A stretch of DNA of 64,000 nt from Lacinutrix neustonica (lineage in GTDB: Bacteria > Bacteroidota > Bacteroidia > Flavobacteriales > Flavobacteriaceae), in the NCBI RefSeq assembly GCF_026625145.1, contig NZ_CP113088.1:1529501-1593500 (forward strand), written 5' to 3'. Below the pieces are notes generated by a model, which was not told where the DNA came from, made no database searches, and saw only the letters and a program-made list of their open reading frames with translations. Position numbers and translations under genes: made by a program. Shown here piece by piece: positions 1 to 64,000 of the stretch (the first letter of the stretch is position 1; the number at the start of each line of letters is the position of its first letter).

Positions 1-219
1 ATGTTACATTCAACTATTAAAAAAGATTGGAAAACGAAAAAAATTGAACGAAAGAAAGTTACTGCAAAAGCAAAAAAGGGTTTAACTGAAATAAACCAAC
101 AAGTTGACATCCCCTTTTTGTACAACGTCTCAGATTATATCGTTTCTATGCAAATGGAGCTTGAACAGTTTTTCATAGGTTTTAAAAAAACGCTACCGAA
201 CACAGCAGATAGCAAATAG
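1..219 (+). CDS. Small basic hypothetical protein, possibly the 3' end of a longer gene
   Basis: An open frame of 72 codons begins at the first base of the window with ATG, so the true start may lie upstream. The first 30 residues are very lysine-rich and the second half is more hydrophobic. I recognise no domain. It is followed by about 190 non-coding bases before the PIN-like gene on the same strand, so it may belong to the same accessory patch. Nothing supports a function. Confidence 0.35.
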   Translation: MLHSTIKKDWKTKKIERKKVTAKAKKGLTEINQQVDIPFLYNVSDYIVSMQMELEQFFIGFKKTLPNTADSK

Positions 220-263
220 GGGGATCAGAGGTTTAAGAAAGGTGAGTGCTATGTACAAACACC

Positions 264-286
264 GCCAAATCGTTAATTTGGCTTTT
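264..286 (+). terminator. Possible weak terminator hairpin
   Basis: A perfect 7-bp inverted repeat (GCCAAAT / ATTTGGC, loop CGTTA) is followed by four T residues. It lies between the small ORF and the PIN-like gene. The T tract is short, so it could also be an unrelated palindrome. Confidence 0.3.
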
Positions 287-409
287 AAGAATGAATAATT
301 TAAAAACAAAAATCAACAAGGTTAGAAACTAATTTAGTGTAAGGTCTAATCTTTAACTTGTGTAAAGCATGTCCCTTAACGAACAGTTGAAAAAACAACA
401 TAATTTCAT

Positions 410-1795
410 ATGATAAAGACTTATTTCGATTGGAACGTATTGTCACAAATAAAAAATGGCGACCATACCGAACTGAAAGAAATAATTCTTGACAATGAAA
501 AATTATTTATCCCCTTTTCTACTTCTCATATTGGAGATATATTTTCTAGCTTCAAAGAAATCAGCACACAAAGAGAATATATTGAATCAGATTTAAACTT
601 TATTTCCGAGCTTACCAAAAACAAGTGTCTAATGAACACAGGAAAAGATGTTGTACTTGATTTTTATCCACCGAAAGAACTTTTTGAACAAAGAATTGAA
701 GAAAAAGACCTCTTTAACGATTTAAGCCTTGATGGTTTAATGAACATTTTCGAGCAAGACGAATTTACTAAAAGTCTTGGGAAATCACTGATAAATTTAC
801 TTAAATCAATACCACTCGAAGAATCATTCAAACAAGCATTTGAAAATCCTGAAAGTGCTGAACAAATGGATAAAATGTTCCCTGGACTAAAAGAAAATTT
901 GACTATGGAAGGTTTTTTCAAAAGTTTCAGCCAAATGATTTTAAACCTTAATGAATCTGATGGATATCAAGAATTAAGAAAAACTATTCAAGGAGGAATG
1001 GGAATTAATAGAGATAAAATCTTTGACTCAAAAAATCCATATAAAATAATAGATGATAAGTATAAAAAAGTTGGTGCTAATCCAAATCAATTTATAGATA
1101 ATTCAAAAAATGCACCTGAATGGTTTAACGAAATCACAAACGAATATCTCTTGCTTGATATGCACGGTTATCAAGAAGACAAAGTGAATATAAAAAAAGG
1201 AAGAAAAGAAACATTTAAAAATACTACTGAAGATGCATTTCACGCTGCCTTTGCTTCTATTTGTAATTTCTATATCATAAATGACAATAAATCATACAAG
1301 AAAACCAAATTGATTTATGAAAAATTAGGCATTAATACAATAGTTCTTAAACCATCTGAATTTGTAGAATACTATCAAAAATATCTCGATATAAAAGAGG
1401 TTGTTTTAAATTTCAGAATACCTTTTGAAATAATCAAAACAGCTGACTTTTATAAAGAAGTAATGGAAACTGCTACTTTGCGGACATATTATGTTCCATT
1501 CTTTTTCTTCGGCTTTTTTAATAAAATTATGGTGCTAACTCCTAATGATGGAAGCGAAACTCTTATCCTTTTAAGTCAAAATGGCCCAAGCAACCACAGA
1601 GTTTATTCTATGGAAATCCAACATTTATATAAACAATTATGTGAAATACTTGGAGATGATATTGAGAATTTGGGACAGATTAAAGATGAAGAATTTAAAG
1701 AAGAAGAATGGACAGGAAGGAAATGGAAATTAGATGAAATTACTTTTCGATTGACAAGACCAAACGGTCATTTTCAATTATATTTTGACCAATAA
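410..1795 (+). CDS. PIN-like domain protein, putative ribonuclease
   Basis: This is a 461-residue soluble protein with no signal peptide. The first strand ends in an acidic motif (YFDWNVLS, D7 and N9). D43 follows in a STSHIGDI stretch. The segment EDAFHAAFA (E274, D275, H278) plus D292 in IIND resembles the C-terminal metal-binding and Asp part of PIN domains. The middle 200 residues are an insert unlike classical VapC toxins, which have about 130 residues, and about 120 residues follow the PIN part. The family assignment is motif reading, not a database match. The gene is visibly more AT-rich than the housekeeping genes and ends 10 bp before a HEPN-type gene on the same strand, which suggests a two-gene unit. 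A role in RNA cleavage for defence or toxin-antitoxin function is inference. Confidence 0.55.
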   Translation: MIKTYFDWNVLSQIKNGDHTELKEIILDNEKLFIPFSTSHIGDIFSSFKEISTQREYIESDLNFISELTKNKCLMNTGKDVVLDFYPPKELFEQRIEEKDLFNDLSLDGLMNIFEQDEFTKSLGKSLINLLKSIPLEESFKQAFENPESAEQMDKMFPGLKENLTMEGFFKSFSQMILNLNESDGYQELRKTIQGGMGINRDKIFDSKNPYKIIDDKYKKVGANPNQFIDNSKNAPEWFNEITNEYLLLDMHGYQEDKVNIKKGRKETFKNTTEDAFHAAFASICNFYIINDNKSYKKTKLIYEKLGINTIVLKPSEFVEYYQKYLDIKEVVLNFRIPFEIIKTADFYKEVMETATLRTYYVPFFFFGFFNKIMVLTPNDGSETLILLSQNGPSNHRVYSMEIQHLYKQLCEILGDDIENLGQIKDEEFKEEEWTGRKWKLDEITFRLTRPNGHFQLYFDQ

Positions 1796-1805
1796 AACTA
1801 AAATT

Positions 1806-2285
1806 ATGGGAATTCCAAATGGCAAATACGATACAGAATTAATTCGCAGAACAAAAGAACTAATTCAATCATATAAAGGTTAATACAATTTGACACTTTT
1901 AATGAATGGAATATTGAGTTTAATTGTTTTACCACATCAACACAATGCCAGATTAAGAAAACTAAATTTTACGAATAAAGATTTAAATGATATTCCGAGA
2001 AATTCAATTTATATTAAACTCACCTAACTTTCATTTTGACAGACGTGATAAAAACAATGATTTAAAAAATCTATTAACCCGAATGCGAATGGAATCGCTC
2101 ATCAAAGAATTGAATCGATTAGTGAAGATAATAAATGGACAGGTGTAATTATACAGGACAGTCATAATGGAAATATTGGACTAAATCTTGAACTAAAAAC
2201 CTCTGAATTAAGAAAATTTGCATTTTATATTGCAGATGAATATTTAAAAGAACTGAATAAAAAGCCGGATGCCGTGTATAATTAA
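1806..2285 (+). pseudogene. HEPN-family RNase-like protein, broken as read
   Basis: The start is ATG 10 bp after the PIN-like gene. The frame opens with a TELIRRTKELI helix, followed by TLLMNGILSLIVLP. This recalls HEPN proteins of the pEK499-p136 type, from memory. Three defects interrupt it: an in-frame TAA at 1881 where GAA would fit; a +1 at 1995-2000 (CCGAGA, restored as CCGGA); and a -1 near 2083-2090. Restoration gives about 159 residues with RNGIAH at 2086-2102, the RNxxxH catalytic motif of HEPN ribonucleases. If the -1 is instead placed at the CCGA of 2083, the reading is RNANGIAH. The C-terminus is helical and ends at TAA 2283-2285. The +1 is the same error type that hits essential genes here, so the gene may be intact in the cell. 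Confidence 0.5.
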
Positions 2286-2356
2286 TGGCTAGTCCTCGCC
2301 TATTTACGAAAATCTCTTTTTTGCAAGCCATGCCTTTTAAAAAGGAACGCTAGCTC

Positions 2357-2963
2357 TTAAACCACCGTTACTGTAGTCAACCAAGAACCTTTGGTTACAT
2401 CCTGTAACACCCCTGTAACCGAGACTCGTTTTACTAAAGCGTTTCCCAAATTCATGCAGCCCAACCCGGTCATTCACCGCTGGGATACTGCTACCCATAA
2501 CTTTTAGCGTACCCTTTACGCTGGTGGTCTCTTCTTTGTTGGTCGCTATCTCGGCGTCGTACACGTCTTCTCCATAAGTAAGCTGTAACACAGGCGCGGT
2601 GGTAGTATCTATATCCAGTTCACGCACCAAATCTCCTGCGCAAGTGACCAGCAGGAAAGACCCCATGTCTCCAATAATGCTTATTTTTTGTTGCTGTACC
2701 CTGCCTTTAAAAACAGATTTATTTATAGAGTTATAGCCTAACCTGATCTCAATACCGCTCCCTACCTCAAAGGTTGCTGCGTCTGCTATAGGAAAGGCCC
2801 CTGTATTAGCATCGCCATCTACAAGCGTAATAATCGCTTCATCTACGGCATTAGCGACTTGTTTAATAACTACAGCATACACTTGCGCCTCAAACGGAAT
2901 GGAATCACAGTCTGATAAAATTTCGAAAGTCGCTAACTCTGATGCTATTGGTACTAGTGCCAT
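2357..2963 (-). CDS. VgrG-like tail spike/hub protein, internally shortened (frameshifted as read)
   Basis: The N-terminal 110 residues read like the gp27-type start of VgrG: IEIRLGY, then FKGRVQQQKISI, then LLVTCAG. The protein then jumps to the end of such a domain (LTYGEDVYDAEI), continues with GTLKVMGSSIPAVNDRVGL, and ends with a VTGVLQ..GSWLTT motif typical of this region. Roughly the middle of the hub is missing without loss of frame. A +1 at 2419-2424 (TCTCGG in the gene) spoils the last 30 codons; restored, the protein has about 201 residues. No other type VI, phage-tail or injection-system genes are near, so it is an orphan. It is probably a relic or a loose effector-delivery piece. 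Confidence 0.5.
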
Positions 2964-3242
2964 AGGGTTTCGTTTTATTTTGGGTCTAAGTTAAGCAATT
3001 ATAGCTAAAAACCAGCCAGTCGCTTTTTTCATGGCTACATGTCTTTTTAGTCGTGTTTTATAAATACAGAAGCCCAGAGTAACCGGTTTATACTTCATTT
3101 AAAAAAATACTATGCATGCATTGTATTTTTCACAATTAAAAATTACCTTATACCCATCTCAAAAAAACACAAAAAACACCCATAATTACACCATTAAATA
3201 GCTAAAAAACCCGATATTATTCAAAAACACAGCACAACGACA

Positions 3243-6200
3243 ATGAACATTAAAAAAATTCGGTTGCCAACAGAGGCGAGATTGCCATTAGAGTACTAAG
3301 AGCTTGTACGGAATTAAACATTACAACGGTTGCCATTTACACCTACGAAGACCGTTACTCACAACACCGTAATAAAGCCGATGAATCCTATCAAATTGGT
3401 GAAGACAACCAACCCCTAAAACCTTATTTAGATAGCGATGCCATTATTGCCCTCGCCAAATCGAAACAGGTCGATGCCATTCATCCCGGTTACGGTTTTT
3501 TATCTGAAAACTCTGAATTTGCTAGAAAATGTGCGGCTCAAGGCATTATTTTTATTGGTCCAGATCCGGAGGTTATGGATGCCTTGGGTGATAAAATTAT
3601 GGCTAAAAAAATAGCCGTAAAATGTAACGTGCCTATTATAGAAAGTAATAAAAAGAAACTCACCTCTTTAAAAGTAGCCATTAGTGAAGCCAATAGCATT
3701 GGCTACCCCCTAATGCTTAAAGCGGCCTCCTGGCGGTGGTGGCCGTGGCATGCGTATTATAAAAACAGCTGAAGATCTCGAGTCTAACTTCGATTCTGCA
3801 CGAAACGAATCGCTAAATGCCTTTGGTGACGACACCATGTTTTTAGAAAAGTATGTCGAAAACCCCAAACACATTGAAGTACAAATTGTCGCCGATAAAC
3901 ATGGCAATATACGTCACCTATTCGAACGGGATTGCTCGGTACAACGCCGTCACCAAAAAGTGGTCGAGATTGCACCCTCTTTTAACGTGTCGCAAAGCGT
4001 TAAAGACGCCCTTTATAAATATGCGGTAGACATTGCTACTGAAGTGAATTACAATAACATTGGTACCGTGGAGTTTCTCGTCGATGAAAAAGACCACATC
4101 TATTTTATCGAGGTGAATCCCCGTATTCAAGTGGAGCATACCGTTACCGAAATGGTCACGGGTATCGATTTGGTAAAAACACAAATCTTTATTGCTGGAG
4201 GCTACAAACTCTCAGACCAACAAATAAAAATATATGAACAGGAGTCTTTAGCCACTTATGGGTTTGCCTTGCAATGCCGACTAACAACAGAGGATCCCGG
4301 CAATAATTTTACACCAGATTATGGTAAAGTAACCACCTACCGTAGTGCTTCAGGTATGGGCATTCGCTTAGATGCCGGGAGTATTTATCAAGGGTATAAG
4401 GTGAGTCCGTTTTTCGATTCGATGCTAGTAAAAGTTTCTGCGCATGGTAGAACTTTAGATGGTGCCATAAGAAAAATGACGCGGGCCTTAAAAGAATTTC
4501 GTATTCGAGGGGTAAACACCAACATTCACTTTTTACAAAACGTGATTCAGCACGAGACCTTTCAGGAAGGTAAAGTCACGGTGAATTTTATTCAGAACAC
4601 CCCGTCACTATTCAAAATAAAACTCTCGCAAGACCGCACCTCTAAAGCCGTAGGGTATTTAGCAGAAGTGATTGTTAATGGCAATCCCGATGTGAAGTTT
4701 ATTGATGAGACCAAAGTGTTTAGAAAACCAAAAGTCCCAAAACACAATACGATTGAAACCTACCCAAAAGGGACTAAAGATTTACTCACAGAGCTGGGGC
4801 CGAACAATTTTGTGCCTGGTTAAAAGACGAGAAAAAAATACAGTATACAGATACGACCATGCGTGATGCACACCAGTCGTTATTAGCCACCGAATGCGAA
4901 CCTTCGACATGCTCAAGGTAGCTGAAAGTTTTGCTAAAAACCATCCCAATACCTTTAGTATGGAAGTTTGGGGCGGTGCTACTTTTGATGTGTGCTTGCG
5001 TTTCTTACACGAAAGTCCGTGGACCCGCTTAAGAGAATTACGTAAAGCGGTACCCAACATCTTATTCCAAATGCTCTTGCGCGGGTCTAATGGCGTGGGT
5101 TACAAAGCCTATCCCGATAATTTAATCGAAGCTTTTGTAGAGAAATCTTGGGAAAATGGTGTGGATATTTTTAGAATTTTCGATTCTTTAAATTGGGTAA
5201 AAGCCATGGCTCCAAGCATTAGTTATGTGCGCAATAAAACAGGTGGTATTGCCGAAGGTGCGATAAGTTACACCGGCGATATTTTAGATGTCAACCAAAC
5301 CAAATACGACTTAAAGTATTACATGCAACTGGCTAAAGATTTGGAGAATGCCGGGGCACATATGATTGCCATAAAAGACATGGCAGGCTTATTAAAACCT
5401 TATGCGGCTACAGAATTGGTTGGCGCATTAAAAGACACGGTAAACGTGCCAATTCATTTACATACGCATGATACCTCATCCTTACAAACCGCGACCTATT
5501 TAAAAGCGATTGAAGCGGGTGTTGATGTGGTTGATGTGGCGCTTGGCGGATTATCCGGATTAACGTCTCAACCCAATTTTAATGCGGTGGTTGAGATGAT
5601 AAAATACCAAGAACGCGCCCATGATTTTGACATGACCAGCTTAAACCAGTTTTCTAATTTCCGGGAAGACACCCGCGAGTTGTACTACCCCTTTGAATCT
5701 GGATTAAAAGCTGGTACCGCAGAAGTCTTTAATCATGAGATTCCTGGCGGACAGTATTCAAATTTGCGTCCGCAAGCCATAGGACTAGGCCTTGGCGATC
5801 GTTTTGAAGAGGTTAAAGCCATGTATGCCCAAGTGAATACGCTCTTTGGTAATTTAATAAAAGTAACCCCAAGCTCTAAAGTCGTTGGTGATATGGCCAT
5901 TTTTATGGTCACCAATAACTTTACGACCGAAGATATCATGACCCGAGGCGAGGAAATTTCGTTTCCCGACTCTGTGATTAGTTTCTTTCAAGGCGATTTA
6001 GGGCAACCGGTTGGCGGCTTCCCAAAGAAACTTCAGAAAATAATTCTAAAAAACAGAAAGCCGTACACCGATAGACCGAATGCACATTTGGACCCTATTG
6101 ATTTTGATGAAGCATTTGCAGCCTTTAAAAAGAAATTCCAAAAAGGCTTTACACGGGCTATAGAGATGGAAGATTTCTTATCCTATACCTTATACCCTAA

Positions 6201-6693
6201 AGTATTTGAAGCCGCACATGAGAATTATAAAAACTACGGTAATTTAGCCTTAATACCCACACAGAATTTCTTTTATGGCATGAAGCCGCGTGAAGAAACC
6301 TTAATCGAATTAGAGCCTGGAAAAACCATTATTGTAAAATTACTTTCAGTTGGGATTCCTAACGATGACGGTTTGCGCACCGTATTTTTTAAGGTGAATG
6401 GCGAAAATAGATTTGTAGAGGTTCTAGACAAATCGCTAAATATTACTAAAGAAGAAAACGCAAAAATTGACACAGAAAATACCAATCATATTGGCGCCCC
6501 TTTACAGGGGTCTTTATATAAAGTCTTGGTAAAAAGAGGTCAAGAGATTAAAGAAAACGATCCCCTATTTATTATCGAAGCCATGAAAATGGAAACGACA
6601 GTAACCGCCTTCAAATCGGGAAAAGTAAAAGCGGTGACCTTAAAAGAAGGGAGTATGGTAAAACAAGATGACTTAATTTTAACTATGGACTAA
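3243..6693 (+). CDS. pyc: Pyruvate carboxylase (four frameshifts as read)
   Basis: The enzyme converts pyruvate, bicarbonate and ATP to oxaloacetate (anaplerosis). The restored length is about 1150 residues, the normal size of the single-chain enzyme. Domain order: biotin carboxylase (VANRGEIAIRV near the start, HPGYGFLSEN, glycine-rich ATP loop at about 3730, IEVNPRIQVEHTVTE), carboxyltransferase (TMRDAHQS, FRIFDSLN, HLHTHDTS), the PC tetramer domain, and a C-terminal biotinyl domain with the EAMKMET biotin-lysine site. Frame breaks lie at 3260 (CTGG read CGG), 3731 (extra T), 4800 (CCGGA read CCGA) and 4890 (CCCGA read CCGA). The net length change agrees modulo 3. The ATG at 3243 gives the family's usual MNIKKI start. 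It is divergent from the VgrG-like gene across 279 bp. Confidence 0.93.
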
Positions 6694-7169
6694 TTTTCTG
6701 TTCAATAACAGCATAACATTAAAGAGGCTGTCTAAAAAGACTTTTAAATTTACTTTGTCAGGTTGAGCTTGTCGAAACTAATATTGATTACCAGTAGGTT
6801 AAAATATTTCGACAGGCTCAATATGACAATAAACTCGTCTTTTTAGACAGCCTCTTTTAGTTTGCGACTGCTGCTTTTTGTACTGTATTGATTCCTTTAT
6901 TTTATTGTGCACAAACCCTGTGGGGATTCATCAGTCTGCAAAAAAGCACCTGTTACCCCCTGGCTTTACCCCTTTACGGCAGCGCTATTTATTAGCCCTT
7001 AAATTTTAAAAAGCCACCACCTCTTAAATTAAGTTATTGGGCGCCAACACCCTATAAAAATGCGTTTTTTTCACTACGGTAAATTTATTTTAAAAATCAT
7101 TAGCCCCTTTCTAGCATTAATTTGCAAAAAATTCTTTAACTTGTTGTTATAACAAATCTTTACTAACCT
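6694..7169. other. 476-bp intergenic region with a large hairpin element
   Basis: No gene is visible. The first part holds the 137-bp inverted-repeat element described separately. The rest (6858-7169) is AT-rich with no convincing ORF, tRNA or clear promoter, and presumably contains the promoter of the downstream hydrolase. Confidence 0.6.
6721..6857. repeat. 137-bp inverted-repeat (MITE-like or terminator) element
   Basis: The ends are perfect 21-bp inverted repeats (6721-6741 and 6837-6857; AAAGAGGCTGTCTAAAAAGAC and its complement). Inside is a second, imperfect pair around 6756-6777 and 6807-6827, built on TTGAGC..GTCGAAA. The whole can fold into one long stem. It lies 27 bp after pyc and could act as a terminator. 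Its size and perfect terminal repeats also suit a small non-autonomous mobile element. No target duplication is evident. Confidence 0.6.
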
Positions 7170-9005
7170 ATGATACACGCTAAACAAATATCCCGTTTAT
7201 TGGTTCTCTTATTATGTATTGGAACCTTCTATATTACACAAGGTCAAACCGTGCCTGTTTTTGAAAATGGAGAAGCTCAAATTGTTGAAGGCTTTAATAA
7301 TCCGAGAAGATTGGATAAGGCATGATCTTTGGGTAGAAACGACATTTAACACCGATGGTGATGCTAAACCGAGACCGGATGCATGTTTCAGTCACAAGAC
7401 CGTTACAAACCGCTACAGAAGCTTTACAACTCCCGGTGGTTTACGAAACCAGCCCTTATTACTCCGGTGTCGCACCGGATGTCCCTAATATGATGTGGAA
7501 TGTGGAACATGAACTTGGCGAAGCTTCAACCATTGCTCGTGCACATCCTGAAGTTAAACGTACAGGAAAACGCCCAATCATTTCTAATTCGCTAATTAAG
7601 GAGTGGGTCCCGCGCGGTTATATTGTAGTGCATTCCTCTTCTCCGGGCACTGGATTATCACAAGGTAGCCCAACCGTGGGTGGTCCCAATGAATCCTTAG
7701 CTCCAAAAGCAGTGATCGATTGGTTAAATGGCAGAGCCAAAGGCTTTACCACACCGAGATGGAAATGAAGAAGTTTATGCCACCTGGACCACAGGAAAAG
7801 TAGGCATGACTGGAACGTCGTACAACGGCACCTTACCTATAGCGGCTGCTACAACGGGCGTTCAAGGCCTAGAAGCCATCATACCAATTGCTCCTAATAC
7901 CTCGTATTATCACTATTACAGATCTAACGGCTTGGTGCGTTCGCCTGGGGGTTATCTTGGTGAAGATATAGATGTACTGTATGATTTTATTCATAGTGGC
8001 GATGAAAGCAAACGCGCATACAGCAACAGGACCATTCGCGATAATGACATGCGGAATGGTATGGATAGACTTACCGGTGATTATAATGATTTTTGGGCTA
8101 GCCGTGATTATTTAAATCAGATGGAAAACATGACGGCAGCGTTATTAATGTCGCATGGCTTTAATGATTGGAATGTGATGCCGAGAGCACAGTAATCGCA
8201 TCTATCAACAAGCCAAAAAACAAGGCTTACCAACACAAATATATTACCACCAAAACGGCCATGGTGGCCCCCCACCTATGCGCATGATGAACCGTTGGTT
8301 TACAAGATATTTACATGGTGAACAAAATGGCGTAGAAAATGACAAGCAAGCCTGGATTGTTAGAGAAAATGACACTCGTGATAATCCTACTGCTTATGGT
8401 GCGTATCCTAATCCATTAGCACAACCAGTGACACTGTATTTAAATAAAGGCGGCAACGAAGTGGGCGAGCTAACAAGAAGAAACAAGAGTCGTCAAAAAA
8501 CAGAAACGTTAATTGACAACTATTCTATTTCACGGTGAAGATCACGCCAAAGCCAAAACTTCTAAAAACCGTTTATTATATACCACACCTATTTTAACTA
8601 AAGACTTACACCTTCTCGGTGAAAGTGAAATCACCATTAGTGTAACCAGCAATAAACCAGCAGTAAATCTATCGGTTTGGTTAGTATCGTTGCCATGGGA
8701 AAATGATTCCAAATTAATTACCGATAATATTATCACACGCGGTTGGGCGGATCCTCAAAATAATGAATCGTTAAGCAAGAGTACGCCTATTAGATCTGGA
8801 ACGTTTCACACGTTAACCTTTAAATTACAGCCGAGACGACCAAATTATTAGAGCGGGACAACAAATAGGTTTAGTGATTTTTTCAAGTGACAAAGCATTT
8901 ACGTTACATCCAAAACCCGGCACAACCCTTACCGTAGATTTAGATGAAACGCATCTAACACTACCAGTGGTTGGCGGAGAAGATGTCTTTAAAAAAAGCT
9001 TCTAA
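7170..9005 (+). CDS. Secreted CocE/X-Pro dipeptidyl-peptidase-like serine hydrolase (frameshifted as read)
   Basis: The restored protein has about 609 residues. An N-terminal signal peptide (residues 1-25, hydrophobic LLVLLLCIG, cut near TQGQ) is followed by a peptidase S15 alpha/beta-hydrolase. The nucleophile elbow is GTSYNG in GKVGMTGTSYNG, the catalytic His probably lies in QNGHGG (about 8255), and a PepX_C-like beta domain follows (NLSVWLVSLPW). Such enzymes cleave dipeptides after proline or hydrolyse small esters; the substrate is unknown. Frame breaks at 7302, 7369, 7754, 8181 and 8831 are all CCGAGA (+1), and one extra A lies near 8526. Removing six bases gives an exact multiple of three. 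It has the highest error density in the window. Confidence 0.82.
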
Positions 9006-9094
9006 ATAATGAGTCTAATAACGCTTAAATGGATTTTTTATTATTAATTTTAAATACTGATAAGACAGTCGCCCTAAAGACACTAAAGTATTAA

Positions 9095-10387
9095 TTGAAA
9101 AATCTTTATAATTATTTAAATAACGAAAATGGCACGCGCGTTTGTGAAGGTATTACAGATGACGCTTGCGAGCACGTTGCTAAAAATTATTTTCTAATTA
9201 TTTTTAGCAACGTATTTACTAAACTAGGAGACACGTTAAGTAACCCAAAGACCGTATTGACCTGGCTCATGAGTTACGTTAATGCGCCAGTTTACCTCAT
9301 CAGTCTTATTGTGCCCATAAGAGAGTCGGGGTCTATGTTGCCTCAAATACTACTCTCACAATATGTGAGTCAAAAACCCATTAGAAAATGGATTTGGGTT
9401 GTGGGCTCTTTTTTACAGTTTCTCTCAGTGGCCTCTATGGGTTTTATTGCCTTAAAGTATAAAGGGGTACAGGCCGGCGGACTCATTATTGTCGCTGTCA
9501 TTTTATTTAGTCTGTCCGGAAGTATTTGCTCGATTTCGTCGAAAGATGTGTTAGGAAAAAGCATTCCAAAAACCGGACGGGGAAGATTAAAAGGTTATAC
9601 CGCTTCCGTTTCCGGACTGCTGGTTTTGGCAGTGGGGCTCTTTCTATTGTATAAATCTAAAACAGAAGCCACGATTGCCTTCTACAGCACACTTATTTTT
9701 TTTGCCGCTGCCATGTGGTTTATCGCTGCTATTATTTATTCAAGAATAAAAGAATTCCCTGGAGAAGTTGTGGTACCGGATAAAGACACACCCACCCTCT
9801 CCTCTAAAATCAATCTATTAAAAAAAGACAAACCTTTTAGAGATTTTGTGGTAGCGCGCTCCCTATTACTCTGTTCGGCATTAACAGCTCCGTACTATAT
9901 CCTTCTTGCTCAAAACAACATAGGCAAGGACACCTATCTACTGGGTTTATTTATTATCGCCAATGGCGTTGCTTCCATTATTAGCGCTCCAATCTGGGGT
10001 AAATTCTCAGATAAATCGAGTAAAAATGTCATGGCCATTGCCGTACTTATTGCCTCTTTTTTAGGGATTATTACTTTTCTAATCATCACGTATTCTAACA
10101 CTATAAAACATATACTATGGATTTATCCTGTAGCCTTTTTTATATTAGGCATTGCACATGGCGGTGTTAGACTAGGACGAAAAACCTACATCGTTGACAT
10201 GGCAACAGGCAATAAACGAACAGATTATGTGGCGATAAGTAATACAACCATTGGTTTGATTTTGTTGGTAACTGGAGGCTTAAGTGCCCTTGTTTCGTTG
10301 ATCTCTATAGAAGGTGTAATTTTAACCCTTTCCCTTTTTGGTCTCCTAGGGGCTTACAAAAGCTACAAGCTCCCAAATGTTGAATAA
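9095..10387 (+). CDS. MFS transporter
   Basis: This is a 430-residue integral membrane protein with about 12 hydrophobic segments and a central hydrophilic stretch around residues 215-245 that splits it into two halves, as in the major facilitator superfamily. A loop with WGKFSDKSSKNVMA resembles the MFS motif A between helices. The start appears to be TTG at 9095, since no ATG lies nearby. The N-terminal 30 residues are soluble (GTRVCEGITDDACEHVAKNYF). The substrate is unknown. It follows the hydrolase by 89 bp and could be co-expressed with it, but a peptide or sugar link is speculation. The frame is intact. Confidence 0.75.
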   Translation: MKNLYNYLNNENGTRVCEGITDDACEHVAKNYFLIIFSNVFTKLGDTLSNPKTVLTWLMSYVNAPVYLISLIVPIRESGSMLPQILLSQYVSQKPIRKWIWVVGSFLQFLSVASMGFIALKYKGVQAGGLIIVAVILFSLSGSICSISSKDVLGKSIPKTGRGRLKGYTASVSGLLVLAVGLFLLYKSKTEATIAFYSTLIFFAAAMWFIAAIIYSRIKEFPGEVVVPDKDTPTLSSKINLLKKDKPFRDFVVARSLLLCSALTAPYYILLAQNNIGKDTYLLGLFIIANGVASIISAPIWGKFSDKSSKNVMAIAVLIASFLGIITFLIITYSNTIKHILWIYPVAFFILGIAHGGVRLGRKTYIVDMATGNKRTDYVAISNTTIGLILLVTGGLSALVSLISIEGVILTLSLFGLLGAYKSYKLPNVE

Positions 10388-10493
10388 CTATGAATCGCTG
10401 AGATTTATATAATTTCTATTAAGCAAACAGACCAAATGCCAAATCAATAGCCGCGTTCATGTAATAATAGGCTTTAGATCCTTTGTTTTATAT

Positions 10494-10521
10494 TTTGAAT
10501 AAAGAATAAAAACTATATTTG
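10494..10521 (+). promoter_or_regulatory. Putative promoter of the dus gene
   Basis: TTTG at 10494-10497 and TATATTTG at 10514-10521 match the Bacteroidota -33 and -7 boxes (TAnnTTTG). The spacing of 16 bp is slightly short. It lies 18 bp before the ATG. Confidence 0.5.
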
Positions 10522-10538
10522 CGCAACTTAATTTTTAA

Positions 10539-11489
10539 ATGGCTTTCACTTTACTCTCGTCTCCTTTACAAGGCTTTACCGATTTCAGATTCCGTAATGC
10601 TTTTCATCATTATTTTGGAGGAATAGACACCTTTTACGCGCCTTACATTCGCTTAAATGGCACCCTTAAAATTAAGCAGTCCTATCAACTTGATTTAGCG
10701 CCTGAAAACAATGCTACTTTAGAGGTGATCCCGCAAGTCATTACCAACGATGCTGAAGAGTTTTTGTTTGTCGCTAAGTACGTGCAAAGTTTGGGTTATA
10801 AAGAATTAAATTGGAATTTAGGCTGCCCCTATCCCATGGTTACAAAATCAGGAATGGGTTCTGGTTTAATTTGTAATCCGTCACGAATAGACGCCATTCT
10901 ACATCGTGCGCATAATGAAACCGATATTGTGGTCTCTATGAAAATGAGAATGGGTTATGAGCACGCCCAAGAAATTCTAGAAACCTTACCCATTTTAGAC
11001 CAATACCCCCTTAAAAACGTTGCCATTCACGCCGGAATTGGCAAGCAACTCTATAAAGGCCCTGTGGACTTAACAGCCTTTGAAAAATGCATCGCCAGTA
11101 CGAAACACAAATTATATTATAATGGGGATATTACCAGTGTTCCAGGGTTTAAAATCCTACAAGACCGCTTCCCTAGTATTGATCATTTTATGATTGGCCG
11201 AGGTTTAATTGCCGATCCTTTTTTACCAAGCATGATTAAAAACAATACTACCGAATACCCTGACAACCGTTGGGATATTTTTAAAGCCTTTCATGACACC
11301 ATTTATGCGCAATATGATGCGTATCTCTCTGGCCCCACCCCAATAAAAATGAAAATGTTAGGCTTTTGGGAGTTCTTTGCTCAGTCGTTTTCGAATCCGC
11401 AAAAAACATATAAAGCCATAAAAAAAGCGGGGAACCCTCACAAATATCAGCAAGCGGTAGCGGCCATTTTAAATAATGAGCGCAAATAA
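10539..11489 (+). CDS. tRNA-dihydrouridine synthase (Dus family)
   Basis: This is a 316-residue FMN-dependent TIM-barrel enzyme that reduces uridines in the tRNA D-loop. It starts LLSSPLQGFTDFRFR, where Dus proteins carry the A/S-P-x-x-G-x-T-D FMN loop. It contains NWNLGCPYPMV with the catalytic Cys, KMRMGY, then HAG and a phosphate-binding NGDI followed by MIGRGLIADPFL. It is close to DusB/DusC in length; the subtype and target position are not certain. It is a single intact frame with its own putative promoter and is not obviously in an operon. Confidence 0.88.
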   Translation: MAFTLLSSPLQGFTDFRFRNAFHHYFGGIDTFYAPYIRLNGTLKIKQSYQLDLAPENNATLEVIPQVITNDAEEFLFVAKYVQSLGYKELNWNLGCPYPMVTKSGMGSGLICNPSRIDAILHRAHNETDIVVSMKMRMGYEHAQEILETLPILDQYPLKNVAIHAGIGKQLYKGPVDLTAFEKCIASTKHKLYYNGDITSVPGFKILQDRFPSIDHFMIGRGLIADPFLPSMIKNNTTEYPDNRWDIFKAFHDTIYAQYDAYLSGPTPIKMKMLGFWEFFAQSFSNPQKTYKAIKKAGNPHKYQQAVAAILNNERK

Positions 11490-11586
11490 CCAGTTTCCTC
11501 TAATTTTAATGGTTTTTCTAGAACTCCGAAACGTGATGGTTCGTTAAAAAATTCCCGCTAGGGTTAAAAACCTAATAGGATACAGC

Positions 11587-11594
11587 TATCTTTG
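11587..11594 (+). promoter_or_regulatory. Putative -7 promoter box
   Basis: TATCTTTG fits TAnnTTTG and lies 24 bp before the radical SAM start. No good -33 TTG is seen at the usual distance. Confidence 0.35.
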
Positions 11595-11617
11595 TTCTTT
11601 AATTCTGAACCACTATT

Positions 11618-13805
11618 TTGAAAGACCTTTTACTCATTACGCCGCCGTTTACACAATTGAATACGCCCTATCCCGCTACGGCCTATTTAAAGGGCTTTTT
11701 GAACACTAAGAACATTTCATCGTTTCAAATGGACTTAGGTATTGAAGTCATTTTGGAATTATTCAGTAAAAAAACGTTTGAAACCCTTTTTAATATCGCC
11801 AAGGAAAGGGATGCTGTGGTTTCTGAAAATGCTCAACGCATATATAACCTAAAAGACGATTATTTAACGCCTTTAGATGCTGTTGTTTCCTTTTTACAAG
11901 GGAAAAACCAAACACTAGCCAGGCAAATATGCACCAGTAATTTTTTACCTCGTGCCTCTCGTTTTAATCAGTTGGATGATATGGATTGGGCCTTTGGGGA
12001 AATGGGCATGCAAGATAAAGCCAAACACTTAGCTACTTTATACCTTGAAGATTTATCAGATTTCATTATTGAATGTATCGACCCAAATTTTGGGTTTAGC
12101 CGCTATGCTGAACGTTTAGGGCAAAGTGCCAATGCTTTTCATGAGCTCCATGAACAGTTGCAAAACGAGCCTACATTTATAGATGCCATTACGCTTCGTA
12201 TTTTAGAGCGCTGTTTAAAACAAGTACAGCCAAAGCTGGTTTGCTTTTCGGTTCCGTTTCCCGGTAATTTATATGCTGCTTTTCGTTGTGCTCAATACAT
12301 TAAAGCGCATTATCCTGATTTAAAAACAGCCATGGGAGGCGGTTTTCCCAATACAGAACTACGATCAGTCACAGACCAACGGGTGTTTGAATACTTTGAT
12401 TTTATAACCTTAGATGATGGGGAACTACCAATCGAACTGCTAAACGCTCATATTCAAAACCCAACGTCTAAAACCTTTAAAAGAACGTTTCTTCTAGAGA
12501 ACGATGTGGTCACCTATAAAAACAACGCCACCCTGCCCGATTATAAACAGCAACAGGTTGGCACACCAGATTATAATGACTTGTTATTGGATCGGTATAT
12601 TTCGGTTATAGAAATTGCTAACCCCATGCACAGTTTATGGAGTGATGGACGTTGGAACAAACTCACCATGGCCCATGGATGTTATTGGGGGAAATGTACC
12701 TTTTGTGATATTTCTTTAGATTATATTAAAATTTACGAACCTATTGCCGCGGCCCTTTTAGTCGATCGCATGGAGCAACTCATGGCGCAAACGGGTGAAC
12801 GTGGATTCCATTTTGTTGATGAAGCCGCCCCTCCCGCATTAATGAAAGCCTTAGCGCTCGAGATTTTAAAACGGAAACTTACCGTTACCTGGTGGACCAA
12901 CATTAGATTCGAAAAAAACTTCACAAAAGACCTTTGCCACTTACTAAAAGCATCCGGATGTATTGCCGTATCTCGGCGGATTAGAAGTGGCCTCAGACCG
13001 TTTATTAAAACTTATAGATAAGGGCGTCACTGTAGAACAGGTGGCGCAAGTAACCCGTTATTTTACCGAAGCCGACATCATGGTACATTCGTATTTAATG
13101 TATGGTTACCCGTCACAAACACTACAAGAGACTGTTGATAGTCTAGAAATGGTGCGCCAATTGTTTGAATTAGGCATCATTCAGTCCGGTTTTTGGCACC
13201 AATTTGCATTAACGGCACATAGTCCTATTGGTTTAAACCCTTCCGAGTATGGGATTACCCCGAATTACAAAAGCATTTCGTTTGCAAACAATGACATCGA
13301 TTTTACAGACCGCACAGGTATCGATCACTCCCAATTTAGTTATGGGCTAAAAAAATCGCTTTTTAATTTTATGCACGGGATTGGTTTTGATATGGACCTC
13401 CAGGAATGGTTCGATTTTGATATTCCACAAACAACCATCCCGCCTTTTTATATAGAAGACTGTTTAGAGACCACCACCGCTTTTAAAATAAAGCCCTCCG
13501 CTAAAATCGTTTGGATAGGTCATCAACCTATTGTGAAAAGCATTACAAAAACTAAAAAAGGGTTTACTAACGAATTACTGGAATTGACCTTTCATGACAG
13601 TACTGAAACGCTTCATATTACTTTGAATAAAGCAGAAGGCACCTGGTTTTTAGAACAGCTAAAGCAATTAACCCCTTCAACAACCAAAGGCCTTAGCTAT
13701 ACCGCATTAAAAACGGATTACGAATCGCAATTTGAAGATTTTGAATTATTTTGGTTTTCAAAACCTGTTTTAAAATTGAATGCTTTTGGGTTATTGGTGG
13801 TGTAG
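11618..13805 (+). CDS. B12-binding-type radical SAM protein (one frameshift as read)
   Basis: The restored protein has about 728 residues. The N-terminus (LLLITPPF..PYPATAYLKGFL) resembles the cobalamin-binding Rossmann part found in this class, although no clear DxHxxG motif is seen, so cobalamin binding is doubtful. The iron-sulfur motif is GCYWGKCTFCD (about 12675), a CX4CX2C spacing common in the B12-radical SAM branch, followed by the TIM-barrel (GFHFVDEAAPP, WWTNIRFE). A +1 at 12971-12976 (TCTCGG for TCCGG or TCTGG) splits the frame; restoration gives CIAVSGGLEVASDRLL. The start codon is TTG at 11618. The substrate is unknown. It converges with the M23 gene, leaving a 16-bp gap. Confidence 0.78.
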
Positions 13806-13821
13806 AAGCAGCCTGTTGCTG

Positions 13822-14517
13822 CTACCATTCAAGACCTAAAACAACCTCCGGGTTTGGGCAGTTGTCTTTATAAAATTCTAAATCACCACTTGAAGACACC
13901 CCAGGATAGTCACCACTATTACCTTGTAGATCTTTAATGATTTGAAAATGCAAATGAGGTGCATAGTCTCCATTAACCTCAGCTTTCCCTAAATAACCTA
14001 GTGTTTCTCCTTGTTTTAAAACGGTGCCCACATTCAAGTTGGCAATCGATTCACGACTTAAATGCCCGTATAAGGTATAGAACTCAATCGTATTAATAGC
14101 ATGTTTTAAAATGATGGTGGGACCATAATCCCCAAAATTGGTATTGTCTTTAAAACTATAAATTTCTCCATCAAAGGCAGCTAAAACAGCCGTTCCTGCG
14201 TTGGTCCATAAATCTAAGCCTAAATGGATATTGCGTTCTGTTTACGGGTTTTGATTGTTGAAATAATCGCTGCGATTATAAATGCCGCGTTTTTCAAGAT
14301 AGCCTCCAAAGGCCACCTTTTTATGGTGTGTTTTGAGATAATTGGTGATGTAGACTTCCCAAGCTTCAGAAGACCCAATGTCGAAGGTTTCTAAGTCTGA
14401 ATTGCTCTCAGAAAGGCGTATTGGTATGTAACTGCTTTTAGGAATTATGGCATCAATAACCTGAATGTCTTGGTGCGTGATTGCCATTAAGAAAGAAGAA
14501 AAATCATCCGGGTTCAT
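13822..14517 (-). CDS. M23 (LytM) family peptidase with an in-frame stop as read
   Basis: The 232-codon frame carries HLGLD (zinc His and Asp) and PHLHF (HxH), the signature of M23 glycyl-glycine endopeptidases that trim or regulate peptidoglycan hydrolysis. A TAA at 14242-14244 interrupts the frame just before the domain; it follows CCG, and GAA would restore NQNPETERN, so CCGGA has probably been read as CCGTA. No signal peptide is visible, so a cytoplasmic or non-enzymatic role is possible. The start MNPDDFSSFL is the first ATG. It lies 31 bp downstream of the surface-protein gene, on the same strand. Confidence 0.75.
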
Positions 14518-14548
14518 TCAAAAAAAATTTAAACCCAAAAATAGTAGA

Positions 14549-16011
14549 TTATTGTGTTATTACAGTGCTGAATTTTGCATTAATAACAATGGTATTATTC
14601 GTACTTGTTACATTTGGGAGATTATTTATGGTTTTATTACTAATGGTTTCGTTATTAAATGTAGAGCGGTTGCCTTTATAGAACAGCTTATAATCTACCG
14701 TTTTAGGCAGTTTTAATCGGGCATCACTATTCTCTAATACAATATTGAGATTATTGAATGTTGGCAAAATATTGTTAATAGTCAATGCTCCAAAACTGCC
14801 ATCGATGACTGTGTTCCCTTTTAAATTATCAATGGCAACATTTGAAGACACCGCATTTAGAATTAATTCATGAACATTAGCAACAAACGCCTGATCTACA
14901 TATTTTAATTTCAATGCGCCCGCATTCCACTGGGCAACTGCAACATCGCTATACGACACATTGATGGAAGTTTTACTTCCATCAATAGTTTGCGCCGTTA
15001 ATTTCCCATGTGCCGATTGGCCTGTACATTATGAATAATTGCTGCCATCTTTAATTCTCCATGTCTCACATTGAGTTGTAATTTTGCCTTTTTGGGCATT
15101 TTAATTTTTATAGTTTTTATAAGATCCTGTGCTTTCTTTTTTCCCTTTTTTCCTTTTGCATCGCTCTCCCCAAAGGCCGCTTCCATTTTTTCTTCAAAGG
15201 CTTTCCCAAATTCCTCACCCCATTTCTCCATGGCCGGCGCAAATTCTTTTTCGAACTTTTCACCAAATGCTTCTCCCCACTTTTCCATCCTTTTTTCAAA
15301 GTCTTTACCAAAACCATTTTCAAATTCTTGACCAAATTTCACACCCCAAGCTTCCATTTCCTTTTCAAATTGATCTAAATCAGATTGCTTGATGCTTTTG
15401 GCCCAATCGCGCATTTCTTGCTCATACTCTTCACCATATTCGGTTCTGTACTTCTTACTCCATGCGTCTAAATACTGCTCGCCTTCCTTTTGATATTTAT
15501 CAAAATCAAAATCCATATTATAATTTCCATCTCGGAGATTCCGGAATACGTAAAACCTTAAGTGCTTCGGTAAATTTTTTAAAGATTCTAGACCGCTTAA
15601 ACCTTCTAAAAGAGGTTTTAAATTCAAGTCCATATCGAAATTTATGTTGGACAAGGCTTCTAAAGATTCGCTATCCAAAATATCGATAGTCATATCGCTC
15701 GACCAATGCCCTCGAGAGCCTTTTGATTCTATGCGAATATAATCACCCGACCCACTGATGTCCAGATCCCAATCGCCTAAAAACGCTTTTAATTCGTCTT
15801 GAGTAAGCTTCTTACTTTCAATATAGGCTTCCACTTCAACATAATCCTTATTCCACGTATCGACTTCAATATTGGTGTGACTGGCATTTAAATCGATAGT
15901 CACCCCTTGATTGGCTTTTATAGATTGTGTGGCTTTGTTTAGTTTTTGTTGTGCCGATACGCCAAGGGTTGCGAGCAAAAAAAGTAGTAATAATTTTATA
16001 TTTGTTTTCAT
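14549..16011 (-). CDS. Exported DUF4097-like putative adhesin with charged repeat region (frameshifted as read)
   Basis: The restored protein has about 487 residues. A signal peptide (MKTNIKLLLLFLLATLGVSAQ) is followed by a short beta segment (GVTIDLNASHTNIEVDTW) like the start of DUF4097/putative adhesin domains. A central region of about 15100-15500 is highly charged, with repeats of the type MEKWGEEFGKAFE. Then comes a beta-helix-like C-terminus of repeated hydrophobic strands (VNVSYSDV, LILNAVSSNVAI, ITNKTINNLP-type). One base is missing at about 15013 (CTGG or CCGG read as CGG). It probably forms an operon with the sigma factor and its putative regulator upstream. Function in the cell surface is inferred from the export signal and fold type only. 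Confidence 0.62.
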
Positions 16012-16108
16012 GATTTTTGATTTTTTTTACAGCTACTAAAACGGGTTTAGTAAACTGTTCGTTTTTTGATGTGCCTCTAAAAACAGATTCAGTAGGTTTT
16101 GCACTGTC

Positions 16109-16673
16109 TTAACTTTGAGAGGGCTTAATGGCATTCAATTGTTTTAGTTGTTCTTTTAAACGGTACATTAAGTTTAAACGAAATTTAAGATTGTTTATGA
16201 GCGCATCTACGGTGAGTTCATCCGGGCCATTCTTTGTTAATTCTATAGAAAGCGTTTTGTACTCTTTTTTCAAATTTTCCAATTGTGAAATATAGCCATC
16301 AAATAACTCTTTGTTCTCCTGGCGTGAGTTTCATTTTTGAGAGTTCTAAATTAATATGCGCCACATAATAATCTTCAACCTTTTTTAAATCCGGAGAGAT
16401 GTCTCCCAAAGTTTTCGTTTGATCTTCAGGCACTCCGGCATCTACCACTTGAACACTTTGTGTTTGATTGTTTAAATAATGAAACGCTCCAAAAGTGATG
16501 CCTAAGAGTATTACGATACTTGCAGCTATTTTAATCCAACTCAGTTTAGCCTGCTTTTCTTGCGGTAATGCGTTATCAAGCTTACATAAAAAACGGGCTT
16601 CGTGATTATTAGGCATGGTGCCATTGGGCCGTTTATTATCTGCATCAAATAAGTCTCTAATATCTTTCGCCAT
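16109..16673 (-). CDS. Putative anti-sigma-type single-span membrane protein (frameshifted as read)
   Basis: The restored length is about 187 residues. The N-terminal 45 residues are soluble, followed by one transmembrane helix (WIKIAASIVILLGITFGAF) and a charged, helical C-terminal part (about 100 residues). The gene overlaps the end of the ECF sigma gene by 17 bp, the classic place for an anti-sigma factor. No zinc-binding HxxxCxxC motif is seen, so the role is inferred from position and topology. A +1 at about 16319 (CCGGA read CCAGGA) truncates the frame; after correction it continues to a TAA at 16109-16111. Confidence 0.6.
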
Positions 16674-17214
16674 AACTTTTATGCTTTAATACGTGTTGTA
16701 ATTTTAACTTTCCTCTAGAGAGTTGTGTTCTTGAAGCGACTTCGGTAATATTCAAAATGTCAGAAATCTCCTGATGATCATAACCTTCCATTAAAAACAG
16801 CAGCAATACGTATTTGTACTTTTCCGGCAACGTATCAATGGCTGCTTTTATCTCCTCGAGAGTGGTATCGTCGTGTACTAACCATTTGTCATCATTTGAA
16901 GCATCTACTACTTTGAGGTGCACCTCTTCTAACTCTACTAAACGCTGCTTTTTTAGTTTGAGCACATCGATACTTTTATTAATAACAATACGTTTTAACC
17001 AAGCTCCAAAAGTAACATCGCCTTTAAACTGGTGTAGTTTTGAAAACGCCTTAATAAAGGCCTCCTGTACAACATCTTCGGCTTCTGCTGTGTGATTAAG
17101 AAACCGCTTTGCAACACAATACATGCCATCGCAATATTGGTTATACAATTGCAGTTGTGCTTTACGATTGTTCTGTTTACACAATTCAATAATGTTTGAT
17201 TGAACGACTTTCAC
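16657..17214 (-). CDS. ECF-type RNA polymerase sigma factor
   Basis: This 185-residue protein has region 2 (YNQYCDGMYCVAKRFLNHTAEAEDVVQEAFIKAF, read in pieces, with the EDVVQEAF core) and region 4 (LPEKYKYVLLLFLMEGYDHQEISDILNI, then SRTQLSRGKLKL). The size and absence of region 3 match the extracytoplasmic-function group. It heads a three-gene set with the membrane regulator and the DUF4097-like protein, which may be its target. The ATG follows A-rich sequence without a clear ribosome-binding site, as is normal in this phylum. The frame is intact. Confidence 0.85.
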   Translation of the reverse strand: MKVVQSNIIELCKQNNRKAQLQLYNQYCDGMYCVAKRFLNHTAEAEDVVQEAFIKAFSKLHQFKGDVTFGAWLKRIVINKSIDVLKLKKQRLVELEEVHLKVVDASNDDKWLVHDDTTLEEIKAAIDTLPEKYKYVLLLFLMEGYDHQEISDILNITEVASRTQLSRGKLKLQHVLKHKSYGERY

Positions 17215-17375
17215 TCTTTGGTTTTTTGGTTGTTGTTCTTTGAGTCTGTCTTCATTTCACTTAAATAATAAAAACAAGCTCATACTAAAGACGACACCTA
17301 AATCTTAGCGTGACAAAAAAAAGACATTATTTTTCTAAATCCCACAAGAAATTGGCTTAAAATTGCGTTAATATA

Positions 17376-17406
17376 TTGACTAGCCCTAGCAATTAAATTA
17401 TCTTTA
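17376..17406 (+). promoter_or_regulatory. Putative promoter of the DUF2911 gene
   Basis: TTG at 17376-17378, 20 bp, then TATCTTTA at 17399-17406. This is a near-consensus Bacteroidota promoter 33 bp before the ATG. Confidence 0.5.
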
Positions 17407-17439
17407 ACCTTTTAAAATAAACTCTAAATTACATTAATT

Positions 17440-17985
17440 ATGAAACGATTTATCGTTTTCTTATTGTTTATCGCTGTTACCTTTTTGGGCTATCTTTATT
17501 TTACTAAAACGGGCCTATTTGAACAACGTAAGAGTCCAAAAAAAACAGTCGTGTTTACTGTTGATGATTTGGATTTGAAAGTATTTTACAACCGTCCTTC
17601 GAAACGCAACCGTGAGGTATTTGGTGCTTTAGTACCTTTTAATCAAGTGTGGCGCACGGGAGCCAATGAAGCAACCACTTTTGAAACCAATAAAGCTTTA
17701 AAAATTGGAAACGATTCACTTCCCAAAGGCAAGTACACCCTTTGGACCATCCCAAACGACACCACTTGGCAAGTGATGTTTAATTCAAAGCAATACAAAT
17801 GGGGGGTCGATGAGACGATGAAACCCATGCGAATTTCAGATTTTGATGTTGTTACTTATACGGCTCCAGTACAAAAATTAGATAAACCTGTGGAACAATT
17901 TACGATTGCTTTTGACAATTCGACTGATAATTTATCGTTAACTATGGCCTGGGACCATGCAAAAGTTGTTGTACCACTAAAATAA
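17440..17985 (+). CDS. DUF2911 domain-containing exported protein
   Basis: The protein has 181 residues. A hydrophobic N-terminal helix (FIVFLLFIAVTFLGYLYF) anchors or exports it. The rest is the DUF2911 fold with its typical phrases: YNRPSKRNREVFGALVPFNQVWRTGANEATTF (read in parts), GKYTLWTIP, and a C-terminal TMAWDHAKV. The biochemical function of the family is not known. It has its own promoter and sits divergently from the sigma factor gene, so its neighbours say little. Confidence 0.8.
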   Translation: MKRFIVFLLFIAVTFLGYLYFTKTGLFEQRKSPKKTVVFTVDDLDLKVFYNRPSKRNREVFGALVPFNQVWRTGANEATTFETNKALKIGNDSLPKGKYTLWTIPNDTTWQVMFNSKQYKWGVDETMKPMRISDFDVVTYTAPVQKLDKPVEQFTIAFDNSTDNLSLTMAWDHAKVVVPLK

Positions 17986-18209
17986 GACTCTAGTACCGGT
18001 GTGTTTTTGTTGTTCTTATAAATAAGAACATACCAGCACTATAATAGTATTTCATTTTTTTTATAAGGCGGAGCAATACGAATGCAGCTGATTTTCATTT
18101 TTTACTCAAGAGGAATAGGCGTTTAAATAAATGATGTATTTTAATCTTTTACCGCTAAACTTTGAATTTTAAACTTTAAATACGGAACTTTAAACTTAAA
18201 TTTTAAATA

Positions 18210-19289
18210 TTGACTCGAAAAGCAAGCACATCGGCATTAAAAGAAAACGAAGGTATTTCACCCCGTGAAATGACCAATGTCAATGCCATTTCAAAAATTA
18301 GAGCACGCCGAAAAAAGCAAAAATCGACTCAAGAAATAGTGACTGCCATTTTAAGTGGTAACATGACAGCACTAAGCCAAGCCATTACTCTAGTAGAAAG
18401 CAAAAACCCGAAACATTTAGAACAAGCAAATGCCATTATAAAACAGTGCTTACCACATGCTAATCAATCGGTTCGCATTGGGATCACGGGGGTTCCTGGG
18501 GTTGGAAAAAGCACCTTTATTGAAGCCTTTGGCACGTATTTAACCGGAATAGAAAAGAAGGTCGCCGTATTGGCTGTCGACCCTAGTAGTTCTATAACAA
18601 AAGGTAGCATTTTGGGTGATAAAACCCGAATGGAAGATTTGGTTAAAAACGAGAATGCCTTTATTCGTCCGTCACCTTCCGGCACATCCCTAGGCGGTGT
18701 GGCTCGAAAAACGCGCGAAACCATTATACTCTGTGAAGCAGCAGGATTTGATACCATTATTATAGAAACGGTTGGTGTTGGGCAGAGTGAAACTGCGGTA
18801 CATAGTATGGTAGATTTCTTTTTGCTCCTTAAATTGGCGGGAGCTGGAGATGAATTACAAGGTATAAAACGGGGCATTATAGAAATGGCAGATATGATTG
18901 CCATTAACAAAGCCGATGGCGAGAATTTAAAAAGTGCCAAGCTGGCAAAAGTAGAATTTAATCGTGCCCTACATTTGTATCCCATAAAGGCGTCGGAATG
19001 GCAACCAAAAGTAATCACCTGTAGTGCTATAAAAAAGGAAGGGATGGAAGCGGTTTATACTATTATTTCAGACTACCTTAAGCTTACAGTAGACAATTCC
19101 TACTTCTACAAAAAACGCAATGAGCAAAATAAATTTTGGCTCTTACAAACCATTGAAGACCGACTAAAAAGTGAGTTCTTTAATCGTATTAACATTAAAA
19201 AAGAATTGGAAAAGCAATTAAATCTCGTTGAAAATAACGAGACAACCCCTTTTGTGGCAGCCGAGTATTTACTCGGGATAAAAGATTAA
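18210..19289 (+). CDS. meaB: Methylmalonyl-CoA mutase-associated GTPase MeaB (ArgK family)
   Basis: The 359-residue P-loop GTPase protects and loads adenosylcobalamin on methylmalonyl-CoA mutase; older names are ArgK and LAO/AO ATPase. Seen: Walker A GVPGVGKST, VDPSSSITKGSILGDKTRM, the ETVGVGQSE switch region and NKADGEN for guanine binding. The apparent start is TTG at 18210; an ATG at 18270 is an alternative and would lose 20 residues before the conserved part. The mutase genes are not in this window. The frame is intact. Confidence 0.88.
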   Translation: MTRKASTSALKENEGISPREMTNVNAISKIRARRKKQKSTQEIVTAILSGNMTALSQAITLVESKNPKHLEQANAIIKQCLPHANQSVRIGITGVPGVGKSTFIEAFGTYLTGIEKKVAVLAVDPSSSITKGSILGDKTRMEDLVKNENAFIRPSPSGTSLGGVARKTRETIILCEAAGFDTIIIETVGVGQSETAVHSMVDFFLLLKLAGAGDELQGIKRGIIEMADMIAINKADGENLKSAKLAKVEFNRALHLYPIKASEWQPKVITCSAIKKEGMEAVYTIISDYLKLTVDNSYFYKKRNEQNKFWLLQTIEDRLKSEFFNRINIKKELEKQLNLVENNETTPFVAAEYLLGIKD

Positions 19290-19440
19290 AAAGACCTCTC
19301 GCAGAAGCCCTTTTTACAGCTTTTTTTTCGCTAGGTCTTCACTAAAAATAAGCATTTACAATATTAGAAATTCTTGTTGCTGCATACGGTTTAAAAGGTT
19401 TTAATGCTACTCTAACACAGTCCTCATCTGATTGTTGAAT

Positions 19441-19671
19441 CTAAAGTATTTTGGGGTCTTCATCTAAAACATTATTATTCACTTTTCGAGCAATTTTACG
19501 CGACACACAAGCCTTGGTGACTTTAATACAGTGATTATCTGTTATAAGATCATCACCTTCTAATGTTATCAATTCAATAAATACAGTACCATCTAATCGT
19601 TCACAGAATGAGAAACAAATATCATAAGTGACAATAACATCACTCGTATTCGCTCCTTTTTTAATACTCAA
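19441..19671 (-). CDS. Hypothetical protein, short, unrecognised
   Basis: This is a 76-codon frame from a TTG. The sequence alternates beta-like hydrophobic stretches (DVIVTYDICFSF, TVFIELITLEG) and contains three cysteines. It has no signal peptide and no known motif. It sits alone between meaB and the lipoprotein gene. It could be a fragment or a chance ORF. Confidence 0.3.
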   Translation of the reverse strand: MSIKKGANTSDVIVTYDICFSFCERLDGTVFIELITLEGDDLITDNHCIKVTKACVSRKIARKVNNNVLDEDPKIL

Positions 19672-19916
19672 TATTTGTTGTTAACTGTCGCCATTAGTTT
19701 TGGTTTTAATTTTACACCTACTCTTTTTTAAACTTTTCGGTTATCGCTTTACACGTTAAAATGATTGAGATAAAACCGTAAAAAAAACAGAGCCAAAACA
19801 CTAAAAACGGATGTAGTATTTACCCAATAATAGTTATAGTGATAAGCCGAATTAAAAGGAGGTTATGGGGATTGAGAAAGGGTGAAAACACTCTTTTATC
19901 ACGCTTACAAATACTT

Positions 19917-19924
19917 TAGCTTTG
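19917..19924 (+). promoter_or_regulatory. Putative -7 promoter box
   Basis: TAGCTTTG matches TAnnTTTG and lies 21 bp before the lipoprotein start. No clear TTG is seen at -33. Confidence 0.4.
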
Positions 19925-19945
19925 TAGATAACCAAAACCCTCATA

Positions 19946-20646
19946 ATGATGAAAAAACTGTATTTCGTAAGTATCTTGTTATTATCTCTAATGACGTTAA
20001 TGACTTTTTCTTGTGTTGATGACAACAATGCACCAACAGAACCAGATTATGATTCTAAACCTCCCCAGCAAATAATCTCAGTAGAGCAGGCAGTCTCGAT
20101 GTATAACGCTCAAAATGAAATTAAGACTAAAGTGATAAACCCTGCCTTACAAAAAACATACAATGATGCCCATTTTGAAGACACGGTATTTTCATGGTTT
20201 TCTCTAGATGAAATGAGACAGTACATTAATTATATAGACGCCATACAAGAAGAAAACCCCACGGAAAAAGTGTCTCGGTATTCGGGTGTATTTTGGTAGA
20301 TACGATGGACGTACTTCTAAACAGTATACGAATCAGCAAAACGTGTTTTTTGTTCCAACGGTTGAAAATATTGGTATAAACTCCGAGATACACAAATTTA
20401 AATCACCTCCCCTTTGCTATAGAGCCCTACAGCCGGAACAACCCAATAAAAGGTGATTTTTTCATACTTAAGGATTTGGTTTTAAATACTTCAGATCAAA
20501 AAAAGCGTATTAATAACTACTATACTCTTCAAAAACAACGTAAGCAAGAAGCCAGTTTCAATCTTTTTAGCTTCAACACATTCAAGATCGAGAATACCAC
20601 TAGTACCATTTTAAATGAAGGAGATTTAGCACCTCCACCTAAATAA
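19946..20646 (+). CDS. Lipoprotein of unknown function (two frameshifts as read)
   Basis: It has a signal peptide with lipobox (LMTFSC, Cys about residue 23) followed by an acidic linker (VDDNNAPTEPDYD). The restored length is about 232 residues. Two +1 changes lie at 20273-20278 (TCTCGG) and 20383-20388 (CCGAGA); restoring TCCGG and CCGGA gives SGIRVYFGRYDGR and NSGYTNLNHLPFAIEPYSRNNP, in frame to the TAA at 20644. The FGRY and PYS..NPIKGDFF phrases look like a conserved lipoprotein family, but I cannot name it. It is followed after 6 bp by a membrane protein and a two-component system, so it may be part of that sensory cassette. Confidence 0.6.
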
Positions 20647-20652
20647 TAGGAT

Positions 20653-21315
20653 ATGCTATTAGAACTATCATTTACAACCATTGGGAAGTCCATTAAATAT
20701 ATTGAACTAGTAACTGCTATTTTAGGTACTATATATTACCATAAATACAAGCACACGTTTTTAAAATACTTCTTGCTTTTATTATGGTACACCACGATAA
20801 ATGGTTTTCTATGTCGCTTTTTACATGAAAATTATATTCTAAGAAATAACTCGTTACTCTATAATGTATATCACCTCATCAATTTTACGTTTTTATTTAC
20901 TCTGTTTAGAACTTATATAAAAGAAAACATCCATAAGAAATGGATAACAGCCTTTGCAATAACGTATATCGCTTGTTTTTTCTTGAATTTAATATGGCAA
21001 AATTATCTCATAGAGATACAAACCATTCCTTTTATAATTGGCGCGGTTTTTATTATAATAAGTATTACCTTTTATTTTTTAGAAGTTTTAAAGACAGACA
21101 AAGTTCTTTACGTTTCAAAAAACCTATTATTTTGGATTAGTATTGGGCTATTACTTTATTTTGTTGGTAAAATCCCAACGAGAATTGTTAGAAATTACTG
21201 GGAAAACATAACATACTATGAAGATATATTGATAGCAGAATATATTTTAAGTATTGTAATGAATATTTGTTTTATAATAGGTTTTATATGCAGCAAGAAG
21301 GACAAGCAATATTAG
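20653..21315 (+). CDS. Multi-span membrane protein of a two-component cassette
   Basis: The protein has 220 residues with about seven hydrophobic segments and short, basic loops (YYHKYKHTF, KENIHKKW). It has no enzyme motif. It starts 6 bp after the lipoprotein gene and overlaps the histidine kinase gene by 28 bp, so the three proteins are translated together. A sensor role, with the kinase lacking its own large input domain, is inference from this coupling. Confidence 0.65.
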   Translation: MLLELSFTTIGKSIKYIELVTAILGTIYYHKYKHTFLKYFLLLLWYTTINGFLCRFLHENYILRNNSLLYNVYHLINFTFLFTLFRTYIKENIHKKWITAFAITYIACFFLNLIWQNYLIEIQTIPFIIGAVFIIISITFYFLEVLKTDKVLYVSKNLLFWISIGLLLYFVGKIPTRIVRNYWENITYYEDILIAEYILSIVMNICFIIGFICSKKDKQY

Positions 21316-22040
21316 TAGCGGTTTTCACTTTAGTATTTTTATGTACCATATTAATAGTGCTTTTTATTGTTTTTCAAAAGCATAAGAATAAGCTGCTATT
21401 AAAACAAAATGAGGCCGAGAAACAATTTGATCGAGAGATTGCAAAAACACAGATAGAAATAAGAGAAGAGACCTTTAGAAATATTAGTTGGGAGTTACAT
21501 GATAATATTGGTCAATTGTTAACTCCGGCTAAAATTCAACTCCAAAATTCTAGTGATAATCAAGAAGTTATCATAACTTTAGACAAAGGATTAAAAGAGT
21601 TGCGAACGCTCTCTAAAGCCATAAACCCTGAAGCGCTTAAGAATATTACACTTGCGACAGCAATAAAACAAGAGATTGAACGTCTTAACAGACTACAATA
21701 TTTGCAAGCCTCCTTGCACATTGAAGGTGAGGAACGCAGTATTGATCACGAAGTAGAGGTGGTCTTTTTTAGAATGATTCAAGAATTTTTCTCAAATACT
21801 ATTAAGCATGCAAAAGCGACACATCTTAAAGTAACCATAATATTTAATGGTGAGCAATTAAATGTATTTGCAGAAGACAATGGTACTGGGTTTAACAAAA
21901 ACCGTCCGGAGAACAAAGGTATTGGCTTGACAAACATTAAAAAGAGAGCGCAGTTGGTTAATGCTAAAGTATCAATAAATTCAACTATAAATGAAGGGAC
22001 TCAATTACATATTTCTTACACACTTAAAAGCAGGACTTAA
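21288..22040 (+). CDS. Sensor histidine kinase (HisKA_3 type)
   Basis: The 250-residue protein has one N-terminal transmembrane helix (residues 8-30), a coiled linker, then the phospho-acceptor helix ISWELHDNIGQLL with His71 followed by Asp-Asn, the NarL/LiaS-type HisKA_3 pattern. The HATPase domain has the N box FFSNTIKHAKA, the G1 box EDNGTGF and the G2 box GIGLTNIKKRA. No extracellular sensor domain is present, so input probably comes through the preceding membrane protein. ATG 21288 is preferred to an upstream TTG at 21267. The stop abuts the response regulator ATG. Confidence 0.85.
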   Translation: MQQEGQAILVAVFTLVFLCTILIVLFIVFQKHKNKLLLKQNEAEKQFDREIAKTQIEIREETFRNISWELHDNIGQLLTPAKIQLQNSSDNQEVIITLDKGLKELRTLSKAINPEALKNITLATAIKQEIERLNRLQYLQASLHIEGEERSIDHEVEVVFFRMIQEFFSNTIKHAKATHLKVTIIFNGEQLNVFAEDNGTGFNKNRPENKGIGLTNIKKRAQLVNAKVSINSTINEGTQLHISYTLKSRT

Positions 22041-22685
22041 ATGAACGAAAATCGTGTTGTTATAGTAGAAGACCATGTACTGCTTTCACAAGCTATTGGC
22101 GTGCTTGTGAATTCATTTGAGCGTTTTAAGGTACTCTATCTTTGTAAAAACGGTAAAGAGTTAGTGACAAAATTAAAAACTCTAGAGAACATTCCTGATA
22201 TTGTTCTTATGGATGTTAATATGCCCATAATGAATGGTATTGAAACCACTCAATATTTGAAGGAACATTATCCCAAGATAAAAGTTATCGCCCTCTCAGT
22301 TGAGGAAGATGAAGAGGTTATAATCAAAATGCTTCGAGCAGGTGCCAAAGGCTATCTTTTAAAGGATGTAGAAAAAAGTATTCTTGAAACCGCTTTAAAT
22401 GAAGTGATTAATCATGGTTATTATCACACCAAAGACGTTTCTGATATTTTGGTAAACACATTAAGCGAAAATTATAAAAAGTCTAAAAACGTACTAAGAG
22501 AGCGAGAATTAGAATTTTTAAAACTTTTATGCACCGAGTTAACCTATAAAGAAATCGCAGAAAAAATGTTTTTAAGCCCAAAAACTATTGATGGCTATCG
22601 CGACGCCTTGTTCTCTAAACTTGAAGTAAAAAACAGAATTGGCTTAGTCGTATATGCGATAAAGCATAAGATTTTTAAAGTGTAA
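22041..22685 (+). CDS. NarL/LuxR-family response regulator
   Basis: The protein has 214 residues. The receiver domain has E10-D11, phospho-acceptor D58 in VLMDVNMP, and Lys in the LLKDV loop. The LuxR helix-turn-helix is at residues 150-210 (LRERELEFLKLLCTELTYKEIAEKMFLSPKTIDGYR in parts). It is immediately downstream of its cognate kinase, with stop and start adjacent. The target genes may be this same cassette. All receiver residues are canonical, unlike the second regulator in this window. Confidence 0.88.
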   Translation: MNENRVVIVEDHVLLSQAIGVLVNSFERFKVLYLCKNGKELVTKLKTLENIPDIVLMDVNMPIMNGIETTQYLKEHYPKIKVIALSVEEDEEVIIKMLRAGAKGYLLKDVEKSILETALNEVINHGYYHTKDVSDILVNTLSENYKKSKNVLRERELEFLKLLCTELTYKEIAEKMFLSPKTIDGYRDALFSKLEVKNRIGLVVYAIKHKIFKV

Positions 22686-22692
22686 AGCACTT

Positions 22693-23634
22693 CTATATGA
22701 AATTTTCTCTATACCATTCTACCTGGGCTTTCACACTTTCTAACAATGTCGTTTGCGGATTATAATTCAGTAACTTCTTCGCTTTATCAATATTAGCTTT
22801 GGTTCGCCATTGATCACCAGTCCTTGCCGCGACGGGGTTTATTTTAATTGCCTTTCCAATCACTTTCTCGACCGCTTCAATTCCTTCTTGTGTGGTGTGC
22901 TCCACCTCGGTACCCAGGTTTATGATTTCGCCATTTACTTTGCTCTCATTTCCTATCACGCTAACAATACCATCAATAATATCCCCAACATAGGTGAAAC
23001 TTCTTAAATGTGCGCCACTGCCTTGGTACAATGGGAATTCGGTATCATTGTGAGCACAAGCAATCAATTTGGTATACATTTTTTCAGGACGTTCTCTTGG
23101 TCCTATCACAGAATACAAACGCAATGAGCAAGCGTCAAATACGTTTTCTCTGCTTTTTTGAAGCACCAATTGTTCAGCTGCCAATTTGGTAACACCATAA
23201 TGCGATGCTGGTTTTGGCGCTGTAGTTTCAGGAAAAGTGGCTTCTAAGCCATAAATTGAAGAGGTTCCTATATTCACAAAGAGTTTAAAATCTTTAAGAG
23301 TTACGGCATAATCAATCAAATTTTTTGTTGCAATAATATTATTGGTAAAATAATCTTCAAAAGTTGAAGCAGCCGAAATACCAGGTTGCGCCGCAAAATG
23401 AAAAATGTAGTTGATGTCATCCGGCAATACTTCCCCGAACGAACGCACTCTTAAATCTTGCTTAAGAACCGTTATGCCTTTATCCTGTAACGCTTTTTCA
23501 TTTAATTGTTTTAACTCTAAACTATAATAATCATTAAAATTATCTAAACCTATGACGTCGTGACCTAATTGTTTTAATCGTTCACAAGCATGAGACCCTA
23601 TAAAACCTGATGCTCCTGTTACTAATATCTTCAT
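22693..23634 (-). CDS. NAD-dependent sugar-nucleotide epimerase (extended SDR)
   Basis: The 313-residue protein starts with the Rossmann motif TGASGFIGSHACE and has IFHFAAQPGIS, the catalytic YGVTK (Tyr and Lys), and a C-terminal substrate region (GDQWRTKANIDKAK). It is most like UDP-glucuronate or UDP-glucose 4-epimerases. The ATG at 23632-23634 is chosen because the conserved fold begins there. It is divergent from the GT2 gene, so it probably supplies an activated sugar for the surface glycan or lipid modification genes beside it. Confidence 0.82.
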   Translation of the reverse strand: MKILVTGASGFIGSHACERLKQLGHDVIGLDNFNDYYSLELKQLNEKALQDKGITVLKQDLRVRSFGEVLPDDINYIFHFAAQPGISAASTFEDYFTNNIIATKNLIDYAVTLKDFKLFVNIGTSSIYGLEATFPETTAPKPASHYGVTKLAAEQLVLQKSRENVFDACSLRLYSVIGPRERPEKMYTKLIACAHNDTEFPLYQGSGAHLRSFTYVGDIIDGIVSVIGNESKVNGEIINLGTEVEHTTQEGIEAVEKVIGKAIKINPVAARTGDQWRTKANIDKAKKLLNYNPQTTLLESVKAQVEWYRENFI

Positions 23635-23732
23635 ATAATGTTGTATCGCACTACAAAGAAACATATTTTATTTGATACTCATTTTCTATAATTAAAAAAA
23701 CAATACATTTGTAGTCAATCTGACTGGCATTT

Positions 23733-24448
23733 ATGACTTACGAGTTTACTATTGTGGTTCCTGTTTATAATGAAGAGGACAATTTATTGCGTGTAGAAGC
23801 TGAACTATTAGCCTACATGAAAATAGCATCAAAACCAACTAAAATTTTGTTTGTAAACGATGGCTCGAAGGATAACAGTCAGGAGTTGATTGAAGGTATC
23901 TGTTCGCGACATCCGAATTTTCATATTTACTTTTTAAAGAAAATCGCGGGTTAAGTGCGGCTATTAAAGCAGGTTTTGACTATACAGAAACAGCACTCGT
24001 GGGTTACATTGATAGTGATTTGCAAACCGCCCCTTCCGATTTTAATTTATTATTAGAATACATTGGAGAAAATGATTTGGTGACTGGCGTTCGTGCCAGT
24101 AGAAAAGATAGTTTTATAAAAAACATGTCCTCTAAAATCGCTAATGGTATTCGTCGTAGTTTTACACACGATGGTATGGACGATACGGGCTGTCCGTTAA
24201 AAGTTATCAAAACAGAATACGCCAAGCGCATCCCTATGTTTAAAGGGCTACATCGCTTTTTACCTGCTATGATTCTACTACAACATGGTAAAATAAAACA
24301 GATTCCCGTACAGCATTTTCCACGTCTTGCAGGCCAGGCAAAATTTGGTGTTTGGAACCGACTTATTGGACCACTCATGGATTGCTTTGCTTACTTATGG
24401 ATGAAGAAAAAATACATTAATTATGAAGTCGCTAAAAAAGATTCATGA
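23733..24448 (+). CDS. DPM1-like family 2 glycosyltransferase (one frameshift as read)
   Basis: The GT-A fold has VVPVYNEEDNL at the start, FVNDGSKDNS, and the metal-binding DSDLQTAP (DxD). The restored length is about 238 residues without C-terminal membrane helices, as in soluble polyprenyl-phosphate sugar transferases. A missing base at 23913-23916 (CCGGA read CCGA) breaks the frame; correction gives HPEFSYLLFKENRGLSAA. The stop overlaps the next ATG by 4 bp. It probably loads a sugar on undecaprenyl phosphate for the GT39 enzyme downstream. Confidence 0.82.
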
Positions 24449-25068
24449 ATGATTGGGTAATATATAGCGTTGGCTTCCTGGCTCAAATATTGTTTTCTTC
24501 ACGACTCATTATTCAATGGTTGTCCAGCGAAAAACAGAAACGTGTGGTTACCCCAACTTTGTTTTGGTCGCTTAGTTTAATTGCCTCTTTCTTACTCTTC
24601 ATCTATGGTTATTTACGAAATGATTTTGCCATCATGCTTGGGCAAGGCTTAACTTATTTTATCTATATTAGAAACTTACAGTTACAAAAGCAATGGCAAA
24701 AATTTCATGTCAGCATGCGATGGATACTGCTATTAATGCCCTTTTTTGTGAGTGTTTTTTATTTTAATAATAATACGATTGATGTTAATTTATTGTTTAA
24801 AAATGAAAATATTCCCTCGTGGCTCCTTTGGTTAGGTATTATCTCTCAAATCGTATTTACGTTGCGTTTTATTTATCAATGGCTCTACTCAGAAAAGCAT
24901 AAGAATTCGACTTTACCTTTTGGGTTTTGGGCTTTAAGTTTAGTAGGCTCATTACTTATTTTAGCGTATGCCATGTATAGAAAAGATCCGGTATTACTGG
25001 TGGGGCATGTTTTAGGGGCTACCATTTATATTAGAAATCTTGTATTATTAAGAAAAGAAAATGCTTAA
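24445..25068 (+). CDS. Membrane protein with two LAB_N (lipid A synthase N-terminal-like) repeats
   Basis: The 207-residue protein consists of two clearly related halves: residues about 8-80 and 110-200 both carry the pattern GxxxQIxFxxRxxxQWxxSEK followed by FWxLSL and YIRNL. This is the membrane domain found at the N-terminus of some LpxB proteins, here free-standing and duplicated. Each half has about three membrane helices, so it acts in the inner membrane. It overlaps both the GT2 (4 bp) and the GT39 (8 bp) genes. A role in flipping or handling the polyprenyl sugar, like small ArnE/F-type proteins, is inference. Confidence 0.72.
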   Translation: MNDWVIYSVGFLAQILFSSRLIIQWLSSEKQKRVVTPTLFWSLSLIASFLLFIYGYLRNDFAIMLGQGLTYFIYIRNLQLQKQWQKFHVSMRWILLLMPFFVSVFYFNNNTIDVNLLFKNENIPSWLLWLGIISQIVFTLRFIYQWLYSEKHKNSTLPFGFWALSLVGSLLILAYAMYRKDPVLLVGHVLGATIYIRNLVLLRKENA

Positions 25069-26698
25069 AACACTTAAAAATTATCCTGTAATTGCCATTT
25101 GTTTATTTGTAGCTATTATGCTCTTGCCAAATCTAGACACCATACAAGTCTCAATTATGGAAGCTCGTAATTTTATAACTGCTCGTGAGATGGTTCTTAA
25201 TGATCATTGGCTATTAACAACAATGAATGGCGAACCACGCTATCAAAAACCACCATTACCTACTTGGTTTTCTGCTCTCTCTGCGATTATTTTTGGCGTA
25301 AAAAGCGTCTTTGCAATGCGCTTACCTGCTATTTTAATGGTCATGGCTATGGCCTGTTTTATGTTCTATTTATCTAGAAGCATTTTAAAAAGTAGAACGC
25401 AAAGCCTAATTAATGCACTCGTTTTAATTACCTCGCTATATGTCTCTCTCATTACTATAGAAGCCCCTTGGGATATTTTTACACATGGCTTTATGCTCAT
25501 CGCTATTTACCATCTATACAAACTTTTTAAAGCAAAAACCATACTTTGGAAAAACACGGTTCTAGCAGGTGTTTTTATAGGCCTATCTCTATTATCAAAA
25601 GGCCCTATCGCTTTTTATGCCTTACTATTACCCTTTTTGATAGCTTATGGCTTTGCCTTTAAGTACAAACAAGTGAAGCAAAAAATAATTCCATTTATTA
25701 GCATTATTTTAATCGCATTAGTTGTTGGCGGCTGGTGGTTTCTTTACGTAAGACTTGCAGATCCTATAACCTTTGAATCGATTACCAATGATGAAGCGGG
25801 CAAATGGGGCAGTTATAATACCGGACCTATTTATTACTATTGGAGTTTCTTTGTTCAAAGTGGCATCTCGGACCATTCCAGCATTTATTTCATTATTATA
25901 TCCTTATATGAAACGCCGGGTCAGTCACTGGAAAGCCTATAAATTTAGCTTTTTATGGACCATCATCGCTGTGATTTTATTATCATTAATTCCAACAAAA
26001 AAGTCGCGTTATTTAATGCCTGTGCTCATCCCTTTAGCTTTTAATATTGGTTTTTATATTGAATATCTTTTTAGAACCTTCAAGACTATGAAAGACAAAC
26101 GAGAAACCATTCCCGTCTATTTTAATTTTGCATTGATTGGGACTATCGCTTTGGCTGCACCACTAGCTATTTTCTTCATTTTTAAATCAGAATTACAAGC
26201 GTATACGTTTTCGTTTGCGCTGTTTTCATTAGTGACTATTAGTATTGGCTTAATTTTATTATTTCAGCTCTATAAAAAAGAAGATTAAAAATGTGTTTCT
26301 ATTAACTGCCCTCTTTTTTGCATCACTTTATATTTTTGGTTTACCACTTTCAAAAGCGTTTCTAAGTGATGACTTTACATCTATAGCTACCTTAAAAGAA
26401 GAAAATGATTTCCGTGGCATCAAATTGTATGCCCTTAACTATGTCGCTCCGTGAAAGCGTTTGGCAATACGGAGACATGGTGACTCCAATTCAAAGAGGT
26501 GATACTGGCTATTTATTTCCTAAAGAAAACACCTTCGGAATACTGTTCAACGTGATAAGTCCATTAGAAAAAGAGAGGATAACTTCAAAATACCACATCA
26601 AGGACATGGGCATCTATAATTTAAATCAAGCGAGCCAAGGCTCAAAACAATATAACGAACGCTTGTTGAATACGTTTTACATTCTTACGAAGAAGTAA
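25061..26698 (+). CDS. GT39 (ArnT/PMT-like) membrane glycosyltransferase (frameshifted as read)
   Basis: The restored length is about 545 residues. The first loop has EARNFITAREM and GEPRYQKPPLPTWF, the conserved acidic and K-P-P-L signature of ArnT-like transferases that move a sugar from polyprenyl phosphate to a lipid or protein. About 11 membrane helices follow, then a small C-terminal soluble part. Three +1 changes are needed: 25866-25871 (TCTCGG; a TGG Trp fits), near 26280 in an A-rich run, and 26452 (CCGGA read CCGTGA). The total then is an exact multiple of three. It is the end of the GT2-LAB_N-GT39 unit and converges with the PAP2 gene. Confidence 0.78.
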
Positions 26699-27271
26699 TT
26701 ATTTCACTGCAAATCGAGATTGTAAATACGTATCTAATTTATAGAAGGCGAAACCAGACATCCCACCAAAAATAGCACCTGACAATACATCTAAGGGAAA
26801 ATGGACCCCAATATAAATCCGACTATACCCCATACAAACCGCCCAAATAATGAGAACATATATCAAGCCCTTATATTTGTCTTTAAGCATTAACCCTGAA
26901 AAAATAGCCACGGCCATAGAATTACTTGCATGTCCGGAAAAATAGCCAAACTGCCCACCACACCGAGACTTCACCAATCGCATACTATCTATTAAACTCG
27001 CATCATGACAAGGCCTCAACCGCATAACACCATGCTTAAATAAATTCGCAACTTGATCTGTAAAGGATATCATGAGTACAATAACCACCAACGTAAGTAC
27101 AAACATTTTCGTGTTTAAGCGTTTGTACATCAAGTATGCTAAAACCGCATACAAAGGAATCCAGTGAAGTTTTGCAGTATAGAACATCCAAAAGGCATCC
27201 CAATACACATTACCTAACCCATTCAGGAATAAGAAAACCTCTTTATCTATTTCTATTAATTGTTCTAACAT
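26699..27271 (-). CDS. PAP2-family membrane phosphatase
   Basis: The 190-residue, multi-span protein has all three PAP2 motifs: KHGVMRLRPCHD (KxxxxxxRP), YFSGHAS with the catalytic His, and SRIYIGVHFPLD. Such enzymes dephosphorylate undecaprenyl pyrophosphate or related lipid phosphates on the outer face of the inner membrane. Its position beside the polyprenyl-sugar genes suits carrier-lipid recycling. The TCTCGG at 26963-26968 is in a correct frame here (VKSRCGG), so it is a natural occurrence of that hexamer. Confidence 0.87.
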   Translation of the reverse strand: MLEQLIEIDKEVFLFLNGLGNVYWDAFWMFYTAKLHWIPLYAVLAYLMYKRLNTKMFVLTLVVIVLMISFTDQVANLFKHGVMRLRPCHDASLIDSMRLVKSRCGGQFGYFSGHASNSMAVAIFSGLMLKDKYKGLIYVLIIWAVCMGYSRIYIGVHFPLDVLSGAIFGGMSGFAFYKLDTYLQSRFAVK

Positions 27272-27371
27272 TTATTATTGTTTGGGGGTTATCTAAAGGG
27301 CAGACTATAGGCTTTATCTTTTTTGCACATTAGCACACACAAAAAAGGGTGCCGCTTACATCTCTAATGCA

Positions 27372-27599
27372 TTATTCATCATAGCGAGAGACTTCACGAT
27401 CATAAAAAGCAGTGGCTTCTTTAATTAAATTTTCAGTTTCCAGCTCTAACTCCTTTTGATCGTGCTGATCAAAATCTTCTAACCATTCCACTTCATCATC
27501 CTCTAAATTTATAATAAACATAGGGAATTCGGTATGAATTACGAAAATGGCCTCCGGAAAATCGGTGTTATCACCTAATATAAATTTTGGAAGTGTCAT
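27372..27599 (-). CDS. Small acidic hypothetical protein
   Basis: The 75-residue protein has LPKFILGDNTDFPEAIFVIHTE at its start and a strongly acidic second half (EDDEVEWLEDFDQHD). It has no signal peptide or membrane segment. I recall similar short proteins being conserved in flavobacteria, but their function is unknown. It follows the MATE gene on the same strand with about 100 bp between. Confidence 0.6.
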   Translation of the reverse strand: MTLPKFILGDNTDFPEAIFVIHTEFPMFIINLEDDEVEWLEDFDQHDQKELELETENLIKEATAFYDREVSRYDE

Positions 27600-27699
27600 T
27601 TTTTATTTTTTTTTACAAATATAGGTTTTTTGTTAGGTTGCACGTAGACAAAACCCAAGAGTTCTTTTTCAAACTTAATAACCAAACCATGACTAGCAT

Positions 27700-29076
27700 T
27701 TAGTTTTCTTGGGCTATTAATTTTTTGGTAAGATAATTGAATCGAATAAATAATAAAATGGAAGCACTTGTTAATCCGGCCAATAAGCCTAACCAAATAC
27801 CAAAGCTACCATAGGCGTCTTCTTTACCTAAAAACCAACTGATAGGGAAGCCTATCATCCAATAGGATATAAAGGTAATAAGTGTAGGGAACTTCACATC
27901 CTGAAGCCCTCTTAAAGCCCCTAAAACCACCACTTGTATACTATCGCTTATTTGAAAAATAGCCGCTGCCAACAACAGTTGTGACGCAATACTTATCACT
28001 TCCATATTGTCAGAAAAATTAATAGCATCATCAAAATCGACATAGATTCTTGGCAAGTAGTCATGAAAAATTAAGAATATCAAGGCGAAAACGATTGCAA
28101 AAACAGTGCCTAATAGAAATAGTGAAAAGGCAATGCGACGTAATTCAAAATATTGTTTTAATCCTTTTTGATTCCCCACCCGAATCATGGAAGCAACGCT
28201 TAAGCCCATGGCCACCATAAAGGTCATCGAACTTAAATTCAACGCGATTTGATTGGCTGCCTGTGGGTTTTTCCCAAGCAAACCACTCAACCATATGGCT
28301 GCCGTAAAAATAGCCACTTCAAAAAACATTTGCATAGCACTTGGCGCACCCAAATTGATAATTTTTCTCAACATTAATTTATCTAAAACAAAGAATTTAA
28401 TGTTGGTCACAAAGGCTTTCGATTGCGCTTTACCCTTTAAAAGATACCATAAATACCATAACATAACGACACGAGACACCAGTGTTCCGTAGGCGGCTCC
28501 AACAATACCTAACTCGGAAAACCAAATTTCCCAAAGATTAACACATAGTTTAAGATAACATTAATAACGTTGGCCACAATAGTAGCATACATAGGGTACC
28601 TGGTCATAGACAAGCCATCACTAAACTGTTTAAATCCCTGAAAAACTATTAAAGGAATTAAAGACAGCGCCACAAAATTTAAATAAGGAATCGCCAATTC
28701 GACCACCTCAACAGGCTGTTTCATTAAATACATTAAAGGCTTTGCTAAAAAGACCAACAAGAATAATAAAACCCCTAAAACAGTACATAAAAATAAGCCA
28801 TGTTTGAATGCTGATTTCCCTGCTGCAAAATTACCGAGACGCATCTGCTTCTGCCACCGGAGGAGTGATCGCGGTACTAAACCCAATACCCAACGACATG
28901 GCAATAAACATAAAACTATTACCCAAAGAAACGGCCGCTAATTGGGCGGTGCCTAATTGACCAACCATGATGTTATCTACAAAGCTTACAAAGGTGTGAC
29001 CGAGCATGCCTAACATTACTGGTGCAGCCAGTTGCCAATTGTATTTAAATTCTTTAGTATAGTTGGATAGAAGCAT
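27700..29076 (-). CDS. MATE-family efflux transporter (two frameshifts as read)
   Basis: The restored protein has 458 residues with about 12 membrane helices in two halves. The N-terminus has APVMLGMLGHTFVSFVDNIMVGQLG, the typical MATE opening. The mid-part has YFSGLS-like MTRYPMYATIVANVINVILNY, and the second half repeats the pattern with GAPSAMQMFFEVAIF. These pumps exchange sodium or protons for cationic drugs or metabolites. A +1 at 28834-28839 (CCGAGA) and a -1 at 28514-28517 (CCGGA read CCGA) cancel out in length and each splits the frame. Confidence 0.85.
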
Positions 29077-29165
29077 TTGGCAAAAATAACCTTTAGATTT
29101 AGTTTAACATAGCTTTTTTAAAAATTACAAGTAACTAACATATATTGCCATAAATTAATCAGATT

Positions 29166-30096
29166 ATGACACGTTTTTTATTGCTTTTAATTTTCCCTTT
29201 TTCTAGTTTCTCGCAACACACCCCTGAGGCTTTTATACCGGAAATAGTAAAACAATTCCCTAACGTTCGAGATATTGCGGTGTCTCCCAATGGAGAAGAC
29301 ATTCTGTTCTCTGCACAAAGTGTTATGGGTAATTTATCGGCAATTATTACTTTATCTAAAATCGGAAATAAGTGGAGTACCCCACAAGTAGCTTCTTTTT
29401 CAGGTCAATTTTTTGATATTGAACCTTTCTTTTCGAAAGATGGCTTAAAACTTTACTATGCTTCAAATAGGCCTCTAATTAGCACCTTAAATGACACTAA
29501 AGATTTTGATATCTCGGTATGTCGAGCGCAAAGCATTAAAAGACCCTTGGTCAGGGCCGATTAATATAGGAAGTCCCATTAATACAATAAATGATGAATT
29601 TTACCCCGCATTGGCAGATAATGGGAATTTATATTTTACTGTAGATAAAAAAGAATTAGCGCGTAAGGATGATATTTATGTTAGCGTATTTAGTGATGGA
29701 AAATATAACGCTCCAAAAGTATTAAGTGAAAACATAAACTCTACAGGTTACGAGTTTAACGCCTTCATTTCCCCTGATGAATCCTATATTTTGTACACCT
29801 GCTATAACAGAAAAGACGGATTGGGAAGTGGCGATTTATATATGAGCTATAGAACAGAAACAGATTGGACTCCAGCCCAAAATATTGGTGCCTTAGTGAA
29901 TACTGAAAAAATGGAATATTGCCCCTTTGTTGACGTTAAAAAAAACATCCTTTACTTTACTAGTAAACGGGATAATACTAAAACGGTATTTAGTAAACCA
30001 CTTGCTATAGACGCCCTTAAAAACCAATTTTTTCAATATGAGAACGGACTGAGTAGGCTGTATAAGGTTGCTTTAGATTCTATTTTGAAAAAATAG
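29166..30096 (+). CDS. Exported PD40/TolB-like beta-propeller protein (one frameshift as read)
   Basis: The restored protein has about 309 residues. A signal peptide (MTRFLLLLIFPFSSFSQ) precedes repeated WD40-like PD40 units: DIAVSPNGEDILFSA, FFSKDGLKLYYASNRP, FYPALADNGNLYFT, FISPDESYILYTC and CPFVDVKKNILYFTSKR. A +1 at 29512-29517 (TCTCGG) separates two frames; DIWYVERK is restored if the original was TCTGG. Such propellers bind peptides or glycans in the periplasm. A specific partner is not visible from the neighbours. Confidence 0.75.
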
Positions 30097-30105
30097 CGAT
30101 GGTAT

Positions 30106-31047
30106 TTATATTATAGAAACGCTTGCCTTAGCCGTCTCAAACTCTTCAATCATTTCCTTGACAATCTCAGCCACAGGCTTAATATCATGAATCAACCCAG
30201 CAATTTGCCCAATTTCTAATTCACCCTCTTCAAGATCTCCTTCAAACATCCCTTTTTTAGCGCGAGCACGACCTAAAAATTCCTTAAGCTGTTCTAGTGT
30301 AGGCGCCGTTTTATACAGTTCTTGAACATCGTTATAAAATTTATTTTTTACTAACCTAACGGGCGCCAATTCTTTTAAAGTCAATTGCGTATCACCTTCT
30401 TTCGCATCCACCACAACTTGTTTAAACGCTTGGTGTGCAGAACTTTCTTCACTGGCAACAAAACGGCTCCCCACTTGTACGCCGTCTGCGCCTAAAATCA
30501 TACACGCCAACATCGCTTTTCCTGTCGCAATCCCTCCAGCAGCGATTAACGGAATTTGCAGCTGTTCTTTTACCATAGGAATTAAAGTAAGCGTAGTGGT
30601 TTCATCGCGACCATTATGTCCGCCGGCTTCAAAGCCTTCTGCTACTACCGCATCCACGCCGGCTTCCTGCGCTTTTAAGGCAAACTTAACACTACTCACC
30701 ACATGCACTACAATAATGCCTTGATCTTGTAACCATTTAGTCCACGTTTTAGGATTTCCTGCAGAGGTAAATACAATCTTCACCCCTTCTTCAACGATGA
30801 TATCCATAATCTCTTGAATGTTAGGATATAACATTGGCACGTTAACACCAAACGGCAAACTGGTGGCTTTTTTACATTTTTGAATGTGCGCGCGAAGTAC
30901 TTCCGGATACATACTTCCAGCTCCAATAAGTCCAAGAATTCCCGAATTGCTTGCTGCTGAAGCTAATCGCCAGCCACTATTCCAAATCATCCCGGCTTGA
31001 ATGATTGGGTGTTTTATATTAAAGAGTGTTGTTATTTTATTTTGCAT
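30106..31047 (-). CDS. Nitronate monooxygenase-like FMN enzyme (NMO/2-NPD family)
   Basis: The 313-residue FMN TIM barrel has IIQAGM at the start, GVNVPM, FTSAGNP, EGFEAGGHNGRDETT, then AAGGIATGKAM and GADGVQVGSRFVASEES, the phosphate-binding end. It may oxidise nitronates or act like FabK; the substrate cannot be told. The start is set at ATG 31045-31047 (MQNKITTLF), because the upstream reading runs through a repeat fragment. It converges with the PD40 gene. Confidence 0.82.
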   Translation of the reverse strand: MQNKITTLFNIKHPIIQAGMIWNSGWRLASAASNSGILGLIGAGSMYPEVLRAHIQKCKKATSLPFGVNVPMLYPNIQEIMDIIVEEGVKIVFTSAGNPKTWTKWLQDQGIIVVHVVSSVKFALKAQEAGVDAVVAEGFEAGGHNGRDETTTLTLIPMVKEQLQIPLIAAGGIATGKAMLACMILGADGVQVGSRFVASEESSAHQAFKQVVVDAKEGDTQLTLKELAPVRLVKNKFYNDVQELYKTAPTLEQLKEFLGRARAKKGMFEGDLEEGELEIGQIAGLIHDIKPVAEIVKEMIEEFETAKASVSII

Positions 31048-31064
31048 ATACTGGTTTAAAAAAT

Positions 31065-31087
31065 GCTTCGACAGGCTCAGCATATTG
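31065..31087. repeat. Short dispersed repeat fragment
   Basis: GCTTCGACAGGCTCAGCAT here matches the inner arm of the large hairpin element at 6807-6827 in most positions. It lies between mnmA and the nitronate monooxygenase-like gene. Only one arm is present. Confidence 0.4.
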
Positions 31088-31106
31088 GGGATTAATATTT
31101 AATTTT

Positions 31107-32297
31107 TTAAGAAATCACACCGGAACCCACCAATTCGTCCTCTAAATACCAGGCAACAAATTGACCTTCTGTAATAGCAGATTGCCTATTTTCAAATTCT
31201 ACATACATACCGGAATCCGTTTTGTATAAAGTCGCTTTTTCTAAAGCTTGCCGGTAGCGAATTCGTGCTAAAACCTCTAGAGTGTCACCAGCTTCCAATG
31301 CCAAGTCTGGTCGAACCCAATGCAGTTCATCTTGGGTCACAAATAGTGCTTTTTTGTATAATCCAGGGTGTTGTTTACCTTGTCCCGTATAAATCACATT
31401 TTCTTCAACATCTGTATCTATAACAAAAAGAGGTTCTACCTTTCCTCCAACAGAAAGTCCTTTACGTTGTCCTTTGGTGAAATAATGTGCGCCTTGATGA
31501 TTTCCTACAACCTCTCCATCTTCTATAGCATACACTGCTTTTCTAGAGAGATACTGAAGCTCTTCGGTCTTGGAACCAAAATTATTTAGACTTATTTTAT
31601 AATGTGAATGCTCCTTTGGAATTTCAACAATAACGCCCTCTTTAGGTTTTAACTGTTGCTGAAGAAAATCGGGCAATCTTACTTTTCCTATAAAACAAAG
31701 CCCTTGAGAATCTTTTTTATCAGCGGTAATTAAATCGGCTTTTGCAGCTATTGCTCGAACCTCCGGTTTTTGCAATTCGCCAATAGGAAACAATGCTTTT
31801 GCCAATTGCGCTTGTGATAATTGACATAGAAAATAAGACTGGTCTTTATTTTTATCCTTTCCAGCCAACAACTGAAAGACCTCGTTTCCATCCCTATCTA
31901 GGATGCCTTTTCTACAATAATGACCTGTGGCGACATAATCGGCACCAAGATCTAAAGCGATTTTCATAAAAACATCAAACTTTATCTCCCGATTACATAA
32001 TATATCCGGATTTGGTGTTCTGCCCTTTTCATATTCATTAAACATGTAATCTACGATACGCTCCCTATATTGTTCACTTAAATCCACTGTTTGAAAAGGA
32101 ATTCCTAACTTCTCTGCCACTAACATGGCATCATTACTATCATCCAGCCAAGGACATTCGTCTGATATGGTTACAGAATCATCATGCCAGTTTTTCATAA
32201 AAAGTCCTATGACCTCGTAGCCTTGCGCCTTTAATAAATAGGCCGCAACACTAGAATCAACTCCGCCACTAAGTCCGACAATTACTCTTTTTTTCAT
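31107..32297 (-). CDS. mnmA: tRNA-specific 2-thiouridylase MnmA
   Basis: The 396-residue enzyme thiolates U34 of tRNAs for Lys, Glu and Gln. The N-terminal PP-loop [15 protein letters not shown] binds ATP. The two catalytic cysteines are visible in [11 protein letters not shown] and GLCFIGKV. The C-terminal beta-barrel is complete to SGVIS. ATG 32295-32297 is used, since the family starts [11 protein letters not shown]; 15 codons of upstream open frame are probably leader. The frame is intact. Confidence 0.93.
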
Positions 32298-32486
32298 CTC
32301 TTTTTTAACTGATTGCAAAGATAACACAAATAAAATGTTCAAGTATTAAAATCTATTCAATAAGAATGAACGTATATTTTGTTTAGAAGATCTACAGGAA
32401 GGTTTAACAAAATTTTAATTCTTTTTGTTTAGTCTTTTTATAAATTCGTAAAACATTAATAATAATCCATTAAACAAAAAAAAATT

Positions 32487-33908
32487 ATGAAAACAATTCA
32501 AAAATTATCGATGCTATTGTTAGCAACCTTCGTCTTATGGTCATGTAGCAATGACGATGACGGCTCGACTCCTATTAACCCTCCAACCGCCTCTTTGAAT
32601 ATTGTAGAAACCGCGCAAGCTACTGCAGATTTGAGTATTTTAGTAGAGGCCGTTATTCAAGCAAATTTAACAGCTACTTTAAGTGCAACGGGACCCTATA
32701 CTGTTTTAGCTCCTACCAATGCAGCCTTTGAAGAATTTTTAGACAGTAATCCTGCATGGAATAGTTTAGCTGATATTGATGATGAAACTTTAACACAAGT
32801 CCTTTTAAACCATGTGATTTACGGAACGGTGACTTCAAGTACTCTTATTAGTGCAGGTTCCGGTTATACCAGTACGCTCGCCGACGGCGCTGGAGGACAA
32901 AACCTAAGTATTTATTACAACACCTCAAGTGGGGTTAAATTCAACGATTTAGCGACAGTTACCACTGCTGATGTATCAGCCTCTAATGGTATTGTACACA
33001 TTGTAGATAAAGTAATTACGTTGCCAAGTATTGTAGATCATGCTATTGCAAACCCGAGCTTATCTAGTTTAGTAGCTGCAGTAACCGAGAAACGACCAAG
33101 TGGCTGTATTTTCAGCTCTTACAGGAGCAACAGAAACAAATCCCCTCACGGTTTTAGCACCTGTAGATAATGCTTTTGCTACCTTTTTATCGGACAACAG
33201 TTATGCCGATTTAGACGACGTACCAACCGCAGCACTTACGGCTACATTATTTAATCATACAATAAACGCGTTTTTAACATCCTCTGATTTAGTTGCTGGA
33301 GGTGCTGGTTATACCAACACCAATGCAACAGGTGCAGGAAGTAACCCTATGAGCCTTTACTATAACACCTCCAACGGAGTTACGTTTAATGGCATCTCTA
33401 CTGTTGCCGTAGCTGATATTGTTGCCACTAATGGTATTGTACATGCTGTTGATGCGGTTGTGACGTTACCTACAGTGGTTACTTTTGCGACCGCAGATCC
33501 TAATTTTTCAACATTAGTAGCTGCTTTAACAAGAGAGGCTTCATTTACTTATGTTGCAACGTTATCCACAGCGAACGGCACCGCCCCTGCTCCTTTTACT
33601 GTTTTTGCACCAACCAATGCTGCTTTCGCAGATTTATTAACAGAATTAAGCTTGCCGATTTAGCCTCAATACCAACAGCTACTTTGGAATCAACCTTAAA
33701 TACACACGTCGTGGCTGGAGCAAATGTACAAGCCTCAGGATTATCTGATGGCATGATGATTGCAACTTTAGGCGGTGATTTAACAGCGAATGTCACTGGT
33801 GGAGCAACCCTTACAGATCCAAATATGAGAGTGAGTAATATTATTGCTACCGACGTGCAAGCCTCTAACGGAGTGATTCACGCCATCGATAAAGTTCTTT
33901 TAGAATAA
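32487..33908 (+). CDS. Lipoprotein with three fasciclin (FAS1) domains (two frameshifts as read)
   Basis: The lipobox LWSC (Cys20) is followed by an Asp-rich linker. Three FAS1 repeats follow, each with the paired motifs TVLAPTNAAF (or TVLAPVDNAF, TVFAPTNAAF) and NGIVHxVDxV. The restored length is about 473 residues. A +1 at 33085-33090 (CCGAGA) and a -1 at 33655-33658 cancel out. FAS1 proteins mediate adhesion to surfaces or other cells. It lies alone, ended by a strong terminator. Confidence 0.88.
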
Positions 33909-33969
33909 TAATGTTTTTATAAGGCATATCTTCTCTATGATGATTAATAGCAAACAGCCTTATACAAAG

Positions 33970-34004
33970 AAAGCGCTTTGAATATATCAAAGCGCTTTTT
34001 TTTT
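33970..34004 (+). terminator. Rho-independent terminator
   Basis: A perfect 12-bp stem (AAAGCGCTTTGA / TCAAAGCGCTTT, loop ATATA) is followed by a run of nine T residues. It lies 61 bp after the fasciclin gene, and its A-rich flank may serve the opposite gene too. Confidence 0.88.
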
Positions 34005-34023
34005 GAGCTGTAACCAACTCTTG

Positions 34024-34728
34024 TTACAATCTTTTCTTAACGGGATTATTGCTGCGTCTTGTTAAATCTTTTTCTTCCTTAAGTTTTCCGTTTTCGTAAA
34101 ATTTCCAAAGACCATGTCTTCGGTCTTTTTGATAGACACCTTCCATTTGTAAATCGCCTTTAGTATCGTAAATTTTAGCTGGACCATGTAATTCATTATT
34201 CGTGTAGTTAAAAACACTGATTAGTTTTTCTGTTTCAGAAAAAGATCGGGATTCGCCATTTAAAACGCCTCCTACATAATTTTCTTTTTTAGCCATCTTA
34301 CCACTTAAATAATAGGTGCGCTTCTCTCCTTCCAATTCCCCCTTATTATTGTAAAACTCTTGAGTCATAATTTGCTTTGACTTGTTGTGATAATAGACCC
34401 AACGCCCAACATAGGTTTTACCTCTCATTTGTCCTTCACTAATTAAATGTTTCGTGGACGAATAAAATTTGACTTGTGCTAAATCAGTATCTGAATTAAA
34501 AGTTCTAGTGGCCGTTAATATGGCTTGACCGTTTATATTTTTATAAAACTTAAAAGTCCCAACCTCCTTACCATGATCAAATGTACCTTCATACCGTAGC
34601 ACTTTGGTGTCTTCGAAATTCTTTTTCCAATTACCGTGACGCTCTCCGTTGGAGTCCAACTGATTCAAGTCCTGAGCAAAACTGAAGCTTATAAATAGAC
34701 TCAACAAAATGGTGTAAATTAGTTTCAT
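34024..34728 (-). CDS. Exported YwqK-like (MORN-type repeat) protein
   Basis: The 234-residue protein has a signal peptide (LIYTILLSLFISFSFAQ) and a series of about eight repeats of the kind GE(x)HGxWKFYxNGKLKEE, the toxin-antitoxin YwqK/MORN_2 pattern. Such proteins are common and poorly understood in Bacteroidota. There is no toxin gene beside it, so an antitoxin role is not supported. It lies alone between two terminators. Confidence 0.72.
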   Translation of the reverse strand: MKLIYTILLSLFISFSFAQDLNQLDSNGERHGNWKKNFEDTKVLRYEGTFDHGKEVGTFKFYKNINGQAILTATRTFNSDTDLAQVKFYSSTKHLISEGQMRGKTYVGRWVYYHNKSKQIMTQEFYNNKGELEGEKRTYYLSGKMAKKENYVGGVLNGESRSFSETEKLISVFNYTNNELHGPAKIYDTKGDLQMEGVYQKDRRHGLWKFYENGKLKEEKDLTRRSNNPVKKRL

Positions 34729-34928
34729 AAGTAGTAAACGTGATTTGAAGTGTTGTATTGTAATGCGTCTGCAGCATCTACAGCAAAATCTATTCCATTG
34801 TCATCGCACTGGAAAATTGAAGCGTATACTAAGTTGTTAAATGGCTTCGATTTCTAATGGATATTAAATATAATACTTAAATAGCCTTAAAAGCGTTTTA
34901 ATGATGCTCCAATACTTAGATTAGGATA

Positions 34929-34973
34929 AAAAAAAGCTGCCTACATTAGTTTATAAAGTGGCAGCTTTTTTTT
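34929..34973 (-). terminator. Rho-independent terminator of yidC
   Basis: Stem AGCTGCC / GGCAGCT, extended by A and T runs on both sides, with an 18-base loop. It lies 14 bp after the yidC stop codon on the minus strand. Confidence 0.75.
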
Positions 34974-34986
34974 AATGGATTATTAT

Positions 34987-36904
34987 TTATTTCTTGTTTT
35001 TATTTTGACTTTGTTTTTGCTGCTCTGCCTGCTCCATCATCTCCTTCATTTTGCGTTGAAACTTATTTTCTTTTTTAGGTTTCGCTTTTTGAACTTGAAT
35101 GTTAGCATGAATTTTATCTTCGTCTAGCACATAATTTTTAATAACAATGAGAATACCAATACTAATTAAATTAGAGATAAAATAGTACAAACTCAATCCG
35201 AAGCGTACTTATTAAAGAATACCATCATCATAATTGGTGCAAAATAAATCATATACTTCATCATTTTTGCCATATCGGGCATCCCTTCTTGTTGGGGTTG
35301 TGCCATGGATGCAGAGTTTTGACCGGTTGTCATTTTCATATAAAAGAAAATAGCGATGGCAGCCAAAATTGGAAATAAACTCACGTGATCACCATAAATA
35401 GGAATATCTACAGGGAGTTTAAAAACTTCATCGTAAGACGACAAATCATCTGCCCAAAGGAAACTTTTTTGTCTTAAGGCAAAGGCTGTTGGAAAAAACA
35501 TAAACAAAGCATAAAACACAGGCATTTGAATTAAGGCTGGTAAACAACCGGCTAACGGACTTGCTCCTGCTTTGTTTTGCAAGGCCATTGTTTCTTGCTG
35601 CGCCTTCATTTTATTGTTTTTATGCTTCTCACGTATAGCATCTAGTTCGGCTTAAGCACTTTCATTTTCATTTGCGACAAATACTGTTTGTACTGTACAA
35701 ATGACATGGCTAATTTGATTAAAACCGTCATAACTATAATGGCAATACCAAAGGGTAGAAATGAGCTTAAAAAACCAAACAACGGAATAAACAAGTACTC
35801 ATTTATCCAGCCAAAGAGCCCCCAACCTAGGGGAATGCTTTCTTCTAAATTTTTATCATATTTTTTTAAAATTTTACTATCGGTCGGGCCGTAGTATAAT
35901 TTTAAATTCTCATTAATCTCATTCCCGCTAAGCACCAAAGCCGTTTTTGCTGAAAATTGTTTTGTAAAAAGTGTATCCACTTTTTCATCTTCAACCAAAT
36001 CTTTAGAACCTAAAACGACTGACTTAAACGGCCTGTTATCTGCCACCAAAATTGAGCTAAAGAAATGCTGTCTAAAAGATAACCATTCCACGTCCTTTTC
36101 TACCTCTTCATCTTCCCCTCCCTGAGCCAATTTATCAATATTACCGTCGTCGTGTTGGTACGTTAATCGCGTATAACGATTCTCGTAAGAGACACTTTGA
36201 TCATGACGCATCGTTTTTTGAGTCCAATCTAAATTGATGTCTTGAGAACTGTTTATTATACCACTCAACCCTTGCGATTTGATAGAAAAATCTATCATAT
36301 AATCATTTGGCTTGATGACATATAAATACTCTAAAAATTGTGTTTCAGAGACCTTAAGTTTCATAGAAACTATCGTGTTTTCTCCACTTTTTGACACGGA
36401 TGGTTGAAAGTATAAATCTTCAGTATTTAAAATGCGACTGTCTGTAGTTCCAAAATTGATGTTAAAACTCGCATTTTTATTTTTTACTAGGTAGATGGGT
36501 AGCGAATCAAAATCTACAAATTGATCTAATTTCACTTCAGATAAATGCCCGCCTTTATTGGAGAACTTTAACTTTAGTACGCCATTATCAATAGTGGTTT
36601 CTTTGTTTGTAGCTGAAGGCAAGGTCGCAGAATAAGCAAAAGCACCTAGTTTATTTTGAAATGCTATTTGTTGTAATGAATCTGAAACAGTTACATTAGA
36701 AAAATCTTCAGTTGTCACAACCTTAGTAGCTTCTTTTTTAGTCGTTTCTTTTGCATTACGGGCATCTAATTGCTCTTGTTTTGCTTTTTCTTCTGCTGCT
36801 ATTTCTTCTTCAGATGGCTTACTTTGCCATAACATAAATAGTAAAATCCCAAAAATAAGCACGAAGCCTATAATTGAATTAACATCTAATTTTTTTTCTT
36901 CCAT
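34987..36904 (-). CDS. yidC: Membrane protein insertase YidC (two frameshifts as read)
   Basis: YidC inserts membrane proteins in the inner membrane, with or without SecYEG. The restored length is about 639 residues, normal for the Bacteroidota form. It has an N-terminal membrane helix (IIGFVLIFGILLFMLW), a large periplasmic beta domain, then the conserved core with PLAGCLPALIQMPVFYALF, and a basic C-terminal tail (KMKEMMEQAEQQ). Missing bases at 35647-35650 and 35198-35201 split it; correction gives VLKPELDAIREKH and KYASGLSLYYF. It lies directly downstream of pyrG, probably in one operon. Confidence 0.93.
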
Positions 36905-37049
36905 ATCATAATCGTCTTTCGACTGTGCTCAAGATAAACCTTGACGGTAATCTAATTATTTATTTCACAAAAACTTGTCCGGTTAAAAAACCCTACAGGT
37001 TTGAGCTGTTTTTTTGGTCTGTGGATTTACTATTCAAAAAGCAATCCGT

Positions 37050-38702
<1,653 letters not shown>

Positions 38703-38755
38703 TTAAACGCGAGCAAATTTACAATTTTAAGTTGAAATGTTGGGGCTTTTCAGTT

Positions 38756-38989
38756 TTATTTCTTAGGAAAATTTCGCTTAATATTTTTAATTATTTGCTC
38801 TAGTCCATTCAACTTTAATGTGTAAACCGTTTCAAGCATTTCACCCAATTTTCCTTTAGGGAAGCCTTTGCTGTGATACCAAACCACGTAGTACTCAGGC
38901 AAATCTATAAGATCCCTATCTTTATATTTACCATAAGGCATTTTGGTGTGTGCTAATTTAATTAGAAATTCTCTATCCGGCTGAAGCAT
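38756..38989 (-). CDS. DUF3820 family protein
   Basis: The 77-residue protein carries the family's core KMPYGKYKDRDLIDLPEYYVVWY and the GKLGEMLETVYTLK helix. The function is unknown. It starts 2 bp after the stop of the DUF922-type metallopeptidase gene, so the two are co-transcribed. Confidence 0.78.
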   Translation of the reverse strand: MLQPDREFLIKLAHTKMPYGKYKDRDLIDLPEYYVVWYHSKGFPKGKLGEMLETVYTLKLNGLEQIIKNIKRNFPKK

Positions 38990-38991
38990 TA

Positions 38992-39527
38992 TTAAGATTT
39001 AAACCTTTCTAACCGTAAAAGTTCCTTTTCTACAAAGCTCTTCCATTTTGCCTGCCCTATTTTGTTAATAGAGAAATGGCTTTCCGTATCATATTTTTTT
39101 TGCATTTTTTCTAATGATGCATTCGCTTTTTCATGATAACCATCCAACTCTTGCGCAACAGTTGGAGATATTTTGAGCCGCTCTATTTTTTCTCTTAAGT
39201 ACCTTACATTTAGCTCTGTAATATCAAAATGAAGCTGCTCATGCGCTAAAATATGATCGTTAATTAATTCTTTCTTATACCAAGAATGCTCGGATAGAAA
39301 TGCGCAAAAGCTTCTGTTTTAAAACCTACAATTCCTTTTGTTGAGCTTTTTTGAATCCCATAACTAAAGGTAATTCCTGAAGCCGTTACGGCAACTGCAT
39401 CAATATTATGATTTGCTTCTCCTTTAAAATCTTCCCATTGTAGTTTTTGTTCTTGATTCCAAGAAAAATATGAGACGTCACTACTGAAACAGACAGCGAA
39501 TACCAACGTAAGTATTAATTTATACAT
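38992..39527 (-). CDS. Exported DUF922-like zinc-peptidase-type protein (one frameshift as read)
   Basis: The restored length is about 178 residues. An N-terminal signal peptide (LILTLVFAVCFSS) is followed by WNQEQKLQWEDFKGEAN and, after correction, HILAHEQLHFDIT, which contains HEQLH, the HExxH pattern of zinc peptidases. The base is missing at 39290-39293 (CCGGA read CCGA); restored HFYPEHSWYKKELIN joins both halves. A protease role is inferred from the motif alone. It is followed after 2 bp by the DUF3820 gene. Confidence 0.72.
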
Positions 39528-39564
39528 AATTTAGGGGGCTAAATAATGGTAACAATATAATAAA

Positions 39565-41567
39565 TTATTGCTTAATCTCGTCTATTTTTAAATCATTATA
39601 GCGCACAATGTAAACGCTATTATTGTAATAGCCTCCAAATATTTTCTTTTTATACCCAAATTTATTCTCAATATAAGATGTCATTGGTGTTTCCATTACC
39701 GAAGAAAACAAACTCTCTGCAGTCACTAATCGAAGAACCACATCCATTGTTAAATCGTACCCCCGTATGGCATACGAGTTTGGTGAAATACGATATTCTT
39801 TTTTGTAATTTTTTACAAAATCAATATTAGAATCTTCACTTACAATTTTAGAAATGGACGGGTAGGTAAAATGTAAATTTGATAGGTGATAATTAGAAAC
39901 TTCTTCGTTTTCAAAAGCTTTGTTTTGATTTGTAGTCACTAATGTAATCATCGTTTCATCATTATTTAAACCATTTAATATACTGGCAACATTAGACACA
40001 AAACCAGGATGATCCGTCTCTAAAAATACCATATTATTCCCTGGCTTAAGCACACTGGTTAAATCCTGTTCTAAGATATAATATTCATCTTCTTGAGTTT
40101 TTTTATCCAGCCTTGAACTTACCAGTTTAGCATTAGCAAACTTTTCTTTAAGCATAGTGCTTATTGGTTTCCTTTTTAAATCTGAAATGACAACGATATG
40201 GGAAGTACTATCTTTTTTTACATAGTCAATTATTTTATTCTTCAATATCTCGTCTGATGGTCTCGATTGAAAGACATTGTTCCCGACATTTACATTCTTA
40301 ATCACTGGCGACACCATAGGAACACTTTTATACGCTAGGTTAGTTGCTGCGGCATTAAAAGTTGGTGCTAAAAGTGGTCCTATAACGACATCTGCTTCTG
40401 TGAAATCATTATTCCTTAATATTGCATTGACTTCATTCTCGCGGGACTGTGTATCATAGACCTTTACATTTAAGTTAACCCCTTTCTTTTCCAACTCATC
40501 AAATGCCATTAACATTCCGAATAGAAATCTAAAGTAATACTCCATGTTTTATCACTTCGTATTTTTTGCTTAATATCCAATACCGCATCTGATTTCATTT
40601 TATTGGTATTAAAAGGAAGCATTATCACTATGTTTTTCAAGCTGCGATCTAACTCTTTTTTTGATAAATCTACAATCTCATCCAGATCATCAATTACAGC
40701 ATCTGAAGTTTCTGTATTCAAAGCCTCGTTGTAAATTACTTTCAATATCATTCCTACTTTCAATCCGGATTCTGCTAACCCTGGATTTAATTGCTCAAGT
40801 TCAGCTTGCTCCATACCCGTTTTAATTTTTAAACGATAAAAACCTTCTTTTGGCAATACGGTATAGTAGCTATATTGGTCATCAACCATTTTCACGCGGT
40901 CGGCTTCTAAATTAGGAATGTTTATGATTTGACCGGGCTGTAAAATTGAATCCAGCTGTGGGTTTAAAGCTTCCAATTCTGCAACCGAAATGCCATATTT
41001 ATAAGCGATACGCCATTTCCCCTCCTTTGGTTTAACCTCATAGGTTTTGGTAGTAGCTTCTACAGGCGCTAATCTTATGATTTTTTTAAAAACCGGAATT
41101 TTTAATTTATCTCCTTTTTTTAAATTATTGGCATATAAAAATTTATTGTGTTTTTTAATGTCCTCTTCCGTCACATTATAGGTTTTAGACAAACCATATA
41201 AGGTCTCTTTACGATGCACTCTATGATTGATATAACGCTCAAATATTTTCTCTACAGTTTGCTCCTGTTTAGTAGAGTCTGCAACATTTGTTACTGTCGG
41301 AGTCGTTTCCGTTGTGCGTGTTTCTATAGTAGTGGTGGTTCCCGCTGTTGTTCTTTCTTTCGGAATTATTAAAATAGCATTCGGGCGTAGTTTTCTTCGG
41401 GCATCCGGATTTAATTTATAGATGTCGCTGGTAGACATGTTATATTGCTTAGCAATACTTTCTACTGTTTCTCCTTCTTTTACTTTATGTGTCTTATAAT
41501 TTTGTGCTTTTACTGAAGAGCAAGAGAAACAAATGAACAGACTTAATATAACTATTATTTTTTTCAT
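39565..41567 (-). CDS. LysM-repeat lipoprotein fused to a periplasmic-binding-like domain (one frameshift as read)
   Basis: The restored length is about 667 residues. The lipobox is LFICFSC near residue 16. Four LysM-like units follow (VKEGETVESIAKQYN; HRKETLYGLSKTYN; KEGKWRIAYKYG; KEGFYRLKIKTG), each ending with a LNPxL or LKxGDxLxIP phrase, so it should bind peptidoglycan. The C-terminal 350 residues resemble a type 1 periplasmic binding domain (ADVVIGPLLAPTF, VPMVSPVI). A missing base at 40517-40520 splits the fusion; correction gives DFYSGMLMAFDELEKKG. It lies downstream of guaA on the same strand. What it senses or binds is unknown. Confidence 0.75.
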
Positions 41568-41852
41568 TAAAAATATGTAATGCTTTATTCCTGAAAAACA
41601 GGACGCTTAAATTTATGTTTGGCAATTCTATCTATAGAACGACAAATTACTGTTTTTATTTAATATTCAATTACCATTCCAAAAAGAAAATGTCCTCAAA
41701 ACATTATACAGAGATAAGGCATTGCCTAGAAAATTTATTTCAAAAACCTTAAAAGCTTTACCTATTAGCCGCAACCTGTCTACCGCCAAGTAGCAGCACT
41801 ATTACGGTATGAGTATGCAAACAAAATACCCTTCTTTTATGTTAAAGGGGGG

Positions 41853-43384
41853 TTATTCCCACTCAATAGTTGCTGGGGGCTTACTACTAATATCGTACAC
41901 CACACGATTAACACCTTTGACTTTATTTATAATATCGTTACTCGTTTTTTGTAGAAATTCATAAGGTAAGTTAACCCAATCGGCGGTCATGCCATCTGTA
42001 CTTTCAACAGCTCTCAAAGCCACACATTTTTCGTAAGTTCTTTCGTCTCCCATAACACCAACGCTATTCACAGGAAGCAAAATAGCTCCGGCTTGCCATA
42101 CTTTATCGTAAAGCCCAGCATCTTTAAGCCCATTAATAAACACGGCGTCTACTTCTTGTAAAATGCGCACTTTTTCTGCAGTGATATCTCCAAGGATACG
42201 AATAGCTAAACCCGGTCCTGGAAAAGGATGGCGTCCCAACAATTGCTTATCCATATCCATTGAGGCGCCGACGCGTCGTACCTCATCTTTAAATAAGGCT
42301 TTCAGTGGCTCAACGATTTTGAGCTTCATGAAATCCGGTAAACCGCCAACATTATGGTGACTTTTTATAGTCGCACTTGGACCACCAGTAGCACTTACAC
42401 TTTCTATAACATCCGGATAAATGGTGCCTTGCGCTAACCATTTTACGTCTTGTATTTGGTGTGCTTCATCATCGAAAACCTCAATAAACACGCGACCTAT
42501 AGCTTTTCGTTTAAGTTCGGATCACTTTTACCTGCTAAAGCATCAAGAAAACGTGTTGAAGCATCTACCCCTTTCACGTTTAAACCCATGCCCTTATATT
42601 GTTCTAAGACTTGTGTGAATTCGTCCTTTCGTAGCAAGCCGTTATTGACAAAAATACAGTACAAATTTTCACCAATAGCTTTATGTAATAACATCGCCGC
42701 AACTGATGAATCTACCCCGCCGGATAGACCTAAAACAACTTTATCTTTTCCTATTTTTTTCTGTAGGGCTTCTACCGTTTCGTCTACAAAACTATCTGGT
42801 GTCCAATCTGGATTTACTTGGGCTATTTTGATTAAAAAATTTTCAAGCAATTGTTTGCCATCCGTGGAATGATAAACCTCGGGATGAAATTGTATGGCGT
42901 AGGTTGTTTCTCCTTCTATTTTAAACGCGGCATTTTTCACGTCGTGTGTACTTGCTAAGAGCATTCCTTTTGTAGGCAAAGATTTAATAGTATCACTGTG
43001 ACTCATCCAAACCTGACTCCCTTTAGAAATCCCATTAAAAAAGGGATCGTCTTTCACATAACTCAAGTGTGCTCTACCGTATTCTCTTGTATTCGATTCG
43101 GCGACTTCTCCTCCTGAAAAATGGGCTAAATATTGAGCCCCATAACATACCGCCAACATAGGTTTTTTACCTCTAATTTCTGATAGTTCCGGATGAAATG
43201 CCTCTTTTGATCTAACAGACATTGGACTCCCCGAAAGGATTACCGCTTTATAACTGTCTATGTCTTTTGGAGGATTGTTGAATGGATGTATTTCGGAATA
43301 GATGTTAAGTTCTCTAACTCTACGCGCAATAAGCTGTGTGTATTGCGATCCGAAATCTAAAATTAATACCTTGTCGTGTTGCAT
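41853..43384 (-). CDS. guaA: GMP synthase, glutamine-hydrolysing (one frameshift as read)
   Basis: GuaA makes GMP from XMP, ATP and glutamine. The glutaminase domain has [11 protein letters not shown] with the catalytic Cys and QFHPEVYHS. The ATP-pyrophosphatase domain has [14 protein letters not shown], and the C-terminal dimerisation domain ends in [11 protein letters not shown]. The restored length is about 511 residues. The frame breaks at 42517-42520 (CCGGA read CCGA); restored [14 protein letters not shown] joins the two parts. Of two close ATG codons the second (43384) is chosen. There is no second copy in this window, so a real break would be very harmful. Confidence 0.94.
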
Positions 43385-43568
43385 GCACAAAAATAGTAAT
43401 TGATTTTATAATTACTAATTTATAAATGGCGAATTTTCCATTGTTTTATTAACAGTGATTTTTACTCAAAAAAACATCCGGATTTCAAGTGGGCACGTGC
43501 CTTATTGACACCATGACACTCCTGCTGTTTTTAATTAAGCCAGTAAAAAACCGATGCTCAAACTTTAG

Positions 43569-45174
43569 TTACAATGTTAAAATTGTGAATTCGCCTTTTA
43601 AAGGCTCTAAATTTTGAATTAATGAGGCAATTAATACGTCTCCAAATTCTAAATACAATTCTGAAAAATTTTTATGTCGTTCCTGCAAAGTCTGATTAGG
43701 AAACAACTCATTTTGAAGGGCGGTCATTCGCGCGACTTGATCTTTAAGTTTTCTTTTTTGAGCGGTTAGCAAGCGCTTTTCTAGATGCTTTAATCCATTA
43801 ATTTGCTTTTTCTCCTGTGCAGCAACAGCTCCAATAAAAGATTTATCTGTATGTGTTGCAAGTTTATAAAGTTTTTGGAACTGCGATTTTAAATGTTCAA
43901 GTTGTTCCGAAAAATCAATGTCAATATTCGAGATAGCACGCACGCGTTTATTAATAAAAGCATCACGTTTTAAGAAAATAGTTTCATTAGATATATCAAG
44001 TTTTTCTAATTTTTCAGCTTGTTGCTTTGTTTTAATTAAAACAGAGTTACGAAGCAACAACATAGGAAATACTATATTGTGGGCTTCAAAGTTAGCCTTT
44101 AATTGAAACCAATAGGCCAATTCGCCGCCGCCGCCTATATAACATAAGTTTGGCAAAATCACTTCTTGGTACAAAGGTCTTAGAATAACGTTAGGACTGA
44201 AACGTTCCGGATAGGCGTTAACTTCATCTAAAATTTGACTTTGCGACCAAGCGATTTTAGTGTTTAAAACTCTATAAACCTTATTTTCATAAACAATACG
44301 TTCTCGAAGATTATTAGATAAATAGAAGAGATTAATTTCTCGTGGATTCACTTGAATTGGATAATTCACCCCTTTTAAATCTTCAATAAAGGCATTTGTT
44401 TTAGAGACGGTCTTAAAGGATACTTGCTCTACTAATTCTTTCTTAAGCTGTGGAATAAATAATCTTTTTAAGGCTGCATTATTAGCTTCCAATACTACTA
44501 ACCCATAATCTGCAAATAATTCATTAGCCAAAAAGCGTGTAGCCTCTGCCAAATTATTATGCCCTACATAGGCGCTTTTAAAAAGCACCTTAAGGGTTTC
44601 GGCATTCTTTCCTATCCCTAATTCTTTAGAAAAAATATCATAAACAGCGTCTAAACCCACCGTATCGAGTTCTCCAACAGCACCTGTTGCTTCGCGATTC
44701 CACCGTAGTTTCTTACCATTAAAATTAAAATAATTAATTTCTTCAAAATCATGATCTTCAGTAGCCATCCAGTAGATTGGAACAAAATTACAATTAGGGT
44801 ACTTTGACTTTAATTGTGTTGCCAAATTAATAGTCGATACTATTTTATGTAAAAAATATAAGGGCCCTGTAAATAAATTAAGTTGATGCCCTGTTGTTAC
44901 TGTAAACGTATTTGAATCTTTTAAACTTTTAATGTGATTTAGGGTAATGCTAGAGGCATTAAGGTTCTTATATTGAGACAACAGCGTTTCTGACAATACG
45001 GTTCTCGGATGCTTCTGAAAATTCCAAAGATTTTTCTTCCATTTGGATTTTAAAATTCTCAAGTTTTGGAAAACGGTTGTAAAGGGGGCTTAACGCGTCA
45101 GCCTCTGCTAAATAGTCTGCTATTAATTTTGAGAAATAGCCCGTGGCTTGAAACGAAATACTGTCTGTTGGCAT
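43569..45174 (-). CDS. bshC: Bacillithiol biosynthesis cysteine-adding enzyme BshC (one frameshift as read)
   Basis: BshC adds cysteine to glucosaminyl-malate in the last step of bacillithiol synthesis. The restored length is about 534 residues, as usual. Seen: TVTTGHQLNLFTGPLYFLHK, YWMATEDHDFEEIN, YIGGGGELAYWFQLK, and the C-terminal coiled coil around 43700-43850. A +1 at 45003-45008 (CCGAGA in the gene) separates the first 45 residues from the rest; correction gives SEASGTVLSETLL. The gene starts at ATG 45174. No other bsh genes are in the window. Confidence 0.9.
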
Positions 45175-45391
45175 AAAAAATTTAACTTCTTTTGGTAAAG
45201 ATACGGTCTTTTTAAAATCTCAAATACGATCTCTATATTTTAGTACTGATTTAACACATCTGTTAGAATCCTTTTTTTTCAGTACATTTAAACAAAAAAC
45301 ACATATAACTTCAAACATTTAACACCAAAAAGAAGAGGTAAAATCTTTAATTTTACGTAATTTGAAGTAATTTAATTTTAAAGAGAAAGCT

Positions 45392-46668
45392 ATGAAACCT
45401 TTTATTCCCAATAATGTGCATTACTATAAACGCCTCTCTTTCTTTTGCTTATTTTTTATTCTTTGTACCCTATTTGTATGCGCTCAAAACAGTAAAGAAT
45501 TTCGTGGAAAAGTGGTTGATTCTGAATCTAACAAAGAACTGGCTTTGGCTGACCTACTAGTTGTTGGCACCAACATCAGCACGATCACAAATGCTGATGG
45601 TGAGTTTTTATTAAAAGTCCCTAATGAACATGTATCAAAATCTGTATTAATTTCTTTTTTAGGATATAAAAGTCAAGAGATACCACTCTCTGAATTTGAA
45701 ACTAATAAAACAAAAATTAAATTGGTTATGGCAGCCACTGTTTTAGCACGTGTAGATATTAACACCCCTAAAGATGCTGAATCATTAGTTAGAAGGACAC
45801 TTGCATCAAAAGGAGAAAATTACATAAACCAAGAAGCAATCATGACAAGTTTCTATAGAGAAACCATTAAAAAACGTAATAAAAATGCGTCACTCTCTGA
45901 GGCGGTATTAAAAATTCATAAACAACCTTATACCTCGAACAAAAAAGATGCTATCTCCATTGTGAAAGCAAGAAAAAACACCATTTACTCACGCTTAGAC
46001 ACTGTTGCATTAAAACTTCAAGGTGGTCCATTTAGCACTTTATATACAGACATCATTAAATATCAAGAATACATTTTCACAGCAGAAAATTTAAGTAATT
46101 ATGAGTTTACCTTTAATCGTTCAACACAAATAAATAATCATCTTATTTATGTCGTTGCCTTTAAACAAAAAGAAGAAATAACAGAGCCATTATATTATGG
46201 TCAGCTATTTATTGATGCAGAAACCTATGCTTTAACGAGCGCAACCTATAATTTAAACGTTAGTGATCGAGAAGCCGCTAGTAAATTATTTGTTAGAAAG
46301 AAACCAAGAAAAGCAAGAGTCTATCCAACAGAAGCAGCGTATCGGATAAATTATAGAGTTAAAAATGGCAAATGGTATTTTGGCTATAGTAATATATTAT
46401 TGACCTTTAAAGTAAACTGGGAGAACAAATTATTCAACAGTCGTTATACACTTCAAAGTGAAATGGCCATTACCGACTGGAATCAAGACACAACTACTTT
46501 TACGAGCAGCCCTAAAGACCGTTTAAGGCCTAATAGTATACTCGTTGATAAAGCTTCGGTTTTTCTGACCCTAGATTTTGGGGTGAATATAATATTATTG
46601 AACCCGAAAAATCGATTGAGAATGCCATAGAAAAAATAAATAGACAGCTTGAAAAGGAAGATGGTTAA
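45392..46668 (+). CDS. Exported CarboxypepD_reg-like domain protein (one frameshift as read)
   Basis: The restored length is about 425 residues. A signal peptide (FCLFFILCTLFVCAQ) leads into a carboxypeptidase regulatory-like beta sandwich (FRGKVVDSESNKELALADLLVVGTNISTITNADGEF in parts), as in the N-termini of TonB-linked outer membrane proteins. The rest resembles the soluble beta-rich part of this family, with no barrel. A missing base at 46556-46559 (TCCGG read TCGG) gives a premature stop; correction gives ASGFSDPRFWGEYNIIEPEKS, ending at TAA 46668. It converges on gldC with an 8-bp gap. Confidence 0.72.
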
Positions 46669-46676
46669 TGCTTCTT

Positions 46677-47010
46677 TTATTTCTTTAACTCTAATTTTTC
46701 GGCAAAATAATCGCAAAAATCTTTCATCGTTGCAGTCATTTTTTCATCCTGCGTGGCACGATTAAAAGTAGCACTCATAGCCACTAAGGTTTGATGAAAA
46801 AACACCTTCATCTCATCAACAGGCATGTCTTTAGTCCACAAATCAATACGCAAAGATTCTTGGGCTTTATGATCCCAAACCGAAAGCATCATTGCTTTTG
46901 CTTCGGCTTTATCAATGCCGCCATCTTGCGCGGTCCATTGCAGCTTTTCTCGGAACACGGTTTTCGTCTAACTCAACATTTAAAGTAATTTGTGATGTAA
47001 TATTTGCCAT
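46677..47010 (-). CDS. gldC: Gliding motility protein GldC (one frameshift as read)
   Basis: The small soluble protein of about 110 residues starts ANITSQITLNVELDENRVPE. It contains the family-typical KLQWTAQDGGI and AKAMMLSVWDHKAQE stretches. A +1 at 46948-46953 (CCGAGA in the gene) separates the first 23 residues; correction restores VPEKLQW. Its ATG overlaps the gldB stop, so the two are translationally coupled, as in other flavobacteria. GldC is needed for normal gliding, but its biochemical role is unknown. Confidence 0.88.
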
Positions 47011-47974
47011 TATTTTCCGGGTTTATATTTTGCGTTATCAAATAGTTCTTTAGACTCTTTTGCCAACATTTGTTCGAATGAAACCTCATTATTTGCCATA
47101 TAAGATCTCACTATTTGCCATCCTAAAAATTTTCCAATTTCCCCAGGGGATTCATTATCTATTTCTTGTAAATAGAATTTGGAAAACGGTGCTGGATTAA
47201 TAAAACGATTGGGCAGTTTTGAATCTGTACTAAACAATAATTCTTTATCTACAAAGTAACGCCAAATCTCTTCTTCATTGGCCTTAGCCCATTCCAACTG
47301 TTCAGATGTATAACCGATTTTGTCAAAATCTGTTTTAAAAGGAATGACCTTATCTTTAAAATAAAGAATCTTACCTGCATAAATTAATTCGTCTAATAGC
47401 GTTTTTCGTGTTTGCTGAAGCGTATACCGCTCTCCATATTTAGTAGCCAAATCGACCACAAGTTGACCAGGTTCAAGATGAGATTTTATGTAATCTTGGA
47501 TCCCTTGATAAAAATGATGATCACTTCCTAAATAAGTGTCTAAGGACACTAATACAATAGTATCGGTTACCACGACTTTATTTCTATAATCTACATTGGA
47601 GGTTGTGGTTACCACTCTAGGGACATTAAACGCTGTAAAATAATATTTCAAATGTTTAAAAAGAGATGCTATTTCCTGCTTCTCGGTGTTTAAGTCTTGA
47701 AATTTATTTAGTGTTTCTGTTTGTAATTCTTGCTGTAATGTGTCTTTCATTTGTGCTAACCAAAAGGAATCTTTATACTTTTCTCGGAAACATAAACGGA
47801 TACGCTTGTTTTAAATCATGAAGCTTATCTCGGTGTCGTTTTGGCAAAAGCCCTTTCAAAACGCTCTATTTTAAAAGGCACCTCTATTTGGGCAATCTCT
47901 GCTTCCACTGTGCTATCATTTTTACAAGAAGTCAATGCTAAAAACAAAAATATCAAAAAAATATATTTATACAT
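47010..47974 (-). CDS. gldB: Gliding motility lipoprotein GldB (two frameshifts as read)
   Basis: The lipobox LALTSC lies near residue 17 after a hydrophobic stretch (YIFLIFLFLAL). The restored length is about 320 residues, normal for GldB. FKIERFERAF and the C-terminal GEIGKFLGWQIVRSYM are typical. Two +1 changes at 47828-47833 and 47782-47787 (both CCGAGA in the gene) break the frame; correction gives TTPDKLHDLKQAYPFMFPEKYKDSF. ATG 47974 is preferred because it gives a compact lipoprotein signal; ATG 47995 is possible. It is divergent from nadE. Confidence 0.87.
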
Positions 47975-48066
47975 ATTAGTTAGTGGTCTATTCATTTTTA
48001 TACTTAAAGCGTTTGCTCTATTTTTGTTTTGCAAAGGTACTATTCTTTGTTTAAAATTCTTATAAA

Positions 48067-48854
48067 ATGCAAACAGAAAAGGTTGTCAATCATATTGTAA
48101 ATTGGTTAAAAGCGTATGCCATTAACGCCAATGTTAATGGTTTTGTTATTGGTATTTACGGTGGAATAGATTCTGCCGTCACCTCCACTTTGTGTGCCCA
48201 AACGGGTTTGAAAGTGTTGTGTATTGAAATGCCAATTCATCAAGCAGAAAGCCACGTTTCACGTGCCCAAGAGCACATAGCACAACTCAAATCAAAATTC
48301 AACAATGTAAGTGATACTCGAACAGATTTAACCCCTGTCTTTGAGGAATTTAAAACCGAAGTTTCTCTTACAGGCAAAAAAGAAATTGTTGATATGGCCT
48401 TGGCCAATACGCGTGCGCGTTTACGCATGACAACTTTGTACTATCACGCGGGCTTATTAGGTTTATTGGTCGCGGGTACTGGCAACAAAGTCGAAGACTT
48501 TGGAGTTGGATTTTACACAAAGTATGGTGATGGCGGTGTAGATTTGAGTCCCATAGCAGATTTACTAAAAAGTGAAGTTTACAAAATTGGTACGTTTCTA
48601 GACGTTTCTGCTTCGATAATGAAAGCAGCACCAAGCGATGGCTTATTTGGTGATGCTCGTAGTGACGAGGACCAAATAGGAGCTTCTTACCCGAATTAGA
48701 ATGGGCCATGCAAATGGATGAGGCTGGAAAAACAGAAAACGATTTCACTGGTCGCGAGAAAAACGTATTTAAAATATATAAGCGATATAATACTTCGAAC
48801 AAACACAAAATGCAAGCCATTCCTATTTGCGAAATTCCTAAAGAATACAAATAA
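48067..48854 (+). CDS. nadE: NAD synthetase, ammonia-dependent (one frameshift as read)
   Basis: NadE makes NAD from deamido-NAD. The restored length is about 262 residues, the short ammonia-dependent form. Visible are ATP-loop residues GGIDSAVTS, the NTRARLRMTTLYY stretch, and GTGNKVEDFGVGFYTKYGDGGVDLSP. The residue before GGIDS is Tyr where the family has Ser (SGGxDS). A missing base at 48691-48694 (CCGGA read CCGA) ends the frame early; correction gives ASYPELEWAMQMDEAG through to IPKEYK. It is divergent from gldB across about 90 bp. Confidence 0.9.
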
Positions 48855-48857
48855 ATA

Positions 48858-48888
48858 TTGATAATTTTACACAAAAACACTATCTTTA
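48858..48888 (+). promoter_or_regulatory. Putative promoter of the response regulator gene
   Basis: TTG at 48858-48860, 20 bp, then TATCTTTA at 48881-48888, the same arrangement as before the DUF2911 gene. It starts just after the nadE stop and lies 64 bp before the ATG. Confidence 0.45.
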
Positions 48889-48952
48889 TATAGCTCCTTA
48901 ATACATCTATTATCATTTTTGTTTAAGTTGAACAAAAGCAAAACATTTAATT

Positions 48953-49582
48953 ATGATAAAACTATTGGTGGTTGATCAGCATCCTATTATTAGTAAAGGT
49001 TTAGAGCTAATATTTAACACGACTCAAGAAATAAATTTTATTGGTAGTGTTTCTGATGGTGAAACACTGTTTAGTTTCATTTCTGAAAATCGTGTCGATC
49101 TCATTTTAATAGAAATTGATTTGCCTAAACTTAATGGCATTACTGCTGTGCGACGTTTAAAACAAGAATACCCGAATATTAAAGTTATTATTTTTAGCGC
49201 GCAGCCCGAAGACGTCTATGCCGTAAGTGCTATCAAAGCGGGGGCTGATGGCTATGTACAGAAGACTACAGACATTATAACGCTGAAAAACGCTATTACT
49301 TCTGTCTATAATGACGACAAAGTTTATTTAAGCGACACGTTAAATAAGCGCTTAAGTATAAATTCTAAGGGCATAAAAAATGGCTCTTATTATAAAAAAC
49401 TCTCGACCCGAGAAGTGGAAGTACTAAAACTTCTAGCTTCAGGAAGAAGAAACAAGGAAATTGCTGAAGAATTAAATATCAACGAAAAAACAGTGAGCAC
49501 TTATAGAGCGCGTTTAATGAAAAAACTCAATGTCACCAATTTAGTAGATTTAGTAAATCAAGCCAATTCTTTACACCTATAA
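48953..49582 (+). CDS. LuxR-family response regulator with Glu at the phospho-acceptor position
   Basis: The 209-residue protein has a receiver plus a LuxR helix-turn-helix (LSTREVEVLKLLASGRRNKEIAEEL, then NEKTVSTYRARL). The receiver is atypical. The acidic pair near the N-terminus is D8-Q9 instead of D/E-D, and the position of the phospho-acceptor Asp is Glu54 (LILIEIDLP). The switch Ser (IIFSAQ) and Lys (VQKTT) are kept. It has no partner kinase beside it. It may be constitutively active or controlled without phosphorylation. The frame is intact; the CCGAGA at 49408 is natural here. Confidence 0.85.
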   Translation: MIKLLVVDQHPIISKGLELIFNTTQEINFIGSVSDGETLFSFISENRVDLILIEIDLPKLNGITAVRRLKQEYPNIKVIIFSAQPEDVYAVSAIKAGADGYVQKTTDIITLKNAITSVYNDDKVYLSDTLNKRLSINSKGIKNGSYYKKLSTREVEVLKLLASGRRNKEIAEELNINEKTVSTYRARLMKKLNVTNLVDLVNQANSLHL

Positions 49583-49614
49583 GACGCGATTAAGTTTACG
49601 AGACAGCAACCGTT

Positions 49615-51532
49615 TTAGGCCGAATACTCTTTAACCTCCTCTAATATCGATTTATTAACTTCGTTTTTAATCGCCATGGTTTGTTGTTGAAAGCCAATCA
49701 CTTTCTTATCTATTAAATGGCAACGTAAACTTAAAATAGTATCACTTACAAGCTGTGCTATGGTTTCATCCTTGGGTTTAGGATAAATATCTTTACGATT
49801 CCAATCTGAAAGTTCATAGCGCTCATCTTCCATTAAAATGGTAGTGATTTGATTTCCTACTTCTGCATCTACATTTTTTATAAACTCCTCTGAAGAAAAT
49901 TCGGATTCTGATTTAAGGTTTCAATAATTTTATAATATAGATTTTTAAATTGCTCGTTCGAAAACTCCATTTCATCATCTTGTAGGTCTAAAAACACTTT
50001 TTCAAACACCTTAGTTTGATGAATAACGGGTTCTAAAACCAAATCACCGGTCTCATTTTCTTTTAAAACCAAATCTTCAAATTCCTCTGTTCTATTACCA
50101 TAAAGCAAAAGGATTTCTATAATTTTACGTTCTAAAACATACTGTACATCGACCTTTTTTACAGGCTCTTGATTTTTAATTACATCAAATGCTTTTGGCT
50201 GATTTTGCGACGTTTTTGGTGTACCCTGAGCTTCTTTATTATTAATTTGTGCCGAGTACTAAAAAGCACCTCTTCACGAATATCCATAATGCGTGCACAT
50301 TCCTGGATGTAAATTTCCTTTTTTATTCGGTCCGGTATTTTAGAAATACTGTTAATAATATCTCTTATCGTTTCGGCCTTTTTAATTGGATCATTTTTAG
50401 ATTCCTCGTATAAAACCGACGCTTTAAATTGAATGAAATCCTTAGCATTCTCGTTTAAATAATGCGTCAGTTCTTCTAAGATATTTGTTTTAGCAAAACT
50501 ATCAGGGTCCTCTCCTTCGGAAAGGTACACACTTTAACGTTCATGCCTTGCTCAAGAATTAAGTCAATGCCACGAAGAGAGGCGCGCATTCCAGCAGCAT
50601 CCCCATCAAAAAGTACCGTGATGTTTTTAGTAAGTCGGTTAATCAATCGAATTTGATCACTGGTCAACGCGGTTCCAGGAGGAGGACACCACGTTATGTA
50701 TTCCAGTTTGATGAAACTGTATCACATCTGTATAACCTTCAACCAGGTAGCAATTATCTTCTTTTGCTATGCTTTGTTTTGCATGATAAATACCATAAAG
50801 TACTTTACTTTTATGATAGAGGTCACTCTCCGGAGAATTGAGGTATTTAGCGGCTTTTTTATCGTTGGTTAAAATACGACCACCAAAGCCTAACACGCGA
50901 CCACTCATGCTTTGTATGGGAAACATTACACGCCCTTTGAAACGGTCAAATTGCTTGTTCTCCTTTACAATAGTTAAGCCCGTACTTTCTAAAAATTCTA
51001 ATTTGTAGCCTTTTTTTATCGCTTCATCCGTAAACGCACTCCATTGGTCTAACGAATATCCTAAATCAAATTTCTTTATGGTCTCTTCTGTAAACCCACG
51101 TTCTTTGAAATAGCTTAAGCCAATCGCTTTACCTGGATCTGTTTTATGTAAAATATTTTGAAAATATTGGCTAGCGAATTCGCTTACTAAATACAAACTT
51201 TCCCGCTTATCTTGTGCTTCTTTTTGTTCGTTAGATTGCTCGGTTTCCTCAATTTCAATATTGTACTTTTTAGCAAGATACTTTATGGCTTCAGGATAAG
51301 TAAAATGCTCGTGCTCCATTAAAAATGCAACCACGTTACCTCCCTTTCCTGTACTAAAATCTTTCCATATTTGTTTCACAGGCGACACCATAAAACTTGG
51401 CGTACGCTCTTCACTAAAGGGGCTCAAACCCTTAAAACTACTTCCTGATTTTTTTAGCTGAACAAAATCACCAATAACCTCCTCTAGTCGAGCCGTTTCA
51501 TATACTTGGTCTATGGATGTTTTTGATATCAA
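49615..51532 (-). CDS. dnaG: DNA primase (four frameshifts as read)
   Basis: DnaG makes RNA primers for replication. The restored length is about 640 residues. The N-terminal domain reads GLSPFSEERTPSF and WKDFSTGKGGNVVAFL, where classical primases have the zinc CHC2 ligands; here these are not Cys or His. The TOPRIM core follows: YLVEGYTDVIQ, VLFDGDAAG and PEGEDPDSF. The C-terminal half contacts the helicase. Breaks: 50680 (+1, CCTGG), 50517-50520 (-1), 50252-50255 (-1) and 49911-49914 (-1). The length agrees modulo 3. No gene this essential could survive four real breaks. Confidence 0.92.
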
Positions 51533-51577
51533 AACATTGCGATTTTTTACTGTTGAGAAATAACGATATGACTAAAT

Positions 51578-52492
51578 CTACTCCCGAATTAAAGGCAGCG
51601 TGCTACAGCGCAGTAAACCTTCTTGTTTTGCTATTTCTGCATAAGGAACTTCCTCTACGGTAAAGCCTTCTTTACGTAACCAAGTGTTTAATCTTACAAA
51701 GTTTTTTTCGGAAACAATCACCTCCTCAGAAATGGAAAACACATTGCTGTTCATATGATACATTTCTTCTTTGGAAATAATAAAACAGTTGTCTTTTCCG
51801 AAGTAGTTTAAGAGCCATTCATATTCTTCTTCCTGGATAAACCCTTCCTTATGTAATATCGCTTTATTCGACCCTATAGGCTGAAAACAACAATCTAAGT
51901 GTAAGGCATTGTCTTGAGCGATGGTTTGAGACTTACGCAAATTAAATGATTTCACTTTTTTATGAGGGAATGCTTTTTCAATAAATGCCACACCCTGCAT
52001 GTTGGTGCGCGCTACAATATAATCTGGATAATCGGCTTCACGGTAAGTCCCGATAAAGATATAATCATTCCAAAGAATAACATCTCCACCCTCAATATGA
52101 ACCTCTTCCGGCGGGCGAATTACTTTTTCCGGATCTATCTGGTCTATTATATATTGAATCGCATCGAGCTCATTCTCTCGATCTGGGAGAATATTTGCTT
52201 TAACGAACACATCATCAATAACAAAACCAATATCTCTTGTGAAAATCTGATTACAATGTTCAATGATTTCGGGTCTATAGACTTTGACATGATACTTATC
52301 AAACACGCTAGCCACCGCTTCCATTTCTGCTACCATATCTTTTTCTAAAGGATAGGTACCTGCTTTTATATGCTCTAATGACTTAGGGTCATACGCTTCA
52401 GTTTCTTTTGGAGTAGGCCCATTACTTTTAGCGGTTCCTAGTATAACAGCTTTTAATCGTGAGGTCTCGTTTTTTACGTTTAGTTTTAGCAT
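51578..52492 (-). CDS. Amidinotransferase / dimethylarginine dimethylaminohydrolase-like protein
   Basis: The 304-residue protein has the five-bladed guanidine-modifying fold. Seen: IFTRDIGFVIDD, EGGDVILW with the Glu-Gly-Gly-Asp motif, ALHLDCCFQPIG with the catalytic His, and the nucleophile Cys near the end in LLRCSTLPLIRE. The family includes DDAH, arginine deiminase and amidinotransferases; the substrate (an arginine derivative) is not fixed. The frame is intact. It lies between gltA and dnaG on the same strand. Confidence 0.8.
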   Translation of the reverse strand: MLKLNVKNETSRLKAVILGTAKSNGPTPKETEAYDPKSLEHIKAGTYPLEKDMVAEMEAVASVFDKYHVKVYRPEIIEHCNQIFTRDIGFVIDDVFVKANILPDRENELDAIQYIIDQIDPEKVIRPPEEVHIEGGDVILWNDYIFIGTYREADYPDYIVARTNMQGVAFIEKAFPHKKVKSFNLRKSQTIAQDNALHLDCCFQPIGSNKAILHKEGFIQEEEYEWLLNYFGKDNCFIISKEEMYHMNSNVFSISEEVIVSEKNFVRLNTWLRKEGFTVEEVPYAEIAKQEGLLRCSTLPLIRE

Positions 52493-52506
52493 GGTGTAAA
52501 TATAAA

Positions 52507-52536
52507 AAAAGCTTCATAAGAAATTATGAAGCTTTT
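52507..52536 (-). terminator. Rho-independent terminator of gltA
   Basis: A perfect 13-bp stem (AAAAGCTTCATAA / TTATGAAGCTTTT, loop GAAA) lies just after the gltA stop on the minus strand and continues into more T residues. Confidence 0.82.
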
Positions 52537-52554
52537 CAATTTTATATAAAAATA

Positions 52555-53841
52555 TTAGCGTTTACTAATTTCTTTAAATGGTCTGTGGGTTTCCCCAATA
52601 TAGATTTGTCTTGGTCTTCCAATGGGTTCTTTTCGCAAACGCATTTCTCTCCATTGTGCGATCCAACCTGGCAAACGTCCTAAGGCAAACATTACTGTGA
52701 ACATTTCTACAGGAATCCCCATAGATCTATATATAATACCTGAATAGAAATCTACGTTTGGATAGAGCTTACGTTTCACAAAATAATCGTCACTTAAAGC
52801 TTCTGCTGCTAAACCTTTGGCGATATCCAAAACAGGATCTTCTACACCTAAGTCTGCTAAAACTTCATCTGCTGCTTTTTTAATAATTTTTGCGCGTGGA
52901 TCAAAGTTTTTATAGACTCTGTGTCCAAAGCCCATTAAACGGAATGGATCTTCTTTATCTTTGGCTTTTGCCATAAATTTTTTGGTGTCCCCACCGTCTT
53001 CTTTTATAGCTTCTAACATTTCTAACACCGCTTGGTTTGCACCACCGTGTAAAGGCCCCCATAGAGCTGAAATACCCGCTGAAAGAGAGGCAAATAAACC
53101 GGCATGAGACGATCCAACAATTCTCACCGTAGAGGTAGAACAGTTTTGTTCATGATCGGCATGTAAGATTAATAATTTATCTAAAGCATTAACTAGAATA
53201 GGATTTTGAGTGTACTCTTCATTTGGTTTTTTGAACATCATTTTAAGAACGTTCTCAACATATCCTAAAGAATTATCGCCATAATCTAATGGCAATCCTT
53301 TTTGTTTACGCATCGTCCAGGCCACAAGTACTGGAAATTTACCCATGATTTTCACCACTGTCTTATACATAGCTTCTTCTGAATCTACATTTACTGATGA
53401 TGGGTTAAAAGCGGTTAATGCACTCGTTAAAGAAGACAAAACGCCCATTGGGTGTGCCGATTTTGGAAAGGCATCCAAAATTTTCTTTATATCGTCATCT
53501 ACAACAGATTGTTCTTTAATATCATGTGCAAACTTACTAAGCTGTTCTTGATTAGGTAATTCTCCAAAAATTAAAAGAAAGGCAACTTCAAGAAAAGACG
53601 CTTTATCTGCTAATTCTTCAATAGAATACCCTCTGTATCTTAAAATACCTTCTTCTCCATTTAAAAATGTTATAGCACTTTCGCATGACCCTGTATTTTT
53701 ATACCCTGGATCTAAAGTAGTAACACCTCCTGTTACTGCTCTTAAAGAGCTAATATCCATTCCTACTTCATTTTCTGTTCCTACTACTAATGGAAACTCG
53801 TGCTTTTTACCATTAACTTCAAGTGTAGCTTTATCTGACAT
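52555..53841 (-). CDS. gltA: Citrate synthase (type II)
   Basis: The 428-residue enzyme condenses acetyl-CoA and oxaloacetate. The active-site segments HADHEQNCSTSTVR, GPLHGGANQAVLEML and MGFGHRVYKNFDPRA are visible, with the Asp in the DFYSG region. The N-terminal beta domain (residues 1-50) marks the hexameric type II form. It lies downstream of eno, with terminators on both sides, so it is probably its own unit. The frame is intact. Confidence 0.94.
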   Translation of the reverse strand: MSDKATLEVNGKKHEFPLVVGTENEVGMDISSLRAVTGGVTTLDPGYKNTGSCESAITFLNGEEGILRYRGYSIEELADKASFLEVAFLLIFGELPNQEQLSKFAHDIKEQSVVDDDIKKILDAFPKSAHPMGVLSSLTSALTAFNPSSVNVDSEEAMYKTVVKIMGKFPVLVAWTMRKQKGLPLDYGDNSLGYVENVLKMMFKKPNEEYTQNPILVNALDKLLILHADHEQNCSTSTVRIVGSSHAGLFASLSAGISALWGPLHGGANQAVLEMLEAIKEDGGDTKKFMAKAKDKEDPFRLMGFGHRVYKNFDPRAKIIKKAADEVLADLGVEDPVLDIAKGLAAEALSDDYFVKRKLYPNVDFYSGIIYRSMGIPVEMFTVMFALGRLPGWIAQWREMRLRKEPIGRPRQIYIGETHRPFKEISKR

Positions 53842-54003
53842 ATATAATTGAATTTTTTTATTGTTTTCGGGAGGGTAAATTTACGAAAACTATAGCGATA
53901 TATAAAGACCTTTTACAAAGGTTTTAACATTTGAGCTATAACAGAAATTGATAGTAAAAATTCTTAATGAAAATAATATGAGACATATTTTAATAACGCA
54001 AAA

Positions 54004-54033
54004 AAAACTCACTAGGGTTGCCTAGTGAGTTTT
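54004..54033 (-). terminator. Rho-independent terminator of eno
   Basis: A perfect 13-bp stem (AAAACTCACTAGG / CCTAGTGAGTTTT, loop GTTG) is flanked by A and T runs, 25 bp after the eno stop. Confidence 0.85.
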
Positions 54034-54058
54034 TATTAAAATTATATGGCCTTCAGCC

Positions 54059-55351
54059 TCATTGTTTGACTTTAAATGCCTTTCCCTTAGGATAGTAAGC
54101 CACAGCCCCTAATTCCTCTTCTATACGTAACAATTGATTGTATTTTGCCATACGATCACTACGTGAAGCAGAACCGGTTTTTATTTGTCCACAGTTTAAT
54201 GCCACGGCTAAATCGGCAATCGTATAATCTTCAGTCTCGCCAGATCGGTGCGACATTACAGAGGTATACCCCGCATTATGTGCCATGTTTACAGCTGCAA
54301 TGGTTTCTGTTAATGTCCCTATTTGGTTTACTTTAATTAAAATAGAGTTAGCAATGTCATTTTTGATACCTTTAGACAAACGCTCTACGTTAGTCACAAA
54401 TAAATCGTCACCAACCAACTGTACTTTATCTCCAATTTGTTCTGTTAAATATTTCCACCCCTCCCAATCGTTTTCATCCATACCATCTTCAATAGAAATA
54501 ATGGGATAATTACGAGATAATTCTGCCAAATAATCGGCTTGTTCTTTACTTGTTCTTAACTTTCCTGTATCACCTTCAAACTTGGTGTAATCATATTTAC
54601 CATTAACATAAAATTCTGCTGCTGCACAATCTAAGGCAATCATGACATCGTCTCCCAATGTATAACCTGCATTCTTTACTGCAACTGCAATAGTATCTAA
54701 AGCATCTTCTGTACCGTCCAACGTTGGTGCAAAACCACCTTCATCACCTACCGCTGTGCTTAACCCGCGATCATGCAACACCTTCTTTAAATTATGAAAA
54801 ATCTCTGTTCCCATTTGTAAGGCATGAGAAAAATTATTGGCCTTTACCGGCATCACCATAAATTCTTGAAAAGCAATTGGTGCATCACTGTGAGAACCGC
54901 CGTTTATAATATTCATCATAGGTACTGGTAAGGTATTTGCACTAACCCCTCCAACATATCTATATAATGGCATTCCTAGTTCTGCCGCTGCCGCTTTAGC
55001 TACCGCTAATGACACGCCCAATATGGCATTCGCGCCTAACTTAGATTTGTTTGGTGTACCATCAATTTCACACATGAGTGTATCGATATAGTTTTGTTCG
55101 AAGACATTCACCCCTAAAAGTTCTTCCGCTAGAATAGAATTAACATTATCTACGGCCTTAGTCACGCCTTTACCCATAAATGTATCACCCCCATCACGTA
55201 ACTCTACTGCTTCATGCTCTCCAGTTGACGCCCCCGATGGCACCGCTGCTCTTCCCATGTATCCATTTTCTGTTTCTACATCTACTTCTACCGTTGGATT
55301 TCCTCTCGAATCGAAAATTTGTCTTGCGTGTACGTTGATTATAATACTCAT
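54059..55351 (-). CDS. eno: Enolase
   Basis: The 430-residue glycolytic enzyme forms phosphoenolpyruvate. [26 protein letters not shown], the metal ligands in ALDCAAAEF and [20 protein letters not shown], and [19 protein letters not shown] at the end are all typical. The order carA-eno-gltA after rplQ is the one usual in flavobacteria. It is intact despite its length. Confidence 0.96.
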
Positions 55352-55451
55352 AAGTTGTTTTTTAATTTTAATACTATCAAATTTACTGCTAAATTTTGGG
55401 TTGTAAATTGATTTTAAATATAATATTTGCGATAACGTTTTAGTAAAACAG

Positions 55452-55485
55452 AAAAGGCAACAAACCGATTGGTTTACTGCCTTTT
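55452..55485 (-). terminator. Rho-independent terminator of carA
   Basis: Stem AAAAGGCA / TGCCTTTT with a second inner pairing AAACC / GGTTT. It begins 5 bp after the carA stop. Confidence 0.7.
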
Positions 55486-55489
55486 GTTA

Positions 55490-56593
55490 TTAATTTGATT
55501 TAATGTTCCTTATAAATTCATCAAATAAATAAGAGGAATCATGTGGTCCTGGACTGGCCTCCGGATGATATTGTACAGAAAATACATTTTTAGACTTCAT
55601 CTTAATACCCGCAACGGTATTGTCATTTAAATGCACATGAGTGATTTCTAAATCACTATGTGCTTCTGTCTCTTCTCTATTAATGGCAAACCCATGATTT
55701 TGAGAGGTAATTTCTCCTTTTCCAGTTATTAAATTTTTCACTGGATGATTGATCCCTCTATGGCCATGATGCATTTTATACGTTGAAATACCATTAGCCA
55801 AAGCTATAATTTGATGCCCTAAACAAATCCCAAATAAGGGTAGATTTCTTTTTATTATCTCTTTAGCTAAAGCTTGGGCTTCTTTTAAAGGTTCAGGATC
55901 TCCTGGTCCATTAGACAAGAAGTAGCCATCCGGTTTGAAGGCACTTAACTCCTCGAATGTAGCATTGTAAGGAAAGACCTTAACATACGCATCTCGCTTC
56001 ACAAGGTTACGAAGAATATTCTTTTTTATTCCAATGTCTAATGCCGCAATTTTTATGGACGCATGTTCGTCTCCAACATAATAAGGCTCTTTCGTTGATA
56101 CTTTAGAGGCCAACTCTAAACCATTCATATCTGGTATTTCAGCTAACTGTTTTTTTAAACCGTCGATATTATCAACTTCAGTAGAGATAACTGCATTCAT
56201 GGCGCCATGATCACGAATATAACTCACTAATGCTCGCGTGTCAACATCTGAAATGGCTAAAAGGTTGTTTTTGTTTAAAAAATCTTCTAATGATCCATCT
56301 GCGGCACTACGAGAAAACTCATAACTAAAGTTCTTGCAAATTAATCCTGCAATTTTTATAGAATCGGACTCTGTCTCGTCGTCATTCACGCCATAGTTTC
56401 CTATGTGTGCATTGGTAGTGACCATAAGTTGTCCATAATACGACGGATCTGTAAAAATTTCCTGGTAGCCCGTCATGCCTGTATTAAAACAGACCTCGCC
56501 AAAGGCACTCCCTTCTCTACCTACTGCTTTTCCGTGAAATATGGTTCCGTCTGCTAATAGGATTAATGCTTTTTTAAGTTTTTGGTACTTCAT
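55490..56593 (-). CDS. carA: Carbamoyl-phosphate synthase small subunit
   Basis: The 367-residue glutaminase subunit feeds ammonia to CarB for arginine and pyrimidine synthesis. The N-terminal domain has DGTIFHGKAVG, EVCFNTGMTGYQEI and TDPSYYGQ. The class I glutamine amidotransferase part has FGICLGHQI with the Cys, and the HPEASPGPHD end. ATG 56593 is chosen over an upstream TTG reading. carB is not in the window; it may be elsewhere. The frame is intact. Confidence 0.94.
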   Translation of the reverse strand: MKYQKLKKALILLADGTIFHGKAVGREGSAFGEVCFNTGMTGYQEIFTDPSYYGQLMVTTNAHIGNYGVNDDETESDSIKIAGLICKNFSYEFSRSAADGSLEDFLNKNNLLAISDVDTRALVSYIRDHGAMNAVISTEVDNIDGLKKQLAEIPDMNGLELASKVSTKEPYYVGDEHASIKIAALDIGIKKNILRNLVKRDAYVKVFPYNATFEELSAFKPDGYFLSNGPGDPEPLKEAQALAKEIIKRNLPLFGICLGHQIIALANGISTYKMHHGHRGINHPVKNLITGKGEITSQNHGFAINREETEAHSDLEITHVHLNDNTVAGIKMKSKNVFSVQYHPEASPGPHDSSYLFDEFIRNIKSN

Positions 56594-56628
56594 GTGTTGT
56601 GTTGAAAAGTTTGACAAAATTGCATAAA

Positions 56629-56661
56629 AAAAAGGATAAACTAAAATAGTTTATCCTTTTT
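56629..56661 (-). terminator. Rho-independent terminator of the alpha operon
   Basis: A perfect 13-bp stem (AAAAAGGATAAAC / GTTTATCCTTTTT, loop TAAAATA) ends the rplQ transcript 22 bp after its stop. Confidence 0.85.
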
Positions 56662-56682
56662 ATATTAAATGCTTATTAACAT

Positions 56683-57156
56683 TTATTCTTCTTCTTCGTT
56701 AGACGATTTTGTGTCTACAACTGGTGCCTCTGCTGGTTTCCCACCACGACGGCTTCTACGCGTTGTTTTCTTAGCTTTCTTATCGGCATTGTAGATTTCG
56801 TTATAATCTACTAACTCAATCATTGCCATGTCAGCGTTATCACCTAAACGATTACCTAACTTGATAATACGTGTATAACCTCCTGGACGATCCCCTACTT
56901 TTGCAGCGACATCTCTAAACAATTCTGTTACCGCCTCTTTTTGACGCAATCTTGAAAATACGATACGTCTATTGTGTGTCGTGTCTTCTTTAGACTTTGT
57001 TATCATTGGCTCAATGAATCCCTTTAAAGCTTTAGCTTTTGCAACGGTAGTATTAATACGCTTGTGTTCTATTAAAGAACAAGCCATATTTGCTAACATT
57101 GATTTTCTGTGAGCAGTTTGTCTACCTAAGTGGTTTACTTTTTTTCCGTGTCTCAT
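56683..57156 (-). CDS. rplQ: 50S ribosomal protein L17
   Basis: The protein has 157 residues. The family core is clear: [40 protein letters not shown], and [25 protein letters not shown] basic and acidic C-terminal tail of about 40 residues (TRRSRRGG, then SSNEEEE) extends it beyond the 116-residue core, as is usual in Bacteroidota. It is the last gene of the alpha operon, 60 bp after rpoA. Confidence 0.95.
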
Positions 57157-57216
57157 GACATTTTGTTTTAATCATCATCTTGCTCTACTCACTATTGAGG
57201 AGCAAAATATGATGTA

Positions 57217-58209
57217 TTAGTCTTTATCTAGTTTGTATTTTGATAAGTCCATCCCGAAGTTTAATCCTTTAACATTTACAAGCTCTTCTAGCTCAGTTAA
57301 AGACTTCTTACCGAAGTTACGGAATTTCATTAAATCGTTTTTGTTGAATGATACTAAGTCTCCTAATGTATCTACTTCAGCAGCTTTTAAACAATTAAGT
57401 GCACGTACAGATAAATCCATATCTACCAACTTTGTTTTAAGTAACTGTCTCATGTGAAGTGACTCTTCATCATAAGTTTCAGTTTGTGCAATTTCATCAG
57501 CTTCTAAAGTGATACGCTCATCTGAGAATAACATGAAGTGGTGAATTAATGTTTTAGCCGCTTCAGTTAAAGCATCTTGAGGCGTGATTGACCCATCAGA
57601 TTGGATTTCGAAAACTAATTTTTCGTAATCCGTCTTTTGTTCTACACGGTAGTTCTCAATACTATACTTAACATTTTTTATAGGCGTGTAAATTGAATCG
57701 GTAAAGATGGTTCCTATTGGTGCTGAAGCTTTTTTATTTTCTTCTGCTGGAACATAACCTCTTCCTTTTTCAATGGTAATTTCCATAGTTACATTCACTT
57801 TTGGATCCAAGTTACAGATCACTAAATCTGAATTTAATACCTGAAATCCTGAAATGAATTTTTGAAAATCACCTGCGGTGATTTTATCTTGACCTGAAAT
57901 AGAAATAGAAACAGACTCGTTATCTACATCTTCTATTTGACGCTTAAAACGCATTTGTTTTAAGTTCAAAATAATTTCAGTAACATCTTCTACTACACCA
58001 GCGATTGTTGAAAATTCGTGGTCTACGCCTTCTATTCTAACAGAGGTAATTGCAAAACCTTCTAAAGAAGATAACAACACTCTTCTAAGAGCATTTCCTA
58101 CTGTTAGTCCGTAACCTGGTTCTAAGGGTCTGAATTCGAATTTACCTTCGAAATCAGTCGAATCAATCATGATTACCTTATCGGGCTTCTGAAAATTGAA
58201 TACTGCCAT
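57217..58209 (-). CDS. rpoA: DNA-directed RNA polymerase subunit alpha
   Basis: The 330-residue subunit has the N-terminal assembly domain with [23 protein letters not shown] and the C-terminal domain with [37 protein letters not shown] (read in parts), the DNA- and regulator-binding helices. ATG 58209 is the start ([11 protein letters not shown]); the upstream reading to 58284 is leader. Its place between rpsD and rplQ is the usual alpha operon order. The frame is intact. Confidence 0.96.
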
Positions 58210-58304
58210 ATTTTTCTTCGTTTTAATTGTTATTTGGTTGCGCGATTTAAAAGTTTGAAGAACACTAATAGATCCTTTGGCCAAATACCAATGTGATTAA
58301 TTTA

Positions 58305-58910
58305 TTATTTAGAGTATAATTCGACGATGAACTGCTCGTTGATGTTTTCCGGGATTTGGATTCTTGCAGGAATAGAAACGTAAGTTCCTTCTTTTTTCTC
58401 GCTGTTCCATGTAATCCATTCGAAAACGTTACTTGAATTTGATAAAGATCTATCAATGCTATCAAGTGACTTTGACTTTTCTCTTACAGCTACAACATCA
58501 CCAGCATTTAATTGGTAAGATGGTATATTTACCAATTCACCATTTACTGTAATGTGTCTGTGAGATACTAATTGACGAGCGCCGCTTCTAGATGGTGCGA
58601 TACCCATTCTGAATACTACGTTATCCAAACGCGATTCACATAATTGCAACAAAACTTCACCAGTAATACCAGGTGCTGCCGTTGCTTTTTTAAACATATT
58701 TCTGAATTGACGTTCTAATATACCATAAGTATATTTTGCCTTTTGCTTCTCCATTAACTGGATTGCGTATTCAGATTTTTTTCCACGACGTCTTGCGTTT
58801 CCGTGTTGTCCTGGAGGATAATTTCTTTTTTCAAAAGCTTTATCTTCTCCAAAGATTGCCTCGCCAAATTTACGAGCAATTTTAGTTTTAGGACCAGTAT
58901 ATCTTGCCAT
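58305..58910 (-). CDS. rpsD: 30S ribosomal protein S4
   Basis: The 201-residue protein starts [21 protein letters not shown] and has the [23 protein letters not shown] stretch and the RNA-binding S4 domain ([28 protein letters not shown]). In many bacteria S4 is the repressor of the alpha operon. The 196-bp gap before it holds a hairpin, unlike the tight spacing of most genes here. Confidence 0.96.
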
Positions 58911-59029
58911 TTCTAATTGTTATTATGAGAGTGATTATGAATTAAGGTCTTAATCTTATCCTTCGATAATCTTTGATCTCTCGGTGATACTTGTTAATAT
59001 TTTTTTTCAGTCTGCAAATTTACACAAAA

Positions 59030-59066
59030 AATTAACATCAGCTATAAAATATAGCTGATATTAATT
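59030..59066 (-). promoter_or_regulatory. Hairpin between rpsK and rpsD, possible internal terminator or protein-binding site
   Basis: A 10-bp perfect stem (ATCAGCTATA / TATAGCTGAT, loop AAA) can be extended by AATTAA / TTAATT. On the minus strand it is followed by a T-rich run and then TAAATTTG, a -7-like box, so rpsD-rpoA-rplQ may have a separate promoter. A link to S4 autoregulation is inference. Confidence 0.4.
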
Positions 59067-59106
59067 AAGTGTTATGCGTCATGTGATAGTGTTGCTTGCA
59101 ACAGTA

Positions 59107-59499
59107 TTACACTCTTCTACGTTTTGGAGGACGACATCCATTATGTGGTAGTGGTGTAACATCAATAATTTCTGTTACTTCAATCCCTGCATTGTGAATA
59201 GAACGGATAGCAGATTCTCTACCGTTTCCTGGTCCTTTAACGTATACTTTTACTTTTTTTAACCCAGCTTCTTTAGCTACTCCTGAAGCATCTTCAGCAC
59301 ATAACTGAGCGGCGTAAGGGGTATTCTTTTTAGAACCTCTAAATCCCATTTTACCTGCAGATGACCATGAAATAACGTCACCTTTTTTGTTAGTCAAGGA
59401 AATAATGATGTTGTTGAAAGATGCCGTGATGTGCGCTTCCCCAACAGATTCAACTATAACTTTACGTTTTTTAGCTGCTTTTGTATTTGTCTTTGCCAT
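59107..59499 (-). CDS. rpsK: 30S ribosomal protein S11
   Basis: The 130-residue protein has [46 protein letters not shown] (read in parts), [13 protein letters not shown] and the end [11 protein letters not shown], all typical of S11. It lies 110 bp after rpsM in the alpha operon. The frame is intact. Confidence 0.96.
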
Positions 59500-59609
59500 A
59501 TTTCTATAGTTCTAAGTAATTAGTTGATAGTCGCTAGAATCCTAAACCTTTTATAATTTCAAGCAGATTCCTTCCAACGTCTAAAGACTAAAGACCAAAT
59601 TTCTAATTA

Positions 59610-59984
59610 TTATTTAGTTGCTTTCTTTTTGTTAGCAACCGTTTTTCTTCTACCTTTTCTCGTTCTAGAGTTATTTTTAGTACGTTGACCTCTTAAAGGT
59701 AAACCTGCTCTGTGACGAATCCCTCTGTAACATCCAATATCCATTAATCGCTTAATGTTTAATTGTGTTTCAGAACGTAACTCACCTTCAATAGTAAAAG
59801 TTCCAACAGCATCACGGATTGCTCCTATTTGATCATCTGTCCAATCTTGTACCTTGATGTTTTCGTCAACCTTAGCTGATTCTAAAATTTCTTGTGCTCT
59901 ACTTCTACCTACTCCGTAGATATAAGTTAATGAGATCACTCCTCTTTTCTGTTTCGGTATGTCTACACCTGCAATTCTTGCCAT
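59610..59984 (-). CDS. rpsM: 30S ribosomal protein S13
   Basis: The 124-residue protein starts [24 protein letters not shown] and ends with the basic [14 protein letters not shown] region that contacts the P-site tRNA. The normal family length is about 125. It starts 2 bp after the rpmJ stop. Confidence 0.96.
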
Positions 59985-59986
59985 AA

Positions 59987-60103
59987 TTACCCTTGTCTTT
60001 GTTTGAATCTAGGATTCTTTTTGTTAATGACGTAAAGTCTGCCTTTTCTACGTACGATTTTACAATCTACGCTTCTTTTTTTAACTGATGCTCTTACTTT
60101 CAT
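59987..60103 (-). CDS. rpmJ: 50S ribosomal protein L36
   Basis: The 38-residue protein [20 protein letters not shown] continues to NPRFKQRQG. Of the four zinc-ligand positions of classical L36, only one Cys (DCKIV) is kept, so this is the zinc-free form. It lies between infA (4 bp upstream) and rpsM (2 bp downstream). Confidence 0.95.
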
Positions 60104-60107
60104 AAGT

Positions 60108-60323
60108 TTAGTATCTATAGGTTATTCGAGCCTTAGTCAAATCGTAAGGACTCATTTCTAATTTTACTTTATCACCCGGTAACAACTTAATATAATGCAT
60201 ACGCATTTTACCAGATATATGTGCGGTCACAATGTGACCATTTTCTAATTCGACACGAAACATAGCATTAGATAATGCTTCTATAATGGTTCCGTCTTGT
60301 TCTATTGCTGCTTGTTTTGCCAT
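60108..60323 (-). CDS. infA: Translation initiation factor IF-1
   Basis: The 71-residue OB-fold protein has [38 protein letters not shown] and the end [15 protein letters not shown] 60323 is chosen; an earlier ATG 21 bp upstream would add seven atypical residues. It stands between secY and rpmJ, the usual order. Confidence 0.95.
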
Positions 60324-60400
60324 ATCTATTTTTTTAGTAACCAATTAGCAAACATCTTGCCAAGATTTTTCAATCTATTGATTTCTAAACTACTCTTAAC

Positions 60401-61759
60401 TTACGCTACTGCTTTTCTATTTTTACCGGTTTTCATCAAGCCGTCATAGTGTCTATTTAACAAGTAAGAATTCACTTGTTGCATAGTATCAATTGCTACG
60501 CCAACCATAATTAAAAGTGATGTTCCTCCAAAAAACAGAGCCCATCCCGATTGAATGCCCATTAGCTGATATACCACTGCTGGAAACACTGCAATTAAAG
60601 CTAAGAATATAGATCCTGGCAGTGTAATTTGTGACATGATTTTATCCAAATATTCTGAAGTTTCAGAACCTGGACGAATACCAGGAATAAAACCACCACT
60701 ACGTTTTAAATCATCTGCCATTTTATTGGTAGGCACTGTTATCGCTGTATAAAAGTATGTAAATACTATAATTAATAAAGCGAACACAATATTATACCAC
60801 AAACCAAACATGCTGTTTCCTCCAAAATTAGCTACTAACCATGATCCCGCTGAGCTGTCTTTCATGAAGCCTGCTCCACCTATTAATCCAGGTACGAACA
60901 TAATGGCCTGAGCAAAGATAATTGGCATCACTCCCGAAGCATTAAGCTTTAAAGGAATGAACTGTCGAGCTCCTCCAAATACATTCTTTTCGTACCCTCC
61001 AGTAGCAGAACGTCCGGCATACTGCACAGCAATTTTTCTTACTGCCATAACTAATAGTATCGATGCTGCGATGATAGCAAACCAAATAACGATTTCAAAC
61101 AAAATCATCATTAAACCATTTCCACTCGTAAATCTAGCATTCATATTCTGTAAGAAAGACTTAGGTAGTGTTGCTATAATTCCAACCATAATAAGTAATG
61201 AAATACCATTACCAATACCCTTGTCTGTAATTTTCTCTCCTAACCACATGGCAAAGATACAACCTGTTACTAAAATAACAATTGATGAGAAATAGAATAC
61301 GCCGCCTTGTCCTAATAAAAATGCACTGCTTGGAATTCCAAACATAGGCTGTAAACTAGCTAAGTATCCTGGTGCTTGAACTAAACAAATACCAATCGTT
61401 AACCAACGTGTGATTTGGGTGATTTTCTTTTGACCACTAGCACCTTCCTTTTGTAATTTTTGTAAATAAGGAATCGCAATTCCCATTAACTGAACCACAA
61501 TAGAAGCAGAGATATAAGGCATAATACCTAAAGCAAAAACAGAAGCATTAGCAAATGCGCCTCCTGTAAAGGCATTTAATATTCCTAAAATACCACCATC
61601 TGTGCTATCCTGAAGACTACCTAATTGGGATGCATCAATACCAGGTAATACTACCTGAGCGCCAAATCGGTATACTAATAACAAACCTAATGTAAAAATG
61701 ATTCGGTTTCTTAGTTCCTCAATTTTCCAAACATTTTTTAACGTATCTATAAATTTCAT
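60401..61759 (-). CDS. secY: Protein translocase subunit SecY
   Basis: The 452-residue channel protein of the Sec translocon has ten membrane helices. Typical parts are RIIFTLGLLLVYRFG, the plug region with LNAFTGGAF, MPYISASIVVQLM, TRWLTIG, and KRSGGFIPGIRPG in the cytoplasmic loop. It lies 15 bp after rplO in the spc operon. It is intact although several neighbours are broken. Confidence 0.96.
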   Translation of the reverse strand: MKFIDTLKNVWKIEELRNRIIFTLGLLLVYRFGAQVVLPGIDASQLGSLQDSTDGGILGILNAFTGGAFANASVFALGIMPYISASIVVQLMGIAIPYLQKLQKEGASGQKKITQITRWLTIGICLVQAPGYLASLQPMFGIPSSAFLLGQGGVFYFSSIVILVTGCIFAMWLGEKITDKGIGNGISLLIMVGIIATLPKSFLQNMNARFTSGNGLMMILFEIVIWFAIIAASILLVMAVRKIAVQYAGRSATGGYEKNVFGGARQFIPLKLNASGVMPIIFAQAIMFVPGLIGGAGFMKDSSAGSWLVANFGGNSMFGLWYNIVFALLIIVFTYFYTAITVPTNKMADDLKRSGGFIPGIRPGSETSEYLDKIMSQITLPGSIFLALIAVFPAVVYQLMGIQSGWALFFGGTSLLIMVGVAIDTMQQVNSYLLNRHYDGLMKTGKNRKAVA

Positions 61760-61774
61760 ATTATTATATGGGTC

Positions 61775-62226
61775 TTATAAAGTTACTGCTTCTCCTCCTG
61801 CTGCTTCAATAGCGGCTTTTGCTGTAGCGGTAAATTTATGTGCAGTTACATTTAATTTTGTTTTTAATTCTCCTCTTCCTAAGATTTTAACCAGTTCATT
61901 TTTACCAGCTAAACCTAAAGAAACGATAGTATCAAAATCTAATGTGTCTTTAATTTTCTTGTCATCAACTAATTGTTGTAAAGTATCCAAGTTGATCCCT
62001 TGGTGCTCTTTACGGTTGATGTTTGTAAAACCAAACTTAGGCACACGTCTTTGAAGCGGCATTTGACCCCCTTCAAAACCAACTTTCTTAGAATAACCGG
62101 AACGAGATTTTGCTCCTTTGTGACCACGGGTTGCCGTACCACCTTTTCCGAACCTTGTCCTCTACCTATTCTTTTACCTTGATTCTTAACTGAACCTTCC
62201 GCAGGTTTTAAATTACTTAAATCCAT
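61775..62226 (-). CDS. rplO: 50S ribosomal protein L15 (one frameshift as read)
   Basis: The restored length is 150 residues. The N-terminus MDLSNLKPAEGSVKNQGKRI and the glycine-rich segment are typical, and the C-terminal part PLQRRVPKFGFTN to the end is intact. A missing base at 62148-62151 (GGG read as GG; CCCGA read CCGA on the plus strand) splits the frame; correction gives GQGSGKGGTATRGHKG. The gene is essential, so a real break is very unlikely. Confidence 0.95.
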
Positions 62227-62240
62227 TTTTCAGTATGTTG

Positions 62241-62423
62241 TTATTTAGTTTCTTCAACAGAAACTAAGTGATTAACTTTTCTTACCATTCCTAAAATATT
62301 AGGAGTGTTCTCGTGCTCTACAGTCTGACCAATCTTTTTTAAGCCTAAAGCTAGTAATGTTAACTTTTGTCTTTTAGTACGATTGATAGCGCTCTTAACT
62401 TTTGTTACTTTTATTTTTGCCAT
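62241..62423 (-). CDS. rpmD: 50S ribosomal protein L30
   Basis: The 60-residue protein has KIKVTKVKSAINRTKRQKLTLLALGLKKIGQTVEHENTP (read in parts) and GMVRKVNHLVSVEE, the complete family pattern. It stands between rpsE and rplO, with short gaps on both sides. Confidence 0.95.
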   Translation of the reverse strand: MAKIKVTKVKSAINRTKRQKLTLLALGLKKIGQTVEHENTPNILGMVRKVNHLVSVEETK

Positions 62424-62434
62424 TTCTGTAAATA

Positions 62435-62959
62435 TTAACCGTTAAAAACTTTCTCCAATGAAACACCTCTCTCACGAGCGATAGTGTGTGCACTTCTCAA
62501 TTGCAATAATGCATCGAAAGTTGCTTTAACTACGTTATGTGGGTTTGATGAACCTTGAGACTTAGATAATACATCGTGCACTCCAACTGCTTCTAAAACT
62601 GTTCTTACAGCTCCACCAGCAATAACTCCTGTACCAGGAGCTGCAGGAATGATGTTTACTCTTGCTCCACCAAATTTACCTTTTTGTTCGTGAGGTAATG
62701 TACCTTTTATAATAGGAATTCGAACTAGGTTCTTTTTAGCATCTTCAATAGCTTTTGCAATTGCACTCGCTACATCTTTAGATTTTCCTAAACCGTGTCC
62801 TACAACACCTGCTTCATCACCAACCACTACGATTGCTGAAAAACCAAATGCTCTACCACCTTTTGTTACCTTAGTAACTCTCTGTACACCAATCAAACGA
62901 TCTTTAAGATCTAATCCACTTGGTTTTACTAACTCTGCGCTTTTGTATTTTTGATACAT
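62435..62959 (-). CDS. rpsE: 30S ribosomal protein S5
   Basis: The 174-residue protein has [65 protein letters not shown] and the end [11 protein letters not shown]. It takes part in decoding fidelity. It starts 6 bp before the rplR stop region in the spc operon. The frame is intact. Confidence 0.96.
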
Positions 62960-62965
62960 AATTTC

Positions 62966-63322
62966 TTAGAATTTAAGTCCTGCTTCTCTAGCTCCTTCAG
63001 CTAACGATTTTACTCTTCCGTGATATAAGTATCCACCTCTATCGAAAGCGATAGTACTTATTCCAGCTTTAATTGCTTTTTCGGCCACTGACTTTCCTAC
63101 TAATGTAGCTAATTCAGACTTATTACCTTTTGCAGAACTAATGTCTTTATCTCTTGAAGAGGCTGCTGCTAAAGTTTTACCTGTAACATCATCAACTACC
63201 TGAGCATAAATCTCTTTATTACTTCTATAAACAGCTAACCTAGGTCGTGCTTCTGTACCGTAAACTACCTTACGAATTCTGCTTTTGATTCTTAATCTTC
63301 TTTCGTTCTTTGTTAACGCCAT
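62966..63322 (-). CDS. rplR: 50S ribosomal protein L18
   Basis: The 118-residue protein has [33 protein letters not shown] (read in parts), AVAEKAI-type [12 protein letters not shown] and [24 protein letters not shown]. The length is normal. It binds 5S rRNA. It lies 10 bp after rplF. Confidence 0.96.
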
Positions 63323-63332
63323 AACTTAATTA

Positions 63333-63874
63333 TTATGCTGATTTACCAGCTTTTCTTCTTAGTATTTCACCTACAAACTTGATACCTTTTCCTTTATAAG
63401 GCTCTCGGCGGTCTAAAACCACGAATTTTCGCAGCTACTTGTCCAACAAGTTGTTTGTCGTGTGAGGTTAACTTAATGATTGGATTTTTACCTTTATCTG
63501 ATACTGTTTCCACCGTTACTTCGGTGCAATATTCATGACAATGTTGTGAGAAAAACCTAAAGCTAACTCTAATTTGTTACCTTGGTTACTTGCTCTATAT
63601 CCTACTCCTACTAGCTCAAGCTGTTTAGTCCATCCTTTTGAAACACCTTCAATCATATTATTGACTAGTGATCTGTATAAACCATGCTTTGCTTTCTGTT
63701 CTTTAGAATCTGATGAACGTGTTACATACACATTACCTTCTTCTACTTTAACTTCTACAGTATCGTAATTTTGAGATAATTCTCCCAATTTTCCTTTTGC
63801 TGTAATAACGTTATCTTTTACTTCTACTGTAATTCCTTCGGAATTGCAACTGGGTTATTTCCTATTCTTGACAT
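63333..63874 (-). CDS. rplF: 50S ribosomal protein L6 (three frameshifts as read)
   Basis: The restored length is 180 residues, normal for L6. MSRIGNNPVAIPEGI starts it, KQLELVGVGYRASNQGN marks the first domain, and KGKGIKFVGEILRRKAGKSA ends it. Breaks: 63838-63841 (CCGGA read CCGA), 63521-63524 (CCGGA read CCGA) and 63403-63408 (CCGGA read CCGAGA). The net length agrees modulo 3. Three breaks in an essential ribosomal gene show that the changes are not biological. Confidence 0.95.
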
Positions 63875-63892
63875 CTCTTTCTCCCTTTTAGA

Positions 63893-64000
63893 TTAGTAAA
63901 CATAACATAAGACTTCACCACCAACATTTTCTCTTTGGGCTTGCTTACCTGTCATTACTCCGTGAGAAGTAGAAACGATAGCAATACCTAATCCATTAAG
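63893..64000 (-). CDS. rpsH: 30S ribosomal protein S8, C-terminal part (cut by window end)
   Basis: The last 35 residues are present: [20 protein letters not shown], then [15 protein letters not shown]. This is the conserved S8 end with ST(S/N)xGVMT that contacts 16S rRNA. It precedes rplF by 18 bp, as in all spc operons. The N-terminal three quarters lie beyond the window. Confidence 0.95.

Follow-up and report, generated by a model that had tools for sequence, protein, structure and literature searches.

Frame breaks in a Lacinutrix neustonica assembly are bound to the word CCAGA and probably reflect miscalls at a modified base

Introduction

The 64,000-nucleotide stretch of the Lacinutrix neustonica genome analyzed here (the window) holds many conserved genes whose reading frames are broken by single bases. 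Do these breaks belong to the cell or to the assembly, and what ties them together? An earlier note on this DNA had put the number of one-base changes at about 44, spread over some 24 genes, assigned them to one short motif, CCGGA, and explained them by motif-bound miscalling. Methylation-bound consensus error is a known kind of artefact. Dcm sites (CCAGG/CCTGG) defeat nanopore base callers that were not trained on them (PMC6591954) and leave consensus errors in nanopore assemblies (PMC6984161), and strain-specific methylated words likewise cause nanopore consensus errors (PMC11610573, PMC12392509).

Results

Frame breaks and the word beneath them

We aligned 57 proteins of a syntenic genome (G004, the nearest relative compared) with the window in a frame-aware manner. 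This yielded 48 one-base frame breaks distributed over 24 of the 57 genes, in good agreement with the earlier count, and the six genes that had been named as broken (dnaG, rplF, rplO, guaA, yidC and nadE) were all recovered. The affected region and selected genes are listed below; gene rows derive from the alignment with G004.

1995..63841, both strands: miscalled CCAGA forms (CCGGA, CCGA, CCGAGA, CCAGGA, CCGTGA), from word counts and the G004 alignment
3263..6690, plus strand: pyruvate carboxylase gene (named after the G004 copy), 4 one-base frame breaks
7170..8999, plus strand: Xaa-Pro dipeptidyl-peptidase-like gene, 6 frame breaks
34990..36904, minus strand: yidC, 2 frame breaks
41856..43390, minus strand: guaA, 1 frame break
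43572..45174, minus strand: bshC-like gene, 1 frame break
47013..48034, minus strand: gldB-like gene, 2 frame breaks
47983..48851, plus strand: nadE, 1 frame break
49618..51532, minus strand: dnaG, 5 frame breaks
61778..62226, minus strand: rplO (L15), 1 frame break
63336..63854, minus strand: rplF (L6), 3 frame breaks

The word that the relative carries at the breaks is CCAGA rather than CCGGA: it lies within 9 bases of 32 of the 48 breaks, against a background of 5.6% of coding positions (p = 8e-29). The proportion of broken genes also rose with the number of CCAGA words in the G004 copy (2/14, 8/23 and 14/20). In the window itself, one of four product forms was found within 9 bases of 45 breaks (CCGA 22, CCGAGA 18, CCAGGA 3, CCGTGA 2), a count to be read with the looseness of the CCGA criterion in mind, as this common word occurs 208 times on the two strands of the window. 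Chance may account for one of the 45 matches, which falls where the sequences have diverged, and the remaining three breaks had no product form within the same distance. Most of the broken genes look like sequencing mistakes at CCAGA, the genes themselves likely being intact.

Flow-based homopolymer error, the alternative named in the earlier note, would place the breaks in runs of equal bases. Two breaks do fall within or next to stretches of five to eight identical bases, and a third falls in an A-rich, diverged place, but the other 45 occur at a word in which no base is repeated more than twice in a row, which leaves this explanation a negligible probability. Motif-bound miscalling, by contrast, stood up well, since the breaks follow one word in genes that a living cell needs and at most 3 of the 48 fall in homopolymer or other contexts.

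CCGGA as a product of CCAGA

When we compared 264 kb of this genome with 300 kb of G004 across 512 pentamers, z-scores placed CCAGA at the depleted extreme (ratio 0.21) and CCGGA at the enriched extreme (ratio 4.0). Other pentamers of low retention were GC-rich words or overlapped CCAGA. Within the window, CCAGA occurred 25 times compared to 72 in shuffles. CCGGA (89; shuffle mean 47.6) and CCGAGA (27; shuffle mean 11.3; 13 on the plus and 14 on the minus strand) exceeded all 100 shuffles, while CCAGGA (22; shuffle mean 15.1) showed a weak excess that was reached by 4 of the 100.

All but two of the window's 89 CCGGA matches could be aligned; 32 of these 87 read CCAGA in the relative and only 3 read CCGGA, and we rejected CCGGA as the source word. 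CCGGA arises from CCAGA by an A-to-G substitution. Of four CCGGA sites previously cited as intact, G004 has CCAGA at two, near 5556 and 9609, and neither CCAGA nor CCGGA at the other two.

5554..5559, no strand assigned: TCCGGA, earlier called intact; minus-strand CCAGA in G004, probably a frame-keeping product
9611..9616, no strand assigned: TCCGGA, earlier called intact; minus-strand CCAGA in G004

The data gave no support to a broader palindrome (for example YCWGR) as the target, with CCTGA (kept at 34 of 72 sites) and TCAGA (55 of 92) both within the range of the other control words.

Outcome spectrum and flank dependence

Among 115 CCAGA sites of G004 with both flanks conserved, 25 carried an indel in the window, compared to 24 of 1285 sites for fifteen one-mismatch words. 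These 25 comprised 15 CCGA, 8 CCGAGA and 2 CCGTGA, and in every one of them the second C precedes a G. The products listed in the earlier note were recovered at breaks (CCGTGA twice rather than once) with the exception of CCGTA, which appeared as a same-length form at 6 of the 115 sites; CTAGA was seen at 5. Retention depended strongly on the flanks: ACCAGAT was kept at 0.93 and all other flank pairs at 0–0.31, and the information shared between flank and outcome amounted to 0.86 bits, with a shuffle maximum of 0.74 (n = 60). The residue was changed by 4 of 33 substitutions, a proportion that is not decisive for the substitution class because most CCAGA (or TCTGG) words there start a codon and the change is usually silent.

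Genome-wide extent

The pattern was not special to positions 1995–63841 but recurred, on both strands, in eleven stretches and in whole-genome counts. Six-base counts over the whole assembly agreed with a loss of CCAGA and a gain of CCGGA: TCCAGA occurred 465 times compared to 2192–3147 in eight congeners, and CCGGAA 1894 times compared to 130–552. Across 397 genomes of the family, with rows read by eye, TCCAGAA relative to its reversed control was lowest in this genome (104 to 545, 0.19); the second-lowest value was 0.30 (G424). One further genome, G720, was equally low in TCCAGAA density (56 in 2.2 Mb); there, however, the control was low as well.

These counts bear on whether a base caller or polisher might simply be weak at the plain, unmodified word. 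Flank dependence of the kind observed would be caller-like with or without a modification. However, a weakness at so common a word as CCAGA would be expected in other genomes as well, whereas the ratio found here was the lowest in that family survey; moreover, the neighboring words CCAGG, CCAGC and CCAGT (0.95, 0.99 and 0.84) were not depleted comparably. We consider this explanation improbable.

Candidate methyltransferases

The earlier note had also suggested that, if the reads were nanopore, an unseen methyltransferase might be at work, and had proposed a search for CCGGA or CCGG specificity. Since CCGGA is the product and CCAGA the source, a search for that specificity aims at the wrong word; candidate enzymes, on the other hand, are visible. 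Profile searches with four family models (PF00145, PF01555, PF02384 and PF07669) revealed four loci: a cytosine-5 methyltransferase with an HNH nuclease, a type IIG enzyme, a type I methyltransferase and a short N6/N4 methylase. Further methyltransferases beyond these families may exist in the genome.

C1, 2245 kb: intact cytosine-5 methyltransferase with an N-terminal HTH domain (L123); PF00145, E = 4.7e-85; TIGR00675 above cut-off
C1, 2245 kb: 374-residue HNH_2 protein, encoded immediately downstream of it; PF13391, E = 7.5e-11
C1, 851 kb: type IIG enzyme, open frame
C1, 3107 kb: short N6/N4 methylase, open frame

By their sequences and arrangement, the cytosine-5 methyltransferase and the adjacent nuclease gene would fit a type II restriction-modification system, for which CCAGA is a candidate specificity. 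The enzyme shares ~57% identity over residues 120–488 with LlaJI-type cytosine-5 methyltransferases from Acinetobacter and Vitreoscilla plasmids, including a strongly conserved target-recognition stretch, and differs from them by its N-terminal HTH domain. LlaJI-type methyltransferases are partnered by an AAA ATPase together with a LlaJI-family nuclease, whereas here there is a single HNH protein, of which residues about 14–191 resemble the start of that ATPase (~30% identity). A very-short-patch-repair gene is annotated beside one of the three LlaJI-type systems.

A survey of 395 genomes of the class found homologues of the methyltransferase at E = 1e-60 or better in eight, this one included. 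We sampled five homologue-bearing genomes (60–200 kb each). None had a CCGGA excess (0.96–1.22), a result that could reflect their sequencing platforms, and CCAGA was under-represented in one, G222 (103 vs 179 expected, 0.57, rank 5 of 509), and at 0.95–1.16 in the other four. These genomes lend no support to a CCAGA specificity of the enzyme. Smaller samples of 20–40 kb had hinted at more depletion (G222 0.38, G068 0.67), with 0.97–1.02 for three plasmid stretches.

The CCAGA-poor G222, with its homologous methyltransferase and no CCGGA excess, is what one might expect if CCAGA were lost by real mutation in the cell's own DNA, and a pattern that is genome-wide and tied to one word could also be read in this way. 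Yet dnaG, rplF, rplO, guaA and yidC would then be broken together in a growing cell, and deamination of 5-methylcytosine predicts CTAGA, the form at only 5 of 115 sites, and neither A-to-G changes nor one-base indels. Real mutation is thus very unlikely.

Discussion

We consider the frame breaks to be consensus errors at a modified CCAGA, whichever of its bases is modified, with a probability of roughly 85%. The flavobacterium would carry a modified base in CCAGA that the base caller misreads in a flank-dependent manner. About four fifths of the sites would thereby vanish from the consensus and surface for the most part as CCGGA, which keeps the frame, as CCGA (one base lost) or as CCGAGA (one base gained), and rarely as CCAGGA (one base gained). 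Nanopore reads over a modified base are the simplest form of motif-bound miscalling and are supported by these data; the tie to CCAGA, the range of products, the influence of the flanks and the genome-wide spread are observed, whereas we infer which platform was used, that a base is modified and in what way. In all likelihood, native nanopore reads were assembled with no independent correction. Known methylation-bound nanopore errors are alike in lying genome-wide, on both strands, at a short word beside a methylatable base. Our literature search on CCAGA, its methyltransferases, BspNCI and nanopore sequencing found no report of a CCAGA-bound nanopore error. Compared to the 2024–2025 studies of methylation errors that we consulted, the errors here are far more severe and concern a different word; in a 2025 benchmark, 42 differences (6.5%) were potentially caused by methylation and most methylated motifs were error-free (PMC12392509), beside which a failure of this severity is unusual.

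As for the base, we lean towards 5-methylcytosine on the second C. The placement of this C before a G in the indels would fit a caller that knows 5-methylcytosine from CpG. CCAGA is listed as the site of BspNCI in a restriction-site table and is the 5-methylcytosine target of the Neisseria meningitidis methyltransferase NEIS0771 (PMC7046676, PMC7973814), the only documented CCAGA modification we found; both share the five-base target word with the present case. The leading candidate for the writer, at slightly better than even odds, is the HTH-fused cytosine-5 methyltransferase beside the HNH nuclease. Against it, an asymmetric word would be marked on one strand only by a lone cytosine-5 methyltransferase, whereas most sites are wrong in the consensus.

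Alternatively, N6-methyladenine in CCAGA, with the type IIG enzyme or the short N6/N4 methylase as its writer, might be read as G, dropped or stuttered. Both genes are open frames, and an altered third base, the one that changes, would also account for most products; A/G ambiguities are frequent among the methylation errors described in PMC11610573. The third base alone, however, leaves CCAGGA unexplained, and the documented CCAGA modification is on cytosine. Every flank pair except A..T is affected, which speaks against a type IIG enzyme; MmeI-kind enzymes of this type usually recognize six or seven bases. We regard N6-methyladenine as unlikely, and as a variant of the modified-CCAGA artefact its weight is not to be added to the estimate given above.

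Returning to 5-methylcytosine, the error spectrum might name both the modified base and its word, and the methyltransferase/HNH pair would then be a CCAGA system with a single methyltransferase. In this tentative proposal, the caller would rewrite an unexpected 5-methylcytosine into familiar contexts (CpG, CCWGG). CCAGA is one base away from the Dcm word CCAGG, which might also be methylated here and stay invisible since callers know it. If true, miscalls in unpolished public assemblies could be mined to assign methyltransferase targets.

The completeness of this genome is estimated at 84%, and the artefact probably accounts for some of what is missing. Anyone relying on the protein set, the pseudogene count or the word statistics (including CCGGA and CCGA) of this genome will be misled; by the same token, it offers a free readout of base modification, with CCAGA and not CCGGA as the word.

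Most frame breaks in the window arise at CCAGA

The window spans C1:1529501-1593500 of genome G000, a single 3.9-Mb contig with an estimated completeness of 84.5%; among the relatives listed are 12 further genomes of the same genus, 10 of which are 99-100% complete. The CTP synthase of the window shares 90% identity with its counterpart in an uncultured Lacinutrix, the top match among 80 loci listed; of the relatives listed, G004 comes closest in this protein (96%). G004 is collinear with the window (main alignments at 81-94% DNA identity), and we used it as the yardstick.

Of 102 open frames over 100 kb of G004, 57 have a syntenic same-strand match in the window, and their proteins were compared with it by frame-aware alignment that permits one-base jumps. 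This yielded 48 one-base frame breaks in 24 of the 57 genes, close to the approximately 44 changes in about 24 genes that the earlier note had counted. The products it had listed recur within 9 bases of 45 breaks (CCGA 22, CCGAGA 18, CCAGGA 3, CCGTGA 2), although this proximity test is lax for the frequent word CCGA and one of these breaks falls in a diverged stretch. The remaining three lie in a T-run, beside a C-run and in an A-rich diverged place. With three product-less breaks in 55.6 kb of coding sequence, the sequence outside CCAGA is good. A family scan of 23 of the 24 broken genes, several of which matched no family, recovered dnaG, rplF, rplO, guaA, yidC and nadE, as had been proposed.

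The source word is a different one from that proposed. CCGGA, which the earlier note took for the affected motif, is the commonest product, and CCAGA underlies the breaks. On either strand of G004, CCAGA lies within 9 bases of 32 of the 48 breaks, as compared with 5.6% of coding positions (p = 8e-29). At another 13 breaks the window shows a product while the G004 sequence, diverged at those places, lacks CCAGA; three breaks have neither. The share of broken genes rises with the number of CCAGA words in the G004 copy: 2 of 14 with none, 8 of 23 with one or two and 14 of 20 with three or more.

DNA alignments of 86,391 columns, drawn from the window plus portions of three more stretches of G000, contained 199 CCAGA sites of G004, 115 of them with both flanking bases conserved. 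These 115 read in G000 as CCGGA (24), CCGA (15), CCAGA (13), CCGAGA (8) and CCGTA (6), with the rest scattered, which identifies CCGGA as the commonest product rather than an intact motif. While the 48-break analysis used the product list of the earlier note, the indel tally at these sites was made without that restriction: indels occurred at 25 of 115 CCAGA sites versus 24 of 1285 at fifteen one-mismatch words (p = 7e-16). Conversely, 87 of the 89 CCGGA matches in the window align to G004, where they read CCAGA (32), CTGGA (12), CCGGA (3) or other words; at least some of the CTGGA class mirrors the palindrome TCCGGA. CCAGA was the origin of CCGGA in 33 of 88 cases versus 17 of 389 for nine analogous A-to-G pairs. 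At the positions they occupy, these frame-keeping substitutions are mostly silent (29 of 33), so we regard them as errors on the grounds of the contrast with G004 and the accompanying indels.

The deficit is genome-wide and depends on flanking bases

The density of CCAGA is 0.1-0.75 per kb across the window and another ten G000 stretches versus 1.75-2.35 per kb across ten stretches from G004 and G002. Among 512 pentamer pairs, z is lowest for CCAGA (106 in 264 kb of G000 versus 588 in 300 kb of G004) and highest for CCGGA (326 versus 92). Over whole genomes, TCCAGA numbers 465 in G000 versus 2192-3147 in eight congeners and CCGGAA 1894 versus 130-552, where the congeners may come from different sequencing methods. 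Outside the genus, counts range widely by genome (TCCAGA 325 in G015; CCGGAA 5944 in G016). By our reading of the rows for 397 family genomes, TCCAGAA is scarcest relative to its reversed control in G000 (ratio 0.19), and the next ratio is 0.30.

The outcome at CCAGA varies with the flanking bases. A-CCAGA-T is almost spared, at a ratio of 0.93 (37 in 264 kb of G000 versus 45 in 300 kb of G004), whereas ratios for the remaining fifteen flank pairs lie between 0 and 0.31. At 60 sites, kept ones included, the information common to flank and outcome is 0.86 bits, versus a mean of 0.42 and a maximum of 0.74 in 2000 shuffles. The balance of CCGGA and CCGAGA shifts with the flank in G000 (p = 5e-5); the effect is weaker in G004 (p = 0.046), where it reflects ordinary sequence bias.

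Separately, CGNCG is nearly missing throughout one genus of the same class (G029, G073, G110, G143, G174, G204, G231, G258 and G283). A 60-kb portion of G029 (L167, L185, L186) holds no CGNCG versus 122 CGCG and 117 CGNNCG. CGNCGAA versus its reversed control numbers 2 versus 2923 in G029, 1 versus 2574 in G231 and 1 versus 2164 in G110. All nine genomes contain 1-30 copies, with higher counts often clustered on few contigs, which are perhaps contaminants.

Product forms and the proposed modified base

Default nanopore models are reported to misread the Dcm sites CCAGG/CCTGG, which in one benchmark accounted for ~70% of the consensus errors and nearly disappeared once training included Dcm-methylated DNA (PMC6591954; similarly PMC6984161). 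Later surveys describe strain-specific error words (PMC11610573), and one of them gives 6.5% of differences, no more, as potentially caused by methylation (PMC12392509).

CCAGA is one base apart from the Dcm word. In each of the 25 indels found where the flanks are conserved (15 CCGA, 8 CCGAGA, 2 CCGTGA), the second C precedes a G, and the rarer product CCAGGA creates CCAGG. By inference, such forms would be expected if the caller were familiar with 5-methylcytosine in CpG and CCWGG contexts. An altered third base (m6A), written by another enzyme, would account for most product forms too, and we consider it unlikely. CCAGG itself is not depleted in G000 (ratio 0.95), which may mean that it carries no methylation or that the caller is familiar with it.

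Candidate writers of the proposed modification

CCAGA is the listed site of BspNCI (Biopython site table). In N. meningitidis, this word is reported to carry 5-methylcytosine, which MspJI cleavage confirmed and which was attributed to NEIS0771 (PMC7046676, PMC7973814); one of these reports observed CCAGR and suggested two enzymes. A search of G000 with four family models returned four DNA methyltransferase loci, and one more weak match that by eye looks like a PrmC-type protein methyltransferase.

DNA methyltransferase loci in G000
L123: HTH and cytosine-5 methyltransferase, 493 residues
L123, 349-1473, minus strand: HNH nuclease, 374 residues, directly after the methyltransferase
L140: type IIG enzyme, 1014 residues
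L139: type I methyltransferase
L139, 2588-3241, plus strand: specificity frame following the methyltransferase, 217 residues, short or perhaps broken, single Methylase_S match
L133: N6/N4 methylase, 228 residues

Type I systems recognize split words, which disfavors the one at L139. A five-base word fits a cytosine-5 enzyme well, and we put the probability that the L123 methyltransferase writes CCAGA at roughly 0.55. Against it, a lone methyltransferase acting on an asymmetric word should modify just one strand. Of the cytosine-5 methyltransferase matches in G004, the two loci compared encode enzymes other than that of L123 (28-30% identity over parts). The target-recognition stretch of the L123 enzyme recurs in six genomes of the class and on three plasmids of proteobacteria.

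Over residues about 14-191, the adjacent HNH nuclease is similar to the beginning of AAA ATPases from LlaJI-type systems, which looks as though a common DNA-reading domain had been fused to cutters of different kinds. The C-terminal part of the nuclease matches the PDB 6yex HNH endonuclease. In G222 (L170, L171, L173-L180), a homologous methyltransferase stands in a row with frames that by eye resemble Vsr, an AAA ATPase and a LlaJI-type nuclease. CCAGA in G222 is at 0.57 of expectation without an excess of CCGGA, reflecting real avoidance or codon use.

In summary, the pattern is real, strong and genome-wide, and very probably a sequencing artefact of an already known kind. A modification at CCAGA is likely, and the candidate writer is plausible.
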